Below the pieces are notes generated by a model. That model searched no databases. It had not been told where the DNA came from and worked only from the letters and a program-made list of their open reading frames with translations. Below are positions 1 to 64,000 of a stretch of 64,000 bases of DNA, piece by piece. Location of the stretch: positions 1-64,000 of the forward strand of contig NZ_QQBI01000012.1 of the NCBI RefSeq assembly GCF_004302915.1, written 5' to 3'. A program made the position numbers and the translations under genes. Positions within the stretch are counted from its first letter, which is position 1, and every line of letters begins with the position of its first letter. The stretch is from Komagataeibacter xylinus. Its GTDB lineage: Bacteria > Pseudomonadota > Alphaproteobacteria > Acetobacterales > Acetobacteraceae.

Positions 1-63
1 AAAATTTCTTTTGTGCAAAACAGACTTTTTCATAATCTAACCCGATGTACAACCCTTCTGTGA

Positions 64-432
64 GATTTCCGCGTCGAAGCGCTCAGGAAGGGCGATATCG
101 ATGGCTGGATGTCGATTTATGCCACGGATGCCGTCCATGAGTTTCCATTTGCGCCTGAAGGCATGCCGACCAGCCTGACGGGACGGGAGAATATTGCCGC
201 ATACATGCGGCGTCTGCCGTCATTCATTCGCTTCGGTTCACTGAGCGATGTGCGCGTACGTGAAATCGGCGAAGAACTAATCGTGGAAGCGGTAGGCCAC
301 CATAACCGGATTTCTGACGGGGTCCCCTGCGAGATTACCTATGTATGGTTCATCACACGACGTAACGGCAAGGTGACGTTGATCCGGGATTACATGAACC
401 CGATCCAGCTACAGCGTATCGCGGCGTCCTGA
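64..432 (+). pseudogene. 5'-truncated SnoaL-like (NTF2 fold) protein
   Basis: The open frame begins after a stop at 61-63, and family-like sequence is already readable before the first ATG at 109 (VEALRKGDIDGWMSIYA, typical of the first helix of SnoaL proteins). A protein starting at ATG 109 would be 107 aa and lack most of helix 1. Visible features are the DAVHEFPFAPEG segment, GRENIAAYMRRLP, and the closing strands VTLIRDYMNP. Such proteins are small isomerase or hydrolase-like folds, often next to short-chain dehydrogenases, as here. No good start or ribosome binding site is seen for the full helix, so I call it a 5'-truncated remnant. A shortened functional protein from 109 cannot be excluded. 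Confidence 0.6.
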
Positions 433-467
433 CGCACACACGGTTATGAAGGTAAACACTCAGATAG

Positions 468-917
468 ATGCCCTTCCGCTTTCCCGGCCAATCTGAACTG
501 GGGCCGGACATTCATCTCGGATCGTTAATGCGTGCGATGATCCCGAACGGTAGTGGAGCTATCGTTAATGTCGGATCCTACGCATGCTTTCAGACATTTC
601 CATCGATCGCAGCGTATGCCGCATCGAAGGGTGCCCTTGCCCAGTTCACCCGGACACTCGCAGTGGAAGCCATTGGTCATGGGATCCGTGTGAATGCAGT
701 GGGCGCGGGAGATACCGTAACCAATATTCTCAATCATATTCATGCAGACGGCCCATCAGCCCTTGCGGACTATGGCAAACACGCTCCTATCGGACGGGCT
801 GCTCAGCCAGAGGAGATCGCCAGGGTGATTGCCTTTCTCGCATCCGACGAGGCCAGCTTCATGGTCGGGTCGATCGCAATGGCAGATGGTGGGAAAAGCG
901 TAATCCTTCCTGCCTGA
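468..917 (+). pseudogene. Short-chain dehydrogenase/reductase, N-terminal half missing
   Basis: The frame encodes the C-terminal part of a classical SDR: NVGSYA with the catalytic serine, YAASK with the catalytic Tyr and Lys (about residues 49-53), IRVNAVGAGDTVTN, and the closing SFMVGSIAMADGG. The TGxxxGIG nucleotide-binding motif, the NAG motif and the first ~100 residues of a normal ~250-aa SDR are absent. A stop codon lies directly before the first ATG, and recognisable homology starts only near position 505. It cannot bind NAD(P) in the usual way, so it is a gene remnant. It follows the truncated SnoaL gene by 35 bp; the pair has lost both 5' ends, suggesting repeated deletions in this junction. 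Confidence 0.75.
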
Positions 918-1136
918 TCAGATCATTTTCATTTCCGGTCCTATTTTTGCTCGTCATGGCTATGTCTGCCTTGCGGAACGGGCTGTGAACGAGCGATGGT
1001 TGTGGCGCTGCCATGACGTCTCTGTCCCATAATGCCTCCTTCCACTCACGTAAAAATATCACCCCATCAAATGCCAGGACTAAACAGGTTGGTAGTCGGA
1101 GCTAGAAACCCGCAATACCGCCGAGCGTCCCGGGTT

Positions 1137-1295
1137 CTATCCGCACATCCGCAGCGGGGGCGTGGCGGCCAGCAGGACGTCGAACATCGGCTGTGCCTCG
1201 GGGCCGGTTTTCTCGCCTTTGTGGGCCAAGGTGGCCTGTCGCATCGCGGCGACAGCGGTAACGTCCTGGGGCAGAAGAGGCTGGATGATCGTCAT
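1137..1295 (-). pseudogene. N-terminal fragment of an alpha/beta hydrolase (esterase)
   Basis: From ATG 1295 on the minus strand the frame reads MTIIQPLLP, then VAAMRQATLAHKGEKTGPEA and QPMFDVLLAATPP. This resembles the cap-forming N-terminus of hormone-sensitive-lipase-type esterases. It stops after about 52 codons, before the HGG oxyanion motif and any catalytic residue, and no continuation is readable in the other frames. I call it a gene remnant. It lies 35 bp upstream of the next minus-strand gene in the direction of reading. The 918-1136 stretch before it holds no supportable feature. The family assignment rests on pattern recognition only. Confidence 0.45.
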
Positions 1296-1330
1296 GAACC
1301 ATCTCCCTGACCGGTGCGTGGGGTCGGCGT

Positions 1331-2209
1331 TCAGCCGTTCGCCCACTGGGTGGTGGCGTCCTTTACGAACGCGGCATAAGAGCGCGGGGCGTGACCGAGC
1401 AACTTCGTCAGGTGCGCGATGTCGCCTGCCGTCGCGACCGCCCCATCGGTCTGGTAGCGGGTGAACATCAGGCGCAGATCGAGGGCGTGCCAGGCCGGCA
1501 GCATGGTCTTCATGCGTTGTTCCATCACACCGAGATCATCGCCGCCGTAGCGGATGGAGCGGCCGAGCGCAGCGCTCCAGATGGCGGCGATGCCTTCGCC
1601 GGTCAGGCCATCCGGACCGACCAGCGCATAGGTCTCGCGGCCGAGCGGTGCCACGGCCTGCTCCCGGCGAACCAGTTCGATCGCGGCGGCCTCGCCAATG
1701 TCGCGGATATCGACCATCGAAACGCCCCTGGCGCCGATCGGCGCGCCGTACGCACCGAATTTCAGCAGCGGATCCTTCTGGCGCAGGTCATTCTGGATGA
1801 AATAGGCCGGGCGCAGGATAGTCGCAGGCAGGTCGAGCGCCTCGATCATCCGCTCGACCGTGTGCTTGCCGGCGAAATGCGGCACGTCGGCGTAGGCCTC
1901 GCCCATGAACACCGACAGATAGACGATGCCCTTGACGCCGGCCTCGCGCGCGACCGTCAGGGCCAGCATGGCCTGGGTCAGTTCATCGGCGACGTTCGGG
2001 GCCAACAGGAACAATGTGCTGACGCCTTCGAGCGCGGCCCGGACCGAGTCGACATCGGCGAGATCGCCGCGGACCGGTGTCACGCCGGAGGGAAGCTGAG
2101 CTTTCTCGGGCGAGCGGGTCAGGGCGCGGACCTCGAGATTCCGCCCCTGTAGATGGGCCAGGACCTGGGACCCGATGGTCCCCGTGCTGCCAGTCACCAG
2201 AATAGTCAT
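1331..2209 (-). CDS. NmrA-like NAD(P)-binding oxidoreductase
   Basis: This 292-aa protein is an atypical short-chain dehydrogenase of the NmrA/HSCARG type. The N-terminal Rossmann motif TGSTGTIGSQV (GxxGxxG) follows the start directly, then ALTRSPEKA (an Arg typical of NADP-preferring members), and GDLADVDSVRAAL. The family lacks the Tyr-Lys pair of classical SDRs and acts as a redox sensor or quinone/NAD(P)H-dependent reductase. I chose ATG 2209 because the Rossmann strand begins right there; an upstream in-frame ATG would add 57 unrelated residues. It is divergently transcribed from a LysR fragment with a clear dyad between them, the classic arrangement of a LysR-controlled stress oxidoreductase. 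Function beyond the family is unknown. Confidence 0.8.
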   Translation of the reverse strand: MTILVTGSTGTIGSQVLAHLQGRNLEVRALTRSPEKAQLPSGVTPVRGDLADVDSVRAALEGVSTLFLLAPNVADELTQAMLALTVAREAGVKGIVYLSVFMGEAYADVPHFAGKHTVERMIEALDLPATILRPAYFIQNDLRQKDPLLKFGAYGAPIGARGVSMVDIRDIGEAAAIELVRREQAVAPLGRETYALVGPDGLTGEGIAAIWSAALGRSIRYGGDDLGVMEQRMKTMLPAWHALDLRLMFTRYQTDGAVATAGDIAHLTKLLGHAPRSYAAFVKDATTQWANG

Positions 2210-2284
2210 TGTGAACACTCCTGAAAATATTGCGTCTCGAAGAGAAAGATATCCATTCCAATCGAGAATATGAGACGGCATTTT

Positions 2285-2301
2285 TGAGACGACGTGTCTC
2301 A
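2285..2301. promoter_or_regulatory. LysR-type operator between oxidoreductase and truncated lysR
   Basis: TGAGACGACGTGTCTCA has perfect 6-bp arms (TGAGAC/GTCTCA) and fits the T-N11-A dyad recognised by LysR proteins. A further GAGAC half site lies just upstream (2268-2272). It sits in the 108-bp divergent space between the NmrA-like gene and the lysR start at 2318, where an autoregulatory LysR site is expected. Because the regulator itself is destroyed, the site may now be orphaned. Confidence 0.5.
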
Positions 2302-2317
2302 ATATCGGAACAGCGCG

Positions 2318-2434
2318 ATGAACCTCGAAGCCCTCTCCAACTTCAATCTGGTCGCTGCCCATGCGCGGTTGAACTGGCACTTGAAGACGGCGTGGCGACC
2401 AAGACCCATGTTCTCAATACGCTTCATCGCCTGA
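2318..2434 (+). pseudogene. LysR-family regulator, truncated after about 15 codons
   Basis: ATG 2318 starts MNLEALSNFNLVAAH, the characteristic first helix of a LysR helix-turn-helix protein. After codon 15 (about 2362) the frame runs into sequence that, in another frame, encodes the IS21 istA C-terminus, and it ends at 2434. More than 90 percent of a normal ~300-aa regulator is missing. The break coincides with the IS21 remnant. The usual IS left end is absent, so the truncation involved a deletion as well as an insertion. Confidence 0.7.
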
Positions 2435-2559
2435 TCGATGCCAAGAGAACCGTGGTTCCCCGGCTTGATGCCCCACAGGCCCTGGTGCTCGAACACGAAC
2501 CGTGCGCCGATACAGGGCGATATGACATCCTGCGAAGGGACAGCCGCCATGCGTCATGA
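2362..2559 (+). pseudogene. istA: IS21 transposase IstA, C-terminal remnant
   Basis: The frame ending at TGA 2557-2559 reads AVELALEDGVATKTHVLNTL, then HRLIDAK and further sequence typical of the extreme C-terminus of IstA transposases. The DDE catalytic core lies upstream in intact genes and is gone here. The end overlaps the istB start (ATG 2549), as usual in the family, where both genes form one operon. Confidence 0.75.
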
Positions 2560-3329
2560 TCCTGCCGCTGCTTCACTTGTCGTCATGCTCCGTGGATTGC
2601 GGATGTATGGCATGTCCCAGGCCACGGCTGATCTCATAGAGCAGGGCGCACCCGCCTTCGAGGCGGCCATCCCCATCCTCTCGCAGCTTCTGAAGGCGGA
2701 ACTGGCCGAACGCGAAGTGCGCTCCATCGCCTACCAGACAAAGACCGCCCGGTTCCCCGCCTATAAAGACCTGTCCGGGTTCTCCTTTGCCAATACGCAG
2801 GTCAACGAGCCCATGATCCGCCAGTTCCATAGCGGGGACTTCATCGAGCGTGCTGAGAATGTCGTGCTGATCGGTGGCCCGGGAACCGGGAAAAACCCAC
2901 CTAGCGACCGCGCTGGCCATCCAGGCGATTACCCATCACCGCAAGAAGGCGCGCTTCTGGTCAACGGTCGACCTGGTCAATGCGCTCGAACAGGAAAAGA
3001 CCGCCAACCGGGCCGGGCAGATTGCCGACAGGCTGCTCCGCCTGGATCTCGTGATCCTTGATGAACTCGGTTATCTCCCTTTCAGTGCGTCTGGCGGCGC
3101 CCTGCTGTTCCATCTGCTCAGCCGCCTCTACGAGCGCACCAGTGTCATCATCACAACCAATCTGAGCTTCAGTGAATGGGGAGACGTCTTTGGTGACCCG
3201 AAGATGACAACGGCGCTTCTCGATCGGCTGACTCATCACTGTCATATCCTCGAGACAGGAAATGACAGCTACAGGTTCCGCGCCAGCACCGCCGCGTCAA
3301 AAAACAGAAAGGACAGACCCCCTTCCTGA
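2549..3329 (+). pseudogene. istB: IS21 helper ATPase IstB, single-base frameshift
   Basis: IstB is the AAA+ ATPase that assists IstA in transposition. ATG 2549 opens a frame running through LRGLRMYGMSQATADLI and the Walker A region GGPGTGK at about 2875-2893, then loses homology. The next frame resumes at once with [20 protein letters not shown], the Walker [13 protein letters not shown], and the end at 3329. The two halves meet at a run of five A where four would restore GPGTGKTHLA. One extra A is therefore the simplest explanation. If this is not a sequencing error, the gene is dead because the frame breaks inside the P-loop. Confidence 0.85.
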
Positions 3330-3361
3330 CCGCCCGACTATGCCTGAAATAGCATCTGGCT

Positions 3362-3411
3362 GGGTCAATTCCTGATGAAAAACCCGGGTCAGTTCTCACT
3401 GAAAATCAACA
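3362..3411 (+). repeat. IS21 right-end terminal repeats
   Basis: Two related 20-bp units lie in direct orientation: GGGTCAATTCCTGATGAAAA at 3362-3381 and GGGTCAGTTCTCACTGAAAA at 3386-3405, followed by TCAACA. IS21-family elements carry several transposase-binding repeats at each end and finish in CA, so this marks the right boundary. From here to 3519 no gene is seen. Confidence 0.65.
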
Positions 3412-3519
3412 TTTTGATGTCCTGCAGGATATTACGGGGCAGGACTGATACGATACGGTCCAGATGCGGCCGGGGCCCGGTGGCGAATTATACCGCCATT
3501 GGCCCGCAAGAGGCCGCAC

Positions 3520-5007
3520 TCATGCCTTTGACTGCCTGAACATCCAGTCGCGTGCGGCCCTGATGTAGAAGAACTTGCGTGCCGAGCCCATGTGGTCAAC
3601 TCCGTCAAATGTCAGGAACGTGACATTGGCGTCTTTTGCAAGGTAGCCGTTGACCTGATCCGTCAGCTTCTGCTGATGATCAACAGGAAAGATAAGGGCA
3701 GGATCAAGCTGTTCTTTCGGGCGCACCACGGTGCCACCGGCCTTTTCCCATACCGGCATGCATTTCTCGTTCCATGGCGTCGCCTTGTCATCTTCCGAAC
3801 CGGTAATGATCAGGATCTTCTGTCTGGCAAGGGGCACGACATCGGCTGGCCGCTGCTGGCCCGCGATGATCAGCCCGGCGGCAAAGATTTCCGGATGTCT
3901 GGCCATCAGCCACAGCGATGTCATGGCCCCCATGGACCAGCCGGTGCAGTAAACCCGTTTCGGGTCGATTTTCAGGACCTTGTCACGTCGGTCTGCCCGG
4001 TTGGGGTTGCCATAATTCCATGTGTTGCCAAGCAGGGATTCAACCAGCCGGTAGGTGTTCTCCACGTCTGATGTATGTTCCCAGTAATCGTTCATGGTCG
4101 TGCGCTCGTAGCGCGGGGTAATGACCACGCATTCATGCCGGTCCTGTTCTTCGGGCAGGCTCCAGATACTGGCAATACACTGTTCGGTCAGCGTCTGGGC
4201 GCAGGTGCCATCCGGGCTGGTGCCGGAATGTGTAACGGCCAGAACGAGGGGATAGGCCCGGTTTTCGCCGCCTTCGGCCAGAAAGGATTTCGGCAGGTAT
4301 ATGCTGTATTCCAGCCATGTGGAACGCGTATCGTCCCACCACCAGTGATTCTGCTCCCACGCATCAACCCCACGGATCACGACCCGGTTGCCGTGATGCC
4401 CCGTGTTGCTCCATACGGTCTTGCTGGCTGCATAGACCACGCCGCCCATGGTTCTGACGCCCTTGTCCTGTGTCAGCGTAACCCGGTCGCTATCGGTGGT
4501 GGGCAGGCTGAGGTCCGGGTCATGAGTGAACTCGGCGATGGCATACCGACCGGGAACATTTTTGCGGTCAGGGCGAAGCGCCGGGGCGTCATTGGTATAA
4601 ATGGCCGCGACAGGGCGCGGTCTTGCTTTCGCCGTCGTGTCATTCTTGTCGGGTTCCTGCGGCATGCCGGCAAAGAACCCGCTGGCGGCAGGAAAAACAG
4701 CCGCCGTGTAGGTATCCGGCGCCAGACTGGCCGGGTCAATCGCGACATCGTATTCCACTGCGATGCCATAAACCTTCTCCCCTCCACCGGTGACCTCGCA
4801 CAGGGCGCAGATACCCTGAAGGCCCGGATTGGCAGGCTTGTGGGGACCAGGGCCATCCTGACCATCCGGCCCACCGGACGATGCCGCCATGAAACCGTGC
4901 CCGCCCCCTGCGGCATGGGCCTGCCGGGCACCGGCGCCCATGGCGGCGGCAACACCTGCAAACATGGCGCCGCTCGCCACGAAATTGCGTCTTGATACAT
5001 CGGTCAT
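3520..5007 (-). CDS. Tat-exported alpha/beta hydrolase (esterase or peptidase type)
   Basis: This 495-aa protein begins with a Tat signal (SRRNF at residues 5-9, then a hydrophobic stretch and an AHA-A cleavage-like site near residue 33). The C-terminal half is an alpha/beta hydrolase resembling the putative peptidase and polyhydroxyalkanoate-depolymerase-like group: nucleophile elbow GWSMGAM, then ITGSEDDKATPW for the acid, and FDGVDHMGS for the catalytic His. The N-terminal ~200 residues look like a separate beta-rich module. Tat export implies folding in the cytoplasm before secretion to the periplasm. A TATAAT-like -10 element lies upstream at 5058-5063 on the minus strand. The gene stands alone between the IS21 remnant and the efflux operon. 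Substrate is unknown; carbohydrate esterase is an equally good reading. Confidence 0.75.
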   Translation of the reverse strand: MTDVSRRNFVASGAMFAGVAAAMGAGARQAHAAGGGHGFMAASSGGPDGQDGPGPHKPANPGLQGICALCEVTGGGEKVYGIAVEYDVAIDPASLAPDTYTAAVFPAASGFFAGMPQEPDKNDTTAKARPRPVAAIYTNDAPALRPDRKNVPGRYAIAEFTHDPDLSLPTTDSDRVTLTQDKGVRTMGGVVYAASKTVWSNTGHHGNRVVIRGVDAWEQNHWWWDDTRSTWLEYSIYLPKSFLAEGGENRAYPLVLAVTHSGTSPDGTCAQTLTEQCIASIWSLPEEQDRHECVVITPRYERTTMNDYWEHTSDVENTYRLVESLLGNTWNYGNPNRADRRDKVLKIDPKRVYCTGWSMGAMTSLWLMARHPEIFAAGLIIAGQQRPADVVPLARQKILIITGSEDDKATPWNEKCMPVWEKAGGTVVRPKEQLDPALIFPVDHQQKLTDQVNGYLAKDANVTFLTFDGVDHMGSARKFFYIRAARDWMFRQSKA

Positions 5008-5103
5008 GGGTCTGTTCTCCGATCAGGGGCTGATATGATTATGAAAATACCGTCAGCATTATAAAATGACTTGATAAATCACGGCGCACGCATATTGCCT
5101 TCC

Positions 5104-6675
5104 TTATTCCCGCGCATGCTTTTCAAGGAAGGAGGGAACCAGCGGGTTATCGCGCTGGAGGGAATTCTTGCTGGGCAGTTGCGACACGTCCCATCCGCCA
5201 CCAAGGTCGGCAATCAGCTTCACGCTGGCCAGCAGGCGGTTTTCCTGAATCTGCAGGGCACTTTCCTGATCCCCCAGCGCGGTCTGCTGGGTGGTGATGA
5301 CCGTGGTGTAGATGGCGGTGCCAAAACGGTATTCATTCATCGCCACATCAACCGCCTTGACTGCCGCACGCACGGCGGCATCCTGCTGGCTGGCCTGGTG
5401 TTCAAGAATACGCAGGCTGGAAAGCTGGTCTTCCGTATCCTGCAGGGCGGTCAGCACGGTCTGGCGATAGGTGGCAACCGCGTTGTCATAATCGGCATTG
5501 GCTTCCTGCACCGCTGCTGTTCGTGCGCCGCCTTCGAACAGGGTCTCGCTTCCCGCTGCCCCCAGTGACCATATCCGGTTGGCGACCTGGATCAGCGACT
5601 GGACCGGATTGCCGCTGTAGCCATAGGCAGCGGACAGGGTGACATCAGGGTAGAAGGCGGCAATCGCGGCTCCGATTTCCGCATTATATTCCTCCATCGC
5701 GCGCTCGGCCGCGGCAATATCGGGGCGACGTTGCAGCAGCGTTGCCGGAAGGCCGACCGGCACGGCCGGAATGGCCGCAGGCATGGCGGCGCGCGCAATG
5801 GTCAGATCGGCGGGCGCGCGGCCCACCAGCACCGCAATTGCATGCTCATATTCCGACCGCGCCACATCCGTTGCGGTCGCACTGGCGCGGGTCTGGTCCA
5901 GTTCGGTTTCGGCCTGCAGTTCGTCGCCTGCGTTCAGTGTACCGCCTTCGTGCTGGTTGCGGATGATTTCAAGATTATGCGCATACAGCGCTGCCGAGCG
6001 GTCCAGCAGCGACTTGAGGGATTCCTCATAGCGCATTTCAAAATAGTCCTGCGCCAGCTGCGACTGGTACGACAGGCGGGCATTGGCAATATCGGCGGCA
6101 CTGGCCTGTGCGGCGGTCACCTGTTCCTGTATCTGGCGGCGGATCTTGCCCCACAGATCCAGATCCCAGTCGGCACTGAGTTGGGCCGCATAGGTATTGC
6201 GCGTGGAACCAGTGCTGTAGGTGGTGCCGCTGGTTGACGTCGCAGTACTGCCCTGACTATTGCGCGCAAAGCTCAGGTCGCCGGAAAGCGTTGGGTAAAG
6301 GCTGGCTTTTGCCGCGTTCACCAGGGCGCGCGCCTTGCGGTACTGGGCTTCGTATTCCTTCAGGTTCTGGTTGGACAACGCCACCTGGTCTTCAAGCGCG
6401 TTCAGGGTGGGGTCATTATAGACCAGCCACCATTTGCCCTTTGGTATTGCCGCCATATCTGGCTGGCTGACGGTCCAGCCGGGGGCGGGCTGCAGTTCCT
6501 TGAACCGGGCCGAGATGACGGGCGCGGGATGTTTATAGCGCGGGCCAACCATAAGGCAGCCTGACAGCGTGAGCGCCGCCAGCAGGACCGTCGTGCCGCG
6601 CAGGGCCGTGTGCAGACGGGCGGAAAGGGAAGAAGAATACGGCATGGAACTGTCCTGATACGTCATCATGCTCAT
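5104..6675 (-). CDS. NodT-type RND outer membrane factor lipoprotein
   Basis: This is the TolC-like outer membrane channel of an RND efflux system, about 523 aa. A lipoprotein signal ends in the lipobox LSGC (followed by LMVGPRYKHP, typical of NodT/OprM proteins), then two repeated OEP domains with long coiled helices. Start 6675 gives an ATGA overlap with the upstream pump gene; a second ATG at 6645 sits closer to the signal sequence and is possible. It is the last gene of the operon that begins with the two-component system at 16.6 kb, so the operon encodes a full tripartite exporter without borrowing a TolC. Confidence 0.9.
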   Translation of the reverse strand: MSMMTYQDSSMPYSSSLSARLHTALRGTTVLLAALTLSGCLMVGPRYKHPAPVISARFKELQPAPGWTVSQPDMAAIPKGKWWLVYNDPTLNALEDQVALSNQNLKEYEAQYRKARALVNAAKASLYPTLSGDLSFARNSQGSTATSTSGTTYSTGSTRNTYAAQLSADWDLDLWGKIRRQIQEQVTAAQASAADIANARLSYQSQLAQDYFEMRYEESLKSLLDRSAALYAHNLEIIRNQHEGGTLNAGDELQAETELDQTRASATATDVARSEYEHAIAVLVGRAPADLTIARAAMPAAIPAVPVGLPATLLQRRPDIAAAERAMEEYNAEIGAAIAAFYPDVTLSAAYGYSGNPVQSLIQVANRIWSLGAAGSETLFEGGARTAAVQEANADYDNAVATYRQTVLTALQDTEDQLSSLRILEHQASQQDAAVRAAVKAVDVAMNEYRFGTAIYTTVITTQQTALGDQESALQIQENRLLASVKLIADLGGGWDVSQLPSKNSLQRDNPLVPSFLEKHARE

Positions 6676-9600
6676 GAGGAGCGGGCAGGGCGCACGGCGC
6701 GCGCAATGGCATGGAAAAAGGCGGGAAGGCGACGGCGCCCCCACTGGCCCAGACGGTCGAGATACAGATACACGACCGGTGTCGTGTAAAGCGTCAGGAT
6801 CTGGCTGAACAGCAGCCCCCCCATGATCGCGATACCCAGCGGGCGGCGCAGTTCGGCTCCGTAGCCGTTGCCCACAACAAGCGGCAGCGCGCCCATGGCG
6901 GCGGCAATGGTCGTCATCATGATCGGGCGGAAGCGCAGCAGGCAGGCGGTATGGATGGCGTCCTGTGCAGGGCGGTTGTGGTTGCGTTCCTCGGTAATGG
7001 CGAAATCCACCAGCATGATGGCGTTCTTCTTCACGATCCCGATCAGCAGGATCAGTCCGATCAGCGCAATCAGGTCAAACTCCTGCCCCAGCAGGTACAG
7101 CGCCAGCAACGCCCCCACACCAGCAGAGGGCAGGGTGGAGAGAATGGTCAGCGGATGGACATAGCTTTCATACAGGATGCCCAGCACCAGATAGACAGCA
7201 CCCAGTGCCGCCACGATCAGCAGCGGTTCGTTGCTCGCCGAACTCTGGAACTGGGCGGCGGTGCCGGCAAAATGCCCGTGCACGCTTGCCGGCACCTGCA
7301 GCCGGGCGGTTTCCTCATTGATGATCCGCGTGGCATCGGACATGGAGGCACCGGACGCCAGATTGAACGACAGCGTGGCCGCCAGCGACTGCCCCTGATG
7401 GTTCACACTGAGCGGCATGGTGGCGGACTGCATGCTGGACACGACCGAAAGCGGCACCATCGTCTCTGCCGTAGACGACACGGCCGACCCGCTGGAGGCC
7501 CCGCTGCCGCCCGCAAGGCTGTTCTGGATCTGGTTGGCAAAGGACTGGCTGCTGAGCGAGGATGAGGTGGTGGACGTGGTGGAGGCGGACGTCACCTTGA
7601 TCGTATTGCTCTGCGTGCTGCCGCTGGCGGTGCCCCCTGATGTGCTGACCCATACCTGCTGCAGGATGTCGGCATTGTCCCAGTATTTCGGCAGGACGTT
7701 CATCACGACGCGGTACTGGTTCAGCGGATTGTAGATGACCGAGGCCGCGCGCTGGCCAAAGGCGTCATAGATCGTGTTGGAGATCAGTTGCGGGGTCAGG
7801 TTCGTCCGCCCCGATACGTCACGGTTGATCATGACATTGGTGGAAAGCCCGCCCTGCTGCACGTCCGATGAGACATCGCGCAGTTCAGCATGCTTCTGCA
7901 GTGCCGCCTGCAGGCGGGGAATCCAGTGGTACAGCGTCGCCGCGTCATCGCTTTGCAATGTGTACTGATAGGCCCCGTTGGCCTGCCGCCCGCCTGAGGG
8001 CAGGAGGCTGGGCAGCATGGCAATGAACTGCCCGCCCACCAGATCATGCGTGCGGTGGGTCAGGTCGGCCAGTGTCTGGCTGATGGTGGTCCTGCGCTTT
8101 GCCTTGTCGATCAGGTCAATGAAGATATTGGCCTGGTTGCTGGAATTGCGGCCACCAACAAAGCCGGTCACGCCGGAGACCTGACCGTTCTCCAGAATGT
8201 TCTTTTCCACCTGATCGACCTTCGCCAGCATCTCATCAAAGGAGGTGGCCTGATCGGCTACGAGATGCGCCATCATCATGCCGGTGTCCTCGGTCGGGAA
8301 CAGGCCCTTGGGCATGAACACGAACAGCACGCCCATCATCCCGATGGTTACAGGCAGCGAAAGCAGCACCAGCCTGCGATGGCGCAGTGCCGTGGCCAGT
8401 GAGCGGCCATAGGCATTTTCCACATAAGCAAAGCCGCGTTCCATCCGCACGGAAAGGCGGGACCAGAAATTGGGCTTTCTGTCAGCCCGCGCTTCCCCCG
8501 ATGGCAGGATCCGCGCGCACATCATGGGTGTAAGCGTGAGCGAGAGCACCATGGAGACGAGTACCGTCACCGAAATAGTCACGGCGAATTCATGCAACAG
8601 GCTGCCCATCAGCCCCCCCAGCATGAGAATGGGCAGGAACACCGCCACCAGCGAGATGGAAACCGACAGCACGGTAAAGGCTACTTCCTGCGCGCCCTGC
8701 AGCACCGCATCGGCGCGGCTCGCCCCCTGTTCCATATGGCGGCTGATGTTTTCGATCACCACAATGGCGTCATCCACCACGAAGCCCGTCGCAATGGTCA
8801 GCGCCATGAGCGAGAGACTGTCGAGCGAATAGCTCATGAGCTTCATCACGCCAAACGTCGTGACCAGCGATGCGGGAATGACCAGGGCCGGCACGATGGT
8901 CGTGCGCGGCGAACGCAGGAACACCAGCACCACGCCCACCACCAGCAGCACCGACAGGACCAGCGTGCTCTTGGTATCGGTCAGGGCGGCCTGGATGGTG
9001 GCGGAGCGGTCCATGCCGACATGCAGCTCCACATCGGCAGGCAGGGCGGCCTTCAGGGTCGGGAACTGCGCCTTGATCTGGTTGATGGTCTGGACCACGT
9101 TGGCCCCCGCACGCGGGAAGACAATGGCCAGAACGGCAGGCTTGCGGTTAAAAAAGCCACCATTTTCAACATTTTCCACCCCGTCAGTCACCTGTGCCAC
9201 GTCCTCCAGCCGTACAGGACGCATGCTGCGATAGGCCACGATCAGACCCTTGAGGTCCTTTGCGCCATGAACCTGATCGTTGGTCTGCAAAATCAGGCGC
9301 TGCCTGCCACGATTGAGGAACCCCTTGGGTGTATTGGCATTGGCGGAGGACAGGGCAGCACGGATATCCTCGAATCCGATGCCGTATTTGAACAGGGCGA
9401 GAGGATTGAGTTCCACCCGCACGGCAGGCAGCGCCGCCCCCCCCAGCAGAAGCTGCCCCACGCCACTGATCTGGGACAGATGCTGTTCAAGCACATTGGT
9501 TGCCACGTCATAGACCTGCGCTGGCGTTCTGGTGTCCGATGTGAGGGCAAGGACCATGACCGGCATGCCGGCGGTATTGGCTTCGACATAGGTCGGGTTC

Positions 9601-9974
9601 TGCCGCAGGGTGGCGGGCAGGTCCGCACGGGCAGCCACGATGGCCGCCTGCACGTCACGCGCGGCGCTGTTGATGTCGCGGGAGGTATCGAACTGCAGGG
9701 CGATGCTGACCTGTCCGGTGACGGATTGCGATGTCATCTCGCTCAGCCCGGCAATGGTGCCCAGATGCCGCTCCAGCGGTTCGGCAATCGTGCTGGCAAT
9801 CTGCTCGGGCGTGCCACCGGCCTGCTGCGCCTGCACCTGAATGACCGGCAGGTCAACATTGGGCAGATCGGATACAGGCAGCAGCCAGTAGCCGATGGCG
9901 CCGGCAATCATCATGCCGATCACGATAAGCGTGGTGCCGATCGGACGCTTTATGCACAGGGCGACGATCGACAT
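6672..9974 (-). CDS. RND efflux pump subunit, MdtC-like
   Basis: This 1100-aa inner membrane proton/drug antiporter belongs to the HAE1 RND family. The start MSIVALCIKRPIGTTLI fits the family's first transmembrane helix; an upstream in-frame start would overlap the preceding gene. TM4 carries ATGFVVDDAIVVIENI with the paired aspartates used for proton relay. It follows another, non-identical RND gene with one base between them, matching the MdtB-MdtC arrangement in which two different pump proteins form a heterotrimer. An unusual Ser/Thr/Gly-rich, low-complexity insertion occupies about residues 775-843 within the second porter loop. Likely substrates are hydrophobic or amphipathic compounds, but nothing in the sequence fixes them. 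Confidence 0.9.
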   Translation of the reverse strand: MSIVALCIKRPIGTTLIVIGMMIAGAIGYWLLPVSDLPNVDLPVIQVQAQQAGGTPEQIASTIAEPLERHLGTIAGLSEMTSQSVTGQVSIALQFDTSRDINSAARDVQAAIVAARADLPATLRQNPTYVEANTAGMPVMVLALTSDTRTPAQVYDVATNVLEQHLSQISGVGQLLLGGAALPAVRVELNPLALFKYGIGFEDIRAALSSANANTPKGFLNRGRQRLILQTNDQVHGAKDLKGLIVAYRSMRPVRLEDVAQVTDGVENVENGGFFNRKPAVLAIVFPRAGANVVQTINQIKAQFPTLKAALPADVELHVGMDRSATIQAALTDTKSTLVLSVLLVVGVVLVFLRSPRTTIVPALVIPASLVTTFGVMKLMSYSLDSLSLMALTIATGFVVDDAIVVIENISRHMEQGASRADAVLQGAQEVAFTVLSVSISLVAVFLPILMLGGLMGSLLHEFAVTISVTVLVSMVLSLTLTPMMCARILPSGEARADRKPNFWSRLSVRMERGFAYVENAYGRSLATALRHRRLVLLSLPVTIGMMGVLFVFMPKGLFPTEDTGMMMAHLVADQATSFDEMLAKVDQVEKNILENGQVSGVTGFVGGRNSSNQANIFIDLIDKAKRRTTISQTLADLTHRTHDLVGGQFIAMLPSLLPSGGRQANGAYQYTLQSDDAATLYHWIPRLQAALQKHAELRDVSSDVQQGGLSTNVMINRDVSGRTNLTPQLISNTIYDAFGQRAASVIYNPLNQYRVVMNVLPKYWDNADILQQVWVSTSGGTASGSTQSNTIKVTSASTTSTTSSSLSSQSFANQIQNSLAGGSGASSGSAVSSTAETMVPLSVVSSMQSATMPLSVNHQGQSLAATLSFNLASGASMSDATRIINEETARLQVPASVHGHFAGTAAQFQSSASNEPLLIVAALGAVYLVLGILYESYVHPLTILSTLPSAGVGALLALYLLGQEFDLIALIGLILLIGIVKKNAIMLVDFAITEERNHNRPAQDAIHTACLLRFRPIMMTTIAAAMGALPLVVGNGYGAELRRPLGIAIMGGLLFSQILTLYTTPVVYLYLDRLGQWGRRRLPAFFHAIARAVRPARSS

Positions 9975-9975
9975 C

Positions 9976-12900
9976 TCAGCGTGCCTCCCCTGACGGCGTG
10001 GGTGGCGCGGACGTATGGCGGGCGCGGAAGGCAGCAAAGCGCAGGCGCACCCGCTCCATGAACAGGTAGATGACCGGCGTGGTGAACAGGGTCAGCAACT
10101 GGCTTACGGCCAGACCACCCACAATGGCGTAACCCAGCGGGCGGCGCAGTTCCGATCCCGTGCCACTACCGATCACCATGGGAATGGCGCCCAGCATGGC
10201 GGCCAGCGTGGTCATCAGGATCGGACGGAAGCGCAGTCGGGCGGCACGGGTTATGGACTGCACGGAATCCATGCCTTCCAGCCGTTCGGCCTCCAGCGCG
10301 AAATCGATCATCATGATGGCGTTTTTCTTCACGATGCCGATCAGCAGGACGATCCCGATCACCCCCATCACATCCAGCCCGGACCCCGATACCCACAGCA
10401 CCAGCAGCGCGCCAATGGCGGCCGAGGGCAGGGTGGACAGGATGGTCAGCGGGTGGATGAAGCTCTCATACAGGACCCCCAGCACGATATAGACCGCAAC
10501 AAGGGCCGCCAGTATCAGCCAGGCCTCGTTGCTCATGCTGCCCGCAAACACGGCGGCCGTGCCCTGAAAGGATGTCTGCATGGTGGCGGGCAGATGCAGC
10601 GACTGCTCCACCCGCGTGATGGCATCCGTCGCAGCACCGAGCGAATACCCAGGTGCGACGTTGAATGAAATGGTCGATGCAGGAAACTGCGCCACATGGG
10701 TAATCAGCAGCGGCGCGGTGGATGCCGTCATGCGGGTGACCATGCTCATCGGCACCAGGCCGGAGGAGGGATCACGGGTCGGGCCGGACGTACTTGTGGC
10801 CCCGCTGCCGCTGGCGGCCAGGTACAACCTGTCCAGTGCCTCGGGCGTGGTCTGCAGCGTGGGGTCGGCTTCCAGAATCACGCGATACTGGTTGGACTGG
10901 GTATAGATGGTGGAAATCTGGCGCTGGCCAAAGGAATCATAGAGCAGGTTGTCCACCGTTTCCGGCGTGATGGAAAAACGCGCCCCCGTAGCCCGGTCCA
11001 GTGTCACGGTCGCGGCCAGCCCCTGCGCCTGCAGGTCGGATGTGACATCGGCCAGGGCCGGTTCCCTGCGTAGGGCATCGATCAGGCGCGGCACCCATGT
11101 GGACAGGCGGCTGCTGTCGGAATCCGCCACCAGAAACTGGTACTGGGTGGCCGATACGTTGGTGTTCAATGTCAGGTCCTGCACCGGCTGCAGGTAAAGC
11201 TGGGTTCCGGCTATGGCGGCTGTCTCGCGCTGGATGCGCTGGGCCACCTTCGCCGCCGAAAGGCTGCGCCTGTCATGCGGCGTCAGGTTGATTTCAAAAC
11301 GCCCGCGGTTAAGCGTGGTGTTGTCCCCATCCACCCCAATATAGGAGGACAGGCTGACAACATCCGCATCCTTCGCAATCGCTGCTCCCAGTTGCTGCTG
11401 AAGGTCACGCATTGCGTCGAACGAAATGGAGGCATCCATGACCGATACGCCCTGGATGACGCCGGTATCCTGCTCGGGAAACAGCCCCTTGGGAATGACC
11501 ACGACCAGCAGTCCGGTCAGCGCCAGCGTTGCCACGAACACGGCAAGAGTTGCGCGCTGGTGGCGCAGCACGCGCGTCAGCCCCCGGTCATAGGCATCGA
11601 TAACCCGGACAATCAGCCGGTCGGTCGCTTGCGCCCAGCGCGGCTTGGTGGTGGCATGCGCCTTGTCCTTGAGCAGGCGCGCACACATCATCGGCACCAG
11701 CGTAAGCGAGACCACGGCGGACAGGATGATGGTCACCGCCAGCGTCACCGCGAATTCATAGAACAGCCGCCCGATCACATCGCCCATGAACAGGAGCGGG
11801 ATCAGCACGGCGATGAGCGAGATGGTGAGCGAGACGATGGTAAAGCCAATCTCGCCCGCGCCCTCCAGCGCCGCGGTCATCCGGTCGCGGCCCATTTCGA
11901 TATAACGGGCGATGTTCTCGATCATGACAATCGCATCATCCACCACGAAGCCGGTGGAGATGGTGAGCGACATGAGCGAGAGGTTGTCGAGCGAGAACCC
12001 CATCATATCCATCACCGCCAGCGTGCCGATAATGGACAGCGGCACGGACAGCGCCGGGATGACGGTGGCCGACGGGTCATGCAGGAACACGAAGATCACG
12101 CCCACAACCAGCGCCAGCGCCAGACCCAGTTCGAATTCCACATCCGCCACCGAGGCCCGGATGGTGGTGGTCCGGTCAGTCAGCGGCGTGATGGTGACGC
12201 CACCGGGCATGTCCTGCTGCAGTGATGGCAGCGTGGCCTTGATGGCATTGACGGTGTTGATGATGTTGGCCGAAGGCTGGCGGCGGATGTTCAGGATGAT
12301 GGCCGGGGTCTGGTTCGACCATCCGGCAAGCTGGGTATCTTCCGCCCCTTCCACCACCGTTGCGATGTCACGCAGCCGGACAGGCCCCTGACTGGTGTCG
12401 GACCAGCCCACGACCTGATTGAGCAGCTGGTCAGTGCTGGAAATCTGGCTGTCGATATGGATGGTGCGGTTCAGCTTCTTGCCATTGAAGCTGCCGGTGG
12501 GGGAATTGACGTTCACGTTGCCGATCGTGGTACGCAGCGTATCCAGATCGATCCCCAGCGCGGTGGCCTTGGGCACATTCACACGGACGCGGTAAGCCTT
12601 CTTGTTACCACCGGACAGGGAAACTTCACCCACGCCCGAAATCTCGCTGATTTTCTGCTGCAGGCGTGTCGTCACGTAATCCTGCACTTCAGGCAGGGAC
12701 AGGGTGGTGGACGTGACCCCCAGGATCATGATGGGCGTATCAGCCGGATTGACCTTGGAATAGATGGGCGGCGCGGGCAGGGCGGTTGGCAGCAGGGAAT
12801 TGGCGGCGTTGATGGCTTCCTGCACCTCCTGCTCGGCTACATCCAGCGACGTGGTCAGCCCGAAGCGCAGCGTGATGACCGACGCCCCGGCCGAGGACTG

Positions 12901-13146
12901 GGATGTCATCTGGTCCAGCCCCGCCATTTCGCCCATCTGCCCTTCCAGCGGCGCGGTGACGGAGGTCATCATCACATCCGCGCTGGCGCCGGGGTAGAAG
13001 GTGCGGACCACGATGGTGGGATAATCCACTTCCGGCAGGGCGGAAATCGGCAGGAACCGATAACCGATCAGACCCGCCAGCATCAACGCGAACATGAGCA
13101 GCGTGGTGGCGACGGGCCGCTGTATGAAAAGACGCGAGAGATTCAT
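9976..13146 (-). CDS. RND efflux pump subunit, MdtB-like
   Basis: This 1056-aa RND inner membrane pump starts MNLSRLFIQRPVATTLLM, the usual N-terminus for MdtB/MdtC-type transporters. TM4 has STGFVVDDAIVMIENI with the two proton-relay aspartates. It overlaps the adaptor gene stop by one base and is followed by the second pump gene after one base, so all are translated from one message. A Ser/Thr/Gly-rich loop (SGSGATSTSG) corresponds to the larger insertion in the partner subunit. The pair probably assembles as a heterotrimer with the periplasmic adaptor and the NodT-type channel. Confidence 0.9.
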   Translation of the reverse strand: MNLSRLFIQRPVATTLLMFALMLAGLIGYRFLPISALPEVDYPTIVVRTFYPGASADVMMTSVTAPLEGQMGEMAGLDQMTSQSSAGASVITLRFGLTTSLDVAEQEVQEAINAANSLLPTALPAPPIYSKVNPADTPIMILGVTSTTLSLPEVQDYVTTRLQQKISEISGVGEVSLSGGNKKAYRVRVNVPKATALGIDLDTLRTTIGNVNVNSPTGSFNGKKLNRTIHIDSQISSTDQLLNQVVGWSDTSQGPVRLRDIATVVEGAEDTQLAGWSNQTPAIILNIRRQPSANIINTVNAIKATLPSLQQDMPGGVTITPLTDRTTTIRASVADVEFELGLALALVVGVIFVFLHDPSATVIPALSVPLSIIGTLAVMDMMGFSLDNLSLMSLTISTGFVVDDAIVMIENIARYIEMGRDRMTAALEGAGEIGFTIVSLTISLIAVLIPLLFMGDVIGRLFYEFAVTLAVTIILSAVVSLTLVPMMCARLLKDKAHATTKPRWAQATDRLIVRVIDAYDRGLTRVLRHQRATLAVFVATLALTGLLVVVIPKGLFPEQDTGVIQGVSVMDASISFDAMRDLQQQLGAAIAKDADVVSLSSYIGVDGDNTTLNRGRFEINLTPHDRRSLSAAKVAQRIQRETAAIAGTQLYLQPVQDLTLNTNVSATQYQFLVADSDSSRLSTWVPRLIDALRREPALADVTSDLQAQGLAATVTLDRATGARFSITPETVDNLLYDSFGQRQISTIYTQSNQYRVILEADPTLQTTPEALDRLYLAASGSGATSTSGPTRDPSSGLVPMSMVTRMTASTAPLLITHVAQFPASTISFNVAPGYSLGAATDAITRVEQSLHLPATMQTSFQGTAAVFAGSMSNEAWLILAALVAVYIVLGVLYESFIHPLTILSTLPSAAIGALLVLWVSGSGLDVMGVIGIVLLIGIVKKNAIMMIDFALEAERLEGMDSVQSITRAARLRFRPILMTTLAAMLGAIPMVIGSGTGSELRRPLGYAIVGGLAVSQLLTLFTTPVIYLFMERVRLRFAAFRARHTSAPPTPSGEAR

Positions 13147-14375
13147 TATCCCCCCTGCGTCGTGATGGCGGGGATGGTGACTTTTGTCCCTGCGTGCAGG
13201 CGGTCGATGCCCGATGTTACCACCTGCTCATCCGCCTTCAGGCCGGATGTGACAACGACCGTATCCCCCTGGCTGACACCGGTTTTGACCAGACGCACGG
13301 CCACGGTGCTGTCAGGCTGCACCACATACACAAATGAACCATTGGGACCGGACTGGATGGCGCTGGTGGGGGCAAGCAGCACGTCATGTTCGGTATCAAC
13401 CAGCAGGTGGGCATTGACGAACTGGTTGGGGAACAGGTCCTCGTCCCTGTTGGGGAACAGGGCACGCAGCCGGACCGTGCCGGTCGATGTATCGATCTGG
13501 CTGTCCAGGCTGCTGACCGCGCCATCGGTCAGTTTTGTGGTGTCCGTGCTGTCCCATGCCTCGACCGGTAGCGTCTTTGCAGTACGCAGCCGTTTCCAGA
13601 CCATGCCCAGCTTGTCCTGTGGCAGGGTGAAGATGACCGAGATCGGCTGCATCTGCGTCAGGACCGCAAGGCCGCCGGATTGGGCCGCAGTCACGTAATT
13701 GCCCCGATCCACCACACGGATGCCGACACGGCCGCTGACCGGTGCGGTTATGTGGCAGTATTCAATGTCCAGCCTGTAGGTATCGACCAGCCCCTGATCG
13801 GCTTCCACCGTGCCTTCAAGCTGCTTGACCTTGTACTGCTGGTCCTGTGCCGTCTGGGTATCGATACTGTCGCGTTTGAGCAGCTTCTGGTACCGGACAT
13901 TATCCATCCGCGCCTCGTCAAGCTGGGCCTGATCGGCCGCCAGCTGCCCGGAATACTGCTTCAGTTCCGCCTCGTAGGGGCGCGGGTCGATCACCGCCAG
14001 CAGGTCGCCCTCATGCACTTCCTGCCCTTCGGTAAAGAGCACCTGTGTCAGATAGCCTTCCACGCGGTTCTGCACGGTTACGTTGGTGACGGGGATGACC
14101 GTACCCAGTTCGCTCAGCACGACCGGCATATCGCCCGTCCTGATGGTTGCCACGGATACCGGAATATCCGCATCCACCGTTTTCGTGGCCGCCTGCGCGC
14201 CATGCAGCGGATGCAGGCCGGTCAGGAACAGTGCTGCCAGCAGGCTTGCGCGGCTCAGGCCGCAATGCCTGGTCCGTGCCTGGTTCCTGCGCGCTGAAAC
14301 GGCATCCTGCACCACATGGCACGAGAGGCCGCCAGGCATGGTTGCAGGAAAAGGAAAATCGTGAACAGGCTGCAT
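13146..14375 (-). CDS. RND periplasmic adaptor (membrane fusion protein), MdtA-like
   Basis: This 409-aa HlyD-type adaptor links the pumps to the outer membrane channel. After a long N-terminal stretch comes a hydrophobic signal (SLLAALFLTGLHP), then the lipoyl half motif VQNRVEGYLTQVLFTEGQEV, a coiled-coil hairpin (AADQAQLDEARMDNVRYQKL), the second lipoyl half APVSGRVGIRVVDRGNYV, and the beta-barrel domain. The start is uncertain: ATG 14339 would shorten the N-terminus by 12 residues. It sits 32 bp after the histidine kinase gene and is probably co-transcribed with it. Confidence 0.9.
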   Translation of the reverse strand: MQPVHDFPFPATMPGGLSCHVVQDAVSARRNQARTRHCGLSRASLLAALFLTGLHPLHGAQAATKTVDADIPVSVATIRTGDMPVVLSELGTVIPVTNVTVQNRVEGYLTQVLFTEGQEVHEGDLLAVIDPRPYEAELKQYSGQLAADQAQLDEARMDNVRYQKLLKRDSIDTQTAQDQQYKVKQLEGTVEADQGLVDTYRLDIEYCHITAPVSGRVGIRVVDRGNYVTAAQSGGLAVLTQMQPISVIFTLPQDKLGMVWKRLRTAKTLPVEAWDSTDTTKLTDGAVSSLDSQIDTSTGTVRLRALFPNRDEDLFPNQFVNAHLLVDTEHDVLLAPTSAIQSGPNGSFVYVVQPDSTVAVRLVKTGVSQGDTVVVTSGLKADEQVVTSGIDRLHAGTKVTIPAITTQGG

Positions 14376-14407
14376 TTTCTACGGTCCGTCTCTGTACTGG
14401 CGGGGCC

Positions 14408-15784
14408 TCAATGGGTTGCCTGCGTATTGCCGTGCGCCTGCGCCGCCGTGTGCAGGTCAAGTGGCAGGGCAATGCGCACCAGCAACCCGTGTGGCTGGTT
14501 TGAATGGAAGGTCAGGCTGCCACGATGGCGCTGTACGATGTCATGGATGATCGACAGGCCCAGCCCCAGGCCGCCGTCCGGGCTGCGGGCAGGGTCCAGA
14601 CGGGCAAAGGGCAGCAGCACGACATCGTGCATTTCAGGCGGAATGCCAGGACCGTTATCGGCAACCTCGATAATGGCTTCATGACCGCTCCGTCGTGTAT
14701 CGACGCGCACTTCGCTGCCGAATTTGCAGGCATTGTCGATCAGGTTATTGACCATGCGGGCCACGGCCACGGGCTGGCACAGACAGGTCAGGCCCAGGTC
14801 GCCCTGACAGATCACGTTCCGGCCGATCGCCTCGAATTCCGCGCAGACACTTTCCACCAGCGCGCCGATATCGACCCGTTCGGCCGGTTCCATGTCACCC
14901 TGGCCCTTCAGGAAGGACAGCGCCCCGTTCAGCATGCGGTTCATGAGCCACAGGTCGTTGTGCAGGGCCGAAGGGGAGGCGTCGGCCCCCCCCATTTCAA
15001 TCCGCATGGACAGGCGCGTCAGTGGCGTGCGCAGGTCATGACCGATTGCCATGAGCATGCGGGTACGCTCCTCGGCCGCGGCGGCAATGCGGGCCTGCAT
15101 GCGGTTGAAGGCACGCGCGACGCGGCGCAGTTCCACCGGTCCCTGTTCGATCAGGGGTTCGGGCGTAATGTCGTAGCCAAAGGTTTCGGCCTTGTCCGCC
15201 AGCACTTTCAGCGGGCGGTTGATGCGCCACAGGCTCCATAGCGACAGGGTGCCCATGATGACCAGCATCGACAGGAACGATACGATCAGCGGCAGCGTCG
15301 CGCGCATGAGTTGGGGCAGATGATGATTGATCCCGTTATGGGCGGTAATGAAAATCCCTTCACGGGGCATATCGATATGGGTGGACGTCATGCCGCTGGA
15401 ATCCGCAGCGCAGGTCGAGGCAATCATGACGACGTTCTGGTTGCCCGCCCGTGCCTGAAGGATACGACGCAGCAGGATCGAGAAATGTTCGGTCGGGATA
15501 TGCGTACAAGCGAAGGGAGTGGTGGTACGAAACGAAACGTCCGGTGTTGACATACCCTGCGCAATGGCCTCGCGTATTTCGGGCGGACTTGCACGTAACG
15601 CATCAATCGCGGTTTCAAAGGCCAGTGCGTTTGGCCATGGCCCTTCAGGTAGCGGCGGCACGGTCGGACGCAACGCGAACACAAGGAAGGCAACAACAAA
15701 AATGGTGACCATCATGCTGGAAATCACGATTGCGGCCATCTGCCCGTAAACGGTGCGGGGCAGCAGGGAAAACCGGGTTTTCAT
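14408..15784 (-). CDS. Sensor histidine kinase, EnvZ/QseC type
   Basis: This 458-aa membrane kinase senses a periplasmic signal. TM1 spans about residues 16-38, a periplasmic domain 39-160, TM2 163-187, followed by HAMP. The phospho-acceptor His is H249 in MAIGHDLRTPLTRL. The ATPase domain shows NNLIDNACKFG (N box), DNGPGIPP (G1) and GGLGLGLSI (G2), so all catalytic boxes are intact. Its start overlaps the response regulator stop by one base (TGATG). Being upstream of the efflux genes, it likely controls the pump; the ligand is not deducible. Confidence 0.9.
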   Translation of the reverse strand: MKTRFSLLPRTVYGQMAAIVISSMMVTIFVVAFLVFALRPTVPPLPEGPWPNALAFETAIDALRASPPEIREAIAQGMSTPDVSFRTTTPFACTHIPTEHFSILLRRILQARAGNQNVVMIASTCAADSSGMTSTHIDMPREGIFITAHNGINHHLPQLMRATLPLIVSFLSMLVIMGTLSLWSLWRINRPLKVLADKAETFGYDITPEPLIEQGPVELRRVARAFNRMQARIAAAAEERTRMLMAIGHDLRTPLTRLSMRIEMGGADASPSALHNDLWLMNRMLNGALSFLKGQGDMEPAERVDIGALVESVCAEFEAIGRNVICQGDLGLTCLCQPVAVARMVNNLIDNACKFGSEVRVDTRRSGHEAIIEVADNGPGIPPEMHDVVLLPFARLDPARSPDGGLGLGLSIIHDIVQRHRGSLTFHSNQPHGLLVRIALPLDLHTAAQAHGNTQATH

Positions 15785-16617
15785 CAGTCGGCTGCTCCCT
15801 CATGCGGAACGGCCGGACCGGGGTCGAACACATAACCATCGCCGCGCACCGTCCGCAGCATCTCAAGCTGGCGGCCACCATGGGCCAGCTTGCGCCGCAG
15901 GCGGCTGACCAGCAGGTCGATGGTGCGTTCTTCAACCGCTCCCGGTGCATTATAGAGCAGTTCAATGATCCGCTGCCTGCTCAGGAGTTCTCCCGCATGG
16001 TTCCATAACAGCAGCAGAAGATCGGTTTCAGCGCCGGTCAGCGTCATGCGCACGCCCTCGGTGCTATAGAGTGCGCGTTTTTCCGGCATAAAGATCCAGT
16101 TTCCGAACCTGCAGCCCGGCTGTAAACCCGATGTAGGATAAGCAGGGGGATTGGATGGACGACGCAGCACGGCCCGAATGCGGGCTGCCAGTTCACCCAG
16201 ATCAAAGGGTTTGCTGATGTAGTCATCCGCGCCCAGGTCAAGACCCGCAATACGCTCACGGACATCGGCAAGCGCCGTAACCATGATAATGGGGATGGCA
16301 CTCCGCTTACGGATCAGGCGGCAGATGGCATGGCCACTTTCCTGCGGCAGCATGAGATCAAGCAGGACAATATCAGGCGTGCGCCCCGCGAGGATGGCCA
16401 GCACCTCCGCCGCCGTCATGGCGGACGCGACCTCATAACCCTGCTGTGACAGGAAACGTGTCAGCAGGTTGCGGATATCCATGTCGTCTTCCACAACAAG
16501 AACGAAATTCTGTCCTTTGCCCACAGGGGCACCATCCGTTCCCTGCCTGTCCGGAAAATCATGGCCTGACCGCCCCGTTATCAATCTGAAACTCCGCACG
16601 GCTACATTCGCGTTCAT
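15784..16617 (-). CDS. OmpR-family response regulator
   Basis: This 277-aa regulator has a receiver domain (acidic pair EDD at about 43-45, phospho-acceptor D87 in LLDLMLP, K136 in SKPFD) and a C-terminal winged helix (LTGAETDLLLLLWNHAGELL, ERTIDLLVSRLRRKL, VRGDGYVF). An N-terminal extension of ~35 residues precedes the receiver; a later start may be used. It is the first gene of the minus-strand operon regulator-kinase-adaptor-pump-pump-channel and probably drives that operon. Confidence 0.9.
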   Translation of the reverse strand: MNANVAVRSFRLITGRSGHDFPDRQGTDGAPVGKGQNFVLVVEDDMDIRNLLTRFLSQQGYEVASAMTAAEVLAILAGRTPDIVLLDLMLPQESGHAICRLIRKRSAIPIIMVTALADVRERIAGLDLGADDYISKPFDLGELAARIRAVLRRPSNPPAYPTSGLQPGCRFGNWIFMPEKRALYSTEGVRMTLTGAETDLLLLLWNHAGELLSRQRIIELLYNAPGAVEERTIDLLVSRLRRKLAHGGRQLEMLRTVRGDGYVFDPGPAVPHEGAAD

Positions 16618-16900
16618 TCGATGCCGTGAAGTATAATAAAGCTCTGATTCCAGCCTAGAAAATAAAAAGGCAGCGGGGTGTTTATTTCAAAAATGATAAA
16701 AAGCGATTGTGATATTAAAATAAAATTCATCGCCCGCTTGGCCGGTATAATGCCACGCGCTGTATACGTTAAACAGACTTCGATCTCCTGGAATTTTTCT
16801 GTATGTATCGAGAGTAATTGATATCCTGTGGTATATTATTGTAACAGGAACGATCATATCCGTTACAAAAAAGATTTATCCCTGCATATAGAGGTGTCTA
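16618..16900. other. A/T-rich upstream region of the two-component/efflux operon
   Basis: These 283 bp hold no gene. They are much richer in A/T than the flanks and should contain the operon promoter. A dyad with arms TGTAAC and GTTACA, 16 bp apart, lies near 16839-16866, close to the insertion element. No known consensus is matched. Confidence 0.4.
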
Positions 16901-16917
16901 GGGCGTGTCGTCAGTTA
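16901..16917. repeat. IS5-family terminal inverted repeat, left
   Basis: GGGCGTGTCGTCAGTTA, a perfect match to the reverse complement of the right end at 17739-17755. The second transposase frame ends inside it. Confidence 0.9.
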
Positions 16918-17665
16918 ATTCCGATGATGGCGGAGACGAGTTGTACTGCTGCGAAGAATGTTGACTTCAGCTTGTCGTAGCGTGTTGCAATGCCCCTGAA
17001 CTGCTTCAGCCTGGCGAAGAAGCGTTCAATGATGTTTCTGTTTTTGTAGAGCCGGAAGCTGATTTTCCGTGGATCGCGTCGGTTTTTCCTTGAAGGGATA
17101 ACCGCTGTGATCTGCCGTGCTTCAAGCGTTTCAATGAGCGGGTCGGCGTCATAAGCCTTGTCAGCGATAAAGGCTTTGGGATCGACCTCATCCAGCAGGG
17201 GTTCTGCTTCCGTGATGTCCGCTCTCTGCCCGGGCGTCAGGGACAGGGCGACCGCCTTTCCTGCGGCATCGATAATGGCGTGGATTTTCGAAGTCAGTCC
17301 GCCACGGGACCGCCCGATGGCCTGATCCACGCCCTTTTTTTACGGGCACCCGCACTGTGCTGGTGAGCCTGGACAATCGTGCTGTCGATCATCATGTAGT
17401 CGTTGTCGCAATTGGCGGCCAGATGCTGGAAAATCCGTTCGATTACGCCGCCTTCGCACCAGCGACGCAGACGTCTGTGAACATTCTTCCAATCCCCGAA
17501 CCGCGCTGGCAGGTCACGCCAAGGAATGCCTGCGCGGTAGCGATACAGCACGGCTTTCACAAACAGACGGTTATCGGCGGCCGTTCCGCCGACATGACCT
17601 TCACGACCCGGGAGAAGATCTTTTATCCGTTCCCACTGGCTGTCACTCAGGCCATATCGTCGCAT
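16911..17665 (-). CDS. IS5-family transposase, two frames joined by -1 frameshifting
   Basis: The first frame (17665 to 17294) encodes the N-terminal part: MRRYGLSDSQWERIKDLLPG, WRDLPARFGDW, and the first catalytic Asp in YMMIDSTIVQAHQHSAG. The second (17330 to 16911) continues with the second Asp in ADKAYDAD and the YKNRNIIERFFARLK segment with the catalytic Glu. The frames overlap at a run of seven A (minus strand, 17341-17335); a -1 slip there joins AGARKK to GVDQAIGRSRGG. This is the standard expression mode of the IS427 group, so the split is probably programmed, not damage. Confidence 0.88.
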
Positions 17666-17738
17666 TCATTCTCTCCCTGAAAACAGAGAGAAAACATCAC
17701 AGATCAAGCGGGAGTACAAGCCTCATAGCGCCAGATGC

Positions 17739-17755
17739 TAACTGACGACACGCCC
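17739..17755. repeat. IS5-family terminal inverted repeat, right
   Basis: TAACTGACGACACGCCC, the partner of the left repeat. The last 12 bp are seen again as a solo end at 49777-49788. Confidence 0.9.
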
Positions 17756-18174
17756 TAGGTTGCCGTGCCCGGATGAGGTGTCGCTGTCACACAGCGCCCA
17801 ATACGCCGATTGTGTTCTCCCGCAAATCGGTGTCGGCCAACCGCACGCCCAGTTAGGCTGCCGACAGCCCCGGCATGATGCCCGGCATTCAAATCATCCA
17901 ATGCACGCTGTACCAGATAAGGGAATAGAGTCTGGTTCGTCACGGCATAGCCATCGTATGGCGCGGTGGTCAGCGCATCGATCTTCCATTGCTGCGATCT
18001 GGATTGCGGACATGAATGTATGGGCACATCTGACAGATCTGGTCCGCTTCGCCAATCTGCTGAATATCAGAGATCATGCGGTACCGCGTTACGGTGCAAA
18101 GCCGTGAGTTCTATGCTGCAGGGATAAGTTCTGGGGCTGGCATAGGTCTCATATGCAAATACGTCCTGCGGATA
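17756..18174. other. Gene-poor stretch with a possible unidentified remnant
   Basis: No complete gene is recognised in these 419 bp. A 90-codon minus-strand frame (18027-17755) contains protein-like sequence (WKIDALTTAPYDGYAVTNQT, LFPYLVQRALDDLNAG) but ends in low-quality sequence running into the insertion element. It may be the tail of a gene broken by the insertion. I could not assign a family. Confidence 0.3.
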
Positions 18175-18999
18175 TTATTTATCGATAACCTTGCGCACAC
18201 CTTCCCCCAACAGGTTAAAACCCAGAACCGCAAGCGTGATCGTAAGGCCAGGAAAGAGAGAGGGCAGGATGTCTATGCCCAGATAGCTGCGGCCGTCGCT
18301 CATCATGGCACCCCATTCTGGTGTGGCGGGCGCAACGCCCAGCCCAAGGAAAGACAGGCTCGATGCCGCCAGGATCACCGATCCGGCTGTAAGCGTGGAT
18401 TGCACAAGTATCGGTCCCAGGGCGTTGCGCATGACATGCACGTACAGGATCCGCCATGTTCCAGCCCCCAGCGTGCGGGCGGCTTCCACATATTCCGCGC
18501 GTTGCAGGGCCTGCGTCAGGTTATGCGCCAGACGGACATAAACGGGTATGGAAAATACGGAGATCGCCAGAAGCATGTTGAAAAAACCCGGCCCCAGCAG
18601 GCTCAGGATCAGCAGCGCCAGCACGATACCGGGAAAGGCGAAGATGATATCGACAACCCACATGACCGCCTGCTCCACATATCCCCCCACCAGCGCAGCC
18701 AGCATGCCCGCCAGCGTGCCCATGGCACACGAAACAAGGATGCAGATGCAGACCTCGGCCAGGGAATAGCGCGTGCCATAGACGATCCGGCTGAAAATAT
18801 CACGCCCGAACGCATCCGTGCCGAACGGGTGCGCTGCTGACATGGGCTGAAACGTGGCATACAGATCCTGTGCCAGCGGGTCAGCCGGGCTGATGAGCGG
18901 GGCAAGGAGCGCGCCAAGCACCATAAATGTAATCAGCACCACCCCCGCCAGCAACGAAAGCGGCAGGCGCGCGATCAGGGTGCGAAATGAACCGGTCAT
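18175..18999 (-). CDS. Peptide-type ABC transporter permease, DppC/OppC family
   Basis: This 274-aa inner membrane permease has the family features: an N-terminal TM (LLAGVVLITFMVLGALLAPL), HPFGTDAFGRDIFSRIVYGT, and the cytoplasmic coupling segment EAARTLGAGTWRILYVHVM. I chose ATG 18999 because the upstream in-frame extension lies inside the preceding gene and does not resemble the family. It is the last gene of the minus-strand operon binding protein-DppB-DppC; the two ATPases needed are in the divergent operon at 24.2-26.2 kb. The transporter probably carries peptides, possibly cell-wall peptides given the neighbours. Confidence 0.88.
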   Translation of the reverse strand: MTGSFRTLIARLPLSLLAGVVLITFMVLGALLAPLISPADPLAQDLYATFQPMSAAHPFGTDAFGRDIFSRIVYGTRYSLAEVCICILVSCAMGTLAGMLAALVGGYVEQAVMWVVDIIFAFPGIVLALLILSLLGPGFFNMLLAISVFSIPVYVRLAHNLTQALQRAEYVEAARTLGAGTWRILYVHVMRNALGPILVQSTLTAGSVILAASSLSFLGLGVAPATPEWGAMMSDGRSYLGIDILPSLFPGLTITLAVLGFNLLGEGVRKVIDK

Positions 19000-19012
19000 G
19001 GCAGCTTGTCCT

Positions 19013-19933
19013 TCAGCTATGCCGTGCCTGGGGATCGATCCGGGAAATGACGATGTCGGCCACAAGGTTGACCAGTATGACCGACAGCACCGCAACCAGT
19101 GTCACGCCCTCAATCACGGGATAATCGCGCCAGCGCACGGCCTCGATCATCAGGTGGCCAAGGCCGGGCCAGCCAAAGACCGTCTCGGTCACCACCGCCC
19201 CGCCAATGACACTGCCAAGGTTCATGCCAATCACGGTCACGACCGGGGGCAGGGCATTGGGCAGGGCATGACGCAGGCACAGGCGCATGAGGCCCACACC
19301 CCTGGCGCGGGCGGTGCGGATGTAATCACGTGACAGTACGGCAAGCATGCTGGCACGTGTCATGCGGCCGATCAGGGCCATGGGCATCAGCGCCAGGGTC
19401 AGCGATGGCATGAGCAGGCTGGACCATGAATGCGCGCCCATAAGGGGCAATAACCCAAGGCGGACGGAAAACAGCTCCATCAACAGCAGCGCGAACCAGA
19501 AATTGGGCACCGATGCCAGCACAATCGTCATGCCCATGAAGATCCTGTCCCATATGCCATCCTCGAACATCGCGGCGGCCAGACCACCGGGAATGCCAAA
19601 ACACAGGGCAAGGGCATAGGCGCTCAGCCCCAGCAGCAGCGTATAGGGAAAATGATGGGCAATTTCCTGCCCCACGGGCTGCCGCGATTCAATGGAAATG
19701 CCAAGATCACCAACCAGCGCACCCCGCATGAACGTGCCATATTGCCGCAGGGCCGGGCGGTCGAGCCCAAGGCTGTGATGCACGGCATCAACCGTGTCCT
19801 GCGTTGCGGCGGTTCCGGCCAGCATGCGCGCCGGATCGCCCGGCAGGTGGCGGACCGCGACAAAAACCGCGAACGAGACCACCACCATCACGACCGGCAG
19901 CATCAGCACCCTGTTGATGAGGCGCGCGTTCAT
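19013..19933 (-). CDS. Peptide-type ABC transporter permease, DppB/OppB family
   Basis: This 306-aa permease starts MNARLINRVLMLPVVMVVVS and shows HLPGDPARMLAG, about six membrane segments, and the coupling loop RDYIRTARARGVGLMRLCLR. It overlaps the binding protein gene by four bases and is followed by the DppC-like gene after 13 bp, so the three are one operon. The DppB-type N-terminal periplasmic loop (LGLDRPALRQYGTFMRGAL) is typical. Confidence 0.9.
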   Translation of the reverse strand: MNARLINRVLMLPVVMVVVSFAVFVAVRHLPGDPARMLAGTAATQDTVDAVHHSLGLDRPALRQYGTFMRGALVGDLGISIESRQPVGQEIAHHFPYTLLLGLSAYALALCFGIPGGLAAAMFEDGIWDRIFMGMTIVLASVPNFWFALLLMELFSVRLGLLPLMGAHSWSSLLMPSLTLALMPMALIGRMTRASMLAVLSRDYIRTARARGVGLMRLCLRHALPNALPPVVTVIGMNLGSVIGGAVVTETVFGWPGLGHLMIEAVRWRDYPVIEGVTLVAVLSVILVNLVADIVISRIDPQARHS

Positions 19934-21486
19934 GGATGCGGCTGCCGGTTACGGGTGACATGCGTGATGTCCAGCGCCCCATCCGGCCGCACCACCAGCC
20001 CGGATATGTCCGCACGCATGCCAACCAGCGTATCACGGGTATAGATCAGCACCGCAGGCGCATCGTGCATGATCATCTCCTGTATCTGTGCATAGATGGC
20101 TTTTCGTTTGTCCTCGGATGGTTCCACGGCCCCGGCATTGATCAGCGCATCCACGCCCGGATCATGGAAAAAGCCGAGATTTGCCCCCGCAGGTGCGGCG
20201 GATGCCCCATGGAACAGGGGGCGAAGCTGCATGTCCGGTATGAACCCCGATGACCATGACGCCAGCACGCCATCGAGTTGCAGCGCTGCCTTCTGTGCGG
20301 GATCGGCGAATGCCTCGGATGCATAGACGCCGCCCTCCAGCCGTGAAATCTGCAGGGTGATGCCGGATTTCTTCCACATGTCCTGCAAGGCCTCGGCAAG
20401 GGGTTCGTCCATGTCCTGCACGGCAAGGCTGAACGTGATGCCCGATGGCGATCCGGCTTCGGCCAGCAGGGCGCGCGCACGCTGCGGGTCGTATTGCGGA
20501 TCGGGCGCATAACTGACGAAATAGGGGGAAACCGGCTGCAGCGGGGATCGGGCGGGTTGCCCCCTGTCGCGCAGCAGGGCATGGACCAGTGCCTGCCGGT
20601 CGGTCGCGTAATTCAGCGCCTGCCTGATGCGCCTGTCTGCCCCTGCGTGCCGGTCCATGTTGATGGCGATCCAGTACAGTGGCCCATTGGGGTCATCATG
20701 GATCACGAAGCGTGGATCGCTTTCCATCCGCCGGGCATAAAGCGCTGGCAGGTCACCTACGATATCGGTGTCACCTGTATGCAGCGCCATATCCATGACC
20801 GATGGCTCCGCCGACCATATCCAGCGCACGCTGGCCAGGTCCGGTGGCGTGCCCCAGTAATCCGGGTTGCGCGCCTGCCTGACATATTCCGAGCTTTTCC
20901 ATTCATCAAACCGGAACGGCCCGGTTCCGTCTGCATGCCGCGCCAGGGAGGCGCCCGCATAGGGCGATGTCACGCAGGCCTGGCTGAAGGAAAGCAGCAG
21001 CAGGAAATCAGGGTAGGGGCGGCGCAGGGAAAAACGCACCGTCATGTCATCATCCGTGGTCGTGACCGTATCGACCACGGCCCTGAAGCGGCTGCTGCCC
21101 GCCAATGGGGCGTTCATGTCCAGCAGGCGGCGGAAACTGTGCACGACGCCTGCTGCCGTCATGGTGTGGCCGTCATGGAATTTGACATTGCGGCGCAGGA
21201 CAAAGTCCCACGTCGTGCCCTGCGGGTCATGGCGCCACGAGACCGCCAGCAGGGGATGGATCGTGCGATCCGCATCGGCGCGCACCAGTCCTTCATACAT
21301 CGCGCTCAGGATGGAAGAGGTATCGGTCGCCATCTGGTCCGCGGGGTCCATGCTGCGCGGGGGCTCGGGCTGCATGATGGTCAACGCCCCTGCGGCCCCG
21401 GCGCCTGCATGGGCCGGGGCCGCCATCGCGCCGGTACAGGCGATGAGCGCGGTCAGCAGCACAGGGAGGCGGCAATGGCAGTGCAT
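19930..21486 (-). CDS. Periplasmic substrate-binding protein, family 5 (peptide type)
   Basis: This 518-aa secreted binding protein has a signal peptide (LPVLLTALIACTGAMAAPAHA) and the SBP_bac_5 fold: MQPEPPRSMDPADQMATDTS, SWRHDPQGTTWDFVLRRNVK (the family signature for W.F.LR..V.F.DG), YWIAINMDRHAG, RRIRQALNYATDRQ. Such proteins deliver di- or oligopeptides, and some bind murein tripeptide or anhydro-muropeptides. It is the first gene of the minus-strand operon, facing a ROK regulator. No lipobox is seen, so it should be a free periplasmic protein. Confidence 0.88.
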   Translation of the reverse strand: MHCHCRLPVLLTALIACTGAMAAPAHAGAGAAGALTIMQPEPPRSMDPADQMATDTSSILSAMYEGLVRADADRTIHPLLAVSWRHDPQGTTWDFVLRRNVKFHDGHTMTAAGVVHSFRRLLDMNAPLAGSSRFRAVVDTVTTTDDDMTVRFSLRRPYPDFLLLLSFSQACVTSPYAGASLARHADGTGPFRFDEWKSSEYVRQARNPDYWGTPPDLASVRWIWSAEPSVMDMALHTGDTDIVGDLPALYARRMESDPRFVIHDDPNGPLYWIAINMDRHAGADRRIRQALNYATDRQALVHALLRDRGQPARSPLQPVSPYFVSYAPDPQYDPQRARALLAEAGSPSGITFSLAVQDMDEPLAEALQDMWKKSGITLQISRLEGGVYASEAFADPAQKAALQLDGVLASWSSGFIPDMQLRPLFHGASAAPAGANLGFFHDPGVDALINAGAVEPSEDKRKAIYAQIQEMIMHDAPAVLIYTRDTLVGMRADISGLVVRPDGALDITHVTRNRQPHP

Positions 21487-21606
21487 GGGGGCACGATCAC
21501 CATATTGTTTCGATCTGTTTTTACTTATATCACATAAAAAACTTTCTTGACGACCAAAAGGTCAATCAATGATATAAATTGATCTTTACCCGTAACGGAG
21601 GCGCGC
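21487..21606. promoter_or_regulatory. Divergent promoter region of the ABC transporter and ROK regulator
   Basis: This 120-bp A/T-rich space serves two divergent operons. It contains TTTACTTATAT at 21520-21530, which also occurs upstream of the second ROK regulator in the same relative orientation, and a small dyad GACC-AAAA-GGTC at about 21551-21562. These are candidate ROK operators. A strong ribosome binding site (CGGAGG) precedes the GTG start at 21607. Confidence 0.45.
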
Positions 21607-22728
21607 GTGTCCTGCCGGTCGCATGTGCAGTTGCTACGCCTGCTTAACCAGTGCGGTCCCCTCAGCCGCGCGGAACTCATCCGTATGTCCGGGCTGAGCA
21701 AGGGGGCCGTCTCCATGGTGACGGCAGACCTGCTCGCCCACGGCCTGATCGAGACACGCGATACCGTGTATGGCGGCGGACGGCCGTCAATACGGCTGGG
21801 CATTGCCGCCGACAGCGCGTTCTTTGTCGGTATTTCGCTGGCGGACCGTCCGGTCATGGTGCTGGGAGACCTGCACGGCATGATACTGGACCGTTACGAT
21901 ATGGAACTGCCCGACCAGGTGATGGAAATCGGGGCCCATGTGCACCGCCTGATTGCCAGGATCGCACCCGAAGGCTCGCGCCAGGCGCAGCGCCTGCGCG
22001 GCATCGGCCTTGCCGTATCGGGTCTGGTGGATGAACAGGGCGGCATATGCGTGCGCTCCACCCTGACGGGGTGGGAGAATGCGCCGGTCGGCCCGCTGGT
22101 TACGCAGGCCTGCGGGCTGCCAGCCTATGTCGAGAATGACGCTAATGCCCTGACAGTCGCGCAATACAGGTTTGGCCCCATGCGGGAGGCGGCCTCCTTC
22201 AGCCTCATTTCCGTCGGGCAGGGAATCGGGTGCGGGCACATGTTCGGCGGCGAACTGTTTCGCGGGTTTCGCGGTGGCGCGGGGGAGATCGCCCACGCTA
22301 CCGCAGAGCCGGGCGGCCTGCCGTGCCTGTGCGGCAAGACCGGCTGCCTGGATACCGTAGCCTCCATGGCGGCCATCTCCCATCTGGCCACAAGGGCAGG
22401 GCTGCCGGGGGAACTGGAGCCGCTGGAGCAGCTTGCGGCCCAGGGCAACCTTGGCGCGGTCGAGCTGCTGCACCGCGCGGGCAGTGCCCTGGGCCTGATG
22501 ATCGCGCAGATGGTGCAGGTCATGGACCCGCAGCACGTGCTTGTCGTGCGCCAGGGCGGGGGGCTGGAGGGCCTGTTCGCGCGCGCGATGCGGCAGGCGG
22601 CGGAGGGTAACATCCTGCCGCAGCTTGCACCGCGCCCCCAAATCATGACCCACGATGTCACGGCCGATTCATGGGCATTTGGCGCCGCCAGTGTTGCGGC
22701 CGACCGTTCGCTGTTCCGCCAATTCTGA
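21607..22728 (+). CDS. ROK-family transcriptional regulator (NagC/Mlc type)
   Basis: This 373-aa protein has an N-terminal winged helix (LLRLLNQCGPLSRAELIRMS, GLSKGAVSMVTADLLAHGLI) and a C-terminal ROK sugar-kinase-like domain with the zinc motif CLCGKTGCLDT. Regulators of this type respond to amino sugars or their phosphates. The start is a GTG with CGGAGG six bases upstream; no ATG fits. It sits between the divergent permease operon and the M81-OppDF-CutC genes, so it probably controls both. The fold gives no specific ligand. Confidence 0.88.
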   Translation: MSCRSHVQLLRLLNQCGPLSRAELIRMSGLSKGAVSMVTADLLAHGLIETRDTVYGGGRPSIRLGIAADSAFFVGISLADRPVMVLGDLHGMILDRYDMELPDQVMEIGAHVHRLIARIAPEGSRQAQRLRGIGLAVSGLVDEQGGICVRSTLTGWENAPVGPLVTQACGLPAYVENDANALTVAQYRFGPMREAASFSLISVGQGIGCGHMFGGELFRGFRGGAGEIAHATAEPGGLPCLCGKTGCLDTVASMAAISHLATRAGLPGELEPLEQLAAQGNLGAVELLHRAGSALGLMIAQMVQVMDPQHVLVVRQGGGLEGLFARAMRQAAEGNILPQLAPRPQIMTHDVTADSWAFGAASVAADRSLFRQF

Positions 22729-22745
22729 TATGAGGGAAACAGGAT

Positions 22746-24185
22746 ATGCGTATTGCCGTAGGTGGCATTCATATCGAATGCAGTACTTATAATCTGGTGC
22801 CGACCCGGATGGAGGATTTCCGGGTCCTGCGGGGTGAAGCCCTGCTGCAGGCGCCCTATTTTGCGTTCCTGTCCGACTATCTGGCGCAGTTCATCCCGAC
22901 CCTGCATGCCCGCGCCATTCCCGGCGGCCCTGTCACGGCGGAAACCTATCGCGCATTGCGTGATGCGTTCCTTGACCGGCTGCGCGCGGCGGGGCCGCTT
23001 GATGGCGTGTACCTGTCCATGCATGGCGCGATGTATGTGCAGGGCATGGAAGACGCCGAAGGCGACTGGATCTGCGCCACCCGCGCCGTCGTGGGGGAGG
23101 ATGTGCCCATTTCCGTCAGCTATGACCTGCATGGCAACGTGACGCAGCGCATCATCGATGCCATCGACATGTTTTCGACCTATCGCACCGCACCGCATAT
23201 CGATGTGGAGGAAACGATGCGCCGGGCGGTTACGATGCTGGTGCGCTGCCTGACGCAGGGCATACGGCCCCATGTCGTGTGGGCGCCGGTGCCGGTCGTG
23301 CTGCCGGGGGAGAAGACCAGCACCGAGGACGAACCTGCGCGCAGCCTGTATGCCCGCCTGCCGGAAGTGGACCGGCGCGCGGGGATCTGGGATGCCTCGC
23401 TCATGGTGGGGTATGTATGGGCGGACGAGCCGCGCGCGACCGCGGCTGCGGTCATGACGGGAACGGATGCGGCGGCATTGCACGCGGCGGCGGTGGAAAT
23501 GGCCACGGCTTACTGGGAGGCACGCACGCAGTTCCGGTTCGGCTGCTGGACCGGCAGTATCGGACAAACGCTTGAGCGGGCGCTGCAGGCCACGGGCAGG
23601 CCCGTGATCGTTGCGGATTCAGGCGATAATCCGACAGGTGGCGGCGTTGGGGACAGGATCGACGTGCTGCGCGCGCTGATCGAACGTGGCGCACAGGATG
23701 TGATCGTGGCGGGCATCGCCGACCCGCAGGCAACCCGCGCGGCCTGTGCCGCCGGCGTGGGCGCACGCGTCACGCTGCCGGTGGGCGGTGCGCTTGATGC
23801 GGCGGATACGACCCCGATCAGCGTAACGGGAGAGGTCCGGTTCATCCTTGATGATCCGCACGAGCGCGAACGCCAGGCGGTTATCGACGTGGGGGGAATT
23901 CATGTCGTCGTGGCCGCGCGGCGCAGGCCCTACCATAACATTGCCGATTTCACGGTGCTGGGGCTTGATCCGCACCGGGCGCGGATGGTGGTGGTGAAGT
24001 CCGGCTACCTTTCCCCACAGCTCGCCCCGATCGCCAGTCCCGCGCTGATGGCGCTTTCTCCCGGGGCGGTGGACCAGCACGTGACCCGGCTGGCGCGGGT
24101 GCACAAGGCGCGGCCGACCTTTCCGTTCGACACGGCCTTTACATGGTCGCCGCGCGTCTGTCCCTCGGCACGAAAAGGGCGCTGA
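22746..24185 (+). CDS. M81-family metallopeptidase (MlrC-like)
   Basis: This 479-aa protein belongs to the MlrC family, named after the enzyme that degrades linearised microcystin in sphingomonads. Visible motifs are [15 protein letters not shown] at the N-terminus, [22 protein letters not shown], and [11 protein letters not shown], containing the conserved Asp/His residues thought to bind zinc. No signal peptide is present, so it acts in the cytoplasm. It is 17 bp after the ROK regulator and three bases before the ABC ATPase, so it likely processes what the transporter imports. MlrC cuts next to an iso-linked D-Glu; murein stem peptides contain an iso-linked D-Glu too, which suggests (inference) a role on cell-wall peptides. 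Confidence 0.88.
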
Positions 24186-24188
24186 CAG

Positions 24189-25219
<1,031 letters not shown>

Positions 25220-25223
<4 letters not shown>

Positions 25224-26209
25224 GCGCTTTCCCCTTGCTGTCGGTTCGTGACCTGGGCGTGACATTCCATGCGCCACGCACCCTGCTGGGCCGCCGCGCC
25301 AGAAATGTTCAGGCACTGGACAAAATATCGTTCGATATCCATGCGGGCGAGATAGTCGGAATCCTTGGTGAATCCGGCTCCGGCAAGACTACGGTCGGGC
25401 GGTGCATGGTCCGCCTGCAACAGCCTACGACAGGGCATGTCAGTTTTGAGGGACGCGACATTCAGGCCCTGTCAGGGGCGGATCCGGGGTGGTACTGCCG
25501 CCAGGTGCAGATGATTTTCCAGGACCCCGCCGCCAGCCTGAACCCGCGCCTGCGGGTGCGCGACATCGTGGCGGAGGGATTGGATATCCACCGCATCGGC
25601 ACGCGTGAAAGCCGCCGCGAGGCCGTCATCGACCTGCTGGCCTCGGTCGGCCTTGGCGCGGATGCGCTGATGCGGTTCGCGCATGAGTTTTCCGGCGGGC
25701 AGCGCCAGCGCATCGGCATTGCCCGGGCACTGGCGGTTGGTCCACGGCTGATCGTGGCCGATGAGCCCGTCTCGGCGCTGGATGTTTCGGTGCAGGCGAA
25801 AGTCATCAACCTGCTGCGTGGCCTGCGTGAACGGCTGGGCCTGGCGATGGCGTTCATCTCGCACGACCTGCCTGCGGTCATGTTCCTGTGTGACCGTGTT
25901 GTCATCATGTATCTGGGCCGTGTGATGGAAATTGCCCCGACAGGAGCATTCCGTACGCAGCCCTTTCACCCGTATTCACGCACCCTGCTGGCCCTGGCTC
26001 CAGGGCTGCGGCACGGTGGGGAAGGGCGTATTCCCCCAACGCCTGACCATGCCACGGCAGCGCCGGACCTGCACCATGGGTGCGCGTTCCGTAACCGCTG
26101 CCCCCACGCCGTGGCGGCATGCGCCACCGTGGTGCCCCCCTTGCAGCAGGTCACGCCCCAGCGGTGGGTTGCCTGCCTGAGACCGGAGATATTTCATGAC
26201 GCGTGTTGA
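25220..26209 (+). CDS. Peptide-type ABC transporter ATPase, OppF/DppF family
   Basis: This 329-aa partner ATPase shows Walker A GESGSGKTTVGRC, signature FSGGQRQRIGIARAL, Walker B LIVADEPVSALD, and the C-terminal cysteine cluster HGCAFRNRCPHAVAAC. With the OppD-like protein it powers the permeases encoded on the divergent operon at 18.2-19.9 kb. Its end overlaps cutC by 14 bp. Confidence 0.92.
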
Positions 26210-26921
26210 AATCTGCGTGGAAACCCCGCAGGGCATTGCCGCGGCCAATGCGGCCGGGGCTGACCGGATTGAATTGTGCGCCTCGCTTGGCGTCGGGGGG
26301 CTTACGCCGAGTGCCGGGCTGATGCGTTGCGCAGCACGGGGCCATGTGCCGACCCTGGCCATGATCCGCCCCCGTGCCGGGTCGTTCATATTCGACGGCG
26401 ATGAGGCTGCCGTCATGATCGATGACATACATGCCGCACGGGAAGCGGGGCTGAAAGGGGTGGTGCTGGGCGCGATCACGCCCGATGGGCATCTTGATCG
26501 TGATCTCCTGCTGCGCCTGTCCGGTCAGTGCGCGGGCATGGAGCGGACCCTGCACCGCGTGTTCGATCTGGTGCGTGACCCGGCCGAGGCGCTGGAGTTT
26601 GCAATAGAGGCAGGGTTTACCCGCATCCTTACCTCGGGGCAGTGCCCCACCGCGGTGCAGGGGCAGGCATGTCTGGCGCGCCTGAACGCACAGGCGGCGG
26701 GCCGTATTGTCATTCTGGCAGGCAGTGGCGTGAATGCGGGCAATGCTGGTGCGCTGATCCGGGCAACAGGCGTGGGCGAAGTCCATGCCTCCTGCCGGCG
26801 GAGCGTGCAGCTTGCGGCGGATGATGCCGGGTTTGGCTTTGGTCCGATGCCGGGCCTGACCGATCCTGATGCCATCCGTGCCCTTGTGGCAGCCGCACGC
26901 GGGGCGCAGAGTAGGGCATAG
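26196..26921 (+). CDS. cutC: CutC family TIM-barrel protein
   Basis: This 241-aa protein has the CutC hallmarks VEICVETPQGIAAANAAGAD and RIELCASLGVGGLTPSAGLM, then IRPRAGSF. The family was linked to copper tolerance in E. coli, but the biochemical role is unsettled, and it is often found near amino-sugar genes. Here it ends an operon with a ROK regulator, an M81 peptidase and ABC ATPases, and is followed by convergent anmK. This context favours a role in sugar or cell-wall salvage over copper handling (inference). Confidence 0.9.
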   Translation: MTRVEICVETPQGIAAANAAGADRIELCASLGVGGLTPSAGLMRCAARGHVPTLAMIRPRAGSFIFDGDEAAVMIDDIHAAREAGLKGVVLGAITPDGHLDRDLLLRLSGQCAGMERTLHRVFDLVRDPAEALEFAIEAGFTRILTSGQCPTAVQGQACLARLNAQAAGRIVILAGSGVNAGNAGALIRATGVGEVHASCRRSVQLAADDAGFGFGPMPGLTDPDAIRALVAAARGAQSRA

Positions 26922-26960
26922 ACCCTGTGCTGGTCGCCCCCGTTGGTCGATGAGGGTGGT

Positions 26961-28085
26961 TTACGCTGCGCCAGTTTTGCGTATCCATGCGGGCATGGGC
27001 ATCAGGCCCGCACAGGTCAGGCGACCGCCAGACAGGTTATCCGGCCCGCCCGTAATGTTGGGTGCGGAGATCGGCAGGCCGCGCACGCTGCGTGCGGCGA
27101 GGAAACCGAAACATTGCGCCTCCAGCGCATCCCCGTTCCATCCAAGGCGGTCCACGGGTTCGACCGGCGCCCCGAGTGCCGCCTGCATTGCGCGCATGAG
27201 CACGGGATTATGCCGCCCGCCACCACACACATACCAGTGCGCCGGGCGCGTGGGCAGGGGCGTGCGGCGAATGGCTTCGACGGTAAAGGCGGCCAGTGTT
27301 GCCGCGCCATCCGCTGGCGTGCAGCCTGATACCCGGTCGAGTGCCGTGGCAAATGCCTGCCGGTCCAGTGATTTCGGGGCAGGGCGGGCAAAATAGGGGT
27401 CGGCCAGCAGGTCTTCCAGAAGTGTCCGGTTGACCGTGCCCATCGCCGCCAGTTTTCCGTCCACGTCACATGCCGTGCCGGTATGGCGCAGGGCCCAGTC
27501 ATCGAGCAGGGCATTGCCCGGCCCGGTATCACAGGCATGGATCGTGCCATCCGCATCAACCAGCGTGATATTCGCGACCCCCCCGATATTCAGCACCGCG
27601 ACCGGTCCGGGCGCACCGTGCAACAGGGCAGCGTGAAACCATGGCACCAGCGGCGCGCCTTCGCCACCGGCTGCGACATCGGCACTGCGGAAATCATGGA
27701 TGACAGCAAGTCCCGTTGCGCGTGACAGGTACTGCGCATCCCCGATCTGCCATGTGTGGTGGCGGGCAGGGGCATGGAGGATGGTCTGGCCATGGAAACC
27801 GATCAGATCGACATCGGGCACAAGGGCCTGCAACTGCCGGGCCGCGTCAACATGGTAGCGGGTTATCTCGTGTTCTACGGCCTTCAGTTCCGGGCTGTCG
27901 GGGGGGAGGGCAGTGGCCTCGTCGAGAATTTTTCGGGCACGGTGGCGTAGTGCGGCCGGGTAGGGCAGGCTCAGATCCGGCCCAAATCCTTCAATCCGCT
28001 CGCCATCGGTGCGGATGACAGCAGCATCCACCCCGTCGAGTGACGTGCCGCTCATCAGGCCAATGACAGTGAACATATGTTTCAT
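26961..28085 (-). CDS. anmK: Anhydro-N-acetylmuramic acid kinase
   Basis: AnmK cleaves the 1,6-anhydro ring of anhMurNAc while phosphorylating it, giving MurNAc-6-P in the cytoplasm. The 374-aa protein has GLMSGTSLDGVDAAV, GFHGQTILHAP, NIGGVANITLV and DTGPGNALLDDW, all family landmarks. Its ATG at 28085 overlaps the gntR stop (ATGA), so it is translated after gntR in the operon YfeW-like/murQ/gntR/anmK. With MurQ, which removes the lactyl ether from MurNAc-6-P, it forms the core of peptidoglycan sugar recycling. Confidence 0.95.
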   Translation of the reverse strand: MKHMFTVIGLMSGTSLDGVDAAVIRTDGERIEGFGPDLSLPYPAALRHRARKILDEATALPPDSPELKAVEHEITRYHVDAARQLQALVPDVDLIGFHGQTILHAPARHHTWQIGDAQYLSRATGLAVIHDFRSADVAAGGEGAPLVPWFHAALLHGAPGPVAVLNIGGVANITLVDADGTIHACDTGPGNALLDDWALRHTGTACDVDGKLAAMGTVNRTLLEDLLADPYFARPAPKSLDRQAFATALDRVSGCTPADGAATLAAFTVEAIRRTPLPTRPAHWYVCGGGRHNPVLMRAMQAALGAPVEPVDRLGWNGDALEAQCFGFLAARSVRGLPISAPNITGGPDNLSGGRLTCAGLMPMPAWIRKTGAA

Positions 28086-28837
28086 TCCTGCAGTCCGGCA
28101 GCCCTGAGTTCCACCACGAAGTCATAAAGGTCGGCACGATAGGATGAGAATGTGACTTCAAGCACCCGGCCATCAGGCAGAAAGGAGCGTCTTTCGATAT
28201 CCAGTATGGCGCTCGGGGTATCGAGATGCAGCAGTTCGGCCTCATGAACGAAAGCCAGGCGCGAACGGATGCGTTGCAGCGCCCTGACCGGCAGAAGGTC
28301 ATGGTCCCTGAGGGCCGCGTAAAAAGAGTTGCCCACGCTGTCGGGGTCATCCAGGTACTGTGTTGAAATAACGGCTGTTTCTACCGCCATGGGCTGGCCA
28401 TTGGCCGTGCGGATCCGTTTGAGGCGCATGACACGGGCCGTAGGCGCTATGCCAAGCGCCATGGCCTCGTCGGGGCTTGTGCGCGCCACATGCTTGTCCA
28501 GCCATATCGAGCCGGGCTCATGGCCGCGCGCGCGCATGTCTTCCGAAAAACTCTGGAGGATGGAGAGCGGCTGTTCGATCCGGCCCGACACGAACGTGCC
28601 CGCCCCCGGCTTCTGGCTCAGGATGCCCGCGCCGACCAGTTCCTCGAATGCCTTGCGGATGGTCACGCGCGATACCCCGATCCGCTCTGCCAGTTCGCGC
28701 TCGGGGGGCATGGCATCGCCGCGCCTGAGCGCGCTGGTGGCAATGAGGTCACGCAACCGGTCGCCTACCTGCAGGTATAGGGGCTTTCTGTCATGCGGGC
28801 TGGGGGTTAGGGCCGTAAAAAGCTGTTCGGGTGTCAT
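28082..28837 (-). CDS. GntR/UTRA regulator (HutC subfamily; NagR/DasR-like)
   Basis: This 251-aa regulator starts MTPEQLFTALTPS; a longer in-frame start would overlap murQ. The winged helix is PERELAERIGVSRVTIRKAF, then ELVGAGILSQKPGAGTFVSG; the remaining part is the UTRA ligand-binding domain. Close relatives (NagR, DasR) bind GlcN-6-P or GlcNAc-6-P. It is placed one base after murQ and overlaps anmK, so it probably senses a phosphorylated amino sugar made by this pathway and controls the local operons. Confidence 0.88.
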   Translation of the reverse strand: MTPEQLFTALTPSPHDRKPLYLQVGDRLRDLIATSALRRGDAMPPERELAERIGVSRVTIRKAFEELVGAGILSQKPGAGTFVSGRIEQPLSILQSFSEDMRARGHEPGSIWLDKHVARTSPDEAMALGIAPTARVMRLKRIRTANGQPMAVETAVISTQYLDDPDSVGNSFYAALRDHDLLPVRALQRIRSRLAFVHEAELLHLDTPSAILDIERRSFLPDGRVLEVTFSSYRADLYDFVVELRAAGLQE

Positions 28838-28838
28838 G

Positions 28839-29768
28839 TTACCCTTTTTTGGGCGTATGAACCTGCCCAAGGATCGAACGCAGGTTGCCATCATGCGCCA
28901 CAAGCAGCGCTTCGATCCGGTCGGCGGGAATGCCGGAACAGATCATGACCGCGCGTTTGACATTGAACCGCGTGGCCTCGAGCGCGCTCAGGGCCTGCTG
29001 CTCGCTGCTGCCGCTCAGGTTACGGACCATGCGGCAGGCGCGCTGGCGCAGCTTGGCGTTGACCACCCGCATATCCACCATCTGCCCACGATAGGCATGG
29101 CCCATGCGGATCATGAGCGTGGTGGAAATCAGATTGAGGGTTGCTTTCTGCGCCGTGCCCGCCTTGAGCCGGGTGGAGCCGGAAATGACTTCCGGCCCGG
29201 TCACCACGGCAATACCCAGCTCCGCAACATCCATGAGCCTGCTGCCCCGATTGCACGCGATGCCAATGCTCAGGCTGCCTGCGCCGCGCGCGGCCGCAAG
29301 CGCAGCGCAGGTATAGGGGGTAGAACCGCTTGCGGCGATGCCCAGCACCACGTCATCAGGGTCGGGATGGTGGGCAAGGATGTCTGTCCGCGCCACGTCT
29401 TCGCGGTCTTCAGCCCCTTCCGCCGCCTGATAGACGGCATCATGCCCACCTGCCAGCAACAGCACGAGCCGTTCTGGCGCCCAGCCGAAGGTGGGGAGCA
29501 GTTCCACCCCGTCCTGCATGCCGATCCGCCCCGATGTGCCCGCGCCGACATAGAACAGCCGCCCCCCCGCCAGCAGGCGCGGCAGGGCGGCGTTGACGGC
29601 GCGCTCGAGCTCCGGTGTCGCGGCCCGCACGGCGGCAATGGCGCTCATCTGTGATTCCACCAGCGCATCCAGCACGGACGCAACGGGCCAGACATCCACA
29701 TCCGCATAACGTGGGTCCTGCCCTTCCGTCGCGATGGGCAACACGGGCGCACTGCTGTGTGGGGTCAT
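28839..29768 (-). CDS. murQ: N-acetylmuramic acid 6-phosphate etherase
   Basis: MurQ removes D-lactate from MurNAc-6-P to give GlcNAc-6-P. The 309-aa protein contains the SIS-domain motif FYVGAGTSGRIGMQDGVELL and the diagnostic GPEVISGSTRLKAGTAQK, plus the C-terminal NVKRAVMICSGIPADRIE. Length and motifs match the family throughout. It follows the YfeW-like gene by 39 bp and precedes the GntR gene; the murQ-yfeW pairing is known from E. coli. Confidence 0.95.
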   Translation of the reverse strand: MTPHSSAPVLPIATEGQDPRYADVDVWPVASVLDALVESQMSAIAAVRAATPELERAVNAALPRLLAGGRLFYVGAGTSGRIGMQDGVELLPTFGWAPERLVLLLAGGHDAVYQAAEGAEDREDVARTDILAHHPDPDDVVLGIAASGSTPYTCAALAAARGAGSLSIGIACNRGSRLMDVAELGIAVVTGPEVISGSTRLKAGTAQKATLNLISTTLMIRMGHAYRGQMVDMRVVNAKLRQRACRMVRNLSGSSEQQALSALEATRFNVKRAVMICSGIPADRIEALLVAHDGNLRSILGQVHTPKKG

Positions 29769-29807
29769 GTACCATAAACTCCGGGAGAGAAGGGGGAATA
29801 AAGGGGG

Positions 29808-30992
29808 TCAGCCCTGCGGCCCGATGAGGGCAAGGGCCGCGGCGGTGGCCACATCGTGGCGCAGGCGCACGACATTGCCATGGCCCGCGGGGTGCAGGCG
29901 GCTTGTCAGGATCAGGACATAGCTGTCACTGTCGGGGTCAAGCCACAGCGACGTGCCGGTAAAGCCGGTATGCCCGAAGGAGCCTACGGGAAACCTGTCT
30001 CCCCGGACGGAGGAATAATGCGTGGCAATATCCCATCCCAGTCCGCGCAGGTCGGATTTGCCCCCCGGCTGCTGCGCGGTTGTCATGAGCATGAGGGTCC
30101 GGGGTTGCAGCGGGTAGGCCGATGGCCTGCCGGCACGCCGGTCGAGCAGCGCCTGCGCATAGAGGCACATGTCATCCGCATTGGAAAACAGGCCCGCATG
30201 CCCGGCCACGCCCCCCATGCGCCGGGCGGAGGGATCATGCACCTGCCCGCGCAGCATATGACCGTTTTCATCCGGCTGGGTGGGGGCAATGCGTGGCCGC
30301 CCTGCTTCCGGCGGCAGGAAACATGACTGGCGCATGCCCAGCGGGGTCAGGATGAAACGCGTGGCGTAGGCATCAAGCGTCATGCCCGAGAGTTTTTCAA
30401 CCAGGAAACCCAGCGTGATGAAATTGATGTCGCTATAGATGAAACCACTGCCGGGCGGCTGTGATGGCGCAACCCCCATGGCCAGGTGGAATGCGGCCTC
30501 GCGCCCCTGCCATGGCTGCGCGAGATCCAGATCGGGCGGCAGGCCGGAATAATGGGTCAGCAGGTGCCGGATGGTAATGGCGGACTTACCGGCCGCCGCG
30601 AATTGCGGCAGATAACGCGAGACAGGATCATCAAGCCCGAACAGCCCCTGTTCCCACAACTGCATGACACAGGGCGCGGTTATGACCGGCTTGGTCAGGG
30701 ATGCCATGTCGAATGCCGTATCCCATGTCATGGCTTCGGGCCTGGGGGTAATGCTGCGCCTGCCATATACGGCCCGGTGCACGACCTGCTGGTCATGACC
30801 GATGGCGCAGACAACCCCCGGCGCTTCGCCCTGTGTCACGGCCTGCCGCAGCCTGCGGTCCACGCCGCGCATGTCGGGGCGGGCATTGCGGGCGCCGCGC
30901 GCATGGGGCGCGCAGGCCGCAAGGGTTGCGGCACCGGCCAGCATCAGGACATGGCGGCGCTTCAGCCGGGGGGCGGCCGGGAAAACATGCAT
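29808..30992 (-). CDS. Serine hydrolase of the class C beta-lactamase fold (YfeW/PBP4B-like)
   Basis: This 394-aa exported protein has an N-terminal signal with a lipobox-like LAACAP after RRHVLMLAGAATL, so it is probably a lipoprotein. The penicillin-binding fold shows SLTK (nucleophile Ser), YSDIN in place of the usual YxN (Asp replaces Asn on one reading; YSD), and HTGFTG for the KTG box. In E. coli the equivalent gene yfeW follows murQ-murP and has weak DD-carboxypeptidase activity, which supports a role on muropeptides in the periplasm. First gene of the minus-strand operon. Confidence 0.85.
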   Translation of the reverse strand: MHVFPAAPRLKRRHVLMLAGAATLAACAPHARGARNARPDMRGVDRRLRQAVTQGEAPGVVCAIGHDQQVVHRAVYGRRSITPRPEAMTWDTAFDMASLTKPVITAPCVMQLWEQGLFGLDDPVSRYLPQFAAAGKSAITIRHLLTHYSGLPPDLDLAQPWQGREAAFHLAMGVAPSQPPGSGFIYSDINFITLGFLVEKLSGMTLDAYATRFILTPLGMRQSCFLPPEAGRPRIAPTQPDENGHMLRGQVHDPSARRMGGVAGHAGLFSNADDMCLYAQALLDRRAGRPSAYPLQPRTLMLMTTAQQPGGKSDLRGLGWDIATHYSSVRGDRFPVGSFGHTGFTGTSLWLDPDSDSYVLILTSRLHPAGHGNVVRLRHDVATAAALALIGPQG

Positions 30993-31276
30993 GTGCTAAA
31001 GAGTCCGTTAAAAGACGGCATGCCAGATGCCTGATACAGGAATAATACCATTTTCCCCTTGCAATGACAACGATCCGTTTGATCCAGGCCGGCATGGCGG
31101 TGCGTGCGACGGAGGGGGAATAGAAAATATCTTTTTAATTCAATGCAAAAAGATTCCATATCACAGATTCTGGTTGAGTCGATACGGAATTATGTTTCGA
31201 TATCGGATGGTTTTCTGGCTTTCCTATGGTATTGATTCGGTCATATGATCTGCCTTTCTGACATGATGGAACCGGT
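30993..31276. promoter_or_regulatory. Divergent regulatory region of the MurNAc operon and symporter
   Basis: This 284-bp region drives the YfeW/murQ operon leftward and the symporter rightward. ATGGTATT occurs once facing each gene: at 31044-31051 on the minus strand, 51 bp before the YfeW start, and at 31226-31233 on the plus strand, 43 bp before the symporter start. It resembles both a NagR/YvoA half site and an extended -10 element (TGnTATTAT). A/T-rich sequence fills 31130-31250. Confidence 0.45.
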
Positions 31277-32740
31277 ATGTCCGCAATCGATATCGCGATT
31301 ATCTGCATCTATTGCCTGACCCTGCCATTCATCGCATTCGCCCTGTCGGGGCGGCAGGATTCGGTTTCCACCTATGTAGGCGGCGGCCACAACCTGCCAT
31401 GGTGGGTTATCTGCCTGTCACTTGTCGCAACGGAAACCTCGACCCTCACCATCATCAGCATACCCGGCATCGCCTATGGCAGCGGCATGGTGTTCGTGGG
31501 GCTGGCGGTGGGGTATGTCATTGGCCGCGCGCTTGTTGCATGGCTGTTCCTGCCCCGTTATTTTTCCGGGCAGGTCAGCAGTGTCTACCAGTATCTGGGT
31601 CACCGGTTCGGGCCGGTGATGGAGCGTAGCGTATCCGCCACGTTTCTGGTCATGCGCGTGCTGGCGGAAGGGATCAGGCTGTTTGCGGGCATGCTGCCGG
31701 TCGCGGCCATCCTGGCATCCATGCACTTTCCCCTGCCGCAATGGGTGATCATGCTGGCCATCGTGGGGCTCACGCTGTTTTACACGATGTTTGGCGGCCT
31801 GCGGGCCGTGGTGTGGTCCGATGCCATACAGCTTGCTGTCTATGTAGCAGGAACGGCGGCCTGCATGGGGCTGCTGTACCATCATGCGACAGACATGCAG
31901 ATCCATGCGCTGCGGCACTCCAACAGGTTTCACCTGTTCCACAAATCCTCCCACTTTTTCCTTGATCCCTATACGCCCTGCGCGGCCATGATCGGGGGGG
32001 CGATCATGGCCATGGCATCGCATGGCACGGACCAGCTGATGGTCCAGCGCGTTCTGGCCGCCCGCAATCTGACGGATGCCAGAAAGGCGTTGATCGGCAG
32101 TGGATTCATGGTCGGGTGCCTGTTTGCCATGCTGTCGCTCGTGGGCATGCTGCTCTGGGCGCGCAACGATGAAAAACCGCTGGCTGCAATGGGCTTGCAG
32201 ACATCGGATGCGCTGTTCCCCGCCTTTATCGTGCATGATCTGCCGCAGGGGCTTGCCGGGTTGCTGATTGCTGGCCTGCTGAGTGCGACCATGGGTTCCC
32301 TGTCCGCCACGCTCAATTCCATGACCAGCGCGACATTACTGGATTTTGTCACGCCCTGCCGGGCACTGGCACGCCAAATCGGCCTGTCGGCGCTGGCATT
32401 TGCCCGCCTGGTGACCTTGCTGTGGGCTGTGGTGCTTGTTCTTGCCGCGCTGGCATTTGCCCATGGGCATGGGCCTGCGGTTGTATTCGGGCTGTCGGTG
32501 GCGTCGTGTTCATACGGGGCGATGCTGGGGGCCTTTGTGTTTGCCATGTTCAGCAGGCACGCGCGCACGCGGGAGGTCCTGCCTGCTTTCGTCATGACGG
32601 TCGTTACGGTCTGTGGCATCATGATGTTCTGGCGCCCTTATGGTGCGCCCATCGCCTTTACATGGCTGGTTCCGCTGGGTGTCATCGTGATGTTCATCTG
32701 TGGCCTGGGTTTGAGGGCCATTGGAAAACTCCGGCAATGA
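31277..32740 (+). CDS. Sodium/solute symporter (SSS family)
   Basis: This 487-aa protein has about 13 predicted membrane segments and SSS features: STYVGGGHNLPWWVICLSLV, ATETSTLTIISIPGIAYGSG, and TMFGGLRAVVWSDAIQLAVY. Members move sugars, amino acids or sialic acid with Na+. Facing the MurNAc operon and upstream of the hexosaminidase gene, it is the best candidate for inner membrane uptake of (anhydro)MurNAc or a related amino sugar, as no MurP phosphotransferase gene is present. The substrate is inference. Confidence 0.88.
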   Translation: MSAIDIAIICIYCLTLPFIAFALSGRQDSVSTYVGGGHNLPWWVICLSLVATETSTLTIISIPGIAYGSGMVFVGLAVGYVIGRALVAWLFLPRYFSGQVSSVYQYLGHRFGPVMERSVSATFLVMRVLAEGIRLFAGMLPVAAILASMHFPLPQWVIMLAIVGLTLFYTMFGGLRAVVWSDAIQLAVYVAGTAACMGLLYHHATDMQIHALRHSNRFHLFHKSSHFFLDPYTPCAAMIGGAIMAMASHGTDQLMVQRVLAARNLTDARKALIGSGFMVGCLFAMLSLVGMLLWARNDEKPLAAMGLQTSDALFPAFIVHDLPQGLAGLLIAGLLSATMGSLSATLNSMTSATLLDFVTPCRALARQIGLSALAFARLVTLLWAVVLVLAALAFAHGHGPAVVFGLSVASCSYGAMLGAFVFAMFSRHARTREVLPAFVMTVVTVCGIMMFWRPYGAPIAFTWLVPLGVIVMFICGLGLRAIGKLRQ

Positions 32741-32935
32741 TGGCGCTTTCCGCCTATTCCGTCTCTTTATTTTCTGTTCTGTTTCAAATGACTGCCCGGA
32801 ACATGCAGCCGGCTCTCCCTGTTTTTTTCAGGTTATTGAAAGAACGTTGGCCGTTTATTTTTATTTCCGAACAAAACAGGGCATGCCAGAGAAAGGAATA
32901 TCAGTTTTTACAATCCGGTATTCCCTGGTGGATGG

Positions 32936-35173
32936 ATGCCAACCCTGAAAGAATTGAGCCCCATGGTTTCGATTGCGCATCGTGCTTCCCGTCTCGTTAG
33001 GAAATCATGCCCCGTGCTTGGTGTTCTGCTGGCATGTGCCACGCCTGCCATTGCCGGTACGTCCGCCCTTCCGCTGATGCCGCAGCCGCAGTCGGTGACG
33101 GTCATGGACCCCGCAACCCGGAGTATTGCAGGCGGCATCCGCATTGACTGGACGCACGCGCCTTCTCCACTGCTTCGCCGCGCCGGGCAGCGCTTTGTAG
33201 CGCGCCTGCGCAGCATGGCAGGGCAGGAGGCCGGAGGCGCCCCGCTGATACTGCATATCACGACCGGGTATGATCCCGCTTACCTGAGTATTGACGAGAA
33301 GGAGGGATATACCCTTTCAACATCCGCAGCGGACGGGATTCACCTCACGGCTTTGGGGCCGGCAGGGGTTCTGCACGGTCTGGCAACGCTGCTGCAGCTT
33401 GTCGCGCTTACGCCGCAGGGCCCGGTGATCCCGCATGTCGACATACACGATTCCCCCCGCTTTGCCTGGCGGGGGCTCATGATTGATGTGTCGCGGCATT
33501 TCATGTCGGTTGATACCATCGAGCGGCAGCTTGATGCGATGGAACTGACCAAGCTGAACGTGCTGCACTGGCACCTGAGTGACGGTACGGGGTTCAGGGT
33601 GGAAAGCAGGCGTTTCCCGCGCCTGCAGGAAGTGGGTGGCCACAACCAGTATTATACGCAGGCACAGGTGCGCGGCATCGTGGCTTACGCTGCTGACCGC
33701 GGGATCCGTATCGTGCCGGAATTCGATGTGCCGGGTCATACGCTTTCCATCCTGCAGGCCTATCCGGACCTTGCGGCACAGCCCGTGCCCACGGAACAGG
33801 AAATCCACCCCGTCTGCTCGATTACGGTAGATACGCAAAAGACCCAGACAAGCTGTAACAGGGTCTATAACCAGAACAATCCCGCCCTTGACCCGACCCA
33901 GCCGCAGACACTGCGTTTTGCAACCGCGCTCTATGCCGAAATGGGGCGTCTTTTCCCCGACCGTTATTTCCATTCGGGCGGTGATGAAGTCGCGCCACAG
34001 CAGTGGATGAACAATCCTGCCATTACCCGGTATATGAAGGTGCATGGCTATCGTGATGCGCCAGCGCTCCAGGCCGCCTTTACCGCGCAGGTTGAGCAAG
34101 CGCTGGCCCGGCAGGGAAAGATCATGATGGGGTGGGATGAAGTCAGCGAGGCCCCTATCCCGCGCGATGTGGTGGTTGAGGCATGGCGTGGATCAAAATG
34201 GATTGGCTCCGCCACCAGGGCGGGTCATCCGGTTGTGGTTTCATCAGGGTATTATCTGGATCTCCTCAATCCATCCGCAACGCATTATCAGGTTGATCCC
34301 CTTGATCCCAAGGCGGTCGGCCTGTCCCCCGCCGAGGTTGAAAAGGCCCGTGCAAAGCAGGGGTCAATGATCGATGCCTTTGCGCTGGACCCCAACGCGC
34401 CAGCCCTTGACGCAGCGCAGAGCCGGCTGGTTCTTGGCGGGGAAGCGCCATTGTGGAGCGAGATCGTCTCGGATGAGATGGTCGATGCGCGGCTGTGGCC
34501 ACGTTCCGCCGCTATTGCCGAGCGGTTCTGGTCGGATGCATCCGTGCGTGACGTAGCGGATATGGAACGCCGCCTGCCGGTAGTGCTGCATGAACTGAAC
34601 ATGATGGGATTACAGTCGGAAAGCCATCAGAACGACATGATCGCCCGCCTGGCGCCGCAGAACACCACGCCCCTGAAAGTCCTGACATCCGTCACCAGCC
34701 CGGTCAGGAACTATGCGATGAACCGCCTTGCCGCGCATGGCGGGGACGCCATGCTGACCGCCCCGGCCGCGATTGCCAGCCCTGACAGCTTTGATGCCAT
34801 GAAATTCAACGCGCTGGCAGAACGCTACATAAAGGGTGACCGCGCACGCGCATCCGATCTGCTGGCGATGCTGAGAACATACAGGGCCAATGATGCCGCC
34901 TATGCGCAGATTGCGACCACACCCGCGCTGCAGGAGGCAGGAGCAGCATCGCAACAACTGGCACAACTGGCGGAAGTCGGGCTTGAAGCCATGAAAAAGA
35001 GAAGTCATGGCCATCACTGGCATAAACGGGTCAATGCCATTCTGGCCAGCCAGGATGCGGCTTTTGCAGCATGCGCGGATGCGGTGGCGGCCCATACCAT
35101 GCCCCTGCCAGCGTCAGGTCTGCTGATTGACATCCTGCCCGGCCTGCACATGCTGGTCGATCATGCCCATTAA
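32936..35173 (+). CDS. Beta-N-acetylhexosaminidase, GH20
   Basis: This ~745-aa exported enzyme removes terminal GlcNAc (or GalNAc) from chitooligosaccharides, glycans or muropeptides. A signal peptide (LVRKSCPVLGVLLACATPAIA) precedes the GH20b domain (PLMPQPQSVTV) and the catalytic barrel with WRGLMIDVSRHFM, LNVLHWHLSDGTGF, PEFDVPGH and the catalytic pair in HSGGDEV (Asp/Glu near residues 350-351). ATG 32963 is a slightly better start for the signal peptide than 32936. It follows the symporter by 195 bp and probably acts in the periplasm to supply GlcNAc to the permease encoded at 40.5 kb. Confidence 0.92.
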   Translation: MPTLKELSPMVSIAHRASRLVRKSCPVLGVLLACATPAIAGTSALPLMPQPQSVTVMDPATRSIAGGIRIDWTHAPSPLLRRAGQRFVARLRSMAGQEAGGAPLILHITTGYDPAYLSIDEKEGYTLSTSAADGIHLTALGPAGVLHGLATLLQLVALTPQGPVIPHVDIHDSPRFAWRGLMIDVSRHFMSVDTIERQLDAMELTKLNVLHWHLSDGTGFRVESRRFPRLQEVGGHNQYYTQAQVRGIVAYAADRGIRIVPEFDVPGHTLSILQAYPDLAAQPVPTEQEIHPVCSITVDTQKTQTSCNRVYNQNNPALDPTQPQTLRFATALYAEMGRLFPDRYFHSGGDEVAPQQWMNNPAITRYMKVHGYRDAPALQAAFTAQVEQALARQGKIMMGWDEVSEAPIPRDVVVEAWRGSKWIGSATRAGHPVVVSSGYYLDLLNPSATHYQVDPLDPKAVGLSPAEVEKARAKQGSMIDAFALDPNAPALDAAQSRLVLGGEAPLWSEIVSDEMVDARLWPRSAAIAERFWSDASVRDVADMERRLPVVLHELNMMGLQSESHQNDMIARLAPQNTTPLKVLTSVTSPVRNYAMNRLAAHGGDAMLTAPAAIASPDSFDAMKFNALAERYIKGDRARASDLLAMLRTYRANDAAYAQIATTPALQEAGAASQQLAQLAEVGLEAMKKRSHGHHWHKRVNAILASQDAAFAACADAVAAHTMPLPASGLLIDILPGLHMLVDHAH

Positions 35174-35241
35174 CCTCATCGGGATAGCAGGCACCCTATG
35201 CGCCGGGTGACAGGCGCGCACGCCTGAACCGCAGGAAGCCG

Positions 35242-35262
35242 GGCCCCGCTACCGGCGGGGCC
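35242..35262. terminator. Hairpin between convergent genes
   Basis: GGCCCCGC at 35242-35249 pairs perfectly with GCGGGGCC at 35255-35262 around a five-base loop. It lies between the convergent hexosaminidase and ROK genes. No T-run follows on either strand, so it may be a weak or Rho-assisted terminator. The rest of 35174-35410 has no visible gene. Confidence 0.45.
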
Positions 35263-35410
35263 TGGCGACGTATGTGCCTGAACATGAAGCCGATGGCCTG
35301 CACGCCTGCCGCCATGGCAGGGTGGTGCTGGCGTAATTTTATAAACCAGCAGGAACCGTGACGGGCATGCGCTCTGGCAGCCTGCCTGCCCGCAGAAGGG
35401 GCAAGGGCGT

Positions 35411-36550
35411 TCATTCACTGAACAGGAATTGCCTTGTGGCAATGCCCGCAGCGCCAGTTGCCCAGCCGGTGCCAAGGGTTTCACGCAGGTCCAGTGTCAT
35501 TTCCCAGTCAGGGCGGGGCATGATGTGGGTTTCCATGGTCTGGCGCAGGACCGCCCCGAATACCCCTTCGCGGAACGGCTGGTCCAGCAGCACGACAACC
35601 TGGCTGGGGTCAAACAGCTGCACAAGCTGTGCAACCGCCATCCCCATCGCGCCGCCTGCCGTATGAAGGATGTGGAGGGCATCCGCATTGCCCTCCCGTG
35701 CCTGGCGTTCCAGTTCCAGTGGTGTGGTTGGCAGCCCCTTCTGCTGGGCCATGGACCGTATGGCCCTGAGGGAGGAGACCGTGTCCAGGCACCCGCGCTT
35801 GCCGCAACTGCACGGGCGGTTGGTCTCGCGCCCATCTGGCCAGACGACTGTCGTATGGGAAATTTCTCCTGCCCCGCCCTGAAAGCCACGATGCAGTTTT
35901 CCATCAACGATATGCGCGCAGCCTATGCCGCCATCACCGACAATAATCATGCTGAAATCGGGGCAGTCGCGCATGATGCCGAACAGGTGCTCCCCCTGTA
36001 TGAGGGCATTGGCATCATTTTCAGCAAATACCGGCACGCCGAGGCATTTTTCCAGTGGCGTGACAATATCAACATTGCGCCATTCCAGCACGACCGATCG
36101 ATAGCACAGACGCCGGTCACGCGCGACAAAGCCGGGAATGGCAATCCCCACGCCACCTAGCGGGCCCGCCCGGTCTCCTGCCTGCGCCACCAGTTCGCGG
36201 ATGCCGCGTTCAATATTTTCAATGCATGTTTCAGGATCAGATGCCCGCACAAACTCTTTGTGTGCAATGATTTCACCCAGCAGATCCGTCAGCAGGATGA
36301 TGCTGGGGTCGGATTGCATCGATACGCCGGCAAAACAGACCGAAACTGCATTCAGCCCCAGCAGGATGGAAGGGCGCCCCTGCCCGAAAACCAGTTCACG
36401 CTCACACAGGATATTACGATCCAGCAGTTCACGGGTTAAGGCGGACATGGTCGCCTTGCTCAATCCCGTGATTTCCACAAGCTGGGTTCTGCTGACGGGG
36501 CCTAACGTGCTGATTGTGCGGAGTACCCGGTATTGTCCTGATGTGAACAT
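35411..36550 (-). CDS. ROK-family transcriptional regulator, second copy
   Basis: This ~379-aa regulator is related to the one at 21.6 kb. The winged helix reads MFTSGQYRVLRTISTLGPVS, then RTQLVEITGLSKATMSALTR; the ROK domain has VGDGGIGCAHIVDG and the zinc motif CSCGKRGCLDT. ATG 36550 is the first start that keeps the usual N-terminus; an upstream in-frame ATG would add 29 residues of A/T-rich coding, and a TTG just upstream is another option. It is divergent from the ROK kinase gene and lies beside the TonB receptor operon, so it likely regulates GlcNAc uptake and catabolism. Confidence 0.85.
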   Translation of the reverse strand: MFTSGQYRVLRTISTLGPVSRTQLVEITGLSKATMSALTRELLDRNILCERELVFGQGRPSILLGLNAVSVCFAGVSMQSDPSIILLTDLLGEIIAHKEFVRASDPETCIENIERGIRELVAQAGDRAGPLGGVGIAIPGFVARDRRLCYRSVVLEWRNVDIVTPLEKCLGVPVFAENDANALIQGEHLFGIMRDCPDFSMIIVGDGGIGCAHIVDGKLHRGFQGGAGEISHTTVVWPDGRETNRPCSCGKRGCLDTVSSLRAIRSMAQQKGLPTTPLELERQAREGNADALHILHTAGGAMGMAVAQLVQLFDPSQVVVLLDQPFREGVFGAVLRQTMETHIMPRPDWEMTLDLRETLGTGWATGAAGIATRQFLFSE

Positions 36551-36734
36551 ACGCAGCCTCTTCAATCCGGTGGGGACTGTTAATTTTATTTGGTGAACAA
36601 TATAAGTAAAGTTATTATGATTCCGGAACTTATTCAACGTTTTAATGATCCTGCCTGGCTTTCCAGGCCAGGCATGAAGCCATATAGGGCATCAGCTGGA
36701 TCATATTCGTCGCGCTTGGGCATGAGGATGGCGT
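36551..36734. promoter_or_regulatory. Divergent region between the ROK regulator and ROK kinase
   Basis: This 184-bp region has an A/T-rich operator-like block at 36585-36620 that contains, on the minus strand, TTTACTTATAT (36610-36600), shared with the other ROK promoter. A dyad with arms TGCCTGG and CCAGGCA lies at 36652-36674. Both are candidate repressor sites. Confidence 0.4.
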
Positions 36735-37625
36735 ATGGTAATATTATGTGCGGATGTAGGGGGTTCCTACATCGAGTTTGCGCAATCCGATGCCGGTCAC
36801 AGGCTGACACACCGGCAGCGCGTGCCGACACCAACGCAGGATCTGGATCTTTTTGTTGCCGCACTGGCCAGCCTGGTGGATGGGTATGACCGCGCCATTG
36901 CGCTGCACATTGCCATTGCAGGCGTGTGCGCCCCCGTAACCGGGCGGACGCGCGCGGCCAATATTCCCTGTATTTATGATGTGCCGTTGCGGCAGGTCCT
37001 CATGCAGCGCCTGCAGCGTGATGTGCTGGTCGCCAACGATGCCCACTGTTTTGCCCTCAATGAAGCCATGCAGGGCGTGGGGCAGGGGCACGACATCGTC
37101 TTCGGGGTTATCCTTGGCACAGGGGTGGGGGGTGGCCTGATCGTTCATGGCCGGCCGGTTATCGGGCCGGGCGGCCTTGCGGGAGAGTGGGGGCATGGCC
37201 CCTTCATTACCGACAGTGCCCTGCCCGGTCGCGCCCCCATGCTGCCATGCCAGTGTGGGCAGCAGGGCTGCCTTGATACGATAGGCGGCGCACGTGGCAT
37301 TGAACGGCTGCATACCTTCCTGCATGGGGAGGAACTGGCCATCCGCCCGATCCTGACACATTGGGAAAACGGGGAATCCCGGGCCATCGAGACCGTAAAC
37401 ATATGGCTTGACCGGATGTCCGCCGGGCTGGCCATGGTGGTCAATGTAACCGGGGCTTCCATCATGCCCGTGGGGGGCGGGCTGGCCCATCAGGCCAGGC
37501 TGCTGCACGCACTGGATGAGAAAGTGCGCAGCCGGATCCTGCGACAGGATACCGCAGCGCTGGTCGTGCCGGGGGCCCTGCCGGCAGAGTCCGGGCTTGC
37601 AGGGGCTTCGTGGTTGAAATCGTAA
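36735..37625 (+). CDS. ROK-family sugar kinase, probably N-acetylglucosamine kinase
   Basis: This 296-aa protein lacks a DNA-binding domain and starts directly with the phosphate-binding motif CADVGGSYIEFA. It has GVILGTGVGGGLIVHGRPV, GLAGEWGHGPF (catalytic and sugar-binding His/Glu region), and the zinc motif CQCGQQGCLDTIGG. NagK-type ROK kinases convert GlcNAc to GlcNAc-6-P, which fits the downstream NagA and NagB. Length matches NagK. Specificity for GlcNAc over ManNAc or glucose is inferred from context. Confidence 0.8.
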   Translation: MVILCADVGGSYIEFAQSDAGHRLTHRQRVPTPTQDLDLFVAALASLVDGYDRAIALHIAIAGVCAPVTGRTRAANIPCIYDVPLRQVLMQRLQRDVLVANDAHCFALNEAMQGVGQGHDIVFGVILGTGVGGGLIVHGRPVIGPGGLAGEWGHGPFITDSALPGRAPMLPCQCGQQGCLDTIGGARGIERLHTFLHGEELAIRPILTHWENGESRAIETVNIWLDRMSAGLAMVVNVTGASIMPVGGGLAHQARLLHALDEKVRSRILRQDTAALVVPGALPAESGLAGASWLKS

Positions 37626-37991
37626 GGGCCGCGGCACGATCCGAGCCATCATTGCGTTTAAATAATAAATCGCCATGCCGGTATTCTCATCTCCTGCACC
37701 CGGTATGGCACTTTATATATGTTGCCGAATTAACACGCTGCCTGAATGCCGCCATATGGGGGAATGAATAAGGCCCGTTCATGAAACCCTATGCTTTTCA
37801 TTGATAAAATCTGCCTGATGACAAGAGATGAGGCGTGGATCAGGGAAGGAGGCGTGATTGTATACTTTGTTTTTATAATAAAACTATCATAGGACAGATT
37901 CCGAACTATTGCACGGATACTGCCTGATCTGCATTATACGTTAAGGAAGCAAAACATTTGTTTCGCGGCTTTTACTCCAAATGCAGGGATC
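37626..37991. other. Upstream region of the TonB-dependent receptor
   Basis: No gene is seen in these 366 bp. The region becomes A/T-rich from about 37660 and includes a TATAAT-like block at about 37875-37882, consistent with a promoter for the receptor operon. No clear hairpin or riboswitch was recognised. Confidence 0.4.
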
Positions 37992-40433
37992 ATGCTCATG
38001 AAGGTTTCGTACCGTAATCTATCCCTCTGTTGTACTATCTGGGCGAGTCTGGTGATCGTTCCCGCGTATGGACAGGTTTCAGCCGCGACGCGTAACGGGT
38101 CCGTCAATACTTCATCGGCAAAGGCCCGTGCAAAACCCCCGGCGAATGCCGCACAGACAAAAACAGCGCCCCTGCCCACACCCAAAGTTGAACATATCAC
38201 CGTAAGCCGGCATCTTCCGCCCACGGCCAATGGCGTGACCAATCTGACACCGGGTGGCGGCCTGATGCCGCCCCAGACCGCGCCACGCTCACAAAGTGGC
38301 CTGACGCGTGACTTTATTGCAAAACAGGCGCCTACGGCCAATATCGCCGCCCTCGTGGCGGACCTGCCGGGTGTGAATTTTTCCAGCCAGGACCCGTTTG
38401 GCCTGACGGGAAACAACATGACCATGCGCGGCATGACACAGGCCCAGATCGGGTATCTGTTCGAAGGGGCGCCAATGGCTGACCCCATCAATTACCAGCC
38501 CTATAGCAGCATGATGGTTGATTCGGAAAACCTGGGATCGGTTACCGTTTCACAGGGATCACCTGACCTTGACGCCCCGCTGTACAATGCGGTGGGTGGC
38601 CAGATTACAGCGACCGAGATCAACCCATCGCATAAACAGCGCGGATTTGTAGACCTGGCAGGCGGCACGCATAGTGGCAACAAGGAATTCATCCGTTATG
38701 AAACTGGGGATATCGGTAATACAGGTATCCGGGGCTTTGTTTCATTTTCCCACACCAGCTATAACAACTGGCGCGGACCAGGTGGACTGTTCCGTTACCA
38801 TGTCGATTCAAAATTTGTAAAGGAATGGGGGGATGGCAACAGCATTTCCGCCGTATTCTCCTTTAACCGGCAGCAGCAGACCTCCTGGAGATCACCGACC
38901 CTCAGCCAGTGGAACAAATATGGTGACAGCTTCAATTATGCAGGATCATTCACCCAGGGCGACCCGACATATTACGGGCTGCAGATTACGAACATGAATG
39001 CCGAGACGGTTATCCTGCCGTCCCATTTTACATTGACCAAAAACCTGAAGCTACATGTCACCCCTTACTTTGAACATCAGTTTGGCCCGTCCAACGCAGG
39101 GGAGAGCATTCCCACAACCGGCGGCTATATGGGCACCCAGCGCTATGGCAGCCTGGTCGGCATACCGACAGGAAACGGATCGGTCCTGACCGAGGGCGTG
39201 GATCCGTGGGACCAGAAAAGCGGCTCGCTTAACATGTCCCTCGACTGGACAAGAGGCCATAACAAACTGTCGGTCGGGTATTGGTACAATTATACGTCCC
39301 ATCAGGAACTTTCCACATTCCGGCAGGTTTACGCCAATGGCTCGTATTCCAACAGCCCCATTATCGATGCCACGAACGGGCGGATCCTGACGGGCTATGA
39401 CCTGAACTTCAAGCAGCAGGTCAATACGCTTTTCATCGCCGATACCCTGAACCTGCTGCACGACAGGTTGACCCTGAGCGCGGGCTTCCGGGCTGCAATG
39501 GTCAGCCGCACGGGCACGAACAACGTGCCGGGAGCCGACCCCTACTACAAGGCGGGCAATTACTTTGAGCCCCTGCCGCAGTTTGCCGCCAGTTTCAAGA
39601 TCACGCCGCATGACCAGATCTTTGTCAACGGCACGACCGCCTTCCGTGCCCCGGCTTCGGTGGAGGCTTACAGCCAGATATTTGACCCCAATAATTCACA
39701 TGCAGTCGAACAGCCCGGGTCGCTCAAGCCTGAATATTCCATTGGCGAGGAAATCGGCTTTCGTCATTCCGGCTTTCTCAACGTGGCGGTGTCCCTGTTC
39801 AACCTGAACATGACCAACCACCAGGTAACATCCATGAACTACATTCCGGGCACGACGCAGCTGATTTCCGAACCCATCAATATTGGTGGGCAGACATCAC
39901 GCGGCATCCAGGCTGAAATCGGCCTGCGGCGCTGGCATCATATCAGCCCGTATTTCTCCGGTCAGTACCTGCATGCAACAATGGATAACAACTACAATGC
40001 CGGTGGCGGAAACTACCTGCCAACCGCAGGAAAGATTGCTGTTGAATCGCCCAAATTCACCGGTGCGATAGGTCTGAATTATGATGATGGCCGTTTCTTC
40101 GGCAACTTTGCGCTGAGGTATGTTGACTCCCAGTACACGACATTCATGGATGACGAGAAAATTCCCTCCTACATCACCTCGGACATCACGCTGGGCTATC
40201 GCATGAAGAAGCTTGGCCCGGCAAAGGCGCCGCAGATACAGTTGAACATCATGAATATTGGCGATAACCATTATCTCTCAGGTGGTTCCAGCTTTACCAG
40301 CAACGCCCATCCGGTCAACACCGTTGCGGGTGGCCTGTACAGAAGCAGCACGGGTGGTGCGAGCACGTCGGCGCCCATCTATCTGGTCGGGGGCGCATTC
40401 GCTGCCATGGTTTCGGTATCGGCAGGGTTCTGA
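37992..40433 (+). CDS. TonB-dependent outer membrane receptor
   Basis: This 813-aa receptor has a signal peptide ending near AYG-Q, a Pro/Ala-rich linker, a possible TonB box (VEHITVSRH), a plug domain (about residues 95-220: ANIAALVADLPGVNFSSQDP, NNMTMRGMTQAQIGYLFEG), and a beta barrel ending in the outer-membrane signature SVSAGF with terminal Phe. It imports ligands too large for porins. Followed by an FucP/NagP-type permease and nag genes, it most likely takes up chitooligosaccharides or muropeptides, as in the chitin-use loci of Xanthomonas and Shewanella; direct evidence for the ligand is absent. Confidence 0.9.
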   Translation: MLMKVSYRNLSLCCTIWASLVIVPAYGQVSAATRNGSVNTSSAKARAKPPANAAQTKTAPLPTPKVEHITVSRHLPPTANGVTNLTPGGGLMPPQTAPRSQSGLTRDFIAKQAPTANIAALVADLPGVNFSSQDPFGLTGNNMTMRGMTQAQIGYLFEGAPMADPINYQPYSSMMVDSENLGSVTVSQGSPDLDAPLYNAVGGQITATEINPSHKQRGFVDLAGGTHSGNKEFIRYETGDIGNTGIRGFVSFSHTSYNNWRGPGGLFRYHVDSKFVKEWGDGNSISAVFSFNRQQQTSWRSPTLSQWNKYGDSFNYAGSFTQGDPTYYGLQITNMNAETVILPSHFTLTKNLKLHVTPYFEHQFGPSNAGESIPTTGGYMGTQRYGSLVGIPTGNGSVLTEGVDPWDQKSGSLNMSLDWTRGHNKLSVGYWYNYTSHQELSTFRQVYANGSYSNSPIIDATNGRILTGYDLNFKQQVNTLFIADTLNLLHDRLTLSAGFRAAMVSRTGTNNVPGADPYYKAGNYFEPLPQFAASFKITPHDQIFVNGTTAFRAPASVEAYSQIFDPNNSHAVEQPGSLKPEYSIGEEIGFRHSGFLNVAVSLFNLNMTNHQVTSMNYIPGTTQLISEPINIGGQTSRGIQAEIGLRRWHHISPYFSGQYLHATMDNNYNAGGGNYLPTAGKIAVESPKFTGAIGLNYDDGRFFGNFALRYVDSQYTTFMDDEKIPSYITSDITLGYRMKKLGPAKAPQIQLNIMNIGDNHYLSGGSSFTSNAHPVNTVAGGLYRSSTGGASTSAPIYLVGGAFAAMVSVSAGF

Positions 40434-40461
40434 TCGGGGCCCTGCGGCCCGGCAGAACGGT

Positions 40462-40476
40462 TTTACCATTGGTAAA
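40462..40476. promoter_or_regulatory. Dyad upstream of the permease gene
   Basis: TTTACC-ATT-GGTAAA is a perfect 6-bp-arm dyad located 14 bp before the TTG start and touching the ribosome binding site. It could be an operator for a ROK or GntR regulator within the operon, or a small mRNA hairpin tuning translation. Confidence 0.4.
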
Positions 40477-40490
40477 GAGAGGAGGGGCCA

Positions 40491-41798
40491 TTGCCCAGGT
40501 TATACCCACAAAGCCCTGCGGGACAGTATGGCTGGCGGCCCATCGTTATCATCGCCTGCCTGTTTTTCATTATCGGTTTTGTGACATGGCTCAATGGTCC
40601 CCTTATCACGTTTGTGCAGGTCGCCTTCAACCTGAGTACCGTCAGCGCCTTTCTCGTGCCGATGTGCTTTTATCTGTCCTACCTGTTTTTCCCTCTGCCC
40701 GCCACGCTGCTGACCCGATTGACCGGCCTGAAAGGGGGGCTGGTTGTTGCCCTGGTCGTTCTTTCGGCCGGTGTCGCCATTTTTGGCGAATGTGTCAGCA
40801 TACGCGTGTATCCCGGTGCGCTGAGCGGGCTGTTTGTCATGGGGGCGGGGCTGTCGTTACTGCAGATCACCATAAACCCATATGTAACGCTGCTGGGACC
40901 GACGGAAAAAGCGGCCCAGCGCATTGCCATCATGGGTGTGGCCAACAAGATTGCGGGGATCGCGGCCCCTGTTGTCCTTGCGCTGCTGGTCATGCGCAAT
41001 CTTGGCGATATTGCAGGCCAGGTCAGGGCCGCACCGGATATGGCGGCACGCAACCATATCCTGGATCAGTTCGCCCATGCCGTGCAGATCCCGTATTTCG
41101 TCATGGCGGCCGTGCTGCTGGCCCTGGCAATCGGGCTGGCGCGTTCGTCCCTCCCGCATATCGATATTGCCGGCTCATCCCGCCCCGATGCGCCGGTGGC
41201 CAGGACATCGCGCCTGTCCCGGTCATTCCGTCTGGGCTTCGGGGTGCTGTGCATGTTCGTTTATGTCGGCACCGAAGTCATGGCGGGGGACGCCATTGGC
41301 GTATATGGCAGCAGCCTTGGCATTCCGCTTGACCAGACCAAGTTCTTCACCTCCCTGACCCTGACGGCGATGATGGGCGGATATGTGCTGGGCATGCTGC
41401 TGGTGCCGCGTGTCTTTTCACAGGAGCGCTATCTGGGCCTGTCAGCGGTGGCTGGCGTCATGTTATGCGTGCTGAGCTGGCTGACACATGGCTATGCCTC
41501 GGTGCTGTGCGTGGCGCTGTGCGGTTTTGCAAATGCCATGATCTTACCCTCCCTGTTCCCCATTGTTATTTCCGATGTGGAAGATCGGGGCGCACAGGCG
41601 ACCGCCTTGCTGGTCATGGCGTTTTCAGGCGGCTCGGTCATTCCGCAGATCTTTGTCCAGATCGCACCCTTCACAGGCGTGCAGGCAGCCTTCGTGGGGC
41701 TGGCGGTTCCGTCCTATCTGTTGATCATTTTCTATAACATCCTCATGCAGCGCCATAATCGGGCGCGTGCTGTTCCGGTCATGATGGTCGAGTCATGA
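40491..41798 (+). CDS. FucP/NagP-type MFS sugar permease
   Basis: This 435-aa, 12-helix permease begins its first helix at WRPIVIIACLFFIIGFVTWLN, and has LNGPLITFVQVAFNLS and MGAGLSLLQITINPYV, typical of the FucP/GluP/NagP group of H+-coupled sugar importers. The start is TTG 40491, chosen because GAGGAGGGG lies just before it and no ATG is near the first helix. It is 57 bp after the TonB receptor gene and overlaps the next gene by four bases. Given nagA and nagB downstream, GlcNAc is the likely cargo. Confidence 0.88.
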   Translation: MPRLYPQSPAGQYGWRPIVIIACLFFIIGFVTWLNGPLITFVQVAFNLSTVSAFLVPMCFYLSYLFFPLPATLLTRLTGLKGGLVVALVVLSAGVAIFGECVSIRVYPGALSGLFVMGAGLSLLQITINPYVTLLGPTEKAAQRIAIMGVANKIAGIAAPVVLALLVMRNLGDIAGQVRAAPDMAARNHILDQFAHAVQIPYFVMAAVLLALAIGLARSSLPHIDIAGSSRPDAPVARTSRLSRSFRLGFGVLCMFVYVGTEVMAGDAIGVYGSSLGIPLDQTKFFTSLTLTAMMGGYVLGMLLVPRVFSQERYLGLSAVAGVMLCVLSWLTHGYASVLCVALCGFANAMILPSLFPIVISDVEDRGAQATALLVMAFSGGSVIPQIFVQIAPFTGVQAAFVGLAVPSYLLIIFYNILMQRHNRARAVPVMMVES

Positions 41799-42991
41799 AA
41801 CCCTATCGCGGGTTGTATATTTATCCGTGGGATATTGTGGACCACGATGATCTGGCCAGCTTCGCGGTGCGCATAGGTGAGATGGGCATCAATACGTTAT
41901 GCGTTGCGGCAACGTACCATGCCGGGAAATTCCTGCGCCCCCATGGCTTGCGCCAGAAAGTCTTTTTCCCGCAGGATGGTGCCACATATCTTCCCATCCA
42001 GCCATGGAGGGGCAGCATCAGCCCCATCATCGCAACGCAGGGACTGGGCATGGAGGCACTGCAGGTGCTGCACGCGCAGGGCCTGCAGGTCGCGGCATGG
42101 ACGGTCCTGCTGCACAATACCGCGCTGGGTACGCAGTATCCGCAATTCACCTGCCATAACGCGTTTGGCGATCGCTACCCCTACAGCCTGTGCCCCTCCC
42201 ACGCAGCCGTGCGGGAATATGGTGTCAACTTGTGCCGGGAAATGGGGGCCAACCCCTATGTCAGCCAGATCATATGCGAAACGCCGGGCTGGCAGCCATT
42301 CAGGCATGGCTTTCACCATGAAATGAGTTTTCTTGCGCCCAATATGTGGGCCGATACCCTGATGGGACTATGCTTCTGCGGTGCCTGCATGTCACGGGCG
42401 GCGGAAGACCGGGTCAATGTTACGGCAGTGCGGCAGCGTGTGGCGGCATGCCTGTCGCGCTACATGGACCGCCCTGATGATGCCCCGCCCGCCGATGGCG
42501 CCGGGCGGCTGATGCAGATGCTTGTCTGTGATGATGACCTGCGCGACTTCCTGCGCTGGCGCTGCCGGCAGGTTACGTCCTTTGTGGCGCAGATACGCGC
42601 GGCGGTCCGTGAGCAGGTAGGGGTGTATGTCATCCCGTCCGTGATGGAAAATCCGGTTCTGTCATGGGTCGAAGGAAGCGACCTCAATGCCCTGTCGCAG
42701 GCCTGCGATGGGCTGGAAGTCTGCCTGTATGGCGGCGATACGCGCGCAGCCGTGTCCCGGCTGGCGGATATTCGCGACATTACTGGCAATCAAGGCAGGG
42801 TCCGCACCGTTTTGCGACCTGCCTCAGGTGATTTTGATAACGGAGCGGCCTTTGTAGCCCATGCCCGGACCCTGGCGCGCTGCGGCGTGGACGGGTTCGG
42901 TTTTTATAATTTTGGTCATTTGCGCAGGGAAAACCTGCACTGGATCGATCAGGCGGCGCACGCCGTGCAGGCGCAGGTATTGCCGCTGTGA
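41795..42991 (+). CDS. Unrecognised protein in the nag operon, probable barrel fold with CxxC
   Basis: I do not recognise this 398-aa cytoplasmic protein with confidence. It has no signal peptide. N-terminal GLYIYPWDIVDHDD and the regular beta-alpha spacing (INTLCVAATYHAGK, GLQVAAWTVLLHNT, SQIICETPGWQP) suggest a TIM barrel; a cysteine-rich segment LCFCGACMSRA sits at about residues 190-200, as in some glycosidase-like barrels. Several His/Glu/Asp residues near strand ends could be catalytic. It overlaps the permease by four bases (ATGA) and precedes nagB by 19 bp, so it is translated with the GlcNAc genes. A role as a cytoplasmic glycosidase, deacetylase or epimerase for amino sugars is possible but unproven. 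Confidence 0.6.
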   Translation: MKPYRGLYIYPWDIVDHDDLASFAVRIGEMGINTLCVAATYHAGKFLRPHGLRQKVFFPQDGATYLPIQPWRGSISPIIATQGLGMEALQVLHAQGLQVAAWTVLLHNTALGTQYPQFTCHNAFGDRYPYSLCPSHAAVREYGVNLCREMGANPYVSQIICETPGWQPFRHGFHHEMSFLAPNMWADTLMGLCFCGACMSRAAEDRVNVTAVRQRVAACLSRYMDRPDDAPPADGAGRLMQMLVCDDDLRDFLRWRCRQVTSFVAQIRAAVREQVGVYVIPSVMENPVLSWVEGSDLNALSQACDGLEVCLYGGDTRAAVSRLADIRDITGNQGRVRTVLRPASGDFDNGAAFVAHARTLARCGVDGFGFYNFGHLRRENLHWIDQAAHAVQAQVLPL

Positions 42992-43010
42992 ATACTGGAT
43001 GGAGACTATC

Positions 43011-43802
43011 ATGAAAATTGTCATTTGCCCCGATCGTGAACAGGCGACATTGCTGACGGCCCGGGTCATGGAAGATGCCATTCGCCAGCAGCCAGATATC
43101 ACACTCGGCCTTGCCACCGGCCGCACGATGGAAAGGGTCTATGCTGCCCTCGTGCAGGCACATCGCGACAGGGGGCTGGATTTTTCACATTGCCGGACAT
43201 TCAATCTGGATGAATATGTCGGCATATCCGCCTCATCCGCGCAGTCTTACCGCACCTATATGAATACGCACCTGTTTTCACGGGTGAACATCGCGCTATC
43301 CGCCACGCATGTGCCCGATGGCATGGCAACGGACCTGGCGGCACGGTGCATCGACTATGAAAAGGCCCTGCACGCCTGCGGTGGCGTGGGGCTCCAGCTG
43401 CTGGGAGTGGGGGAAAACGGCCATATCGGCTTTAACGAACCGTTTTCCGCGTTCACGTCACGCACCCGTGTCGTAACGCTGGACCCCGCCACACGCGAAC
43501 AGAACCGGGGCATGTTCGATGATAACCTCGATCATGTGCCCTATCATGCCGTGACAATGGGGGTGGGCACCATTCTTGATGCCAGGCGCATCGTGGTCCT
43601 TGCAACCGGAGCGGCCAAGGCCAGTGTCCTGGCCAATATGATCGAAGGCCCGCTTACCGCCAGCATCAGTGCAACAGCCCTGCAGATGCATGCCAGCTGC
43701 CTGGTCATCATTGATGAAGCCGCGGCCGCTTCACTCTCCCGGCGGCCTTTTATCAACCATCTGATGCAACACGATGCCGAACTGCAGGGCCTTCTGTCCT
43801 GA
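43011..43802 (+). CDS. nagB: Glucosamine-6-phosphate deaminase
   Basis: NagB converts GlcN-6-P to fructose-6-P and ammonia. The 263-aa protein matches the family end to end: TGRTMERVYAAL, FNLDEYVG, GVGENGHIGFNEP, and ATGAAKASVLANMIEGP. ATG 43011 gives the conserved MKIVICPDREQ start. It lies 19 bp after the unrecognised gene and 51 bp before the BadF kinase gene. Confidence 0.95.
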   Translation: MKIVICPDREQATLLTARVMEDAIRQQPDITLGLATGRTMERVYAALVQAHRDRGLDFSHCRTFNLDEYVGISASSAQSYRTYMNTHLFSRVNIALSATHVPDGMATDLAARCIDYEKALHACGGVGLQLLGVGENGHIGFNEPFSAFTSRTRVVTLDPATREQNRGMFDDNLDHVPYHAVTMGVGTILDARRIVVLATGAAKASVLANMIEGPLTASISATALQMHASCLVIIDEAAAASLSRRPFINHLMQHDAELQGLLS

Positions 43803-43853
43803 ATGGGGCGCGCTCTGCATGATGGGCTATTTTTTTCAGGATGATGACGATTG

Positions 43854-44807
43854 ATGGATGACGCAGTTCTGGCTGTTGACGGTGGGGGCACGCGCACGCG
43901 CGCCGTTATTGTCGGGTCTGACGGGCATGTGCTCGAACATCGCCTTTCCGGTGGCAGCAACGCCTATGACAAGGCTGATTGGGCGGAGACCCTGACGGGC
44001 CTGCTGCAGGGACTGGACAGATACCGCCTGCTCGCGGCAACCATAGGCCTTGCGGGTTATTGTGCCGAGCGCCCCTCATCGCACATGCAGGAAAAGGTCA
44101 TCCTTGACGCCCTCGGGCCGGATGTGCGCATAGGCATGTGTTCAGACGTGGAAATTGCCTGTGTCGGCGCCTTTCTGGGTGGGCCGGGCATCCTTGCGCT
44201 TGCGGGCACGGGGTCGGTCATATGGGCGGATGATCACCGCCATGCGCCGTTACGGATCGGCGGGTGGGGATACATGCTCGGTGATGAAGGCAGTGGCTAC
44301 TGGATTGGCTGCATGGCCATGCGCAGGGTCGTGCGGTATATTGATACGCGCCATGCGCCTGATGCCGATTTCGCCACGCGGCTGCTGCAGGCGCTGGACC
44401 TGCCGGCCAACCCGGACCGGGCGGGCGAGGCGTTGCTGGAATGGCAGAGGGTGCAGCCCCACCCACGCTCCGCCATTGCCGCCCTGGCCCATGTGCTGGA
44501 CCGGCTGGCCAATGAGGGCAGTGCCGATGCCCGCTCCATTCTTGTCGAGGCGGCGCAATGCCTGGCCACGCAGGTCCGGGTGGCACGCGACCGCCTGCAG
44601 GTGGCTCTGCCGTGGAGTTATGGGGGAAGCGTATTCCGCAGCCGGTTTGTCATGGAGCAGATGACGGAGCTTCTTGGTGAACAGCCGCATATTCCACAAC
44701 TGCCACCCATTGGCGGCGGGGTCATACGGGCCGCCGCGCGTGCGGGCTGGCACATGGATGCGGCATGGCTGGAACGGCTGGACGCCGATCTGGCGCACAA
44801 ATACTGA
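43854..44807 (+). CDS. BadF/BcrA-family kinase, GlcNAc/MurNAc kinase-like
   Basis: This 317-aa kinase of the BadF/BadG/BcrA ATPase family has an N-terminal phosphate motif LAVDGGGTRTRAVIV, GGSNAYD, LAGTGSVIW, and GGWGYMLGDEGSGYWIG, a signature of N-acetylhexosamine kinases such as human NAGK and clostridial MurK (which phosphorylates both GlcNAc and MurNAc). ATG 43854 follows a TTG that is unlikely to start. Since a ROK kinase that could make GlcNAc-6-P is encoded at 36.7 kb, this one may serve MurNAc, GlcN or ManNAc. Located between nagB and nagA. Confidence 0.82.
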   Translation: MDDAVLAVDGGGTRTRAVIVGSDGHVLEHRLSGGSNAYDKADWAETLTGLLQGLDRYRLLAATIGLAGYCAERPSSHMQEKVILDALGPDVRIGMCSDVEIACVGAFLGGPGILALAGTGSVIWADDHRHAPLRIGGWGYMLGDEGSGYWIGCMAMRRVVRYIDTRHAPDADFATRLLQALDLPANPDRAGEALLEWQRVQPHPRSAIAALAHVLDRLANEGSADARSILVEAAQCLATQVRVARDRLQVALPWSYGGSVFRSRFVMEQMTELLGEQPHIPQLPPIGGGVIRAAARAGWHMDAAWLERLDADLAHKY

Positions 44808-44823
44808 AAGCGGAAAAAAGACC

Positions 44824-45927
44824 ATGAACATCAGTGGACAGCTGGTCTGTGCCGATCAGATCCTGCCCGGCACGATGTCCTTTGACACGTTGATCGGGGA
44901 TATATCGGCGCGGCCTGACGCCCCGCAGCGCTATATCCTGCCCGGTTTTATCGACGGGCATGTCCATGGAGGCGACGGGGCGGATACCATGGACGGGGCC
45001 GATGCGATCCGCCGCATGTCCCGCTTCCATCTCTCCCACGGCACCACGACCATCCTGCCCACCACCATCACACGGCCCTGGTCCGATGTGATGGATGCCT
45101 TGCGGGCCGTGGCGGAAGTGCGGCATACGGGCAACCCCAACGGCCCGTGCATCCATGGGGCGCATCTGGAAGGGCCCTTTGTCAGCCCGCATCGTCTTGG
45201 CGCGCAGCCGCCTTTTGCAATCGCGCCGGACCCGGAGCATGTCACACAGGCCCTGTCGCTCGATATCGTGCGTGTCGTAACGCTCGCCCCTGAACTGGCG
45301 CATGCGGGTACCGCCATCGACGCCTTTGCCAGGGCCGGGGTCCGGGTCAGCCTGGGGCATAGCGTGACGGATTATGAGGGCGCGCGGCAGGCCATCTGCC
45401 GCATCTGCACCGCAGGCGGGGTAACGGGTGCCACGCATCTGTTCAATGCGATGAACCCCATAGAAGGCCGCCGCCCCGGGCCGGTGACCGCCCTGATGTG
45501 TAGTGACGTCACCTATGCCGAAATGATTTACGACACGCATCATGTCCATCCCGCCTCCTTCCATCTGGCACGGCGGATGATGGGCTCGAGGCTGCTGTTC
45601 GTAACCGACGCCATGCGGGGAACCGGCATGGGTGAGGGCGAGAGCCAGCTCGGTGGCCAGAGGGTCCATATTGCCAACGGCACGGCCCGGCTGGAGGATG
45701 GCACGCTGGCGGGCAGTATCCTCACGCTTGATGTCGCGCTGCGCAACGCGGTGCAGGCAGGCATATCATTGCCCGAAGCCGCCCGCCTGGTCAGCGGGAA
45801 TGCAGCACGCTACCTTGGCCTGCCAGACCGGGGGGAACTCACGGTCGGGCGACGGGCCGATTTTGTCGTTCTGGACCCGAACCTGCATGTCGAGGAAGTC
45901 TGGGTTGCGGGGCAGCGCCTGCATTGA
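44824..45927 (+). CDS. nagA: N-acetylglucosamine-6-phosphate deacetylase
   Basis: NagA removes acetate from GlcNAc-6-P. The 367-aa amidohydrolase shows the metal-binding HVHGGDGADTMD, HLEGPFVSP, GHSVTDYEGA, GATHLFNAMNP, and the catalytic Asp in FVTDAMRGTGM. It starts 16 bp after the kinase gene and ends the operon TonB receptor-permease-unknown-nagB-kinase-nagA. It also handles the GlcNAc-6-P produced by MurQ, linking the two halves of the island. Confidence 0.94.
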   Translation: MNISGQLVCADQILPGTMSFDTLIGDISARPDAPQRYILPGFIDGHVHGGDGADTMDGADAIRRMSRFHLSHGTTTILPTTITRPWSDVMDALRAVAEVRHTGNPNGPCIHGAHLEGPFVSPHRLGAQPPFAIAPDPEHVTQALSLDIVRVVTLAPELAHAGTAIDAFARAGVRVSLGHSVTDYEGARQAICRICTAGGVTGATHLFNAMNPIEGRRPGPVTALMCSDVTYAEMIYDTHHVHPASFHLARRMMGSRLLFVTDAMRGTGMGEGESQLGGQRVHIANGTARLEDGTLAGSILTLDVALRNAVQAGISLPEAARLVSGNAARYLGLPDRGELTVGRRADFVVLDPNLHVEEVWVAGQRLH

Positions 45928-46323
45928 TCTGGCTACAGGCACGCCTGCCCGGCTGAAATGACCATAAGCAGGGCGACAGAAGCGTTTGTGCCGTAATACG
46001 GACCCGATGAGGGCACGGCATGCAGCGATATGGCCGCGGGTGGACGGCGCCCCCTGCGCCATGATTGCGTCAGCGCTCCCCACATTGCCAACCTGCCATT
46101 GCTGATGTTGAACCGGAAGCACTTTCCATTTGAGATGAACCTTTCCCCAATGCCATTCATTTAAATGGCGGAGGGGCGGGATGGCCTTGTGCAGGAGGCA
46201 AAGGGTCGCCCCGGTAATTATGGTGCGGGACCATGGTGGTGACGACCAGGTACAAAACATTGACAGAAGTAAGCGGGTGCATGCTGCTGCCAGGTACCCG
46301 TAAAGGATAGGCCAAGGATAGTC
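45928..46323. other. Gene-free spacer at the right edge of the salvage island
   Basis: No convincing gene is seen in these 396 bp. A small hairpin (CAGGC/GCCTG near 45935-45946) just after nagA may help termination. A CATTTAAATG palindrome occurs around 46154-46163. Long minus-strand open frames here lack family-like sequence. Confidence 0.35.
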
Positions 46324-47136
46324 ATGGAAAAGCAGATTCATTCAATTTTGGAGCAGATGGACGGATTGCTTCCACTCGTGCTGGGATATGCAAGTCAGTT
46401 TCTGCTGGCGCTGATCGTTCTTTTTGTGGGCTGGAAGCTTGTCAACGCCATAACCCGTGCCATGGACCGGATGATGGAGGCCAGCCATATCGAGCCGACA
46501 CTGCGCGGCTTCCTGCTCAGCGTGGTCGGGCTGTTTCTCAAGGCCCTGCTGCTGATCAGCGTGGCCTCCATGGTCGGCATTGCAACAACATCATTCGTGG
46601 CCGTTCTGGGCGCTGCGGGTCTGGCGGTTGGCATGGCATTGCAGGGCAGCCTCGCCAACTTTGCCGGTGGCGTGCTGATCCTGCTGTTCCGCCCGTTCAA
46701 GGTGGGGGATTCAATTACGGCAGGCGGCAGTTCAGGAACGGTTACATCAATTGAAATGTTTCGCACCGTGCTGCTTGATGCCAATAACGAGATTATTTAC
46801 GTGCCCAACGGCACATTATCAAACAATATCGTGATCAACAGTTCAGAGTCAGACCGGCTTGCAGGCGCGGTCAGCCTGCTGATTGATTACAATGATGATC
46901 TGGACAAGGCGCGCGCGTTGCTGCTCGGCCTTACGGAAAATGACACGCAGGTGCTCAAGGCCCCCGCACCTTCCGTTTCCTTCCTGCCTAAGCCTGCAAA
47001 CATTCAGGTCACGCTGGGGTTCTGGTGCGCGCCGGGTGACGTGTCGGGACTGGTTGCGAAATATTCCGAATCCTCGATCAAGGTGCTTCAGAAGGAAGGG
47101 TACCGCCTTGGTGTCACGGCGCGTAATGCCGCATGA
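46324..47136 (+). CDS. mscS: Small-conductance mechanosensitive channel
   Basis: This 270-aa inner membrane channel releases solutes on hypo-osmotic shock. It has three N-terminal membrane helices, the pore helix GAAGLAVGMALQGSLANFAG with the Gly/Ala packing pattern of MscS TM3, and the cytoplasmic beta domain (LLFRPFKVGDSITAGGSSGT, IIYVPNGTLSNNIVINSS). Length is close to E. coli MscS (286 aa). It appears to be a single gene. Confidence 0.93.
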   Translation: MEKQIHSILEQMDGLLPLVLGYASQFLLALIVLFVGWKLVNAITRAMDRMMEASHIEPTLRGFLLSVVGLFLKALLLISVASMVGIATTSFVAVLGAAGLAVGMALQGSLANFAGGVLILLFRPFKVGDSITAGGSSGTVTSIEMFRTVLLDANNEIIYVPNGTLSNNIVINSSESDRLAGAVSLLIDYNDDLDKARALLLGLTENDTQVLKAPAPSVSFLPKPANIQVTLGFWCAPGDVSGLVAKYSESSIKVLQKEGYRLGVTARNAA

Positions 47137-47402
47137 TCGGGAATGGACCTGTAACGGGTCTGTGCCGGTCTGACACGGCACTTCTGGCACGAGATCGTGG
47201 CACGGTAAGATTGCGCGCGCAGGTCCTGATCTACCCGATGCTGGACCTGTTTCGCGATGAAGATGTGGCCTTTGCCCATCGCCTGTGGCAAGCGCCCATC
47301 CCGACTGATCTTATGGCCTGTGCAAATGCGGTGCACGGTTTCGACCTGTTGCCTTCCTGCCTTGCCAGGCGTGTTTGCCATGACGTGCATCGCCTGCTGT
47401 GA
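47133..47402 (+). pseudogene. Internally deleted alpha/beta hydrolase remnant
   Basis: The frame fuses two pieces of an esterase: ALLARDRGTVRLRAQVLIYPMLD, of the kind found after the nucleophile elbow, then directly LFRDEDVAFAHRLWQAPIPT and AVHGFDLLPS, the C-terminus with the catalytic-His region. The N-terminal HGG motif, nucleophile Ser and acid region are missing. It overlaps the mscS stop and has no start context, so it is a remnant. It might share an origin with the fragment at 1137-1295, but nothing shows that directly. Confidence 0.65.
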
Positions 47403-47491
47403 CACGGATGTTGCTGTTAGGTTGGTCAATTTTTTCAGTTCCAACCGGGTTATGTTAGCCCGTTATGGTTTTTATGGGGGAGGGAAGGGGC

Positions 47492-48235
47492 ATGTCCATG
47501 CGTGTCGGCATTGCGGGCTGGTCGACTTTTTCCACGATGGCCAAAGTGTTGCAGTTACCCGTTACCGGCACGCAACTTGAACGGTATGCCGCTTATTTTT
47601 CAACAGTCGAGATCAACTCCAGCTTCTATCGCCCCCATCGGCGCACGACTTATACGCGCTGGGCTGCAAGCGTGCCGCCTGCGTTCCGTTTCTCCGTAAA
47701 ACTTCCCCGGACCATCACGCATGAACACCGTCTGGTCGACTGTCAGGCGCTGATCGACCGTTTTGTCGAGGAAACGGATGGCCTTGGCGAAAAACGCGGC
47801 CCTGTCCTGGTTCAGTTTCCCCCCAGTTTCGCTTATCCGGGTGATATTGCCGTGCGTTTTTTCCATGAACTGCGGACGAGGCTGGCCGGGGCCATCGTTG
47901 TCGAACCCAGACATGCAAGCTGGTTCCAGCCAGCAATAGACCAGATGCTGGCAGGACTGCGGATATCACGCGTTGCAGCGGACCCGGCCCGCCCGGCTCC
48001 TGCGGCACAACCGGGCGGCTGGGGCGGGCTTGCCTATTTCCGGCTGCATGGCACGCCGCAAATCTATAAGTCACGTTATACGCACGAAGCCATTGAGGCG
48101 CATGCAAAAGTCGTTGCAGCCCTTGCCGCACGCGGCGCCGAGGTCTGGACGATCTATGACAACACCACGTATGGGGCTGCCGTGCAGAACGGGTTCGAAC
48201 TTATGGAAGCCTGTTCTGGCAATATTGGAAAATAA
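47492..48235 (+). CDS. DUF72 family protein, copy 1
   Basis: This 247-aa protein of the DUF72 (YecE-like) barrel family starts MSMRVGIAGWSTF and has EINSSFYRPHRRTTYTRWAA, FRFSVKLPRTITHEHRL, YFRLHGTPQIYKSRY and VWTIYDNTTYGAAVQN, the standard landmarks. Biochemical function is unknown for the family. It is 68 percent or more identical by eye to the next gene, pointing to a tandem duplication. Confidence 0.88.
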   Translation: MSMRVGIAGWSTFSTMAKVLQLPVTGTQLERYAAYFSTVEINSSFYRPHRRTTYTRWAASVPPAFRFSVKLPRTITHEHRLVDCQALIDRFVEETDGLGEKRGPVLVQFPPSFAYPGDIAVRFFHELRTRLAGAIVVEPRHASWFQPAIDQMLAGLRISRVAADPARPAPAAQPGGWGGLAYFRLHGTPQIYKSRYTHEAIEAHAKVVAALAARGAEVWTIYDNTTYGAAVQNGFELMEACSGNIGK

Positions 48236-48477
48236 TACGTTTTCCTTTTTTCATGACATGTCAGGATATGATTCAAGGTTTTCATGAACAATTCCTGATG
48301 GTTCCGGTGTCCGCCAGGAGAATGCCCCGAAGATGTTTGCACAATGGCGTTAGCGCCGCCGCAATATATCTGCCCGGTTCATAACGTCGGCCATGTGCGG
48401 ATATGCCTCAGGTGGTGCAGCAAACCGTATTGTGATAACCCATGGTTACTTTTGCCAGAAAGGAAAATGATAAAACC

Positions 48478-49230
48478 ATGTCCATTCGTGTCGGTATTGC
48501 GGGCTGGTCGACCTTTTCTTCCATGGCCAGATTTTTGCGGTTACCCGTTACCGGTACACCACTTGCACGTTATGCCACCTATTTTTCAGCTGTTGAGGTC
48601 GGTAACAGTTTTCATCGGCCCATTCGGCGTTCGATTTACGCACACTGGGCTGCAAATGCGCCGCCTGCGTTCCGCTTCTCGGTAAAACTGCCCCAAACCA
48701 TTACGCATGAACTCCGTCTGGTCGGCTGCCAGGCGTTGCTCGACCGCTTTGCCAGGGAAACGGATGGCCTTGGCGAAAAACGCGGCCCTGTTCTGGTTGA
48801 GTTTCCCCCCGATTTTGCCTATCCGGGCGAGAGTGCCGTGCGTTTCTTCCAGGATTTGCGGGCCAGGTTTGCCGGAGCCATTGTTGTGGATCCCAGACAT
48901 GAAAGCTGGTTCCAGCCAGCGGTAGACCAGATGCTGGCAGAACTGCAGATATCACGCCTTGCAGAGGATCCTGCTCACCTGCCTCCTGCGGTGCAACCGG
49001 GTGGCTGGAGTGGATTTGCCTATTTCCGCCTGCTTGGCTCTCCGGATATCTATAAGTCACGTTATACGCAGGAAAATATTGAAGCCCATGCAAAAGTCGT
49101 TGCAGCCCTTGCCGCACGCGGCACCGAGGTATGGACGATCTATGGCAACACCACATATGGGGCAGCCGTGCAGAACGGTCTTGAACTGATGGAAGCTGTG
49201 CGGGCGTTATCGGGAAATAATGCGGTTTAA
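48478..49230 (+). CDS. DUF72 family protein, copy 2
   Basis: This 250-aa paralogue of the preceding protein starts MSIRVGIAGWSTF and aligns without gaps over nearly its whole length. Notable changes are NSSFYRP to GNSFHRP, YFRLHGTPQIYK to YFRLLGSPDIYK, and IYDNTTYG to IYGNTTYG. Loss of the conserved Tyr, His and Asp at family-conserved positions could mean altered or lost activity. The 242-bp gap between copies holds no gene. Confidence 0.88.
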   Translation: MSIRVGIAGWSTFSSMARFLRLPVTGTPLARYATYFSAVEVGNSFHRPIRRSIYAHWAANAPPAFRFSVKLPQTITHELRLVGCQALLDRFARETDGLGEKRGPVLVEFPPDFAYPGESAVRFFQDLRARFAGAIVVDPRHESWFQPAVDQMLAELQISRLAEDPAHLPPAVQPGGWSGFAYFRLLGSPDIYKSRYTQENIEAHAKVVAALAARGTEVWTIYGNTTYGAAVQNGLELMEAVRALSGNNAV

Positions 49231-49670
49231 GTTTCGGGACGGACTTCAGGGCCTGCCGGGATCAGTCCTGAATTTTCTGGTGGCTGGCTATGGTATTATC
49301 AACCCTTATGGATTTGTCAGTGCCTCTTTATGGCACCTTGCCGGGGTGGTCTGAAAAATGTGTGCCTCATCGCTGCCTGTCGCAGCAGGCGCGATGATCA
49401 TGGCGTTCCGTCGCCACCGGCTGCGGGTTCTGAACGACTGCCAGCACGCCGTACGGCATGGGGCCGGGCTGCGGGGCTGGTTCCATTGATGAAACTCTTC
49501 ATGCCGCCCAGCATGCCAGATGCATTGGGGCTGCTGCCCTGCCACATCCCCCAGCCTATGTTGTCTGTCATCGCGTGTCTGTCGCGCACAAATGTCGTGA
49601 ATATCCCTGCAACGGCATGGCGTGCACAGACGGGCGGCCAGCCGATGCCGTTTTCTCCCTCAAAACCGTG
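49231..49670. other. Gene-poor stretch before the MITE
   Basis: I see no convincing gene in these 440 bp. Open frames occur on both strands (for example 49330-49674 plus, 49306-49545 minus), but neither has family-like sequence or a ribosome binding site. It may contain decayed sequence. Confidence 0.4.
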
Positions 49671-49777
49671 CTAGAGCAACTCCACTGAACTCTGGCTCAG
49701 TGGAATTGCTCCAACTGATTGCTTATCGAGCCTCTTCACCTGTTCGAATGTGTCCATTCAAACAGGACCTGCTCTAG
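49671..49777. repeat. MITE-like element of 107 bp bounded by CTAG
   Basis: The element begins CTAGAGCA and ends TGCTCTAG, perfect 8-bp inverted ends. Inside are two hairpins: GAGCAACTCCACTGA (49674-49688) with TCAGTGGAATTGCTC (49697-49711), one mismatch; and CCTGTTCGAATG (49739-49750) with CATTCAAACAGG (49755-49766), one mismatch. It has no coding capacity. Such compact, terminally inverted structures at CTAG sites fit a non-autonomous element moved by an IS transposase. Confidence 0.6.
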
Positions 49778-49788
49778 GGCGTGTCGTC
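49774..49788. repeat. Solo IS5-family end
   Basis: CTAGGGCGTGTCGTC matches the flanking CTAG plus first 11-12 bases of the complete element's inverted repeat (16901-16912), then diverges. It overlaps the last codons of the minus-strand DeoR gene and shares its CTAG with the MITE. Confidence 0.6.
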
Positions 49789-50607
49789 GGGCTGGCAGAT
49801 TTCCAGTGAAATGCCGGCAGTCTTCAGTTTCTCATGTATGGCGGGCCTGATCCGGGCATCCGTCAGCACATGATCGAAAGTATCCAGGCCCGCCAGTCGG
49901 TAAAGGCCACCCTTGTGGAATTTTGAACTGTCCACCAGCAGAACCGTCTGGTCACAGATTTCCATGAGGACGCGCTTGATCTTGATGATGTCCGGGTTGT
50001 TCTGGAAAGCCGTGCCATCGTGGATGACGGATGTGGACAGGAACATTGTATTGGCATGCAGGTCCTGCGCCGCCTGCTCGCATATCAGACCGAAAAAGGC
50101 GTTGCGGGGCCGGTTGTAATCGCCCCCCAGGCAGATCAGGCGCAGGTCAGGGTAGGGGGCCAGTGCCTGGATCACGCCCATGGCGTTTGTAATGATGGTC
50201 AGCGGTGCGAGCGCGGGCAGCAGGGGCAGCATCCCGGCCACGGTGGTTGAATCATCCAGCACCAGAACCTGTTCCGGCCGGATCAGCGATATGGCGCGGG
50301 CAATGATGGCCTGCTTGCCTTCTCTCGCAAGGGTCGTGCGGTAGCTTACGGTCTTCTTGGTGGCGGTGCGGTTGCGCAGGGCGATGCCACCATGCAGCTT
50401 TTCCACCAGTCCCTGTTCTGCCAGCGCGTTGGCATCACGGTGGATGGTCATGCGGCTGACGCCAAAATGCGCGGCCAGCGCATCAATGGTGGCGTTACCC
50501 GTTTCAAGCAGCAGGTCAAGGATCCTTTGCTGGCGCGCCGTGTTGTCGCCCCGTCGGGCAGATCGGGTGGAAGTCGGGGAACGTAACAGGCCCGTGTTAT
50601 CGGTCAT
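49774..50607 (-). CDS. DeoR/GlpR-family regulator next to eryA
   Basis: This 277-aa repressor has a DeoR helix-turn-helix (QQRILDLLLETGNATIDALA, FGVSRMTIHRDANALAEQGL) and a DeoRC sugar-phosphate sensor domain (LVLDDSTTVAGMLPLLPALA, LLVDSSKFHKGGLYRL). Its last codons (DDTP and the TAG stop) are formed by the solo IS end, so the original C-terminus was replaced, though the domain looks complete. It is divergent from eryA across a space with a tandem operator, and probably represses the erythritol genes until a phosphorylated intermediate appears. Confidence 0.9.
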   Translation of the reverse strand: MTDNTGLLRSPTSTRSARRGDNTARQQRILDLLLETGNATIDALAAHFGVSRMTIHRDANALAEQGLVEKLHGGIALRNRTATKKTVSYRTTLAREGKQAIIARAISLIRPEQVLVLDDSTTVAGMLPLLPALAPLTIITNAMGVIQALAPYPDLRLICLGGDYNRPRNAFFGLICEQAAQDLHANTMFLSTSVIHDGTAFQNNPDIIKIKRVLMEICDQTVLLVDSSKFHKGGLYRLAGLDTFDHVLTDARIRPAIHEKLKTAGISLEICQPDDTP

Positions 50608-50765
50608 ACTGGAAATCGATCTTCATCCGCAGGGTCAACAGGAAGACGCGTAGCGTAGGGGATACCTGTTACGGTGTCACATTCAATATGGCTATCGCAA
50701 TGGCTTTCCAGCTTTTTTGCAGGCAATCCGATCGGGTTCCCGGCATATGGGATCACATTAATATG

Positions 50766-50800
50766 TGTTATATATAACACTATATTTGTTATGAATAACA
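50766..50800. promoter_or_regulatory. Tandem DeoR-type operator upstream of eryA
   Basis: Two copies of TGTTAT-N2-ATAACA occur: TGTTATATATAACA at 50766-50779 and TGTTATGAATAACA at 50787-50800, starting 21 bp apart, two helical turns. They lie 44 bp before the eryA start and between the divergent deoR gene and eryA. The strict symmetry and spacing support binding of one regulator to the same DNA face. No such site is seen elsewhere in full; a half site TGTTAT is at 55297-55302. Confidence 0.75.
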
Positions 50801-50843
50801 CGGTGAATCCGTCATCATGCTGCTGGATACAAGGAGGTCGAGG

Positions 50844-52445
50844 ATGCGCCGGAACTTCATCATCGGAATAGACTGCGGCTCAACCACCACCAAGGCGGTC
50901 ATTTTTTCCCCCACGGGTGCAATCGTGGGCACGGGGCGCAGTCGCGTAGCCCAGCACATGGACCGTCCGCACCATGTCGAACGCGACATGGGCGAGGTAT
51001 GGCAGGGCGTGGCCGCCACCATCCGCATGGCGCTCGATGATGCGGGGCTGGACGGCCAGGCCATTGCCGCAGTGGGTGTCACGGCGCATGGCGACGGGCT
51101 GTTCCTGCTGGACCGCACGGGCAACCCGCTGGGGCGCGGGATCATGTCGCTCGACAGCCGTGCGACGGACCTGCACGATACCTGGCAGCAACGCGGGGTG
51201 CTGGACCAGCTCGTGCCGCTGGCGGGGCAGCGGCCCTATGCCTATTCCGCCAATACCCTGCTGGCATGGATACGGGCGCATGAGCCGGAACGCTATCATG
51301 CGATCGGGTCCATCCTGTTTGCCAAGGACTGGATCCGGCTTTGCCTGACGGGGGAGATCGCAACAGACATAACCGAGGCCAGCACGGCCTTTACCGATCT
51401 GCATACGCAGCAGTACAGCACCGCCATTCTGGATATCCTCGGGCTGGAGGCCATGCGTGGCTGCCTGCCGCCCATGCTGGATTCCTGCGCGCGGGCCGGA
51501 ACGGTCACGGCCAGCGCCGCTGCGGCAACGGGCCTGCTTGCGGGCACGCCGGTTTCAGCCGGGTTGCATGATGTAACAGCCGCCGCCGTGGGGATGGGCC
51601 ATGCACGGCCGGGCGATATGTCGCTTACCGCTGGCACGTTTTCCATCAACGAGGTCTTTCGTGACAGACCCGTCACCGGGGAGGGCTGGGCCTGCCGTGC
51701 CGGTTACCGTCGGGGTTTGTGGAACTGCATGGCCATCTCGCCTGCGTCATCCAGCAACCTCGAATGGATGGCGCGCCTGCTTTTGCCCGGAAACACGGAT
51801 GCCACGACGATATTGATGCAGGCGGTGGAAGACCGCCTGACCGCCGCCCGTCACGCGCGCACGGTTCCGCTTTTCCATCCCTTCCTGTTCGGCTCCCCTT
51901 ATGCTGCGCCTGCCAGTGCGTCATTTTTCGGCGTGCAGTCATGGCATGACCGGACCGATCTGTTGCAGGCGATGGTGGAAGGCATGGTGTTCAACCACCG
52001 CATGCATGTCAGCGCCCTGTGCCAGACGGGTAGCGTTACGCGCGTGGGCATATCGGGTGGCGGCAGCGGCCAGCCCGCCATCGCGCAACTCTTTGCCGAT
52101 GTGCTGGACATGCCGGTCGATGTCTCCTCCGTGCGGGAGGCGGGCGCGCTGGGCGCAGCCCTGACCGGGGCGGTGGCGGTTGGCATGCAGCCGGATCTGG
52201 AACACGCCGTGGCGGGGCTGGATGTGGCGCTACGGACCTATGACCCGCAACCGGCGCAGGTGGCGGCGTATGACGCCATCTATCACCGTTACGTGGCGCT
52301 GGCGCAGGCCATGCGCCCGTTCTGGCGCGCACTTTATGACACATCACCCCCGGCACCCTCACAACCGGAGCCGATATCGGGCACCCATCTCGCCATGCAT
52401 CTGCAGGCCCATCATGCGACAGCGATGGGAGGGATTCCGTCATGA
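50844..52445 (+). CDS. eryA: Erythritol kinase-like FGGY carbohydrate kinase
   Basis: This 533-aa FGGY kinase starts at ATG 50844, chosen because AAGGAGGT lies five bases upstream; an ATG 27 bases earlier has no such site. It has FIIGIDCGSTTTKAVIF (phosphate 1), GVTAHGDGLFLLD, and GISGGGSGQPAIAQLFADVL (adenosine region). EryA phosphorylates erythritol to erythritol phosphate. Assignment to erythritol rather than xylulose or glycerol rests on the neighbours: an EryB-like dehydrogenase overlapping by four bases, and TpiB/RpiB-type isomerases. The gene symbol is a best guess. Confidence 0.8.
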   Translation: MRRNFIIGIDCGSTTTKAVIFSPTGAIVGTGRSRVAQHMDRPHHVERDMGEVWQGVAATIRMALDDAGLDGQAIAAVGVTAHGDGLFLLDRTGNPLGRGIMSLDSRATDLHDTWQQRGVLDQLVPLAGQRPYAYSANTLLAWIRAHEPERYHAIGSILFAKDWIRLCLTGEIATDITEASTAFTDLHTQQYSTAILDILGLEAMRGCLPPMLDSCARAGTVTASAAAATGLLAGTPVSAGLHDVTAAAVGMGHARPGDMSLTAGTFSINEVFRDRPVTGEGWACRAGYRRGLWNCMAISPASSSNLEWMARLLLPGNTDATTILMQAVEDRLTAARHARTVPLFHPFLFGSPYAAPASASFFGVQSWHDRTDLLQAMVEGMVFNHRMHVSALCQTGSVTRVGISGGGSGQPAIAQLFADVLDMPVDVSSVREAGALGAALTGAVAVGMQPDLEHAVAGLDVALRTYDPQPAQVAAYDAIYHRYVALAQAMRPFWRALYDTSPPAPSQPEPISGTHLAMHLQAHHATAMGGIPS

Positions 52446-54148
52446 ATGCCGCCCTGCCTCCCGTGGAAACGTATGATGTCATCATCATTGGCGCCGGGAT
52501 CAATGGCGCGGGGCTGATGCGTGAACTGGCCGTGCAGGCCGTGCGGGTGCTGCTGGTGGAGCGGGGGGATATCTGCAGTGGCACCTCCAGCGCGCCGTCG
52601 CGCCTGATCCATGGCGGGATCAAATACCTTGAAACGGGGGAGTTCCGCCTTGTCGCGCAATCCACGCTGGAACGTAACCTGCTGCTGCGCAATGCACCGC
52701 ATGTTGTCCATCCCTTGCCTACCACCGTGCCTGTCCGCTCATGGCTGGGCGGCATCGTGGCGTCCGTGCGGCGTTTTTTGCGCCTGGGCGGAAAAATGAC
52801 GGACCGGGGTGCCCTTGTGCTGGAACTGGGCCTGCAGATCTATGACTTCCTGGGCCGCCATGCCCGCGTCATGCCCCGGCACCGCCTGTTTTCAGGCAGG
52901 CAGACCCGGGCGCGCTGGCCGCATATGAGCAGTGCCGTCATGGCCTGCGCGCAGTATTATGACGCGGCGATCAGCCAGCCCGAACGGCTGGGCTATGAAT
53001 GCGTGCACGACGCATTACGTGCGCAGGAAGGCTGCCGTGTCGCGACCTATACCCATGTTGAAGCTTTTCAAGATGGCATCGTAACGCTGCATGACCGGCC
53101 ACGCGGGCAGTCATGGCGGGCGCGTGCGCCGGTCGTGGTCAATGCAGGCGGTGCGTGGATCGACCAGATCAATGCGGCCCTCGGCGTGCCCACCCGTTAT
53201 ATCGGCGGCACCAAGGGGTCGCACCTGCTGCTGCGCCATGATGGGCTTTTGCGCGAACTGGACGGGAACATGGTGTATTTCGGCACGCCGGACGGGCGTA
53301 TCTGCCTGGCCTATCCATTTCTGGGCCATGTGCTGGTGGGCTCGACCGATATTCCTGTCACCAGCCCCGATGAGGCCATCTGCACCGATGCGGAACAGGC
53401 CTACATGCTGGATATGCTGGGCGCACTGTTTCCCGGTTTCCGGTTTGCCGCGTCCGATGTGATCTACCGCTACAGTGGCGTGCGCCCCCTGCCAGCGAGC
53501 AACGCGTCCGACCCCGGCGCGATCAGCCGTGACCATATCGTGCATGAGGACCGGCTGGGCCCGGTTGCGCTGTTTTCGCTGGTAGGGGGAAAATGGACAA
53601 CATTCCGTGGCCTGGCGGAAGAGGTGGCCGACACCATCCTGCCCCGTCTGGGCCGGGTGCGGCAGGTTTCCACCCGGTCGCTGCCAATCGGGGGCGGGCG
53701 CGGTTATCCCCGCCGCGCGAACCTTGACGCCCATATCGACCGTTTTGCCGCAGCCAGTGCCATTCCGCGTGAACGGGCTCGCATGCTGTTTGGCCGTTAC
53801 GGCACGCTGGCAATGGACATTGCGCAGTTTTGCGCTCTTGCGCCCGATGCGCCGCTGCGCAGCCTGCCATCCTATACGAGCCGGGAAATCATGTTCATCG
53901 CCCGCCATGAACAGGTGCGGCATGTGGCAGATATTCTCTATCGCCGCACCACCATTGCCCTGTCCGGCGCGTTGACGCCCGACGTCACGCGCGAAGTGGC
54001 AGGCATCGCGGGTGAAACCCTTGGGTGGGATGCCGACACGATCCGGCATCAGGCCCGTGAAGCCTGGCAGGAAGCCGAAACGCGACACCATCTCGCCGCC
54101 CGCATGCCTGCCGCAAACCCCATGCAGCCCGAACCGATCGGAGCCTGA
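52442..54148 (+). CDS. eryB: Erythritol phosphate dehydrogenase-like (FAD, GlpD family)
   Basis: This 568-aa FAD enzyme is a GlpD homologue: VIIIGAGINGAGLMRELAVQ (FAD-binding), LIHGGIKYLETGEF, GTKGSHLLLRHDG, YPFLGHVLVGSTD, and the C-terminal DAO domain. EryB of rhizobia and Brucella is a GlpD relative that oxidises erythritol phosphate to erythrulose (tetrulose) phosphate, feeding electrons to quinone. Overlap with eryA (ATGA) and three bases before the next gene support this role. A true glycerol-3-P dehydrogenase remains possible. Confidence 0.82.
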   Translation: MNAALPPVETYDVIIIGAGINGAGLMRELAVQAVRVLLVERGDICSGTSSAPSRLIHGGIKYLETGEFRLVAQSTLERNLLLRNAPHVVHPLPTTVPVRSWLGGIVASVRRFLRLGGKMTDRGALVLELGLQIYDFLGRHARVMPRHRLFSGRQTRARWPHMSSAVMACAQYYDAAISQPERLGYECVHDALRAQEGCRVATYTHVEAFQDGIVTLHDRPRGQSWRARAPVVVNAGGAWIDQINAALGVPTRYIGGTKGSHLLLRHDGLLRELDGNMVYFGTPDGRICLAYPFLGHVLVGSTDIPVTSPDEAICTDAEQAYMLDMLGALFPGFRFAASDVIYRYSGVRPLPASNASDPGAISRDHIVHEDRLGPVALFSLVGGKWTTFRGLAEEVADTILPRLGRVRQVSTRSLPIGGGRGYPRRANLDAHIDRFAAASAIPRERARMLFGRYGTLAMDIAQFCALAPDAPLRSLPSYTSREIMFIARHEQVRHVADILYRRTTIALSGALTPDVTREVAGIAGETLGWDADTIRHQAREAWQEAETRHHLAARMPAANPMQPEPIGA

Positions 54149-54151
54149 ACA

Positions 54152-55141
54152 ATGAACCGTTATGAAACCAAGATTGCCCGCATGGTCGCAGGTACCGACA
54201 CGCGCGCCGACTTTATCCTGGCCGATGCCAAGGATGCCGATATGGCGGCAGGCATCAGCGCCATGGGGCGTAACCGCACCATGGGCGGCCTGTCGGCCTA
54301 TCGCTGCCGGGAGGACTACCTGGATGATATCCGGGCGATGCTGGAACTGGATGTTGTCGATATCATGCTGGTCTCGGCCTCCACCCTGGAAACGCTGGTG
54401 CATGAAGGGGCTTTTAACGACAGCCGCGTGCAGCCTGCCATCCGTGCCAATGATACAACCGACCTGTGGCGCGGGCGCGGCAGCCCTTACACCACCCAGC
54501 GTTCCGTGCCCTTTCGCAGCGCATCGCTGGCCGGTGCGCAGACCCGCCTTGGCCTGTATTCCATGACCTTCAATGGCAATGCGGAACATGATGCCCATGC
54601 GCTGGAATGTTTCCGCAGCTTTCGCGAGGATGCGCAGGCGCATGGTTTTTCCTATTTCCTTGAAGTCTTCAACCCGAACGAAGGGCGGATTGCGCAACCG
54701 GACTGGGGTTTCTTCCTTAATGACATGATCATCCGCGCCCTTGCGGGCCTGCTTCAGGCGGAGCGGCCCCAGTTCCTGAAAATTCCCTTCAATGGTACTG
54801 CAGCCCTGACCGAACTCTGCGCCTTTGATCCCCGCATGGTAGTGGGAATCATGGGCGGTGGAAGTGGCACGACGCGTGACTGCCTTGAACTGCTGCATCA
54901 GGCCCAGGCCTGCGGGGCGCGCGCGGCCCTGTTCGGGCGCAAGATTGTCGATGCCGATGACCCGCTGCTGCTGGTGCAGGCCATGCGGCACGTGACGGAT
55001 GGCGACTTGCTGCCAGAAGAAGCAACCTGTTTCTATCACGATGCCCTGGCCCGCAGGGGGCGGCGCGCCGGACGCCCGCTGGGCGCTGACCGCTGCATTA
55101 CCGAAAACATGCTGCTGGAGGCCCCGGCAGGCATGGGCTGA
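54152..55141 (+). CDS. Class I aldolase-like barrel protein in the eryC position
   Basis: This 329-aa protein is not EryC, which belongs to the xylose isomerase superfamily. Its C-terminal half resembles class I aldolases of the DhnA/LsrF/DeoC type: FLKIPFNGTAALTEL with a Lys placed like the Schiff-base residue, VVGIMGGGSGTTRDCLELLH as phosphate-binding loop, and AALFGRKIVDADDPLLLVQA. The N-terminal half has ADFILADAKDADMAAGISA and a short linker region (TDLWRGRGSPYTTQRS). It lies three bases after eryB and is co-translated. It may epimerise, cleave or isomerise erythrulose phosphate; the reaction is unknown. Confidence 0.6.
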   Translation: MNRYETKIARMVAGTDTRADFILADAKDADMAAGISAMGRNRTMGGLSAYRCREDYLDDIRAMLELDVVDIMLVSASTLETLVHEGAFNDSRVQPAIRANDTTDLWRGRGSPYTTQRSVPFRSASLAGAQTRLGLYSMTFNGNAEHDAHALECFRSFREDAQAHGFSYFLEVFNPNEGRIAQPDWGFFLNDMIIRALAGLLQAERPQFLKIPFNGTAALTELCAFDPRMVVGIMGGGSGTTRDCLELLHQAQACGARAALFGRKIVDADDPLLLVQAMRHVTDGDLLPEEATCFYHDALARRGRRAGRPLGADRCITENMLLEAPAGMG

Positions 55142-55335
55142 GCGCCCCTGCACCTTAATACTTTATGTTCCTGAATTTTATTTTGGAACGGCAGGGTATT
55201 ATTTCATTTATTTCTGAAGATCATGAGAATGTGAACATTCTCATGTCAGGTGTGGCGCAACGATAACGCCAATTATGATATATATATCATGTAAAATGTT
55301 ATGTATGTGCATCCTGCCAGATATGGAGACCCGTG
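55142..55335. promoter_or_regulatory. Internal regulatory region between the eryC-slot gene and tpiB
   Basis: This 194-bp region carries a perfect 11-bp-arm dyad, CATGAGAATGT (55222-55232) with ACATTCTCATG (55235-55245), and a 16-bp palindrome ATGATATATATATCAT (55275-55290), then a TGTTAT half site (55297-55302). Neither dyad is followed by a T-run. They likely mark a second promoter and operator, giving the isomerase and transporter genes separate control by one of the two DeoR proteins. Confidence 0.55.
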
Positions 55336-56118
55336 ATGCATTCCAGACCGTTATGGATTGGTACCAGCTGGAAAATGAACAAGGGGCCAGCTGCCGCCAT
55401 CGAGGCCGCGCGCGCACTGGCAGCCTTTCACCCGCCCGCAGGGGTGCAGCCTTTTGTCATCCCGCCCTTTACATCGCTCAGGGATGTCTGCGCCATACTG
55501 GAGAGCACATCCGTCATGGTGGGCGCACAGAACACCCATTGGGAGGATGAAGGCGCATGGACGGGAGAAATCTCGCCCGCCATGCTGGCCGAATGTGGGG
55601 CCGCACTGGTTGAAATCGGCCATTCCGAACGCCGTGCCCATTTTGGTGAAACGGACTGGACCGTCAACCTCAAGGTCCATGCCGTGCTGCGCCACGGCAT
55701 GCGCCCGCTGGTGTGCATTGGCGATACGGCACAGGAACACGCCTTTGGCGTGACGCATGATGTGCTGGCCCGGCAGTTGCGCATTGCGTTGCACGGTGTT
55801 CCGCTCGCCCTGATGGGGCAGGTGCTGGTGGCGTATGAGCCGGTCTGGGCCATCGGGGCGGGAGGGCAGGCAGCGGATGCCACGTTTGTGGCCAGTGCCC
55901 ATGCACGGCTGCGCGCAGTGCTGGTGGAGATGGCGGGGGAGGAAGCCGGGTTTGAGATCCCCCTGCTATATGGCGGCAGCGTGACACGGAACAACGCGTG
56001 CAGTTATGCACGGCTTGCCAATGTAGATGGCGTCTTTATTGGCCGGGCTGCGTGGAGTGTTGCTGATTTCAGGCAGATTATCGGGAGTGTAGCCCATGAA
56101 CATGTTGCATCTGGCTGA
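55336..56118 (+). CDS. eryH: Triosephosphate isomerase-like protein, TpiB/EryH type
   Basis: This 260-aa TIM homologue keeps catalytic Asn/Lys (GTSWKMNKG), His (EIGHSERR), Glu (AYEPVWAIG) and the phosphate loop YGGSV. Distant from housekeeping TpiA, it resembles TpiB/TpiA2 of rhizobial and Brucella erythritol loci, where the enzyme (EryH) isomerises tetrulose phosphate. ATG 55336 directly follows a GTG; either could start. It overlaps the second DeoR gene by 23 bp. Confidence 0.8.
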   Translation: MHSRPLWIGTSWKMNKGPAAAIEAARALAAFHPPAGVQPFVIPPFTSLRDVCAILESTSVMVGAQNTHWEDEGAWTGEISPAMLAECGAALVEIGHSERRAHFGETDWTVNLKVHAVLRHGMRPLVCIGDTAQEHAFGVTHDVLARQLRIALHGVPLALMGQVLVAYEPVWAIGAGGQAADATFVASAHARLRAVLVEMAGEEAGFEIPLLYGGSVTRNNACSYARLANVDGVFIGRAAWSVADFRQIIGSVAHEHVASG

Positions 56119-56914
56119 AACCGGCACCGTCGCCACCCGCAGGCGCGCCATGGTCGATTACGTCATGGGGCGTGGCAATGTGGAGATTGACGAACTGGTC
56201 ACGCGTTTTGAAACCAGCCGCATGACCATTCATCGTGACCTGCAGGCGCTCTCGGCACAGGGGTTGCTGCGCCGGGTGCATGGGGGTGTCACCACCCTGC
56301 CCAACGGCATTGCCGAGAGCAGCATGCTGTATCGCAGGCGGCGCGCCATGCGTGAAAAGAAAGCCATGGCAGCGCTGGCGGCTGGCATGATCGTGCCCGG
56401 TGATGTCATCGCGCTGGATGATTCAACCACCGCATGCTGCATGGTGGATCACCTGGCCACGATGGGCGGGCTGACGGTGGTCACCAACAGCCTTGGCATA
56501 GCCTCCACCCTGGCGACCATGCCCGCCATCAGCCTTATGGCGCTTGGGGGGCGGTATCATCCCACTTTTGACGCATTTTTCGGGCTGATGTGTGAACAGG
56601 CGATCGGGGCATTGCGGGTGGGCACGCTGTTCATGTCCGTATCCGCCGTGCATGGCGTGAACGCCTATCACCAGGAACAGGATATCGTAAAGGCCAAGCA
56701 CGCGCTCATGCGCAGCGCGGACCGGCGTGTGCTGATGGCCGACAGCACGAAGTTTGGCAGCAACGCGCTGAACCGCCTGGCGGACCTGTCCGAATTCGAT
56801 GTGGTCATAACCGATGACGGCCTTGATCGTGCAATGCGTGATCGCCTGCTGGATCATGGCGTTACACTGCGTGTGGCGCAGCTATGCGCCAGTGACGCAG
56901 TAAAACCTAAATAA
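56096..56914 (+). CDS. DeoR/GlpR-family regulator, second copy (EryR-like)
   Basis: This 272-aa repressor has a helix-turn-helix (RRRAMVDYVMGRGNVEIDEL, FETSRMTIHRDLQALSAQGL) and a DeoRC sensor domain (ALDDSTTACCMVDHLA, LMADSTKFGSNALNRL). It resembles the regulator at 49.8 kb but is clearly distinct. In rhizobia a DeoR gene, eryR, sits with tpiB and rpiB, as it does here between eryH and eryI. It overlaps eryH, so is co-transcribed with the genes it probably regulates. Confidence 0.88.
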   Translation: MNMLHLAETGTVATRRRAMVDYVMGRGNVEIDELVTRFETSRMTIHRDLQALSAQGLLRRVHGGVTTLPNGIAESSMLYRRRRAMREKKAMAALAAGMIVPGDVIALDDSTTACCMVDHLATMGGLTVVTNSLGIASTLATMPAISLMALGGRYHPTFDAFFGLMCEQAIGALRVGTLFMSVSAVHGVNAYHQEQDIVKAKHALMRSADRRVLMADSTKFGSNALNRLADLSEFDVVITDDGLDRAMRDRLLDHGVTLRVAQLCASDAVKPK

Positions 56915-56949
56915 AAAACATGCTCCATTAATACGGTAGGAGAAAAACA

Positions 56950-57432
56950 ATGCGTATAGCCATTGGAGGCGATAGCGCCGGTAACGGCATGGCGGGAATG
57001 CTTGCGCAGTACCTCAGGGAGCGCGGCGAGCATGAGGTGCTGGACATGTCAGCACCCCCCGGGGGTGGCAGCGAACTGTATGCCAGCCTGAGCGAGCGGG
57101 TGGGGCAGGCCATCATGTCAGGGCAGTTCGACCGGGGCATCCTGTGCTGCGGCACCGGGATCGGGGTATGCATTTCGGCCAACAAGATACCCGGCATCCG
57201 CGCGGCGCTGACCCATGACACCTATTCCGCCGAGCGGGCGGCCCTGTCCAATAACGCCCACATCATTACCATGGGCGCGCGCGTTATCGGGCCGGAGGTG
57301 GCCAAGAGCATCGTGAATGCATGGCTTGCCTGCTCCTTTGATCCAAAGGGCCCCTCGGCACGCAATGTGGCGGGCATTGATGCGCTGGGTGAGAAATATG
57401 CCCACGCGGAGCCTGCCGTTACCACCTGCTGA
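56950..57432 (+). CDS. eryI: RpiB/LacAB-family sugar phosphate isomerase, EryI type
   Basis: This 160-aa protein starts [16 protein letters not shown], and has [20 protein letters not shown] with the conserved active-site Cys, and [20 protein letters not shown]. In Brucella and rhizobia an RpiB homologue (EryI) forms D-erythrose-4-P from the erythrulose phosphate, sending carbon into the pentose phosphate pathway. Placement 36 bp after the second deoR fits. A ribose-5-P isomerase role remains possible. Confidence 0.82.
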
Positions 57433-57484
57433 ATGCTGGCTGCAGGTGCAGCCGGATGAGCGGTAAAGCGAAAGAACAATAAAA

Positions 57485-58405
57485 ATGAAAACAGCTTTTC
57501 TTCTGGCCACGGCGCTGGTGCTTGCGCCAATGGCGGTACGGGCGGCAGATGATCACGCGCCGCTGCGTTTCGTGCTGATCCCCAAGACGGTCCATCCGTG
57601 GTTTGACAAGGTGAATACCGGCGCCCAGGCGGCGGCCGACCTGCTGGGAAAGACGACGGGCCGCAAGGTGGAAATCGAATACCGCGCGCCTGAAACGGCC
57701 GATGTTTCCTCACAGAACGATATCATCGAACGCGCGATCGCAACCCACCCCGACGGGCTGATCCTCGACCTGCTCGATGAAAAGGGCAACCACGCCACCA
57801 TGCTCGAGGCCGTGGATGAAAAGGTGCCCATGACGGTATTTGACTCCCTCCCGCCCGAAGGGATGGACGTCACCGCGGTGGGGGCCGATTTCTGCGAACA
57901 GGGCACGATCGCGGCCCAACGCCTTGCCGGGCTGATCGGGGAAAAGGGCGAGGTCGCGATCATGATCGGCGTGCCGACCGCCCCCAACCATACCCGGCGC
58001 GCGGAATGTGAACGCGCGGCTTTTGCCAGGTATCCGCAGATCAGGGTGGTCGCAACCGGTATTGATAACGACAGTATCGAAACCGCGCAGAAACAGGCTT
58101 CCGCCATCATGCAGGCCCATCCCGATCTTGCCGGGTGGGTGGCGTGCGATGCGGCAGGCCCGGTGGGCATTGGCCAGGCCATCCGCGAAAGCGGGCGCAC
58201 GGGCAAGGTAAAGGAAGTGGGCCTGGACAACCTCAACGACATGATCCAGCTCATCCGTGACGGGGTGGCCGATTCATCGGCCTCCAGCCGGCCCGAAATG
58301 CAGGGCTACTGGGCGGTCATCGCTGCATGGCAGCGCGCGCTGGGCCAGAAGACGCCCAAATACATAGATACCGGCATAGATGTCCTGACCAAGAAGAACA
58401 TCTGA
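57485..58405 (+). CDS. Sugar/polyol ABC transporter binding protein (ribose type)
   Basis: This 306-aa periplasmic protein has a signal peptide (MKTAFLLATALVLAPMAVRA-AD) and the Peripla_BP_4 fold: FVLIPKTVHPWFDKVNTGAQ, NDIIERAIATHPDGLILDLL, GWVACDAAGPVGIGQAIRES. It delivers ligand to the ATPase and permease genes downstream. Gene order suggests erythritol, L-erythrulose or a similar C4 compound, comparable to eryG of Rhizobium; the family is too broad to fix specificity. Confidence 0.85.
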   Translation: MKTAFLLATALVLAPMAVRAADDHAPLRFVLIPKTVHPWFDKVNTGAQAAADLLGKTTGRKVEIEYRAPETADVSSQNDIIERAIATHPDGLILDLLDEKGNHATMLEAVDEKVPMTVFDSLPPEGMDVTAVGADFCEQGTIAAQRLAGLIGEKGEVAIMIGVPTAPNHTRRAECERAAFARYPQIRVVATGIDNDSIETAQKQASAIMQAHPDLAGWVACDAAGPVGIGQAIRESGRTGKVKEVGLDNLNDMIQLIRDGVADSSASSRPEMQGYWAVIAAWQRALGQKTPKYIDTGIDVLTKKNI

Positions 58406-58434
58406 CCTTTCCGGATATTGATGGAGTAACGACC

Positions 58435-59940
58435 ATGACGGTTCTCCACGTTTCATCCCTGCGCAAGACCTATCCCGGCGTTGTAGCGCTGGACCATATC
58501 GACCTGACGCTGGAAGCGGGAAAGGTCCATATCCTGGCAGGGGAAAATGGCGCGGGAAAATCTACGCTGATTAAGGTGCTCACTGGCCTCGTCACTCCGG
58601 ATGCGGGGCGCGTGGACATTGAAGGCCAGGACGCGCTGGCCGATCACGCCCTGTTTGCCCGCGTGGCGTACGTGCCGCAGGAGCTCAGCCTGTTTCCCAC
58701 CATGACGGTTGCGGAAAACATGTTCATGCCCTTCGCCAAATCCGGTTTCGGGCGCATGACCGTGTCACGCACGGCAATGGAAGCGGCGGCGCAGAAGCTC
58801 ATGACCCGCTTTGGCATGCATGCCCGACCGGGGCAGAAGGTGGGGCATATCAGCGTGCCCGACCAGCAGCTTCTCCAGATCGCGCGCGCGGCCAGCGCCG
58901 GGGATTTCCGGGTGCTGATCCTTGATGAACCCACATCCTCGCTTACCTCGAGCGAGACGGAACACCTGTTTTCCATCCTGCGCACGCTGCGCGACGAGGG
59001 CTGCGCGATCGTGTTCGTGTCACACCGGATGGAGGAGATTTTCGCGCTGGGAGACACGGTCACCGTGCTGCGCAACGGGCGCAGCGTGGGTACCTATCCA
59101 ATGGCGGAACTTGATGAAGGCAAGCTGATCCGCCTCATGTCCGGCAACAGCGTGCAGCTTGATGAACGCTTCCAGCCCGGTGTTGCATCGGCAACGGAGG
59201 ATGTCATCATCGATGTGGCGCACCTGTCCGGTCCCGGTTTTACGGATGCATCCTTCACCCTGCGCCGGGGCGAGATACTCGGCTTTGCCGGGCTGGTAGG
59301 CGCGGGGCGGTCCGAACTCATGCAGACCATGTTTGGCTACCACCGCGCAACGGCAGGCAGGTGCGTGCTGGACGGGCGCGAGATCCCGCGCGGCAGGCCG
59401 GACCGGGCCGTGGCGATGGGCATGCTCTACCTGCCTGAGGAGAGGCGGCACCACGGCATTTTCCCGCTGCTGAGCGTGCGCGAAAACATTGCCGTATCTG
59501 TCATGGACCAGATCATGGGCGGTGGCGTCATTTCATCAGGCCGGGAACGGCGCGTGGTGGCCGATGCCATCGAGCGCTTCGATGTGCGCACGTCATCGGC
59601 GGAAAAGAAGATCATGTACCTGTCGGGCGGCAACCAGCAGAAAGCGATCATCGGCCGCGCTATGGCGCGTAGGCCGCGCGTGCTGATCTTTGATGAACCG
59701 ACCAAGGGCATCGATATCGGCACGAAGTTCCAGATCTACCGCATCATGCAGCAACTGGCGGAGGAGGGGGTGGGGATCATTCTCGTCTCGTCTGAAATGG
59801 CGGAACTGCAACGCTGCGCCACCCGCATCATCACCATGCATGCCGGGCGGGTCACCGGCTCGTTCGACCAGGCCACGACCGACATCAATACACTTGTGGG
59901 CGCGATTATCGGCGCGCCGGAGGTTCGTCATGTCGCTTGA
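58435..59940 (+). CDS. Sugar ABC transporter ATPase (RbsA/MglA type)
   Basis: This 501-aa protein has two fused ATPase domains, as in RbsA. Domain 1: Walker A GENGAGKSTLIKVL, Walker B FRVLILDEPTSSLT; domain 2: degenerate P-loop GLVGAGRSELMQTM, signature LSGGNQQKAIIGRAM, Walker B RVLIFDEPTKGID. The degenerate second P-loop is normal for this group. ATG 58435 fits the conserved start. It ends 11 bp inside the permease gene. Confidence 0.9.
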   Translation: MTVLHVSSLRKTYPGVVALDHIDLTLEAGKVHILAGENGAGKSTLIKVLTGLVTPDAGRVDIEGQDALADHALFARVAYVPQELSLFPTMTVAENMFMPFAKSGFGRMTVSRTAMEAAAQKLMTRFGMHARPGQKVGHISVPDQQLLQIARAASAGDFRVLILDEPTSSLTSSETEHLFSILRTLRDEGCAIVFVSHRMEEIFALGDTVTVLRNGRSVGTYPMAELDEGKLIRLMSGNSVQLDERFQPGVASATEDVIIDVAHLSGPGFTDASFTLRRGEILGFAGLVGAGRSELMQTMFGYHRATAGRCVLDGREIPRGRPDRAVAMGMLYLPEERRHHGIFPLLSVRENIAVSVMDQIMGGGVISSGRERRVVADAIERFDVRTSSAEKKIMYLSGGNQQKAIIGRAMARRPRVLIFDEPTKGIDIGTKFQIYRIMQQLAEEGVGIILVSSEMAELQRCATRIITMHAGRVTGSFDQATTDINTLVGAIIGAPEVRHVA

Positions 59941-60946
59941 AACCACATTCCCCACCACGCCGCCCACCCCGCCACGGCTGCCGCCCCTGCGCAGGCTGGC
60001 CGCACGCTGCATGCGCAACCCGCTTGGGGGCGTCATTGCGGCCCTTGTGCTGATCTTTGGCGTGTCCTGTCTGCTGTCGCCGCATTTCCTGACCGGCTTC
60101 AACATGATGATCATGGCCCGGGCGCTGGCCTTTATCGGGCTGGTCACGATCGGGCAGTCAATCCTGATGATCCTTGGCGAGCTTGATCTGTCGGTCGGCG
60201 CGATTGGCGGGCTGGCAGGCATTACGGGCGGCATGCTGATGGTACAGGCGGGGCTGAATCCGTGGCTGTCGCTGGTGCTGTGCCTGCTGCTGGGCACGGC
60301 GTGCGGCATGCTCAATGGCGTGCTGATCACGCAGCTGCGGCTGCATTCGCTGGTGCTGACCATCGGCATGGCCGGCGTGTATGGCGGCGCGATCCTGGTG
60401 GCGACCAAGGGGGTGGCGATCACCGGCGTGCCCGTTGACATCTCCTTCCTGGGCCGGGGGCTGGTCTATGGCGTGCCGGTGCCCTTCCTCGTGCTGCTGG
60501 CCTGCCTCGGCGTGGTGGCGTTTGTCATGGTGCGCACGCCGCTCGGGCGCTACGTCTATGCCATTGGCAGCAACCCCGAGGCCGCCCGCATGCTGGGCCT
60601 GCGGGTGGATGCCATCCGCATCGCCGCCTTCGCTACGGCAGGCTTCCTGTCAGCCCTTGCCGGCATCCTGATGGTGGCACGCCTGGGCACGGCGCAGCCC
60701 TCCATTGGCGATACATGGGTGCTGGCCCCCATCGCCGCTGCCGTCATTGGCGGCGTTGCGACTACGGGGGGGCTGGGCAGCCCGGTGGGGGCGGTGCTGG
60801 GCGCCGTCATCATCGGCATGATCGAGAACATCATCGTGCTGTTTGGCATCTCGCCTTACTGGCAGTCGGTGGTCAGCGGCGGGATTGTCGTTCTGGCCAT
60901 CTCCTTTGATTCCCTGGCGCGTCGCTACCTGCACCGTGAGGCATGA
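59930..60946 (+). CDS. Sugar ABC transporter permease (RbsC type)
   Basis: This 338-aa inner membrane permease has 8-10 helices and BPD_transp_2 features: MMIMARALAFIGLVTIGQSI, LMILGELDLSVGAIGGLAGI, and YAIGSNPEAARMLGLRVDAI (coupling loop). The start overlaps the ATPase stop by 11 bp. It completes the binding protein-ATPase-permease set for the presumed C4 polyol or ketose. Confidence 0.9.
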   Translation: MSLETTFPTTPPTPPRLPPLRRLAARCMRNPLGGVIAALVLIFGVSCLLSPHFLTGFNMMIMARALAFIGLVTIGQSILMILGELDLSVGAIGGLAGITGGMLMVQAGLNPWLSLVLCLLLGTACGMLNGVLITQLRLHSLVLTIGMAGVYGGAILVATKGVAITGVPVDISFLGRGLVYGVPVPFLVLLACLGVVAFVMVRTPLGRYVYAIGSNPEAARMLGLRVDAIRIAAFATAGFLSALAGILMVARLGTAQPSIGDTWVLAPIAAAVIGGVATTGGLGSPVGAVLGAVIIGMIENIIVLFGISPYWQSVVSGGIVVLAISFDSLARRYLHREA

Positions 60947-60986
60947 CCACGCCCTACTGCGACGTTTTCCTGTTAGCTGAGGATAT

Positions 60987-62786
60987 ATGCAAATGACCAG
61001 AATTTGCGGCAATGCTTCCGAATTTGCCCACTCCGCGCTGCATGGCTACAGCCTTGTCCACCGCGACCTCGTGCGCATGGTGCGCGGTGGGGTCGTGCGG
61101 GCAAAACCGGGCCGGGCGGGCAAGGTGGCGGTGGTTGTGGGGGGTGGCTCGGGCCACTACCCCGCCTTTAACGGCTATGTCGGCACGGGCTTTGCCGATG
61201 CGGCGGTGGCGGGCGACATCTTCGCCTCGCCTTCCACCCAGGCCATCTATTCCGTGGCGCGCCGGGCCGAGCGCGGCGGGGGCGTGATCCTGGGTTTTGG
61301 CAATTATGCGGGCGACGTGCTGAACTTCGGCATTGCAGCCGAGCGCCTGCGTCGCGAAGGGATCGATACCCGCCTGCTGGCCACCACCGATGACGTGGCC
61401 AGCGCCGATGTGGGCGACATGGCCCGCAGGCGCGGCATTGCGGGTGACATGACGGTATTCCGCATTGTCGGCGCAGCAGCGGAAGCCGGACTGGACCTTG
61501 ATGCGGTCGAGGCAGTGGGCCTGCGCGCCAACCGCCAGACCCGCACCTTTGGCGTGGCGTTTGAAGGCTGCACCCTGCCCGGTGAGGCGGACCTGCTGTT
61601 CCATGTGCCCAAAAACCGCATGGCGCTTGGCCTTGGCGTGCATGGTGAGCCGGGCATAGATGAACAGGACATTCCACCACCCGCGCAACTGGCGCACGTG
61701 CTGCTTGACCGCATTCTGAAGGAACTGCCCGCTGACGCGCCCCGCCGGGTTGCGATCGTGCTCAACGGGCTGGGCAGCACCAAGCACGAGGAACTGTTTG
61801 TGCTGTGGGAGGCGCTGGCCCCCCTGCTGGCGCAGGCGGGCCTGACCGTGATCGCGCCACTGGTGGGGGAATATGTGACCAGCCTTGACATGGCAGGCTG
61901 TTCCCTGACCATGACATGGCTGGATGAGGAACTGGAGCGCTACTGGCGCGCGCCGGTTGAAACCGCCGTCCTGCGCCATGCGGGCATTACGGGTGAGCCT
62001 GACGCCACTGACAGCGTGATGGAACACGAGCCCCCTGTTGTTTATGCGCAGGCCGGAACCCAGGCTGGCCAGCGTGGCGGCCTGTGCGTGGCGCAAACCA
62101 TGGCGCGACTGGCACAGGCGCTGGCCGCGGCGGAGGGTGAACTGGGCCGCATTGATGCCGTGGCCGGAGATGGCGACCATGGGCAGGGCATGGCGCGCGG
62201 CTCGGCGGCAGCCGCTCAGGCGGCCCGTCAAGCAGCCCACGCCCACGCAGGGGCCGCGACCGTGCTGGCGGCGGCAGCCGATGCATGGGCTGATCGCGCA
62301 GGCGGCACGTCAGGCGCGTTGTGGGGTGAAGGGCTGCGGGCCTTCAGCACTGCACTGGATGATGTGTCGGTACCCGATGCGCCGCAACTGGTTCATGGCG
62401 TCCGGTACGCGATGGAACGCATCATGCAACTGGGCCGGGCGCGGGTTGGCGACAAGACGCTCATGGATGCGCTGGTGCCCTTTGTCGAAACGCTGGAACG
62501 TGCGTGCGACCAGGGGCGCGCCCTGCGCGATGCATGGCAGGCGGCAGCGGATGCGGCGCAAAAGGCGGCGGACGCCACGCGTGACCTGCTGCCGCGCATG
62601 GGCCGTGCCCGCACCCACGGCACGCGCAGCCTCGGGCACCCCGATGCCGGGGCTCTGTCGCTGGCGCTATGCCTGCGCGTGGCGGGGGAAGGCCTGCCTG
62701 CGGTCGTCGACCCCATGTCCGTATCGACGTTCCCCATGCAGCCTGTAAGCGGGGAAAACCCGGTGCTCGATGCGTTCCGTTCCTGA
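60987..62786 (+). CDS. Fused DhaK-DhaL ketose kinase (probable erythrulose kinase)
   Basis: This 599-aa ATP-dependent kinase has a DhaK domain (about 1-335) with GGGSGHYPAFNGYVGTGFAD in place of the GHEP motif of dihydroxyacetone kinases, and GVHGEPG with the His that binds the substrate carbonyl; then a DhaL domain (about 370-590) with the metal-binding DAVAGDGDHGQGM and GGTSGALWGEGL. Kinases with the GHYPAF variant are, as I recall, erythrulose kinases of C4 polyol pathways (DerK/LerK). It follows the permease by 40 bp, supporting phosphorylation of imported L-erythrulose, which acetic acid bacteria make from erythritol outside the cell. Confidence 0.82.
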   Translation: MQMTRICGNASEFAHSALHGYSLVHRDLVRMVRGGVVRAKPGRAGKVAVVVGGGSGHYPAFNGYVGTGFADAAVAGDIFASPSTQAIYSVARRAERGGGVILGFGNYAGDVLNFGIAAERLRREGIDTRLLATTDDVASADVGDMARRRGIAGDMTVFRIVGAAAEAGLDLDAVEAVGLRANRQTRTFGVAFEGCTLPGEADLLFHVPKNRMALGLGVHGEPGIDEQDIPPPAQLAHVLLDRILKELPADAPRRVAIVLNGLGSTKHEELFVLWEALAPLLAQAGLTVIAPLVGEYVTSLDMAGCSLTMTWLDEELERYWRAPVETAVLRHAGITGEPDATDSVMEHEPPVVYAQAGTQAGQRGGLCVAQTMARLAQALAAAEGELGRIDAVAGDGDHGQGMARGSAAAAQAARQAAHAHAGAATVLAAAADAWADRAGGTSGALWGEGLRAFSTALDDVSVPDAPQLVHGVRYAMERIMQLGRARVGDKTLMDALVPFVETLERACDQGRALRDAWQAAADAAQKAADATRDLLPRMGRARTHGTRSLGHPDAGALSLALCLRVAGEGLPAVVDPMSVSTFPMQPVSGENPVLDAFRS

Positions 62787-62792
62787 CCCTGT

Positions 62793-62824
62793 CCCACCCC
62801 GGTGCATGAATGCACCGGGGTGGG
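62793..62824 (+). terminator. Hairpin terminator after the ery operon
   Basis: CCCACCCCGGTGCAT (62793-62807) pairs perfectly with ATGCACCGGGGTGGG (62810-62824). It starts seven bases after the kinase stop. The long G/C-rich stem makes a strong terminator candidate although no T-run follows. Confidence 0.65.
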
Positions 62825-62942
62825 AAGCGTGAAAACCCATCTGGCGACAGCCCGGCGCATTCAGGCAACTTTCCATCACCGGAAGACAACGCGCTTCTGG
62901 TTAAGGGACTGTTTAAAAACAACTCATTGATGAAAAATGATA

Positions 62943-63020
62943 GAAGTTTCTGGGCGCTGCCTTTTTTTCAAAAGGCGGCGTTCTTCAAAGCTTTCTGAAA
63001 AAAGCTTCACCAAAAACTTC
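62943..63020. repeat. 78-bp palindromic intergenic repeat
   Basis: Outer ends GAAGTTTCTGG and CCAAAAACTTC form an 11-bp inverted repeat with one mismatch. Inside are a hairpin of GCTGCCTTTT with AAAAGGCGGC (one G-T wobble) and another of AAAGCTTT with AAAAGCTT. I recall closely similar repeats scattered through Komagataeibacter genomes, but cannot confirm that here. No other copy is in this window. Confidence 0.5.
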
Positions 63021-63117
63021 CTTATGATTGCTGGATGTTTTCTGAGCTAACTTTTCAAACTGTCTCTAACGCTTCCAAACAGAAAAAAACGCCAGCCGGA
63101 GCGTGTCCCGCCCTGGA

Positions 63118-63147
63118 AATCCTGCCCGGATCCGAAGGGGCAGGATT
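63118..63147 (-). terminator. Hairpin after the aquaporin gene
   Basis: AATCCTGCCC (63118-63127) pairs perfectly with GGGCAGGATT (63138-63147) around a 10-base loop. It lies 11 bp beyond the aquaporin stop on the minus strand and could also stop rightward transcription from the ery operon. Confidence 0.55.
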
Positions 63148-63158
63148 GTATGGGCAGC

Positions 63159-63998
63159 CTACTCCCCGATGATAACGCTTTCCGCCTCGACCTTGTTTTG
63201 CAGGGCCTTCTGTGCACGCAGCTGTGCGGGCAGGAAGGGAAAGACCAGGTATTCATAGGCCGTGGCCCCGACCAGCCCCCCGATCAGCGGCCCGGCAATG
63301 GGCACCCACCAGTAATGGCCGGCTGCGGGCAGGGCGGCCTCATGCCAGCCGGCCATATAGGCGAACAGCCGCGGGCCAAGGTCACGGGCCGGGTTGATGG
63401 CCCATGCTTCCAGATACCCCATGGACGCGCCAATGGCCGCGACCAGAAAGCCTATGATCAGCGCACCGAAATTGGCACCCGGCGCCATTTCATTATACTG
63501 TTCGGTAATGGCGAAAATGCCGAATACCAGTATGGCGGTCAGGATGATTTCATCGCTGAAGGCATGCCATATGGTTATGCCCGCCCCCGGCGCGGTAAAG
63601 AACACGCCCGCCCCGCCACCGCCCGCGCGCGCAAGCTGGTGGATGTCATTGAAGTGGTTGATGACGGGGTAATACAGCGCGTAAACCAGCCCAGCCCCCA
63701 AAAAGCCCCCCACGACCTGTGCAGCCCAGTAGGGCACCACCTTTTTCCATGGAAAGGCGCGGTAGGTTGCCAGGGCAAGCGTGACTGCCGGGTTGGCGTG
63801 CGTGCCCGATACGGATCCGGTGGCATAGATGGCAATGGTCACCCCCAGCCCCCATACAATGCACACCCCCCAATAGGCCTGCAGGTAAGGACTTGGATCA
63901 TAGAGGAGATACATCGCCGCCACGGAATCGCCAAAGGCGATGATGATGAATACGGCAAGCGCTTCAGAAATCAGCTCGCCCAGGAATTCCCTGTTCAT
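63159..63998 (-). CDS. Aquaglyceroporin (GlpF-like MIP channel)
   Basis: This 279-aa channel lets small polyols or water cross the inner membrane. It has six membrane helices and both pore motifs, HANPAVT and INPARD; the Asp after the second NPA is typical of glycerol facilitators rather than water channels. It is convergent with the ery operon at the window edge and could import glycerol or erythritol for local kinases. The start ATG at 63998 gives the conserved MNREFLGELISEALAVF. Confidence 0.9.
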   Translation of the reverse strand: MNREFLGELISEALAVFIIIAFGDSVAAMYLLYDPSPYLQAYWGVCIVWGLGVTIAIYATGSVSGTHANPAVTLALATYRAFPWKKVVPYWAAQVVGGFLGAGLVYALYYPVINHFNDIHQLARAGGGGAGVFFTAPGAGITIWHAFSDEIILTAILVFGIFAITEQYNEMAPGANFGALIIGFLVAAIGASMGYLEAWAINPARDLGPRLFAYMAGWHEAALPAAGHYWWVPIAGPLIGGLVGATAYEYLVFPFLPAQLRAQKALQNKVEAESVIIGE

Positions 63999-64000
63999 TG

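Follow-up and report, generated by a model that had tools for sequence, protein, structure and literature searches.

Why should an acetic acid bacterium have genes for MurNAc salvage, genes for GlcNAc catabolism, and a Dpp-type ABC transporter next to one another? The window analyzed here, a stretch of 64,000 nucleotides from Komagataeibacter xylinus, contains such an island, which the first-pass annotation read as a single system that imports whole cell-wall fragments and uses both their sugar and their stem peptide. Our results support that interpretation in part. The sugar and MurNAc branches, which are able to converge on GlcNAc-6P, NagA, and NagB, do belong to a recurrent neighborhood, but the 28 kb is not conserved as a physical unit in the relatives examined; the island is a composite of three modules that move separately. 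We think it somewhat probable that these are three amino-sugar catabolic modules feeding one cytoplasmic trunk (GlcNAc-6P, NagA, NagB), and from gene families, neighborhoods, and co-occurrence we infer the substrates, localizations, and order of steps that such a scheme would require.

Gene content of the island

The boundaries first drawn for the island hold: 18175 is the lowest coordinate of the DppC gene and 45927 the last of NagA, and every family named in the first-pass annotation is present. The Dpp block (module 3) begins on the minus strand with DppC-like (18175..19095; best NCBIfam match 250.5 bits, below the model cut-off) and DppB-like (19013..19933; Opp2B, 303 bits, short of the cut-off of 350) permeases and a family-5 solute-binding protein (19930..21486; PF00496) whose N-terminus resembles a signal peptide by eye. 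On the plus strand follow a NagC/Mlc-like ROK-type regulator, ROK1 (21607..22728; NCBIfam, below cut-off); an M81/MlrC-like metalloenzyme (22746..24185; PF07364 and PF07171, PDB matches 7ylq and 3iuu); DppD-like (24189..25223; 340.7 bits, cut-off 541) and DppF-like (25220..26209; 292.3 bits, cut-off 408) ATPases; and a CutC family protein (26196..26921; PF03932 at 225 bits, above cut-off, NF008603 at 160 bits, below 311). Permeases, ATPases, and binding protein are thus of the Dpp/Opp type, with best NCBIfam matches that all fall below cut-offs.

The MurNAc block is encoded on the minus strand and consists of AnmK, the anhydro-MurNAc kinase (26961..28085; NF007141 at 466.5 bits, above 352; PF03702), a GntR/UTRA regulator (28082..28837, a start picked within the longer frame 28082-28903; PF07702, PF00392), the MurNAc-6P etherase MurQ (28839..29768; NF003915 at 342 bits, above 168, and the equivalog TIGR00274 at 273, below 302), and a PBP4B/YfeW-like serine hydrolase (29808..30992; PF00144) with a lipoprotein-like N-terminus by eye. 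Between this block and the GH20 gene lies a plus-strand SSS-family symporter, our candidate (anh)MurNAc importer (31277..32740; PF00474 above cut-off, TIGR00813 at 174 bits, just below 184), which had been overlooked.

In the GlcNAc block all genes but one are on the plus strand. A GH20 beta-N-acetylhexosaminidase with a signal-peptide-like N-terminus by eye (32936..35173; PF00728, 306 bits) is followed by the exception, the minus-strand ROK-type regulator ROK2 (35411..36637; NCBIfam, below cut-off), and then by a ROK sugar kinase, GlcNAc-kinase-like (36735..37625; PF00480; NF009835 at 188 bits, below 380), whose identity as a kinase was absent from the earlier list. Next come a TonB-dependent receptor (37992..40433; PF00593, PF07715) and a NagP-like MFS permease (40491..41798), which scores 256 bits against the equivalog NF046060 (cut-off 625) and 262 bits against TIGR01272, the glucose/galactose MFS subfamily (cut-off 202.55). 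A second overlooked gene (41795..42991) encodes a 398-aa protein, TIM-barrel-like by eye only, that found no match in Pfam (E<=10), NCBIfam (E<=0.001), or PDB sequences (E<=1); with its own genome counted, homologues occur in 4 of 289 genomes of the class and 6 of 398 of the phylum, and also in G142 and G189. The block closes with the GlcN-6P deaminase NagB (43011..43802, start picked within the frame 42861-43802; TIGR00502 at 252 bits, above 236.9), a BadF/MurK-like amino-sugar kinase (43854..44807; PF01869), and the GlcNAc-6P deacetylase NagA (44824..45927, start picked within the frame 44674-45927; TIGR00221 at 245 bits, above 225.65). Among PDB sequences the BadF-type kinase matches hexokinase 2e2n best and the MurNAc/GlcNAc kinase 8zo3 second (E 1.4e-18); it reaches 84 bits against NF046058, where the cut-off is 370. 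The best PDB sequence match of the GH20 enzyme is 6yhh, which we take to be a chitobiase, and the enzyme may therefore act on chitin only.

Thus the first observation is confirmed in part, its gene list being sound in the families named and short in completeness. The regulators were said to stand at each junction, but ROK1 lies within the Dpp block, the GntR/UTRA protein within the MurNAc block, and ROK2 within the GlcNAc block, so that each block has a regulator of its own. A simple palindrome scan disclosed no operator common to the blocks of the three regulators.

Three modules and their neighborhoods in relatives

Blocks that lie apart in relatives would argue against a single system, and this is partly what we found. 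The same-genus genome G135 has the row AnmK-GntR-MurQ-PBP4B-SSS and neither outer block at that locus, and in Novacetimonas the Dpp/M81/CutC block sits on another contig. In G025, G037, and G048, from three further genera, the Dpp block is joined to NagP, ROK kinase, GH20, and TonB receptor genes, away from MurQ. Among the genomes examined, all three modules adjoin one another in the source genome only.

These observations, together with the separate regulators, might suggest a chance neighborhood, in which independent nutrient operons came together with no functional coupling. We consider this unlikely, since parts of the arrangement recur. MurNAc and GlcNAc genes are neighbors, in differing orders, in five of the 24 SSS-bearing genomes (the window, G189, G142, G030, and G169, from three genera), although in G169, whose gene row is SSS-MurQ-BadF kinase-GH20, the GlcNAc side is limited to GH20 and the kinase. 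In the three further genera mentioned above, the Dpp block is next to GlcNAc genes, and the coupling of MurQ with NagA is usual even in genomes that lack the symporter, NagA lying near MurQ at 13 of the 20 such loci fetched.

Our scheme of three modules converging on one trunk would run as follows. In module 1, the MurNAc core (PBP4B-like hydrolase, SSS symporter, AnmK, MurQ, and the GntR/UTRA regulator), muropeptides would be dismantled in the periplasm of bacteria that have neither AmpG nor NagZ: periplasmic GH20 would release GlcNAc, and the PBP4B-like protein or another amidase would remove the stem peptide. The symporter would then bring in MurNAc, anhMurNAc, or both, to be phosphorylated by the BadF/MurK-like kinase and AnmK, respectively, and MurQ would convert MurNAc-6P to GlcNAc-6P. 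In module 2, the TonB receptor and GH20 should take up and cleave GlcNAc oligosaccharides, with import of GlcNAc by NagP and its phosphorylation by the ROK kinase. In module 3, M81 and CutC accompany the Dpp-type transporter, which would carry an amino-sugar compound. A tentative extension, in which we place less than even confidence, is that this lineage of acetic acid bacteria lost AmpG and NagZ and came to depend on periplasmic disassembly and an SSS symporter for (anh)MurNAc, and that M81 and CutC are unrecognized parts of amino-sugar metabolism.

The symporter and the absence of AmpG and NagZ

AmpG is regarded as the entry point for cell-wall recycling in Gram-negative bacteria. The source genome has no TIGR00901 (AmpG) match at E<=1e-5, in a search whose controls, E. 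coli and Caulobacter among them, gave matches, and no NF003740 (NagZ) match at E<=1e-10; the one GH3 match that it does have falls in a 770-aa frame, which to us resembles BglX. Across 200 genomes of the family, 86 of which bear MurQ, the symporter occurs in 1 of the 59 MurQ genomes with a strong AmpG match and in 22 of the 27 without, and the five AmpG-less MurQ genomes that lack it all have NagZ. Among genomes lacking both AmpG and NagZ, the symporter is found in every one with MurQ (22/22) and in none without (0/8). In 20 of the 24 SSS genomes its gene has MurQ, AnmK, or PBP4B no farther than about 3 kb away; G022 and G117 are exceptions, and short contigs kept G009 and G163 from being judged. 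Symporter and MurQ themselves are distant or on separate contigs in G009, G022, G025, G037, G079, G117, and G123. Two genomes depart from the pattern: G163 (73% complete) has SSS and AmpG but matches for neither MurQ nor NagZ, and G026 combines SSS with both AmpG and NagZ. A tree of 42 MurQ rows requires four changes of the SSS label, three of them forced; the losses of AmpG and NagZ thus fall largely in one clade, few independent events lie behind the pattern, and Fisher p-values overstate it.

From neighborhood and co-occurrence we propose that muropeptides are broken down in the periplasm and that the symporter then takes the place of AmpG by importing (anh)MurNAc. Alternatively, it may carry another solute, such as GlcNAc, sialic acid, or the D-lactate that MurQ sets free, which would also explain its pairing with MurQ. 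The best PDB sequence match is 5nv9, the sialic acid symporter SiaT. SSS proteins are broad, and monocarboxylate, vitamin, iodide, and glucose carriers match as well. We compared ten SiaT substrate positions in 16 sequences, in an alignment that may be off at this level of identity. Ser60 and Thr63, which bind the carboxylate, and Phe78 of the N-acetyl pocket are retained in 16/16 and Gly81 in 15/16, whereas six of the ten positions are changed: Thr58 (to Glu), Gln82, Arg135 (Ala in 15, Gly in one), Phe243 (Gly), Asn247 (Ser, Thr, or Ala), and Gln250 (Ser). Arg127 and Arg134, close to the Arg135 position, are invariant. The retained positions favor our proposal. The changes would suit a different solute, but the loss in all 16 of Gln82, which holds the glycerol tail of sialic acid, speaks against that particular sugar; of the four substrate residues by which we judged likeness to SiaT (Ser60, Thr63, Gln82, Arg135), the last two are altered. 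The island already encodes a NagP-like permease, and the pairing with MurQ tracks the loss of AmpG and NagZ. Another solute therefore seems doubtful to us.

Import of (anh)MurNAc would have parallels in known systems. In E. coli (murR/murQ-murP-yfeW), the MurQ gene is accompanied by genes for a MurNAc transporter and a PBP4B-like protein; the island proteins are 40% identical to MurQ and 30% identical to YfeW (equivalog NF002968, 137 bits, below the cut-off of 385). The island differs in having an SSS symporter where E. coli has the PTS transporter MurP, in including AnmK, in having GntR/UTRA in place of MurR, and in lying in a genome with no AmpG or NagZ match. AmiE, encoded in the Bacillus subtilis cluster murQRP-amiE-nagZ-ybbC, is probably akin to PBP4B-like proteins. 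In that cluster, as reported, enzymes encoded with murQRP degrade muropeptides outside the cytoplasm, as we suggest for the island, although the importer is a different one and GH20 would have to take the place of NagZ (PMC5061867). The Tannerella forsythia murTKQ genes specify a dedicated MurNAc importer, a kinase, and the etherase (PMC7670621, PMC10465942, PMC5388701), a set that the SSS-MurQ-BadF kinase row of G169 recalls, with MurT likened to the symporter by role only; T. forsythia is reported to have retained AmpG and to be without a predicted AnmK. Caulobacter, also an alphaproteobacterium, has AnmK and GlcNAc clusters that include a TonB receptor, NagA, and NagB, as the island does; it is reported to differ in possessing AmpG and NagZ, in lacking MurQ, and in relying on a PTS permease and on the MurU route (PMC13046382, PMC11980594).

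We know of no published case of a sodium/solute-type symporter replacing the AmpG gateway. MurQ genomes with neither AmpG nor NagZ, which always have the same symporter in the sample examined, offer a directly testable case of such a replacement.

The Dpp-type transporter, M81, and CutC

The stem-peptide branch of the first reading retains its transporter genes; its role in peptide uptake is less easily sustained. That one system should import whole fragments, its peptide branch being the Dpp-type transporter and M81, is suggested by the adjacency of all three gene sets in the window and by the naming of M81 as a metallopeptidase family. Most of the binding protein's relatives of solved structure bind peptides (murein peptides included), glutathione, nickel, or heme, and the matches listed (60 of 73) name no chitobiose-binding protein. 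A relative of M81 is encoded next to a gamma-glutamyltransferase gene on a Rhizobium plasmid and another, in Qingshengfaniella, beside an M15 metallopeptidase gene on the opposite strand, and 36 of 80 M81 loci have a second Dpp-type set downstream; such neighbors may point to a peptide-like substrate. Against this stand the blocks found apart in relatives, the three separate regulators with no shared operator in our scan, and the cassette's ties elsewhere to ROK kinase, CutC, GH20, and NagP, away from MurQ. Moreover, the binding protein and three relatives have no Asp at the aligned column where E. coli DppA (D436) and OppA (D445) both do, a residue that presumably helps bind the peptide amino group; E. 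coli GsiB likewise has no Asp there. We regard the whole-fragment system as decidedly improbable, and find an amino-sugar compound a likelier substrate than free peptides; it might be a chitooligosaccharide or a glycoconjugate.

The closest counterpart of module 3 is a rhizobial and Pantoea cassette, ROK kinase-DppCBA/ROK-M81-DppDF, with the same gene order and about 42-68% identity, for which the papers we consulted name no substrate. The ROK kinase is usually inside that cassette, whereas in the island it lies within the GlcNAc block. Thirty divergent Dpp cassettes include a ROK kinase in 21 cases and CutC in 19; against the amino-sugar reading, this divergent arrangement is missing at 50 of the 80 M81 loci. 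Such linkage of M81 and CutC to amino-sugar genes in unrelated bacteria provides a functional lead for two poorly understood families. S. meliloti and Qingshengfaniella each have a GH20-M81 pair next to a sugar ABC transporter, and the M81 residues H9, E11, D127, H129, and H151 are invariant in the seven sequences compared.

Three separable modules

All of the genes previously assigned to the 28-kb island (18175-45927) are present in the window, but the first-pass annotation omitted three, each on the forward strand: a sodium/solute symporter (SSS; 31277-32740), a ROK sugar kinase (36735-37625), and a 398-residue protein of no known family (41795-42991). The island begins with DppCBA (reverse strand) and ROK1-M81-DppD-DppF-CutC (forward), continues through AnmK-GntR/UTRA-MurQ-PBP4B-like (reverse) and SSS-GH20 (forward), and ends with ROK2 (reverse) and ROK kinase-TonB receptor-NagP-unknown-NagB-BadF kinase-NagA (forward). 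Starts for NagB, NagA, the BadF kinase, and the GntR protein were set within longer frames from the translations, and the PBP4B-like, NagP-like, and kinase proteins score under the equivalog cut-offs of their namesake families. The source genome is a 3.63-Mb assembly of 101 contigs, the window lying on one of 78,847 bases. A simple palindrome scan of the intergenic regions revealed no operator common to them. About 1.5 kb (16618-18174) separating the Dpp block from a two-component system has a lower G+C content (0.54 across 16001-18000) and contains no ORF of at least 150 codons entirely within it; to the right of the island (46324-49230) lie an MscS-type channel and two DUF72 genes.

The proposal that the island is one system, using both the sugar and the stem peptide of cell-wall fragments, is borne out in part by gene order across Acetobacteraceae genomes: the MurNAc and GlcNAc blocks adjoin in some, but the modules are separate in relatives. 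One genome of the same genus (G135) carries AnmK-GntR-MurQ-PBP4B-SSS at 88-95% identity to the window, followed directly by MscS and one DUF72 gene, which in the window lie beyond NagA; the GlcNAc and Dpp blocks are both absent from the 40 kb around this locus, and the whole genome has no M81 match. Two others of the genus (G060 and G184) have no match for SSS, MurQ, or M81, absence being defined here as no match at E 1e-60, 1e-40, and 1e-60, respectively. In two Novacetimonas genomes (G189 and G142) the order, GH20-ROK2-ROK kinase-TonB-NagP-unknown-NagB-BadF-NagA-GH20-GntR-MurQ-PBP4B-SSS, differs from that of the window, and the Dpp block sits on a separate contig. Further arrangements are GH20-NagB-NagP-TonB-ROK2-ROK kinase-CutC-SSS-MurQ (G030) and SSS-MurQ-BadF kinase-GH20 (G169). 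In G025, G037, and G048 the Dpp/M81/CutC block has NagP and a ROK kinase at one end and GH20 and a TonB receptor at the other, with NagB also flanking it in the first two genomes, and MurQ is distant or on a different contig. All three modules are contiguous only in the window genome, among the genomes examined. Because relatives show these differing orders, combinations, and contigs, the island is three separable, recombining modules rather than one unit.

The island resembles a MurNAc operon linked with one for chitin/GlcNAc. We incline, cautiously, toward regarding it as a composite of three amino-sugar modules that feed a GlcNAc-6P trunk, with SSS importing MurNAc or anhMurNAc and the Dpp/M81/CutC module also amino-sugar-related. 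A common trunk is supported by the adjacency of MurQ and NagA in genomes that lack SSS (13 of 20 MurQ loci examined). The BadF kinase matches a hexokinase first and the solved MurNAc/GlcNAc kinase 8zo3 second among PDB sequences, and a relative of it adjoins MurQ in G169; for these reasons, both MurNAc and anhMurNAc could be usable. The protein at 41795-42991 has no match in Pfam, NCBIfam, or PDB sequences. Its homologues are scattered in Alphaproteobacteria and one genome of another class, where genes nearby encode a Gfo/Idh/MocA oxidoreductase, an SDR, and beta-lactamase-fold hydrolases, among others. Six sequences share invariant Trp, His, Asp, Glu, and Cys residues, and the protein may be an undescribed sugar-active enzyme.

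Muropeptide sugars and the SSS symporter

Profile searches of the source genome returned no AmpG and no NagZ, and therefore disassembly of anhydromuropeptides by the known cytoplasmic route is unlikely; in the absence of each protein the system differs from classical AmpG-NagZ recycling. The GH20, PBP4B-like, and binding proteins have N-termini that, by eye, resemble export signals. In B. subtilis, AmiE and NagZ, whose genes lie downstream of murQRP, break down muropeptides extracytoplasmically, according to PMC5061867, and by analogy muropeptides would be degraded outside the cytoplasm here under a similar division of labor.

Among 200 family genomes, AmpG was scored by TIGR00901, the MFS family profile having proved too broad on the source genome. 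It occurs in 153, of which 150 were taken as strong and three weak matches (G040, G046, and G169) were scored absent; MurQ occurs in 86 and SSS (E ≤ 1e-60) in 24. SSS was found in only 1 of the 59 MurQ genomes with strong AmpG (G026) and in 22 of the 27 without it (2 of 60 and 21 of 26 if the weak matches are scored present). All five MurQ genomes lacking both AmpG and SSS (G004, G089, G103, G164, and G193) possess NagZ. NagZ was sought in 80 genomes chosen by hand, all 24 that carry SSS plus 56 more; in this set, SSS accompanies the absence of both AmpG and NagZ in 22 of 22 genomes with MurQ and in none of 8 without; G060 and G184, whose NagZ matches fall below cut-off in frames of about 1000 residues, were scored NagZ-less. 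The sole SSS genome without a MurQ match, G163 (73% complete), has AmpG. In 20 of 24 genomes, MurQ, AnmK, or PBP4B is found no more than about 3 kb from SSS; G009 and G163 could not be judged, and G022 and G117 have none of the three nearby. SSS and MurQ are distant or on separate contigs in 7 of the 23 genomes having both.

Fisher tests on this pattern are extreme, but they ignore kinship. In a MurQ tree of 42 of the 86 MurQ genomes, those with DNA retrieved for comparison, one supported clade holds 19 SSS genomes, with G117/G123 and G026 elsewhere, and the SSS label needs four changes, at least three of them forced; a fair reading is that the pattern reflects few events, mostly retained together. 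A class-wide alignment search found SSS in its own genome only (1 of 385), at a limit (1e-100) stricter than the one used within the family and with few family members sampled, which bounds close relatives only. Forty-seven of the 200 family genomes (family f1; G013, G029, and G032 among them) gave no match to AmpG at E ≤ 1e-5, and 21 of these also lack MurQ and SSS matches; some may therefore not recycle muropeptide sugars in this way.

The best PDB sequence match of SSS is 5nv9, which we take to be SiaT, the symporter that couples sialic acid uptake to Na+. The SiaT residue numbering in PMC5931594 agrees with the 5nv9 chain; in SiaT, Ser60 and Thr63 hold the sugar carboxylate, Phe78 lies in the N-acetyl pocket, and Gln82 holds the glycerol tail. 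The positions aligned with Ser60, Thr63, and Phe78 are invariant in 16 SSS relatives, and that of Gly81 is kept in 15; Gln82 is kept in none, nor are Thr58, Phe243, Asn247, and Gln250. The Arg135 column holds Ala in 15 relatives and Gly in one, with invariant Arg127 and Arg134 close by. Judged from these residues, the substrate could be MurNAc, anhMurNAc, or another N-acetylated acidic sugar that lacks a glycerol tail.

Among the titles, abstract openings, and paper passages surveyed, none describes MurQ/AmpG-type recycling or such an arrangement in acetic acid bacteria. That AmpG and NagZ were lost and replaced by periplasmic disassembly plus SSS, with M81 and CutC acting in amino-sugar metabolism, is a scenario we offer tentatively and with some doubt.

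The Dpp/M81/CutC module

M81 occurs in 11 of the 200 family genomes, the source genome included. Three of the other 10 have it in a GlcNAc setting (G025, G037, and G048), three Novacetimonas genomes have Dpp genes and CutC with no GlcNAc enzymes seen, and two (G042 and G154) have M81 without recognized partners. In G004 (L078:8428-10574) and G165 (L079:3-2143, at a contig end) M81 and CutC form a pair with no recognized Dpp or GlcNAc genes nearby, a pairing that suggests that the two take part in one reaction. Outside the family, the divergent cassette, ROK kinase-DppCBA | ROK-M81, recurs in Neorhizobium, Brucella endophytica, Pseudochrobactrum, Pantoea, Enterobacter ludwigii, and Brenneria. 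CutC or DppDF often accompanies it; no CutC was observed with the cassettes of Pantoea and Enterobacter. Among the best 80 of 423 named M81 loci, 30 have the divergent DppA-M81 arrangement, and these include a ROK kinase in 21, CutC in 19, and DppD adjoining M81 in 15. S. meliloti and Qingshengfaniella have a GH20 gene followed by M81, with a second M81 and an ABC transporter of the sugar type close by. In S. meliloti this transporter may be Smb21216/Smb21219-Smb21221, which PMC4961836 gives as a predicted galactosamine transporter.

The neighborhoods in the 10 other family genomes and in the best 80 of 423 loci lead us to set aside, as improbable, the reading in which this module is the peptide branch of a single cell-wall-fragment system. 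Against an amino-sugar role, the divergent cassette is absent from 50 of those best 80 of 423 loci, and 36 of the 80 have another Dpp-type set downstream, its DppA about 24-27% identical (6 of the 36 have the divergent cassette as well); M81 adjoins a gamma-glutamyltransferase gene on one Rhizobium plasmid and an M15 metallopeptidase gene in Qingshengfaniella. The cassette is nonetheless paired elsewhere with ROK kinase, CutC, GH20, and NagP, and no peptidase adjoins M81 in the annotated copy from Pantoea soli, for which the gene table may be incomplete. The binding protein (19930-21486) also lacks the Asp found in both E. coli DppA and OppA, which counts against peptide binding, although GsiB is without this residue too. 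We read the module as probably amino-sugar-related. One record (L176), titled Bacillus subtilis SK6B4, has a Dpp/M81 arrangement resembling those of Pseudochrobactrum and is probably mislabelled or contaminated.
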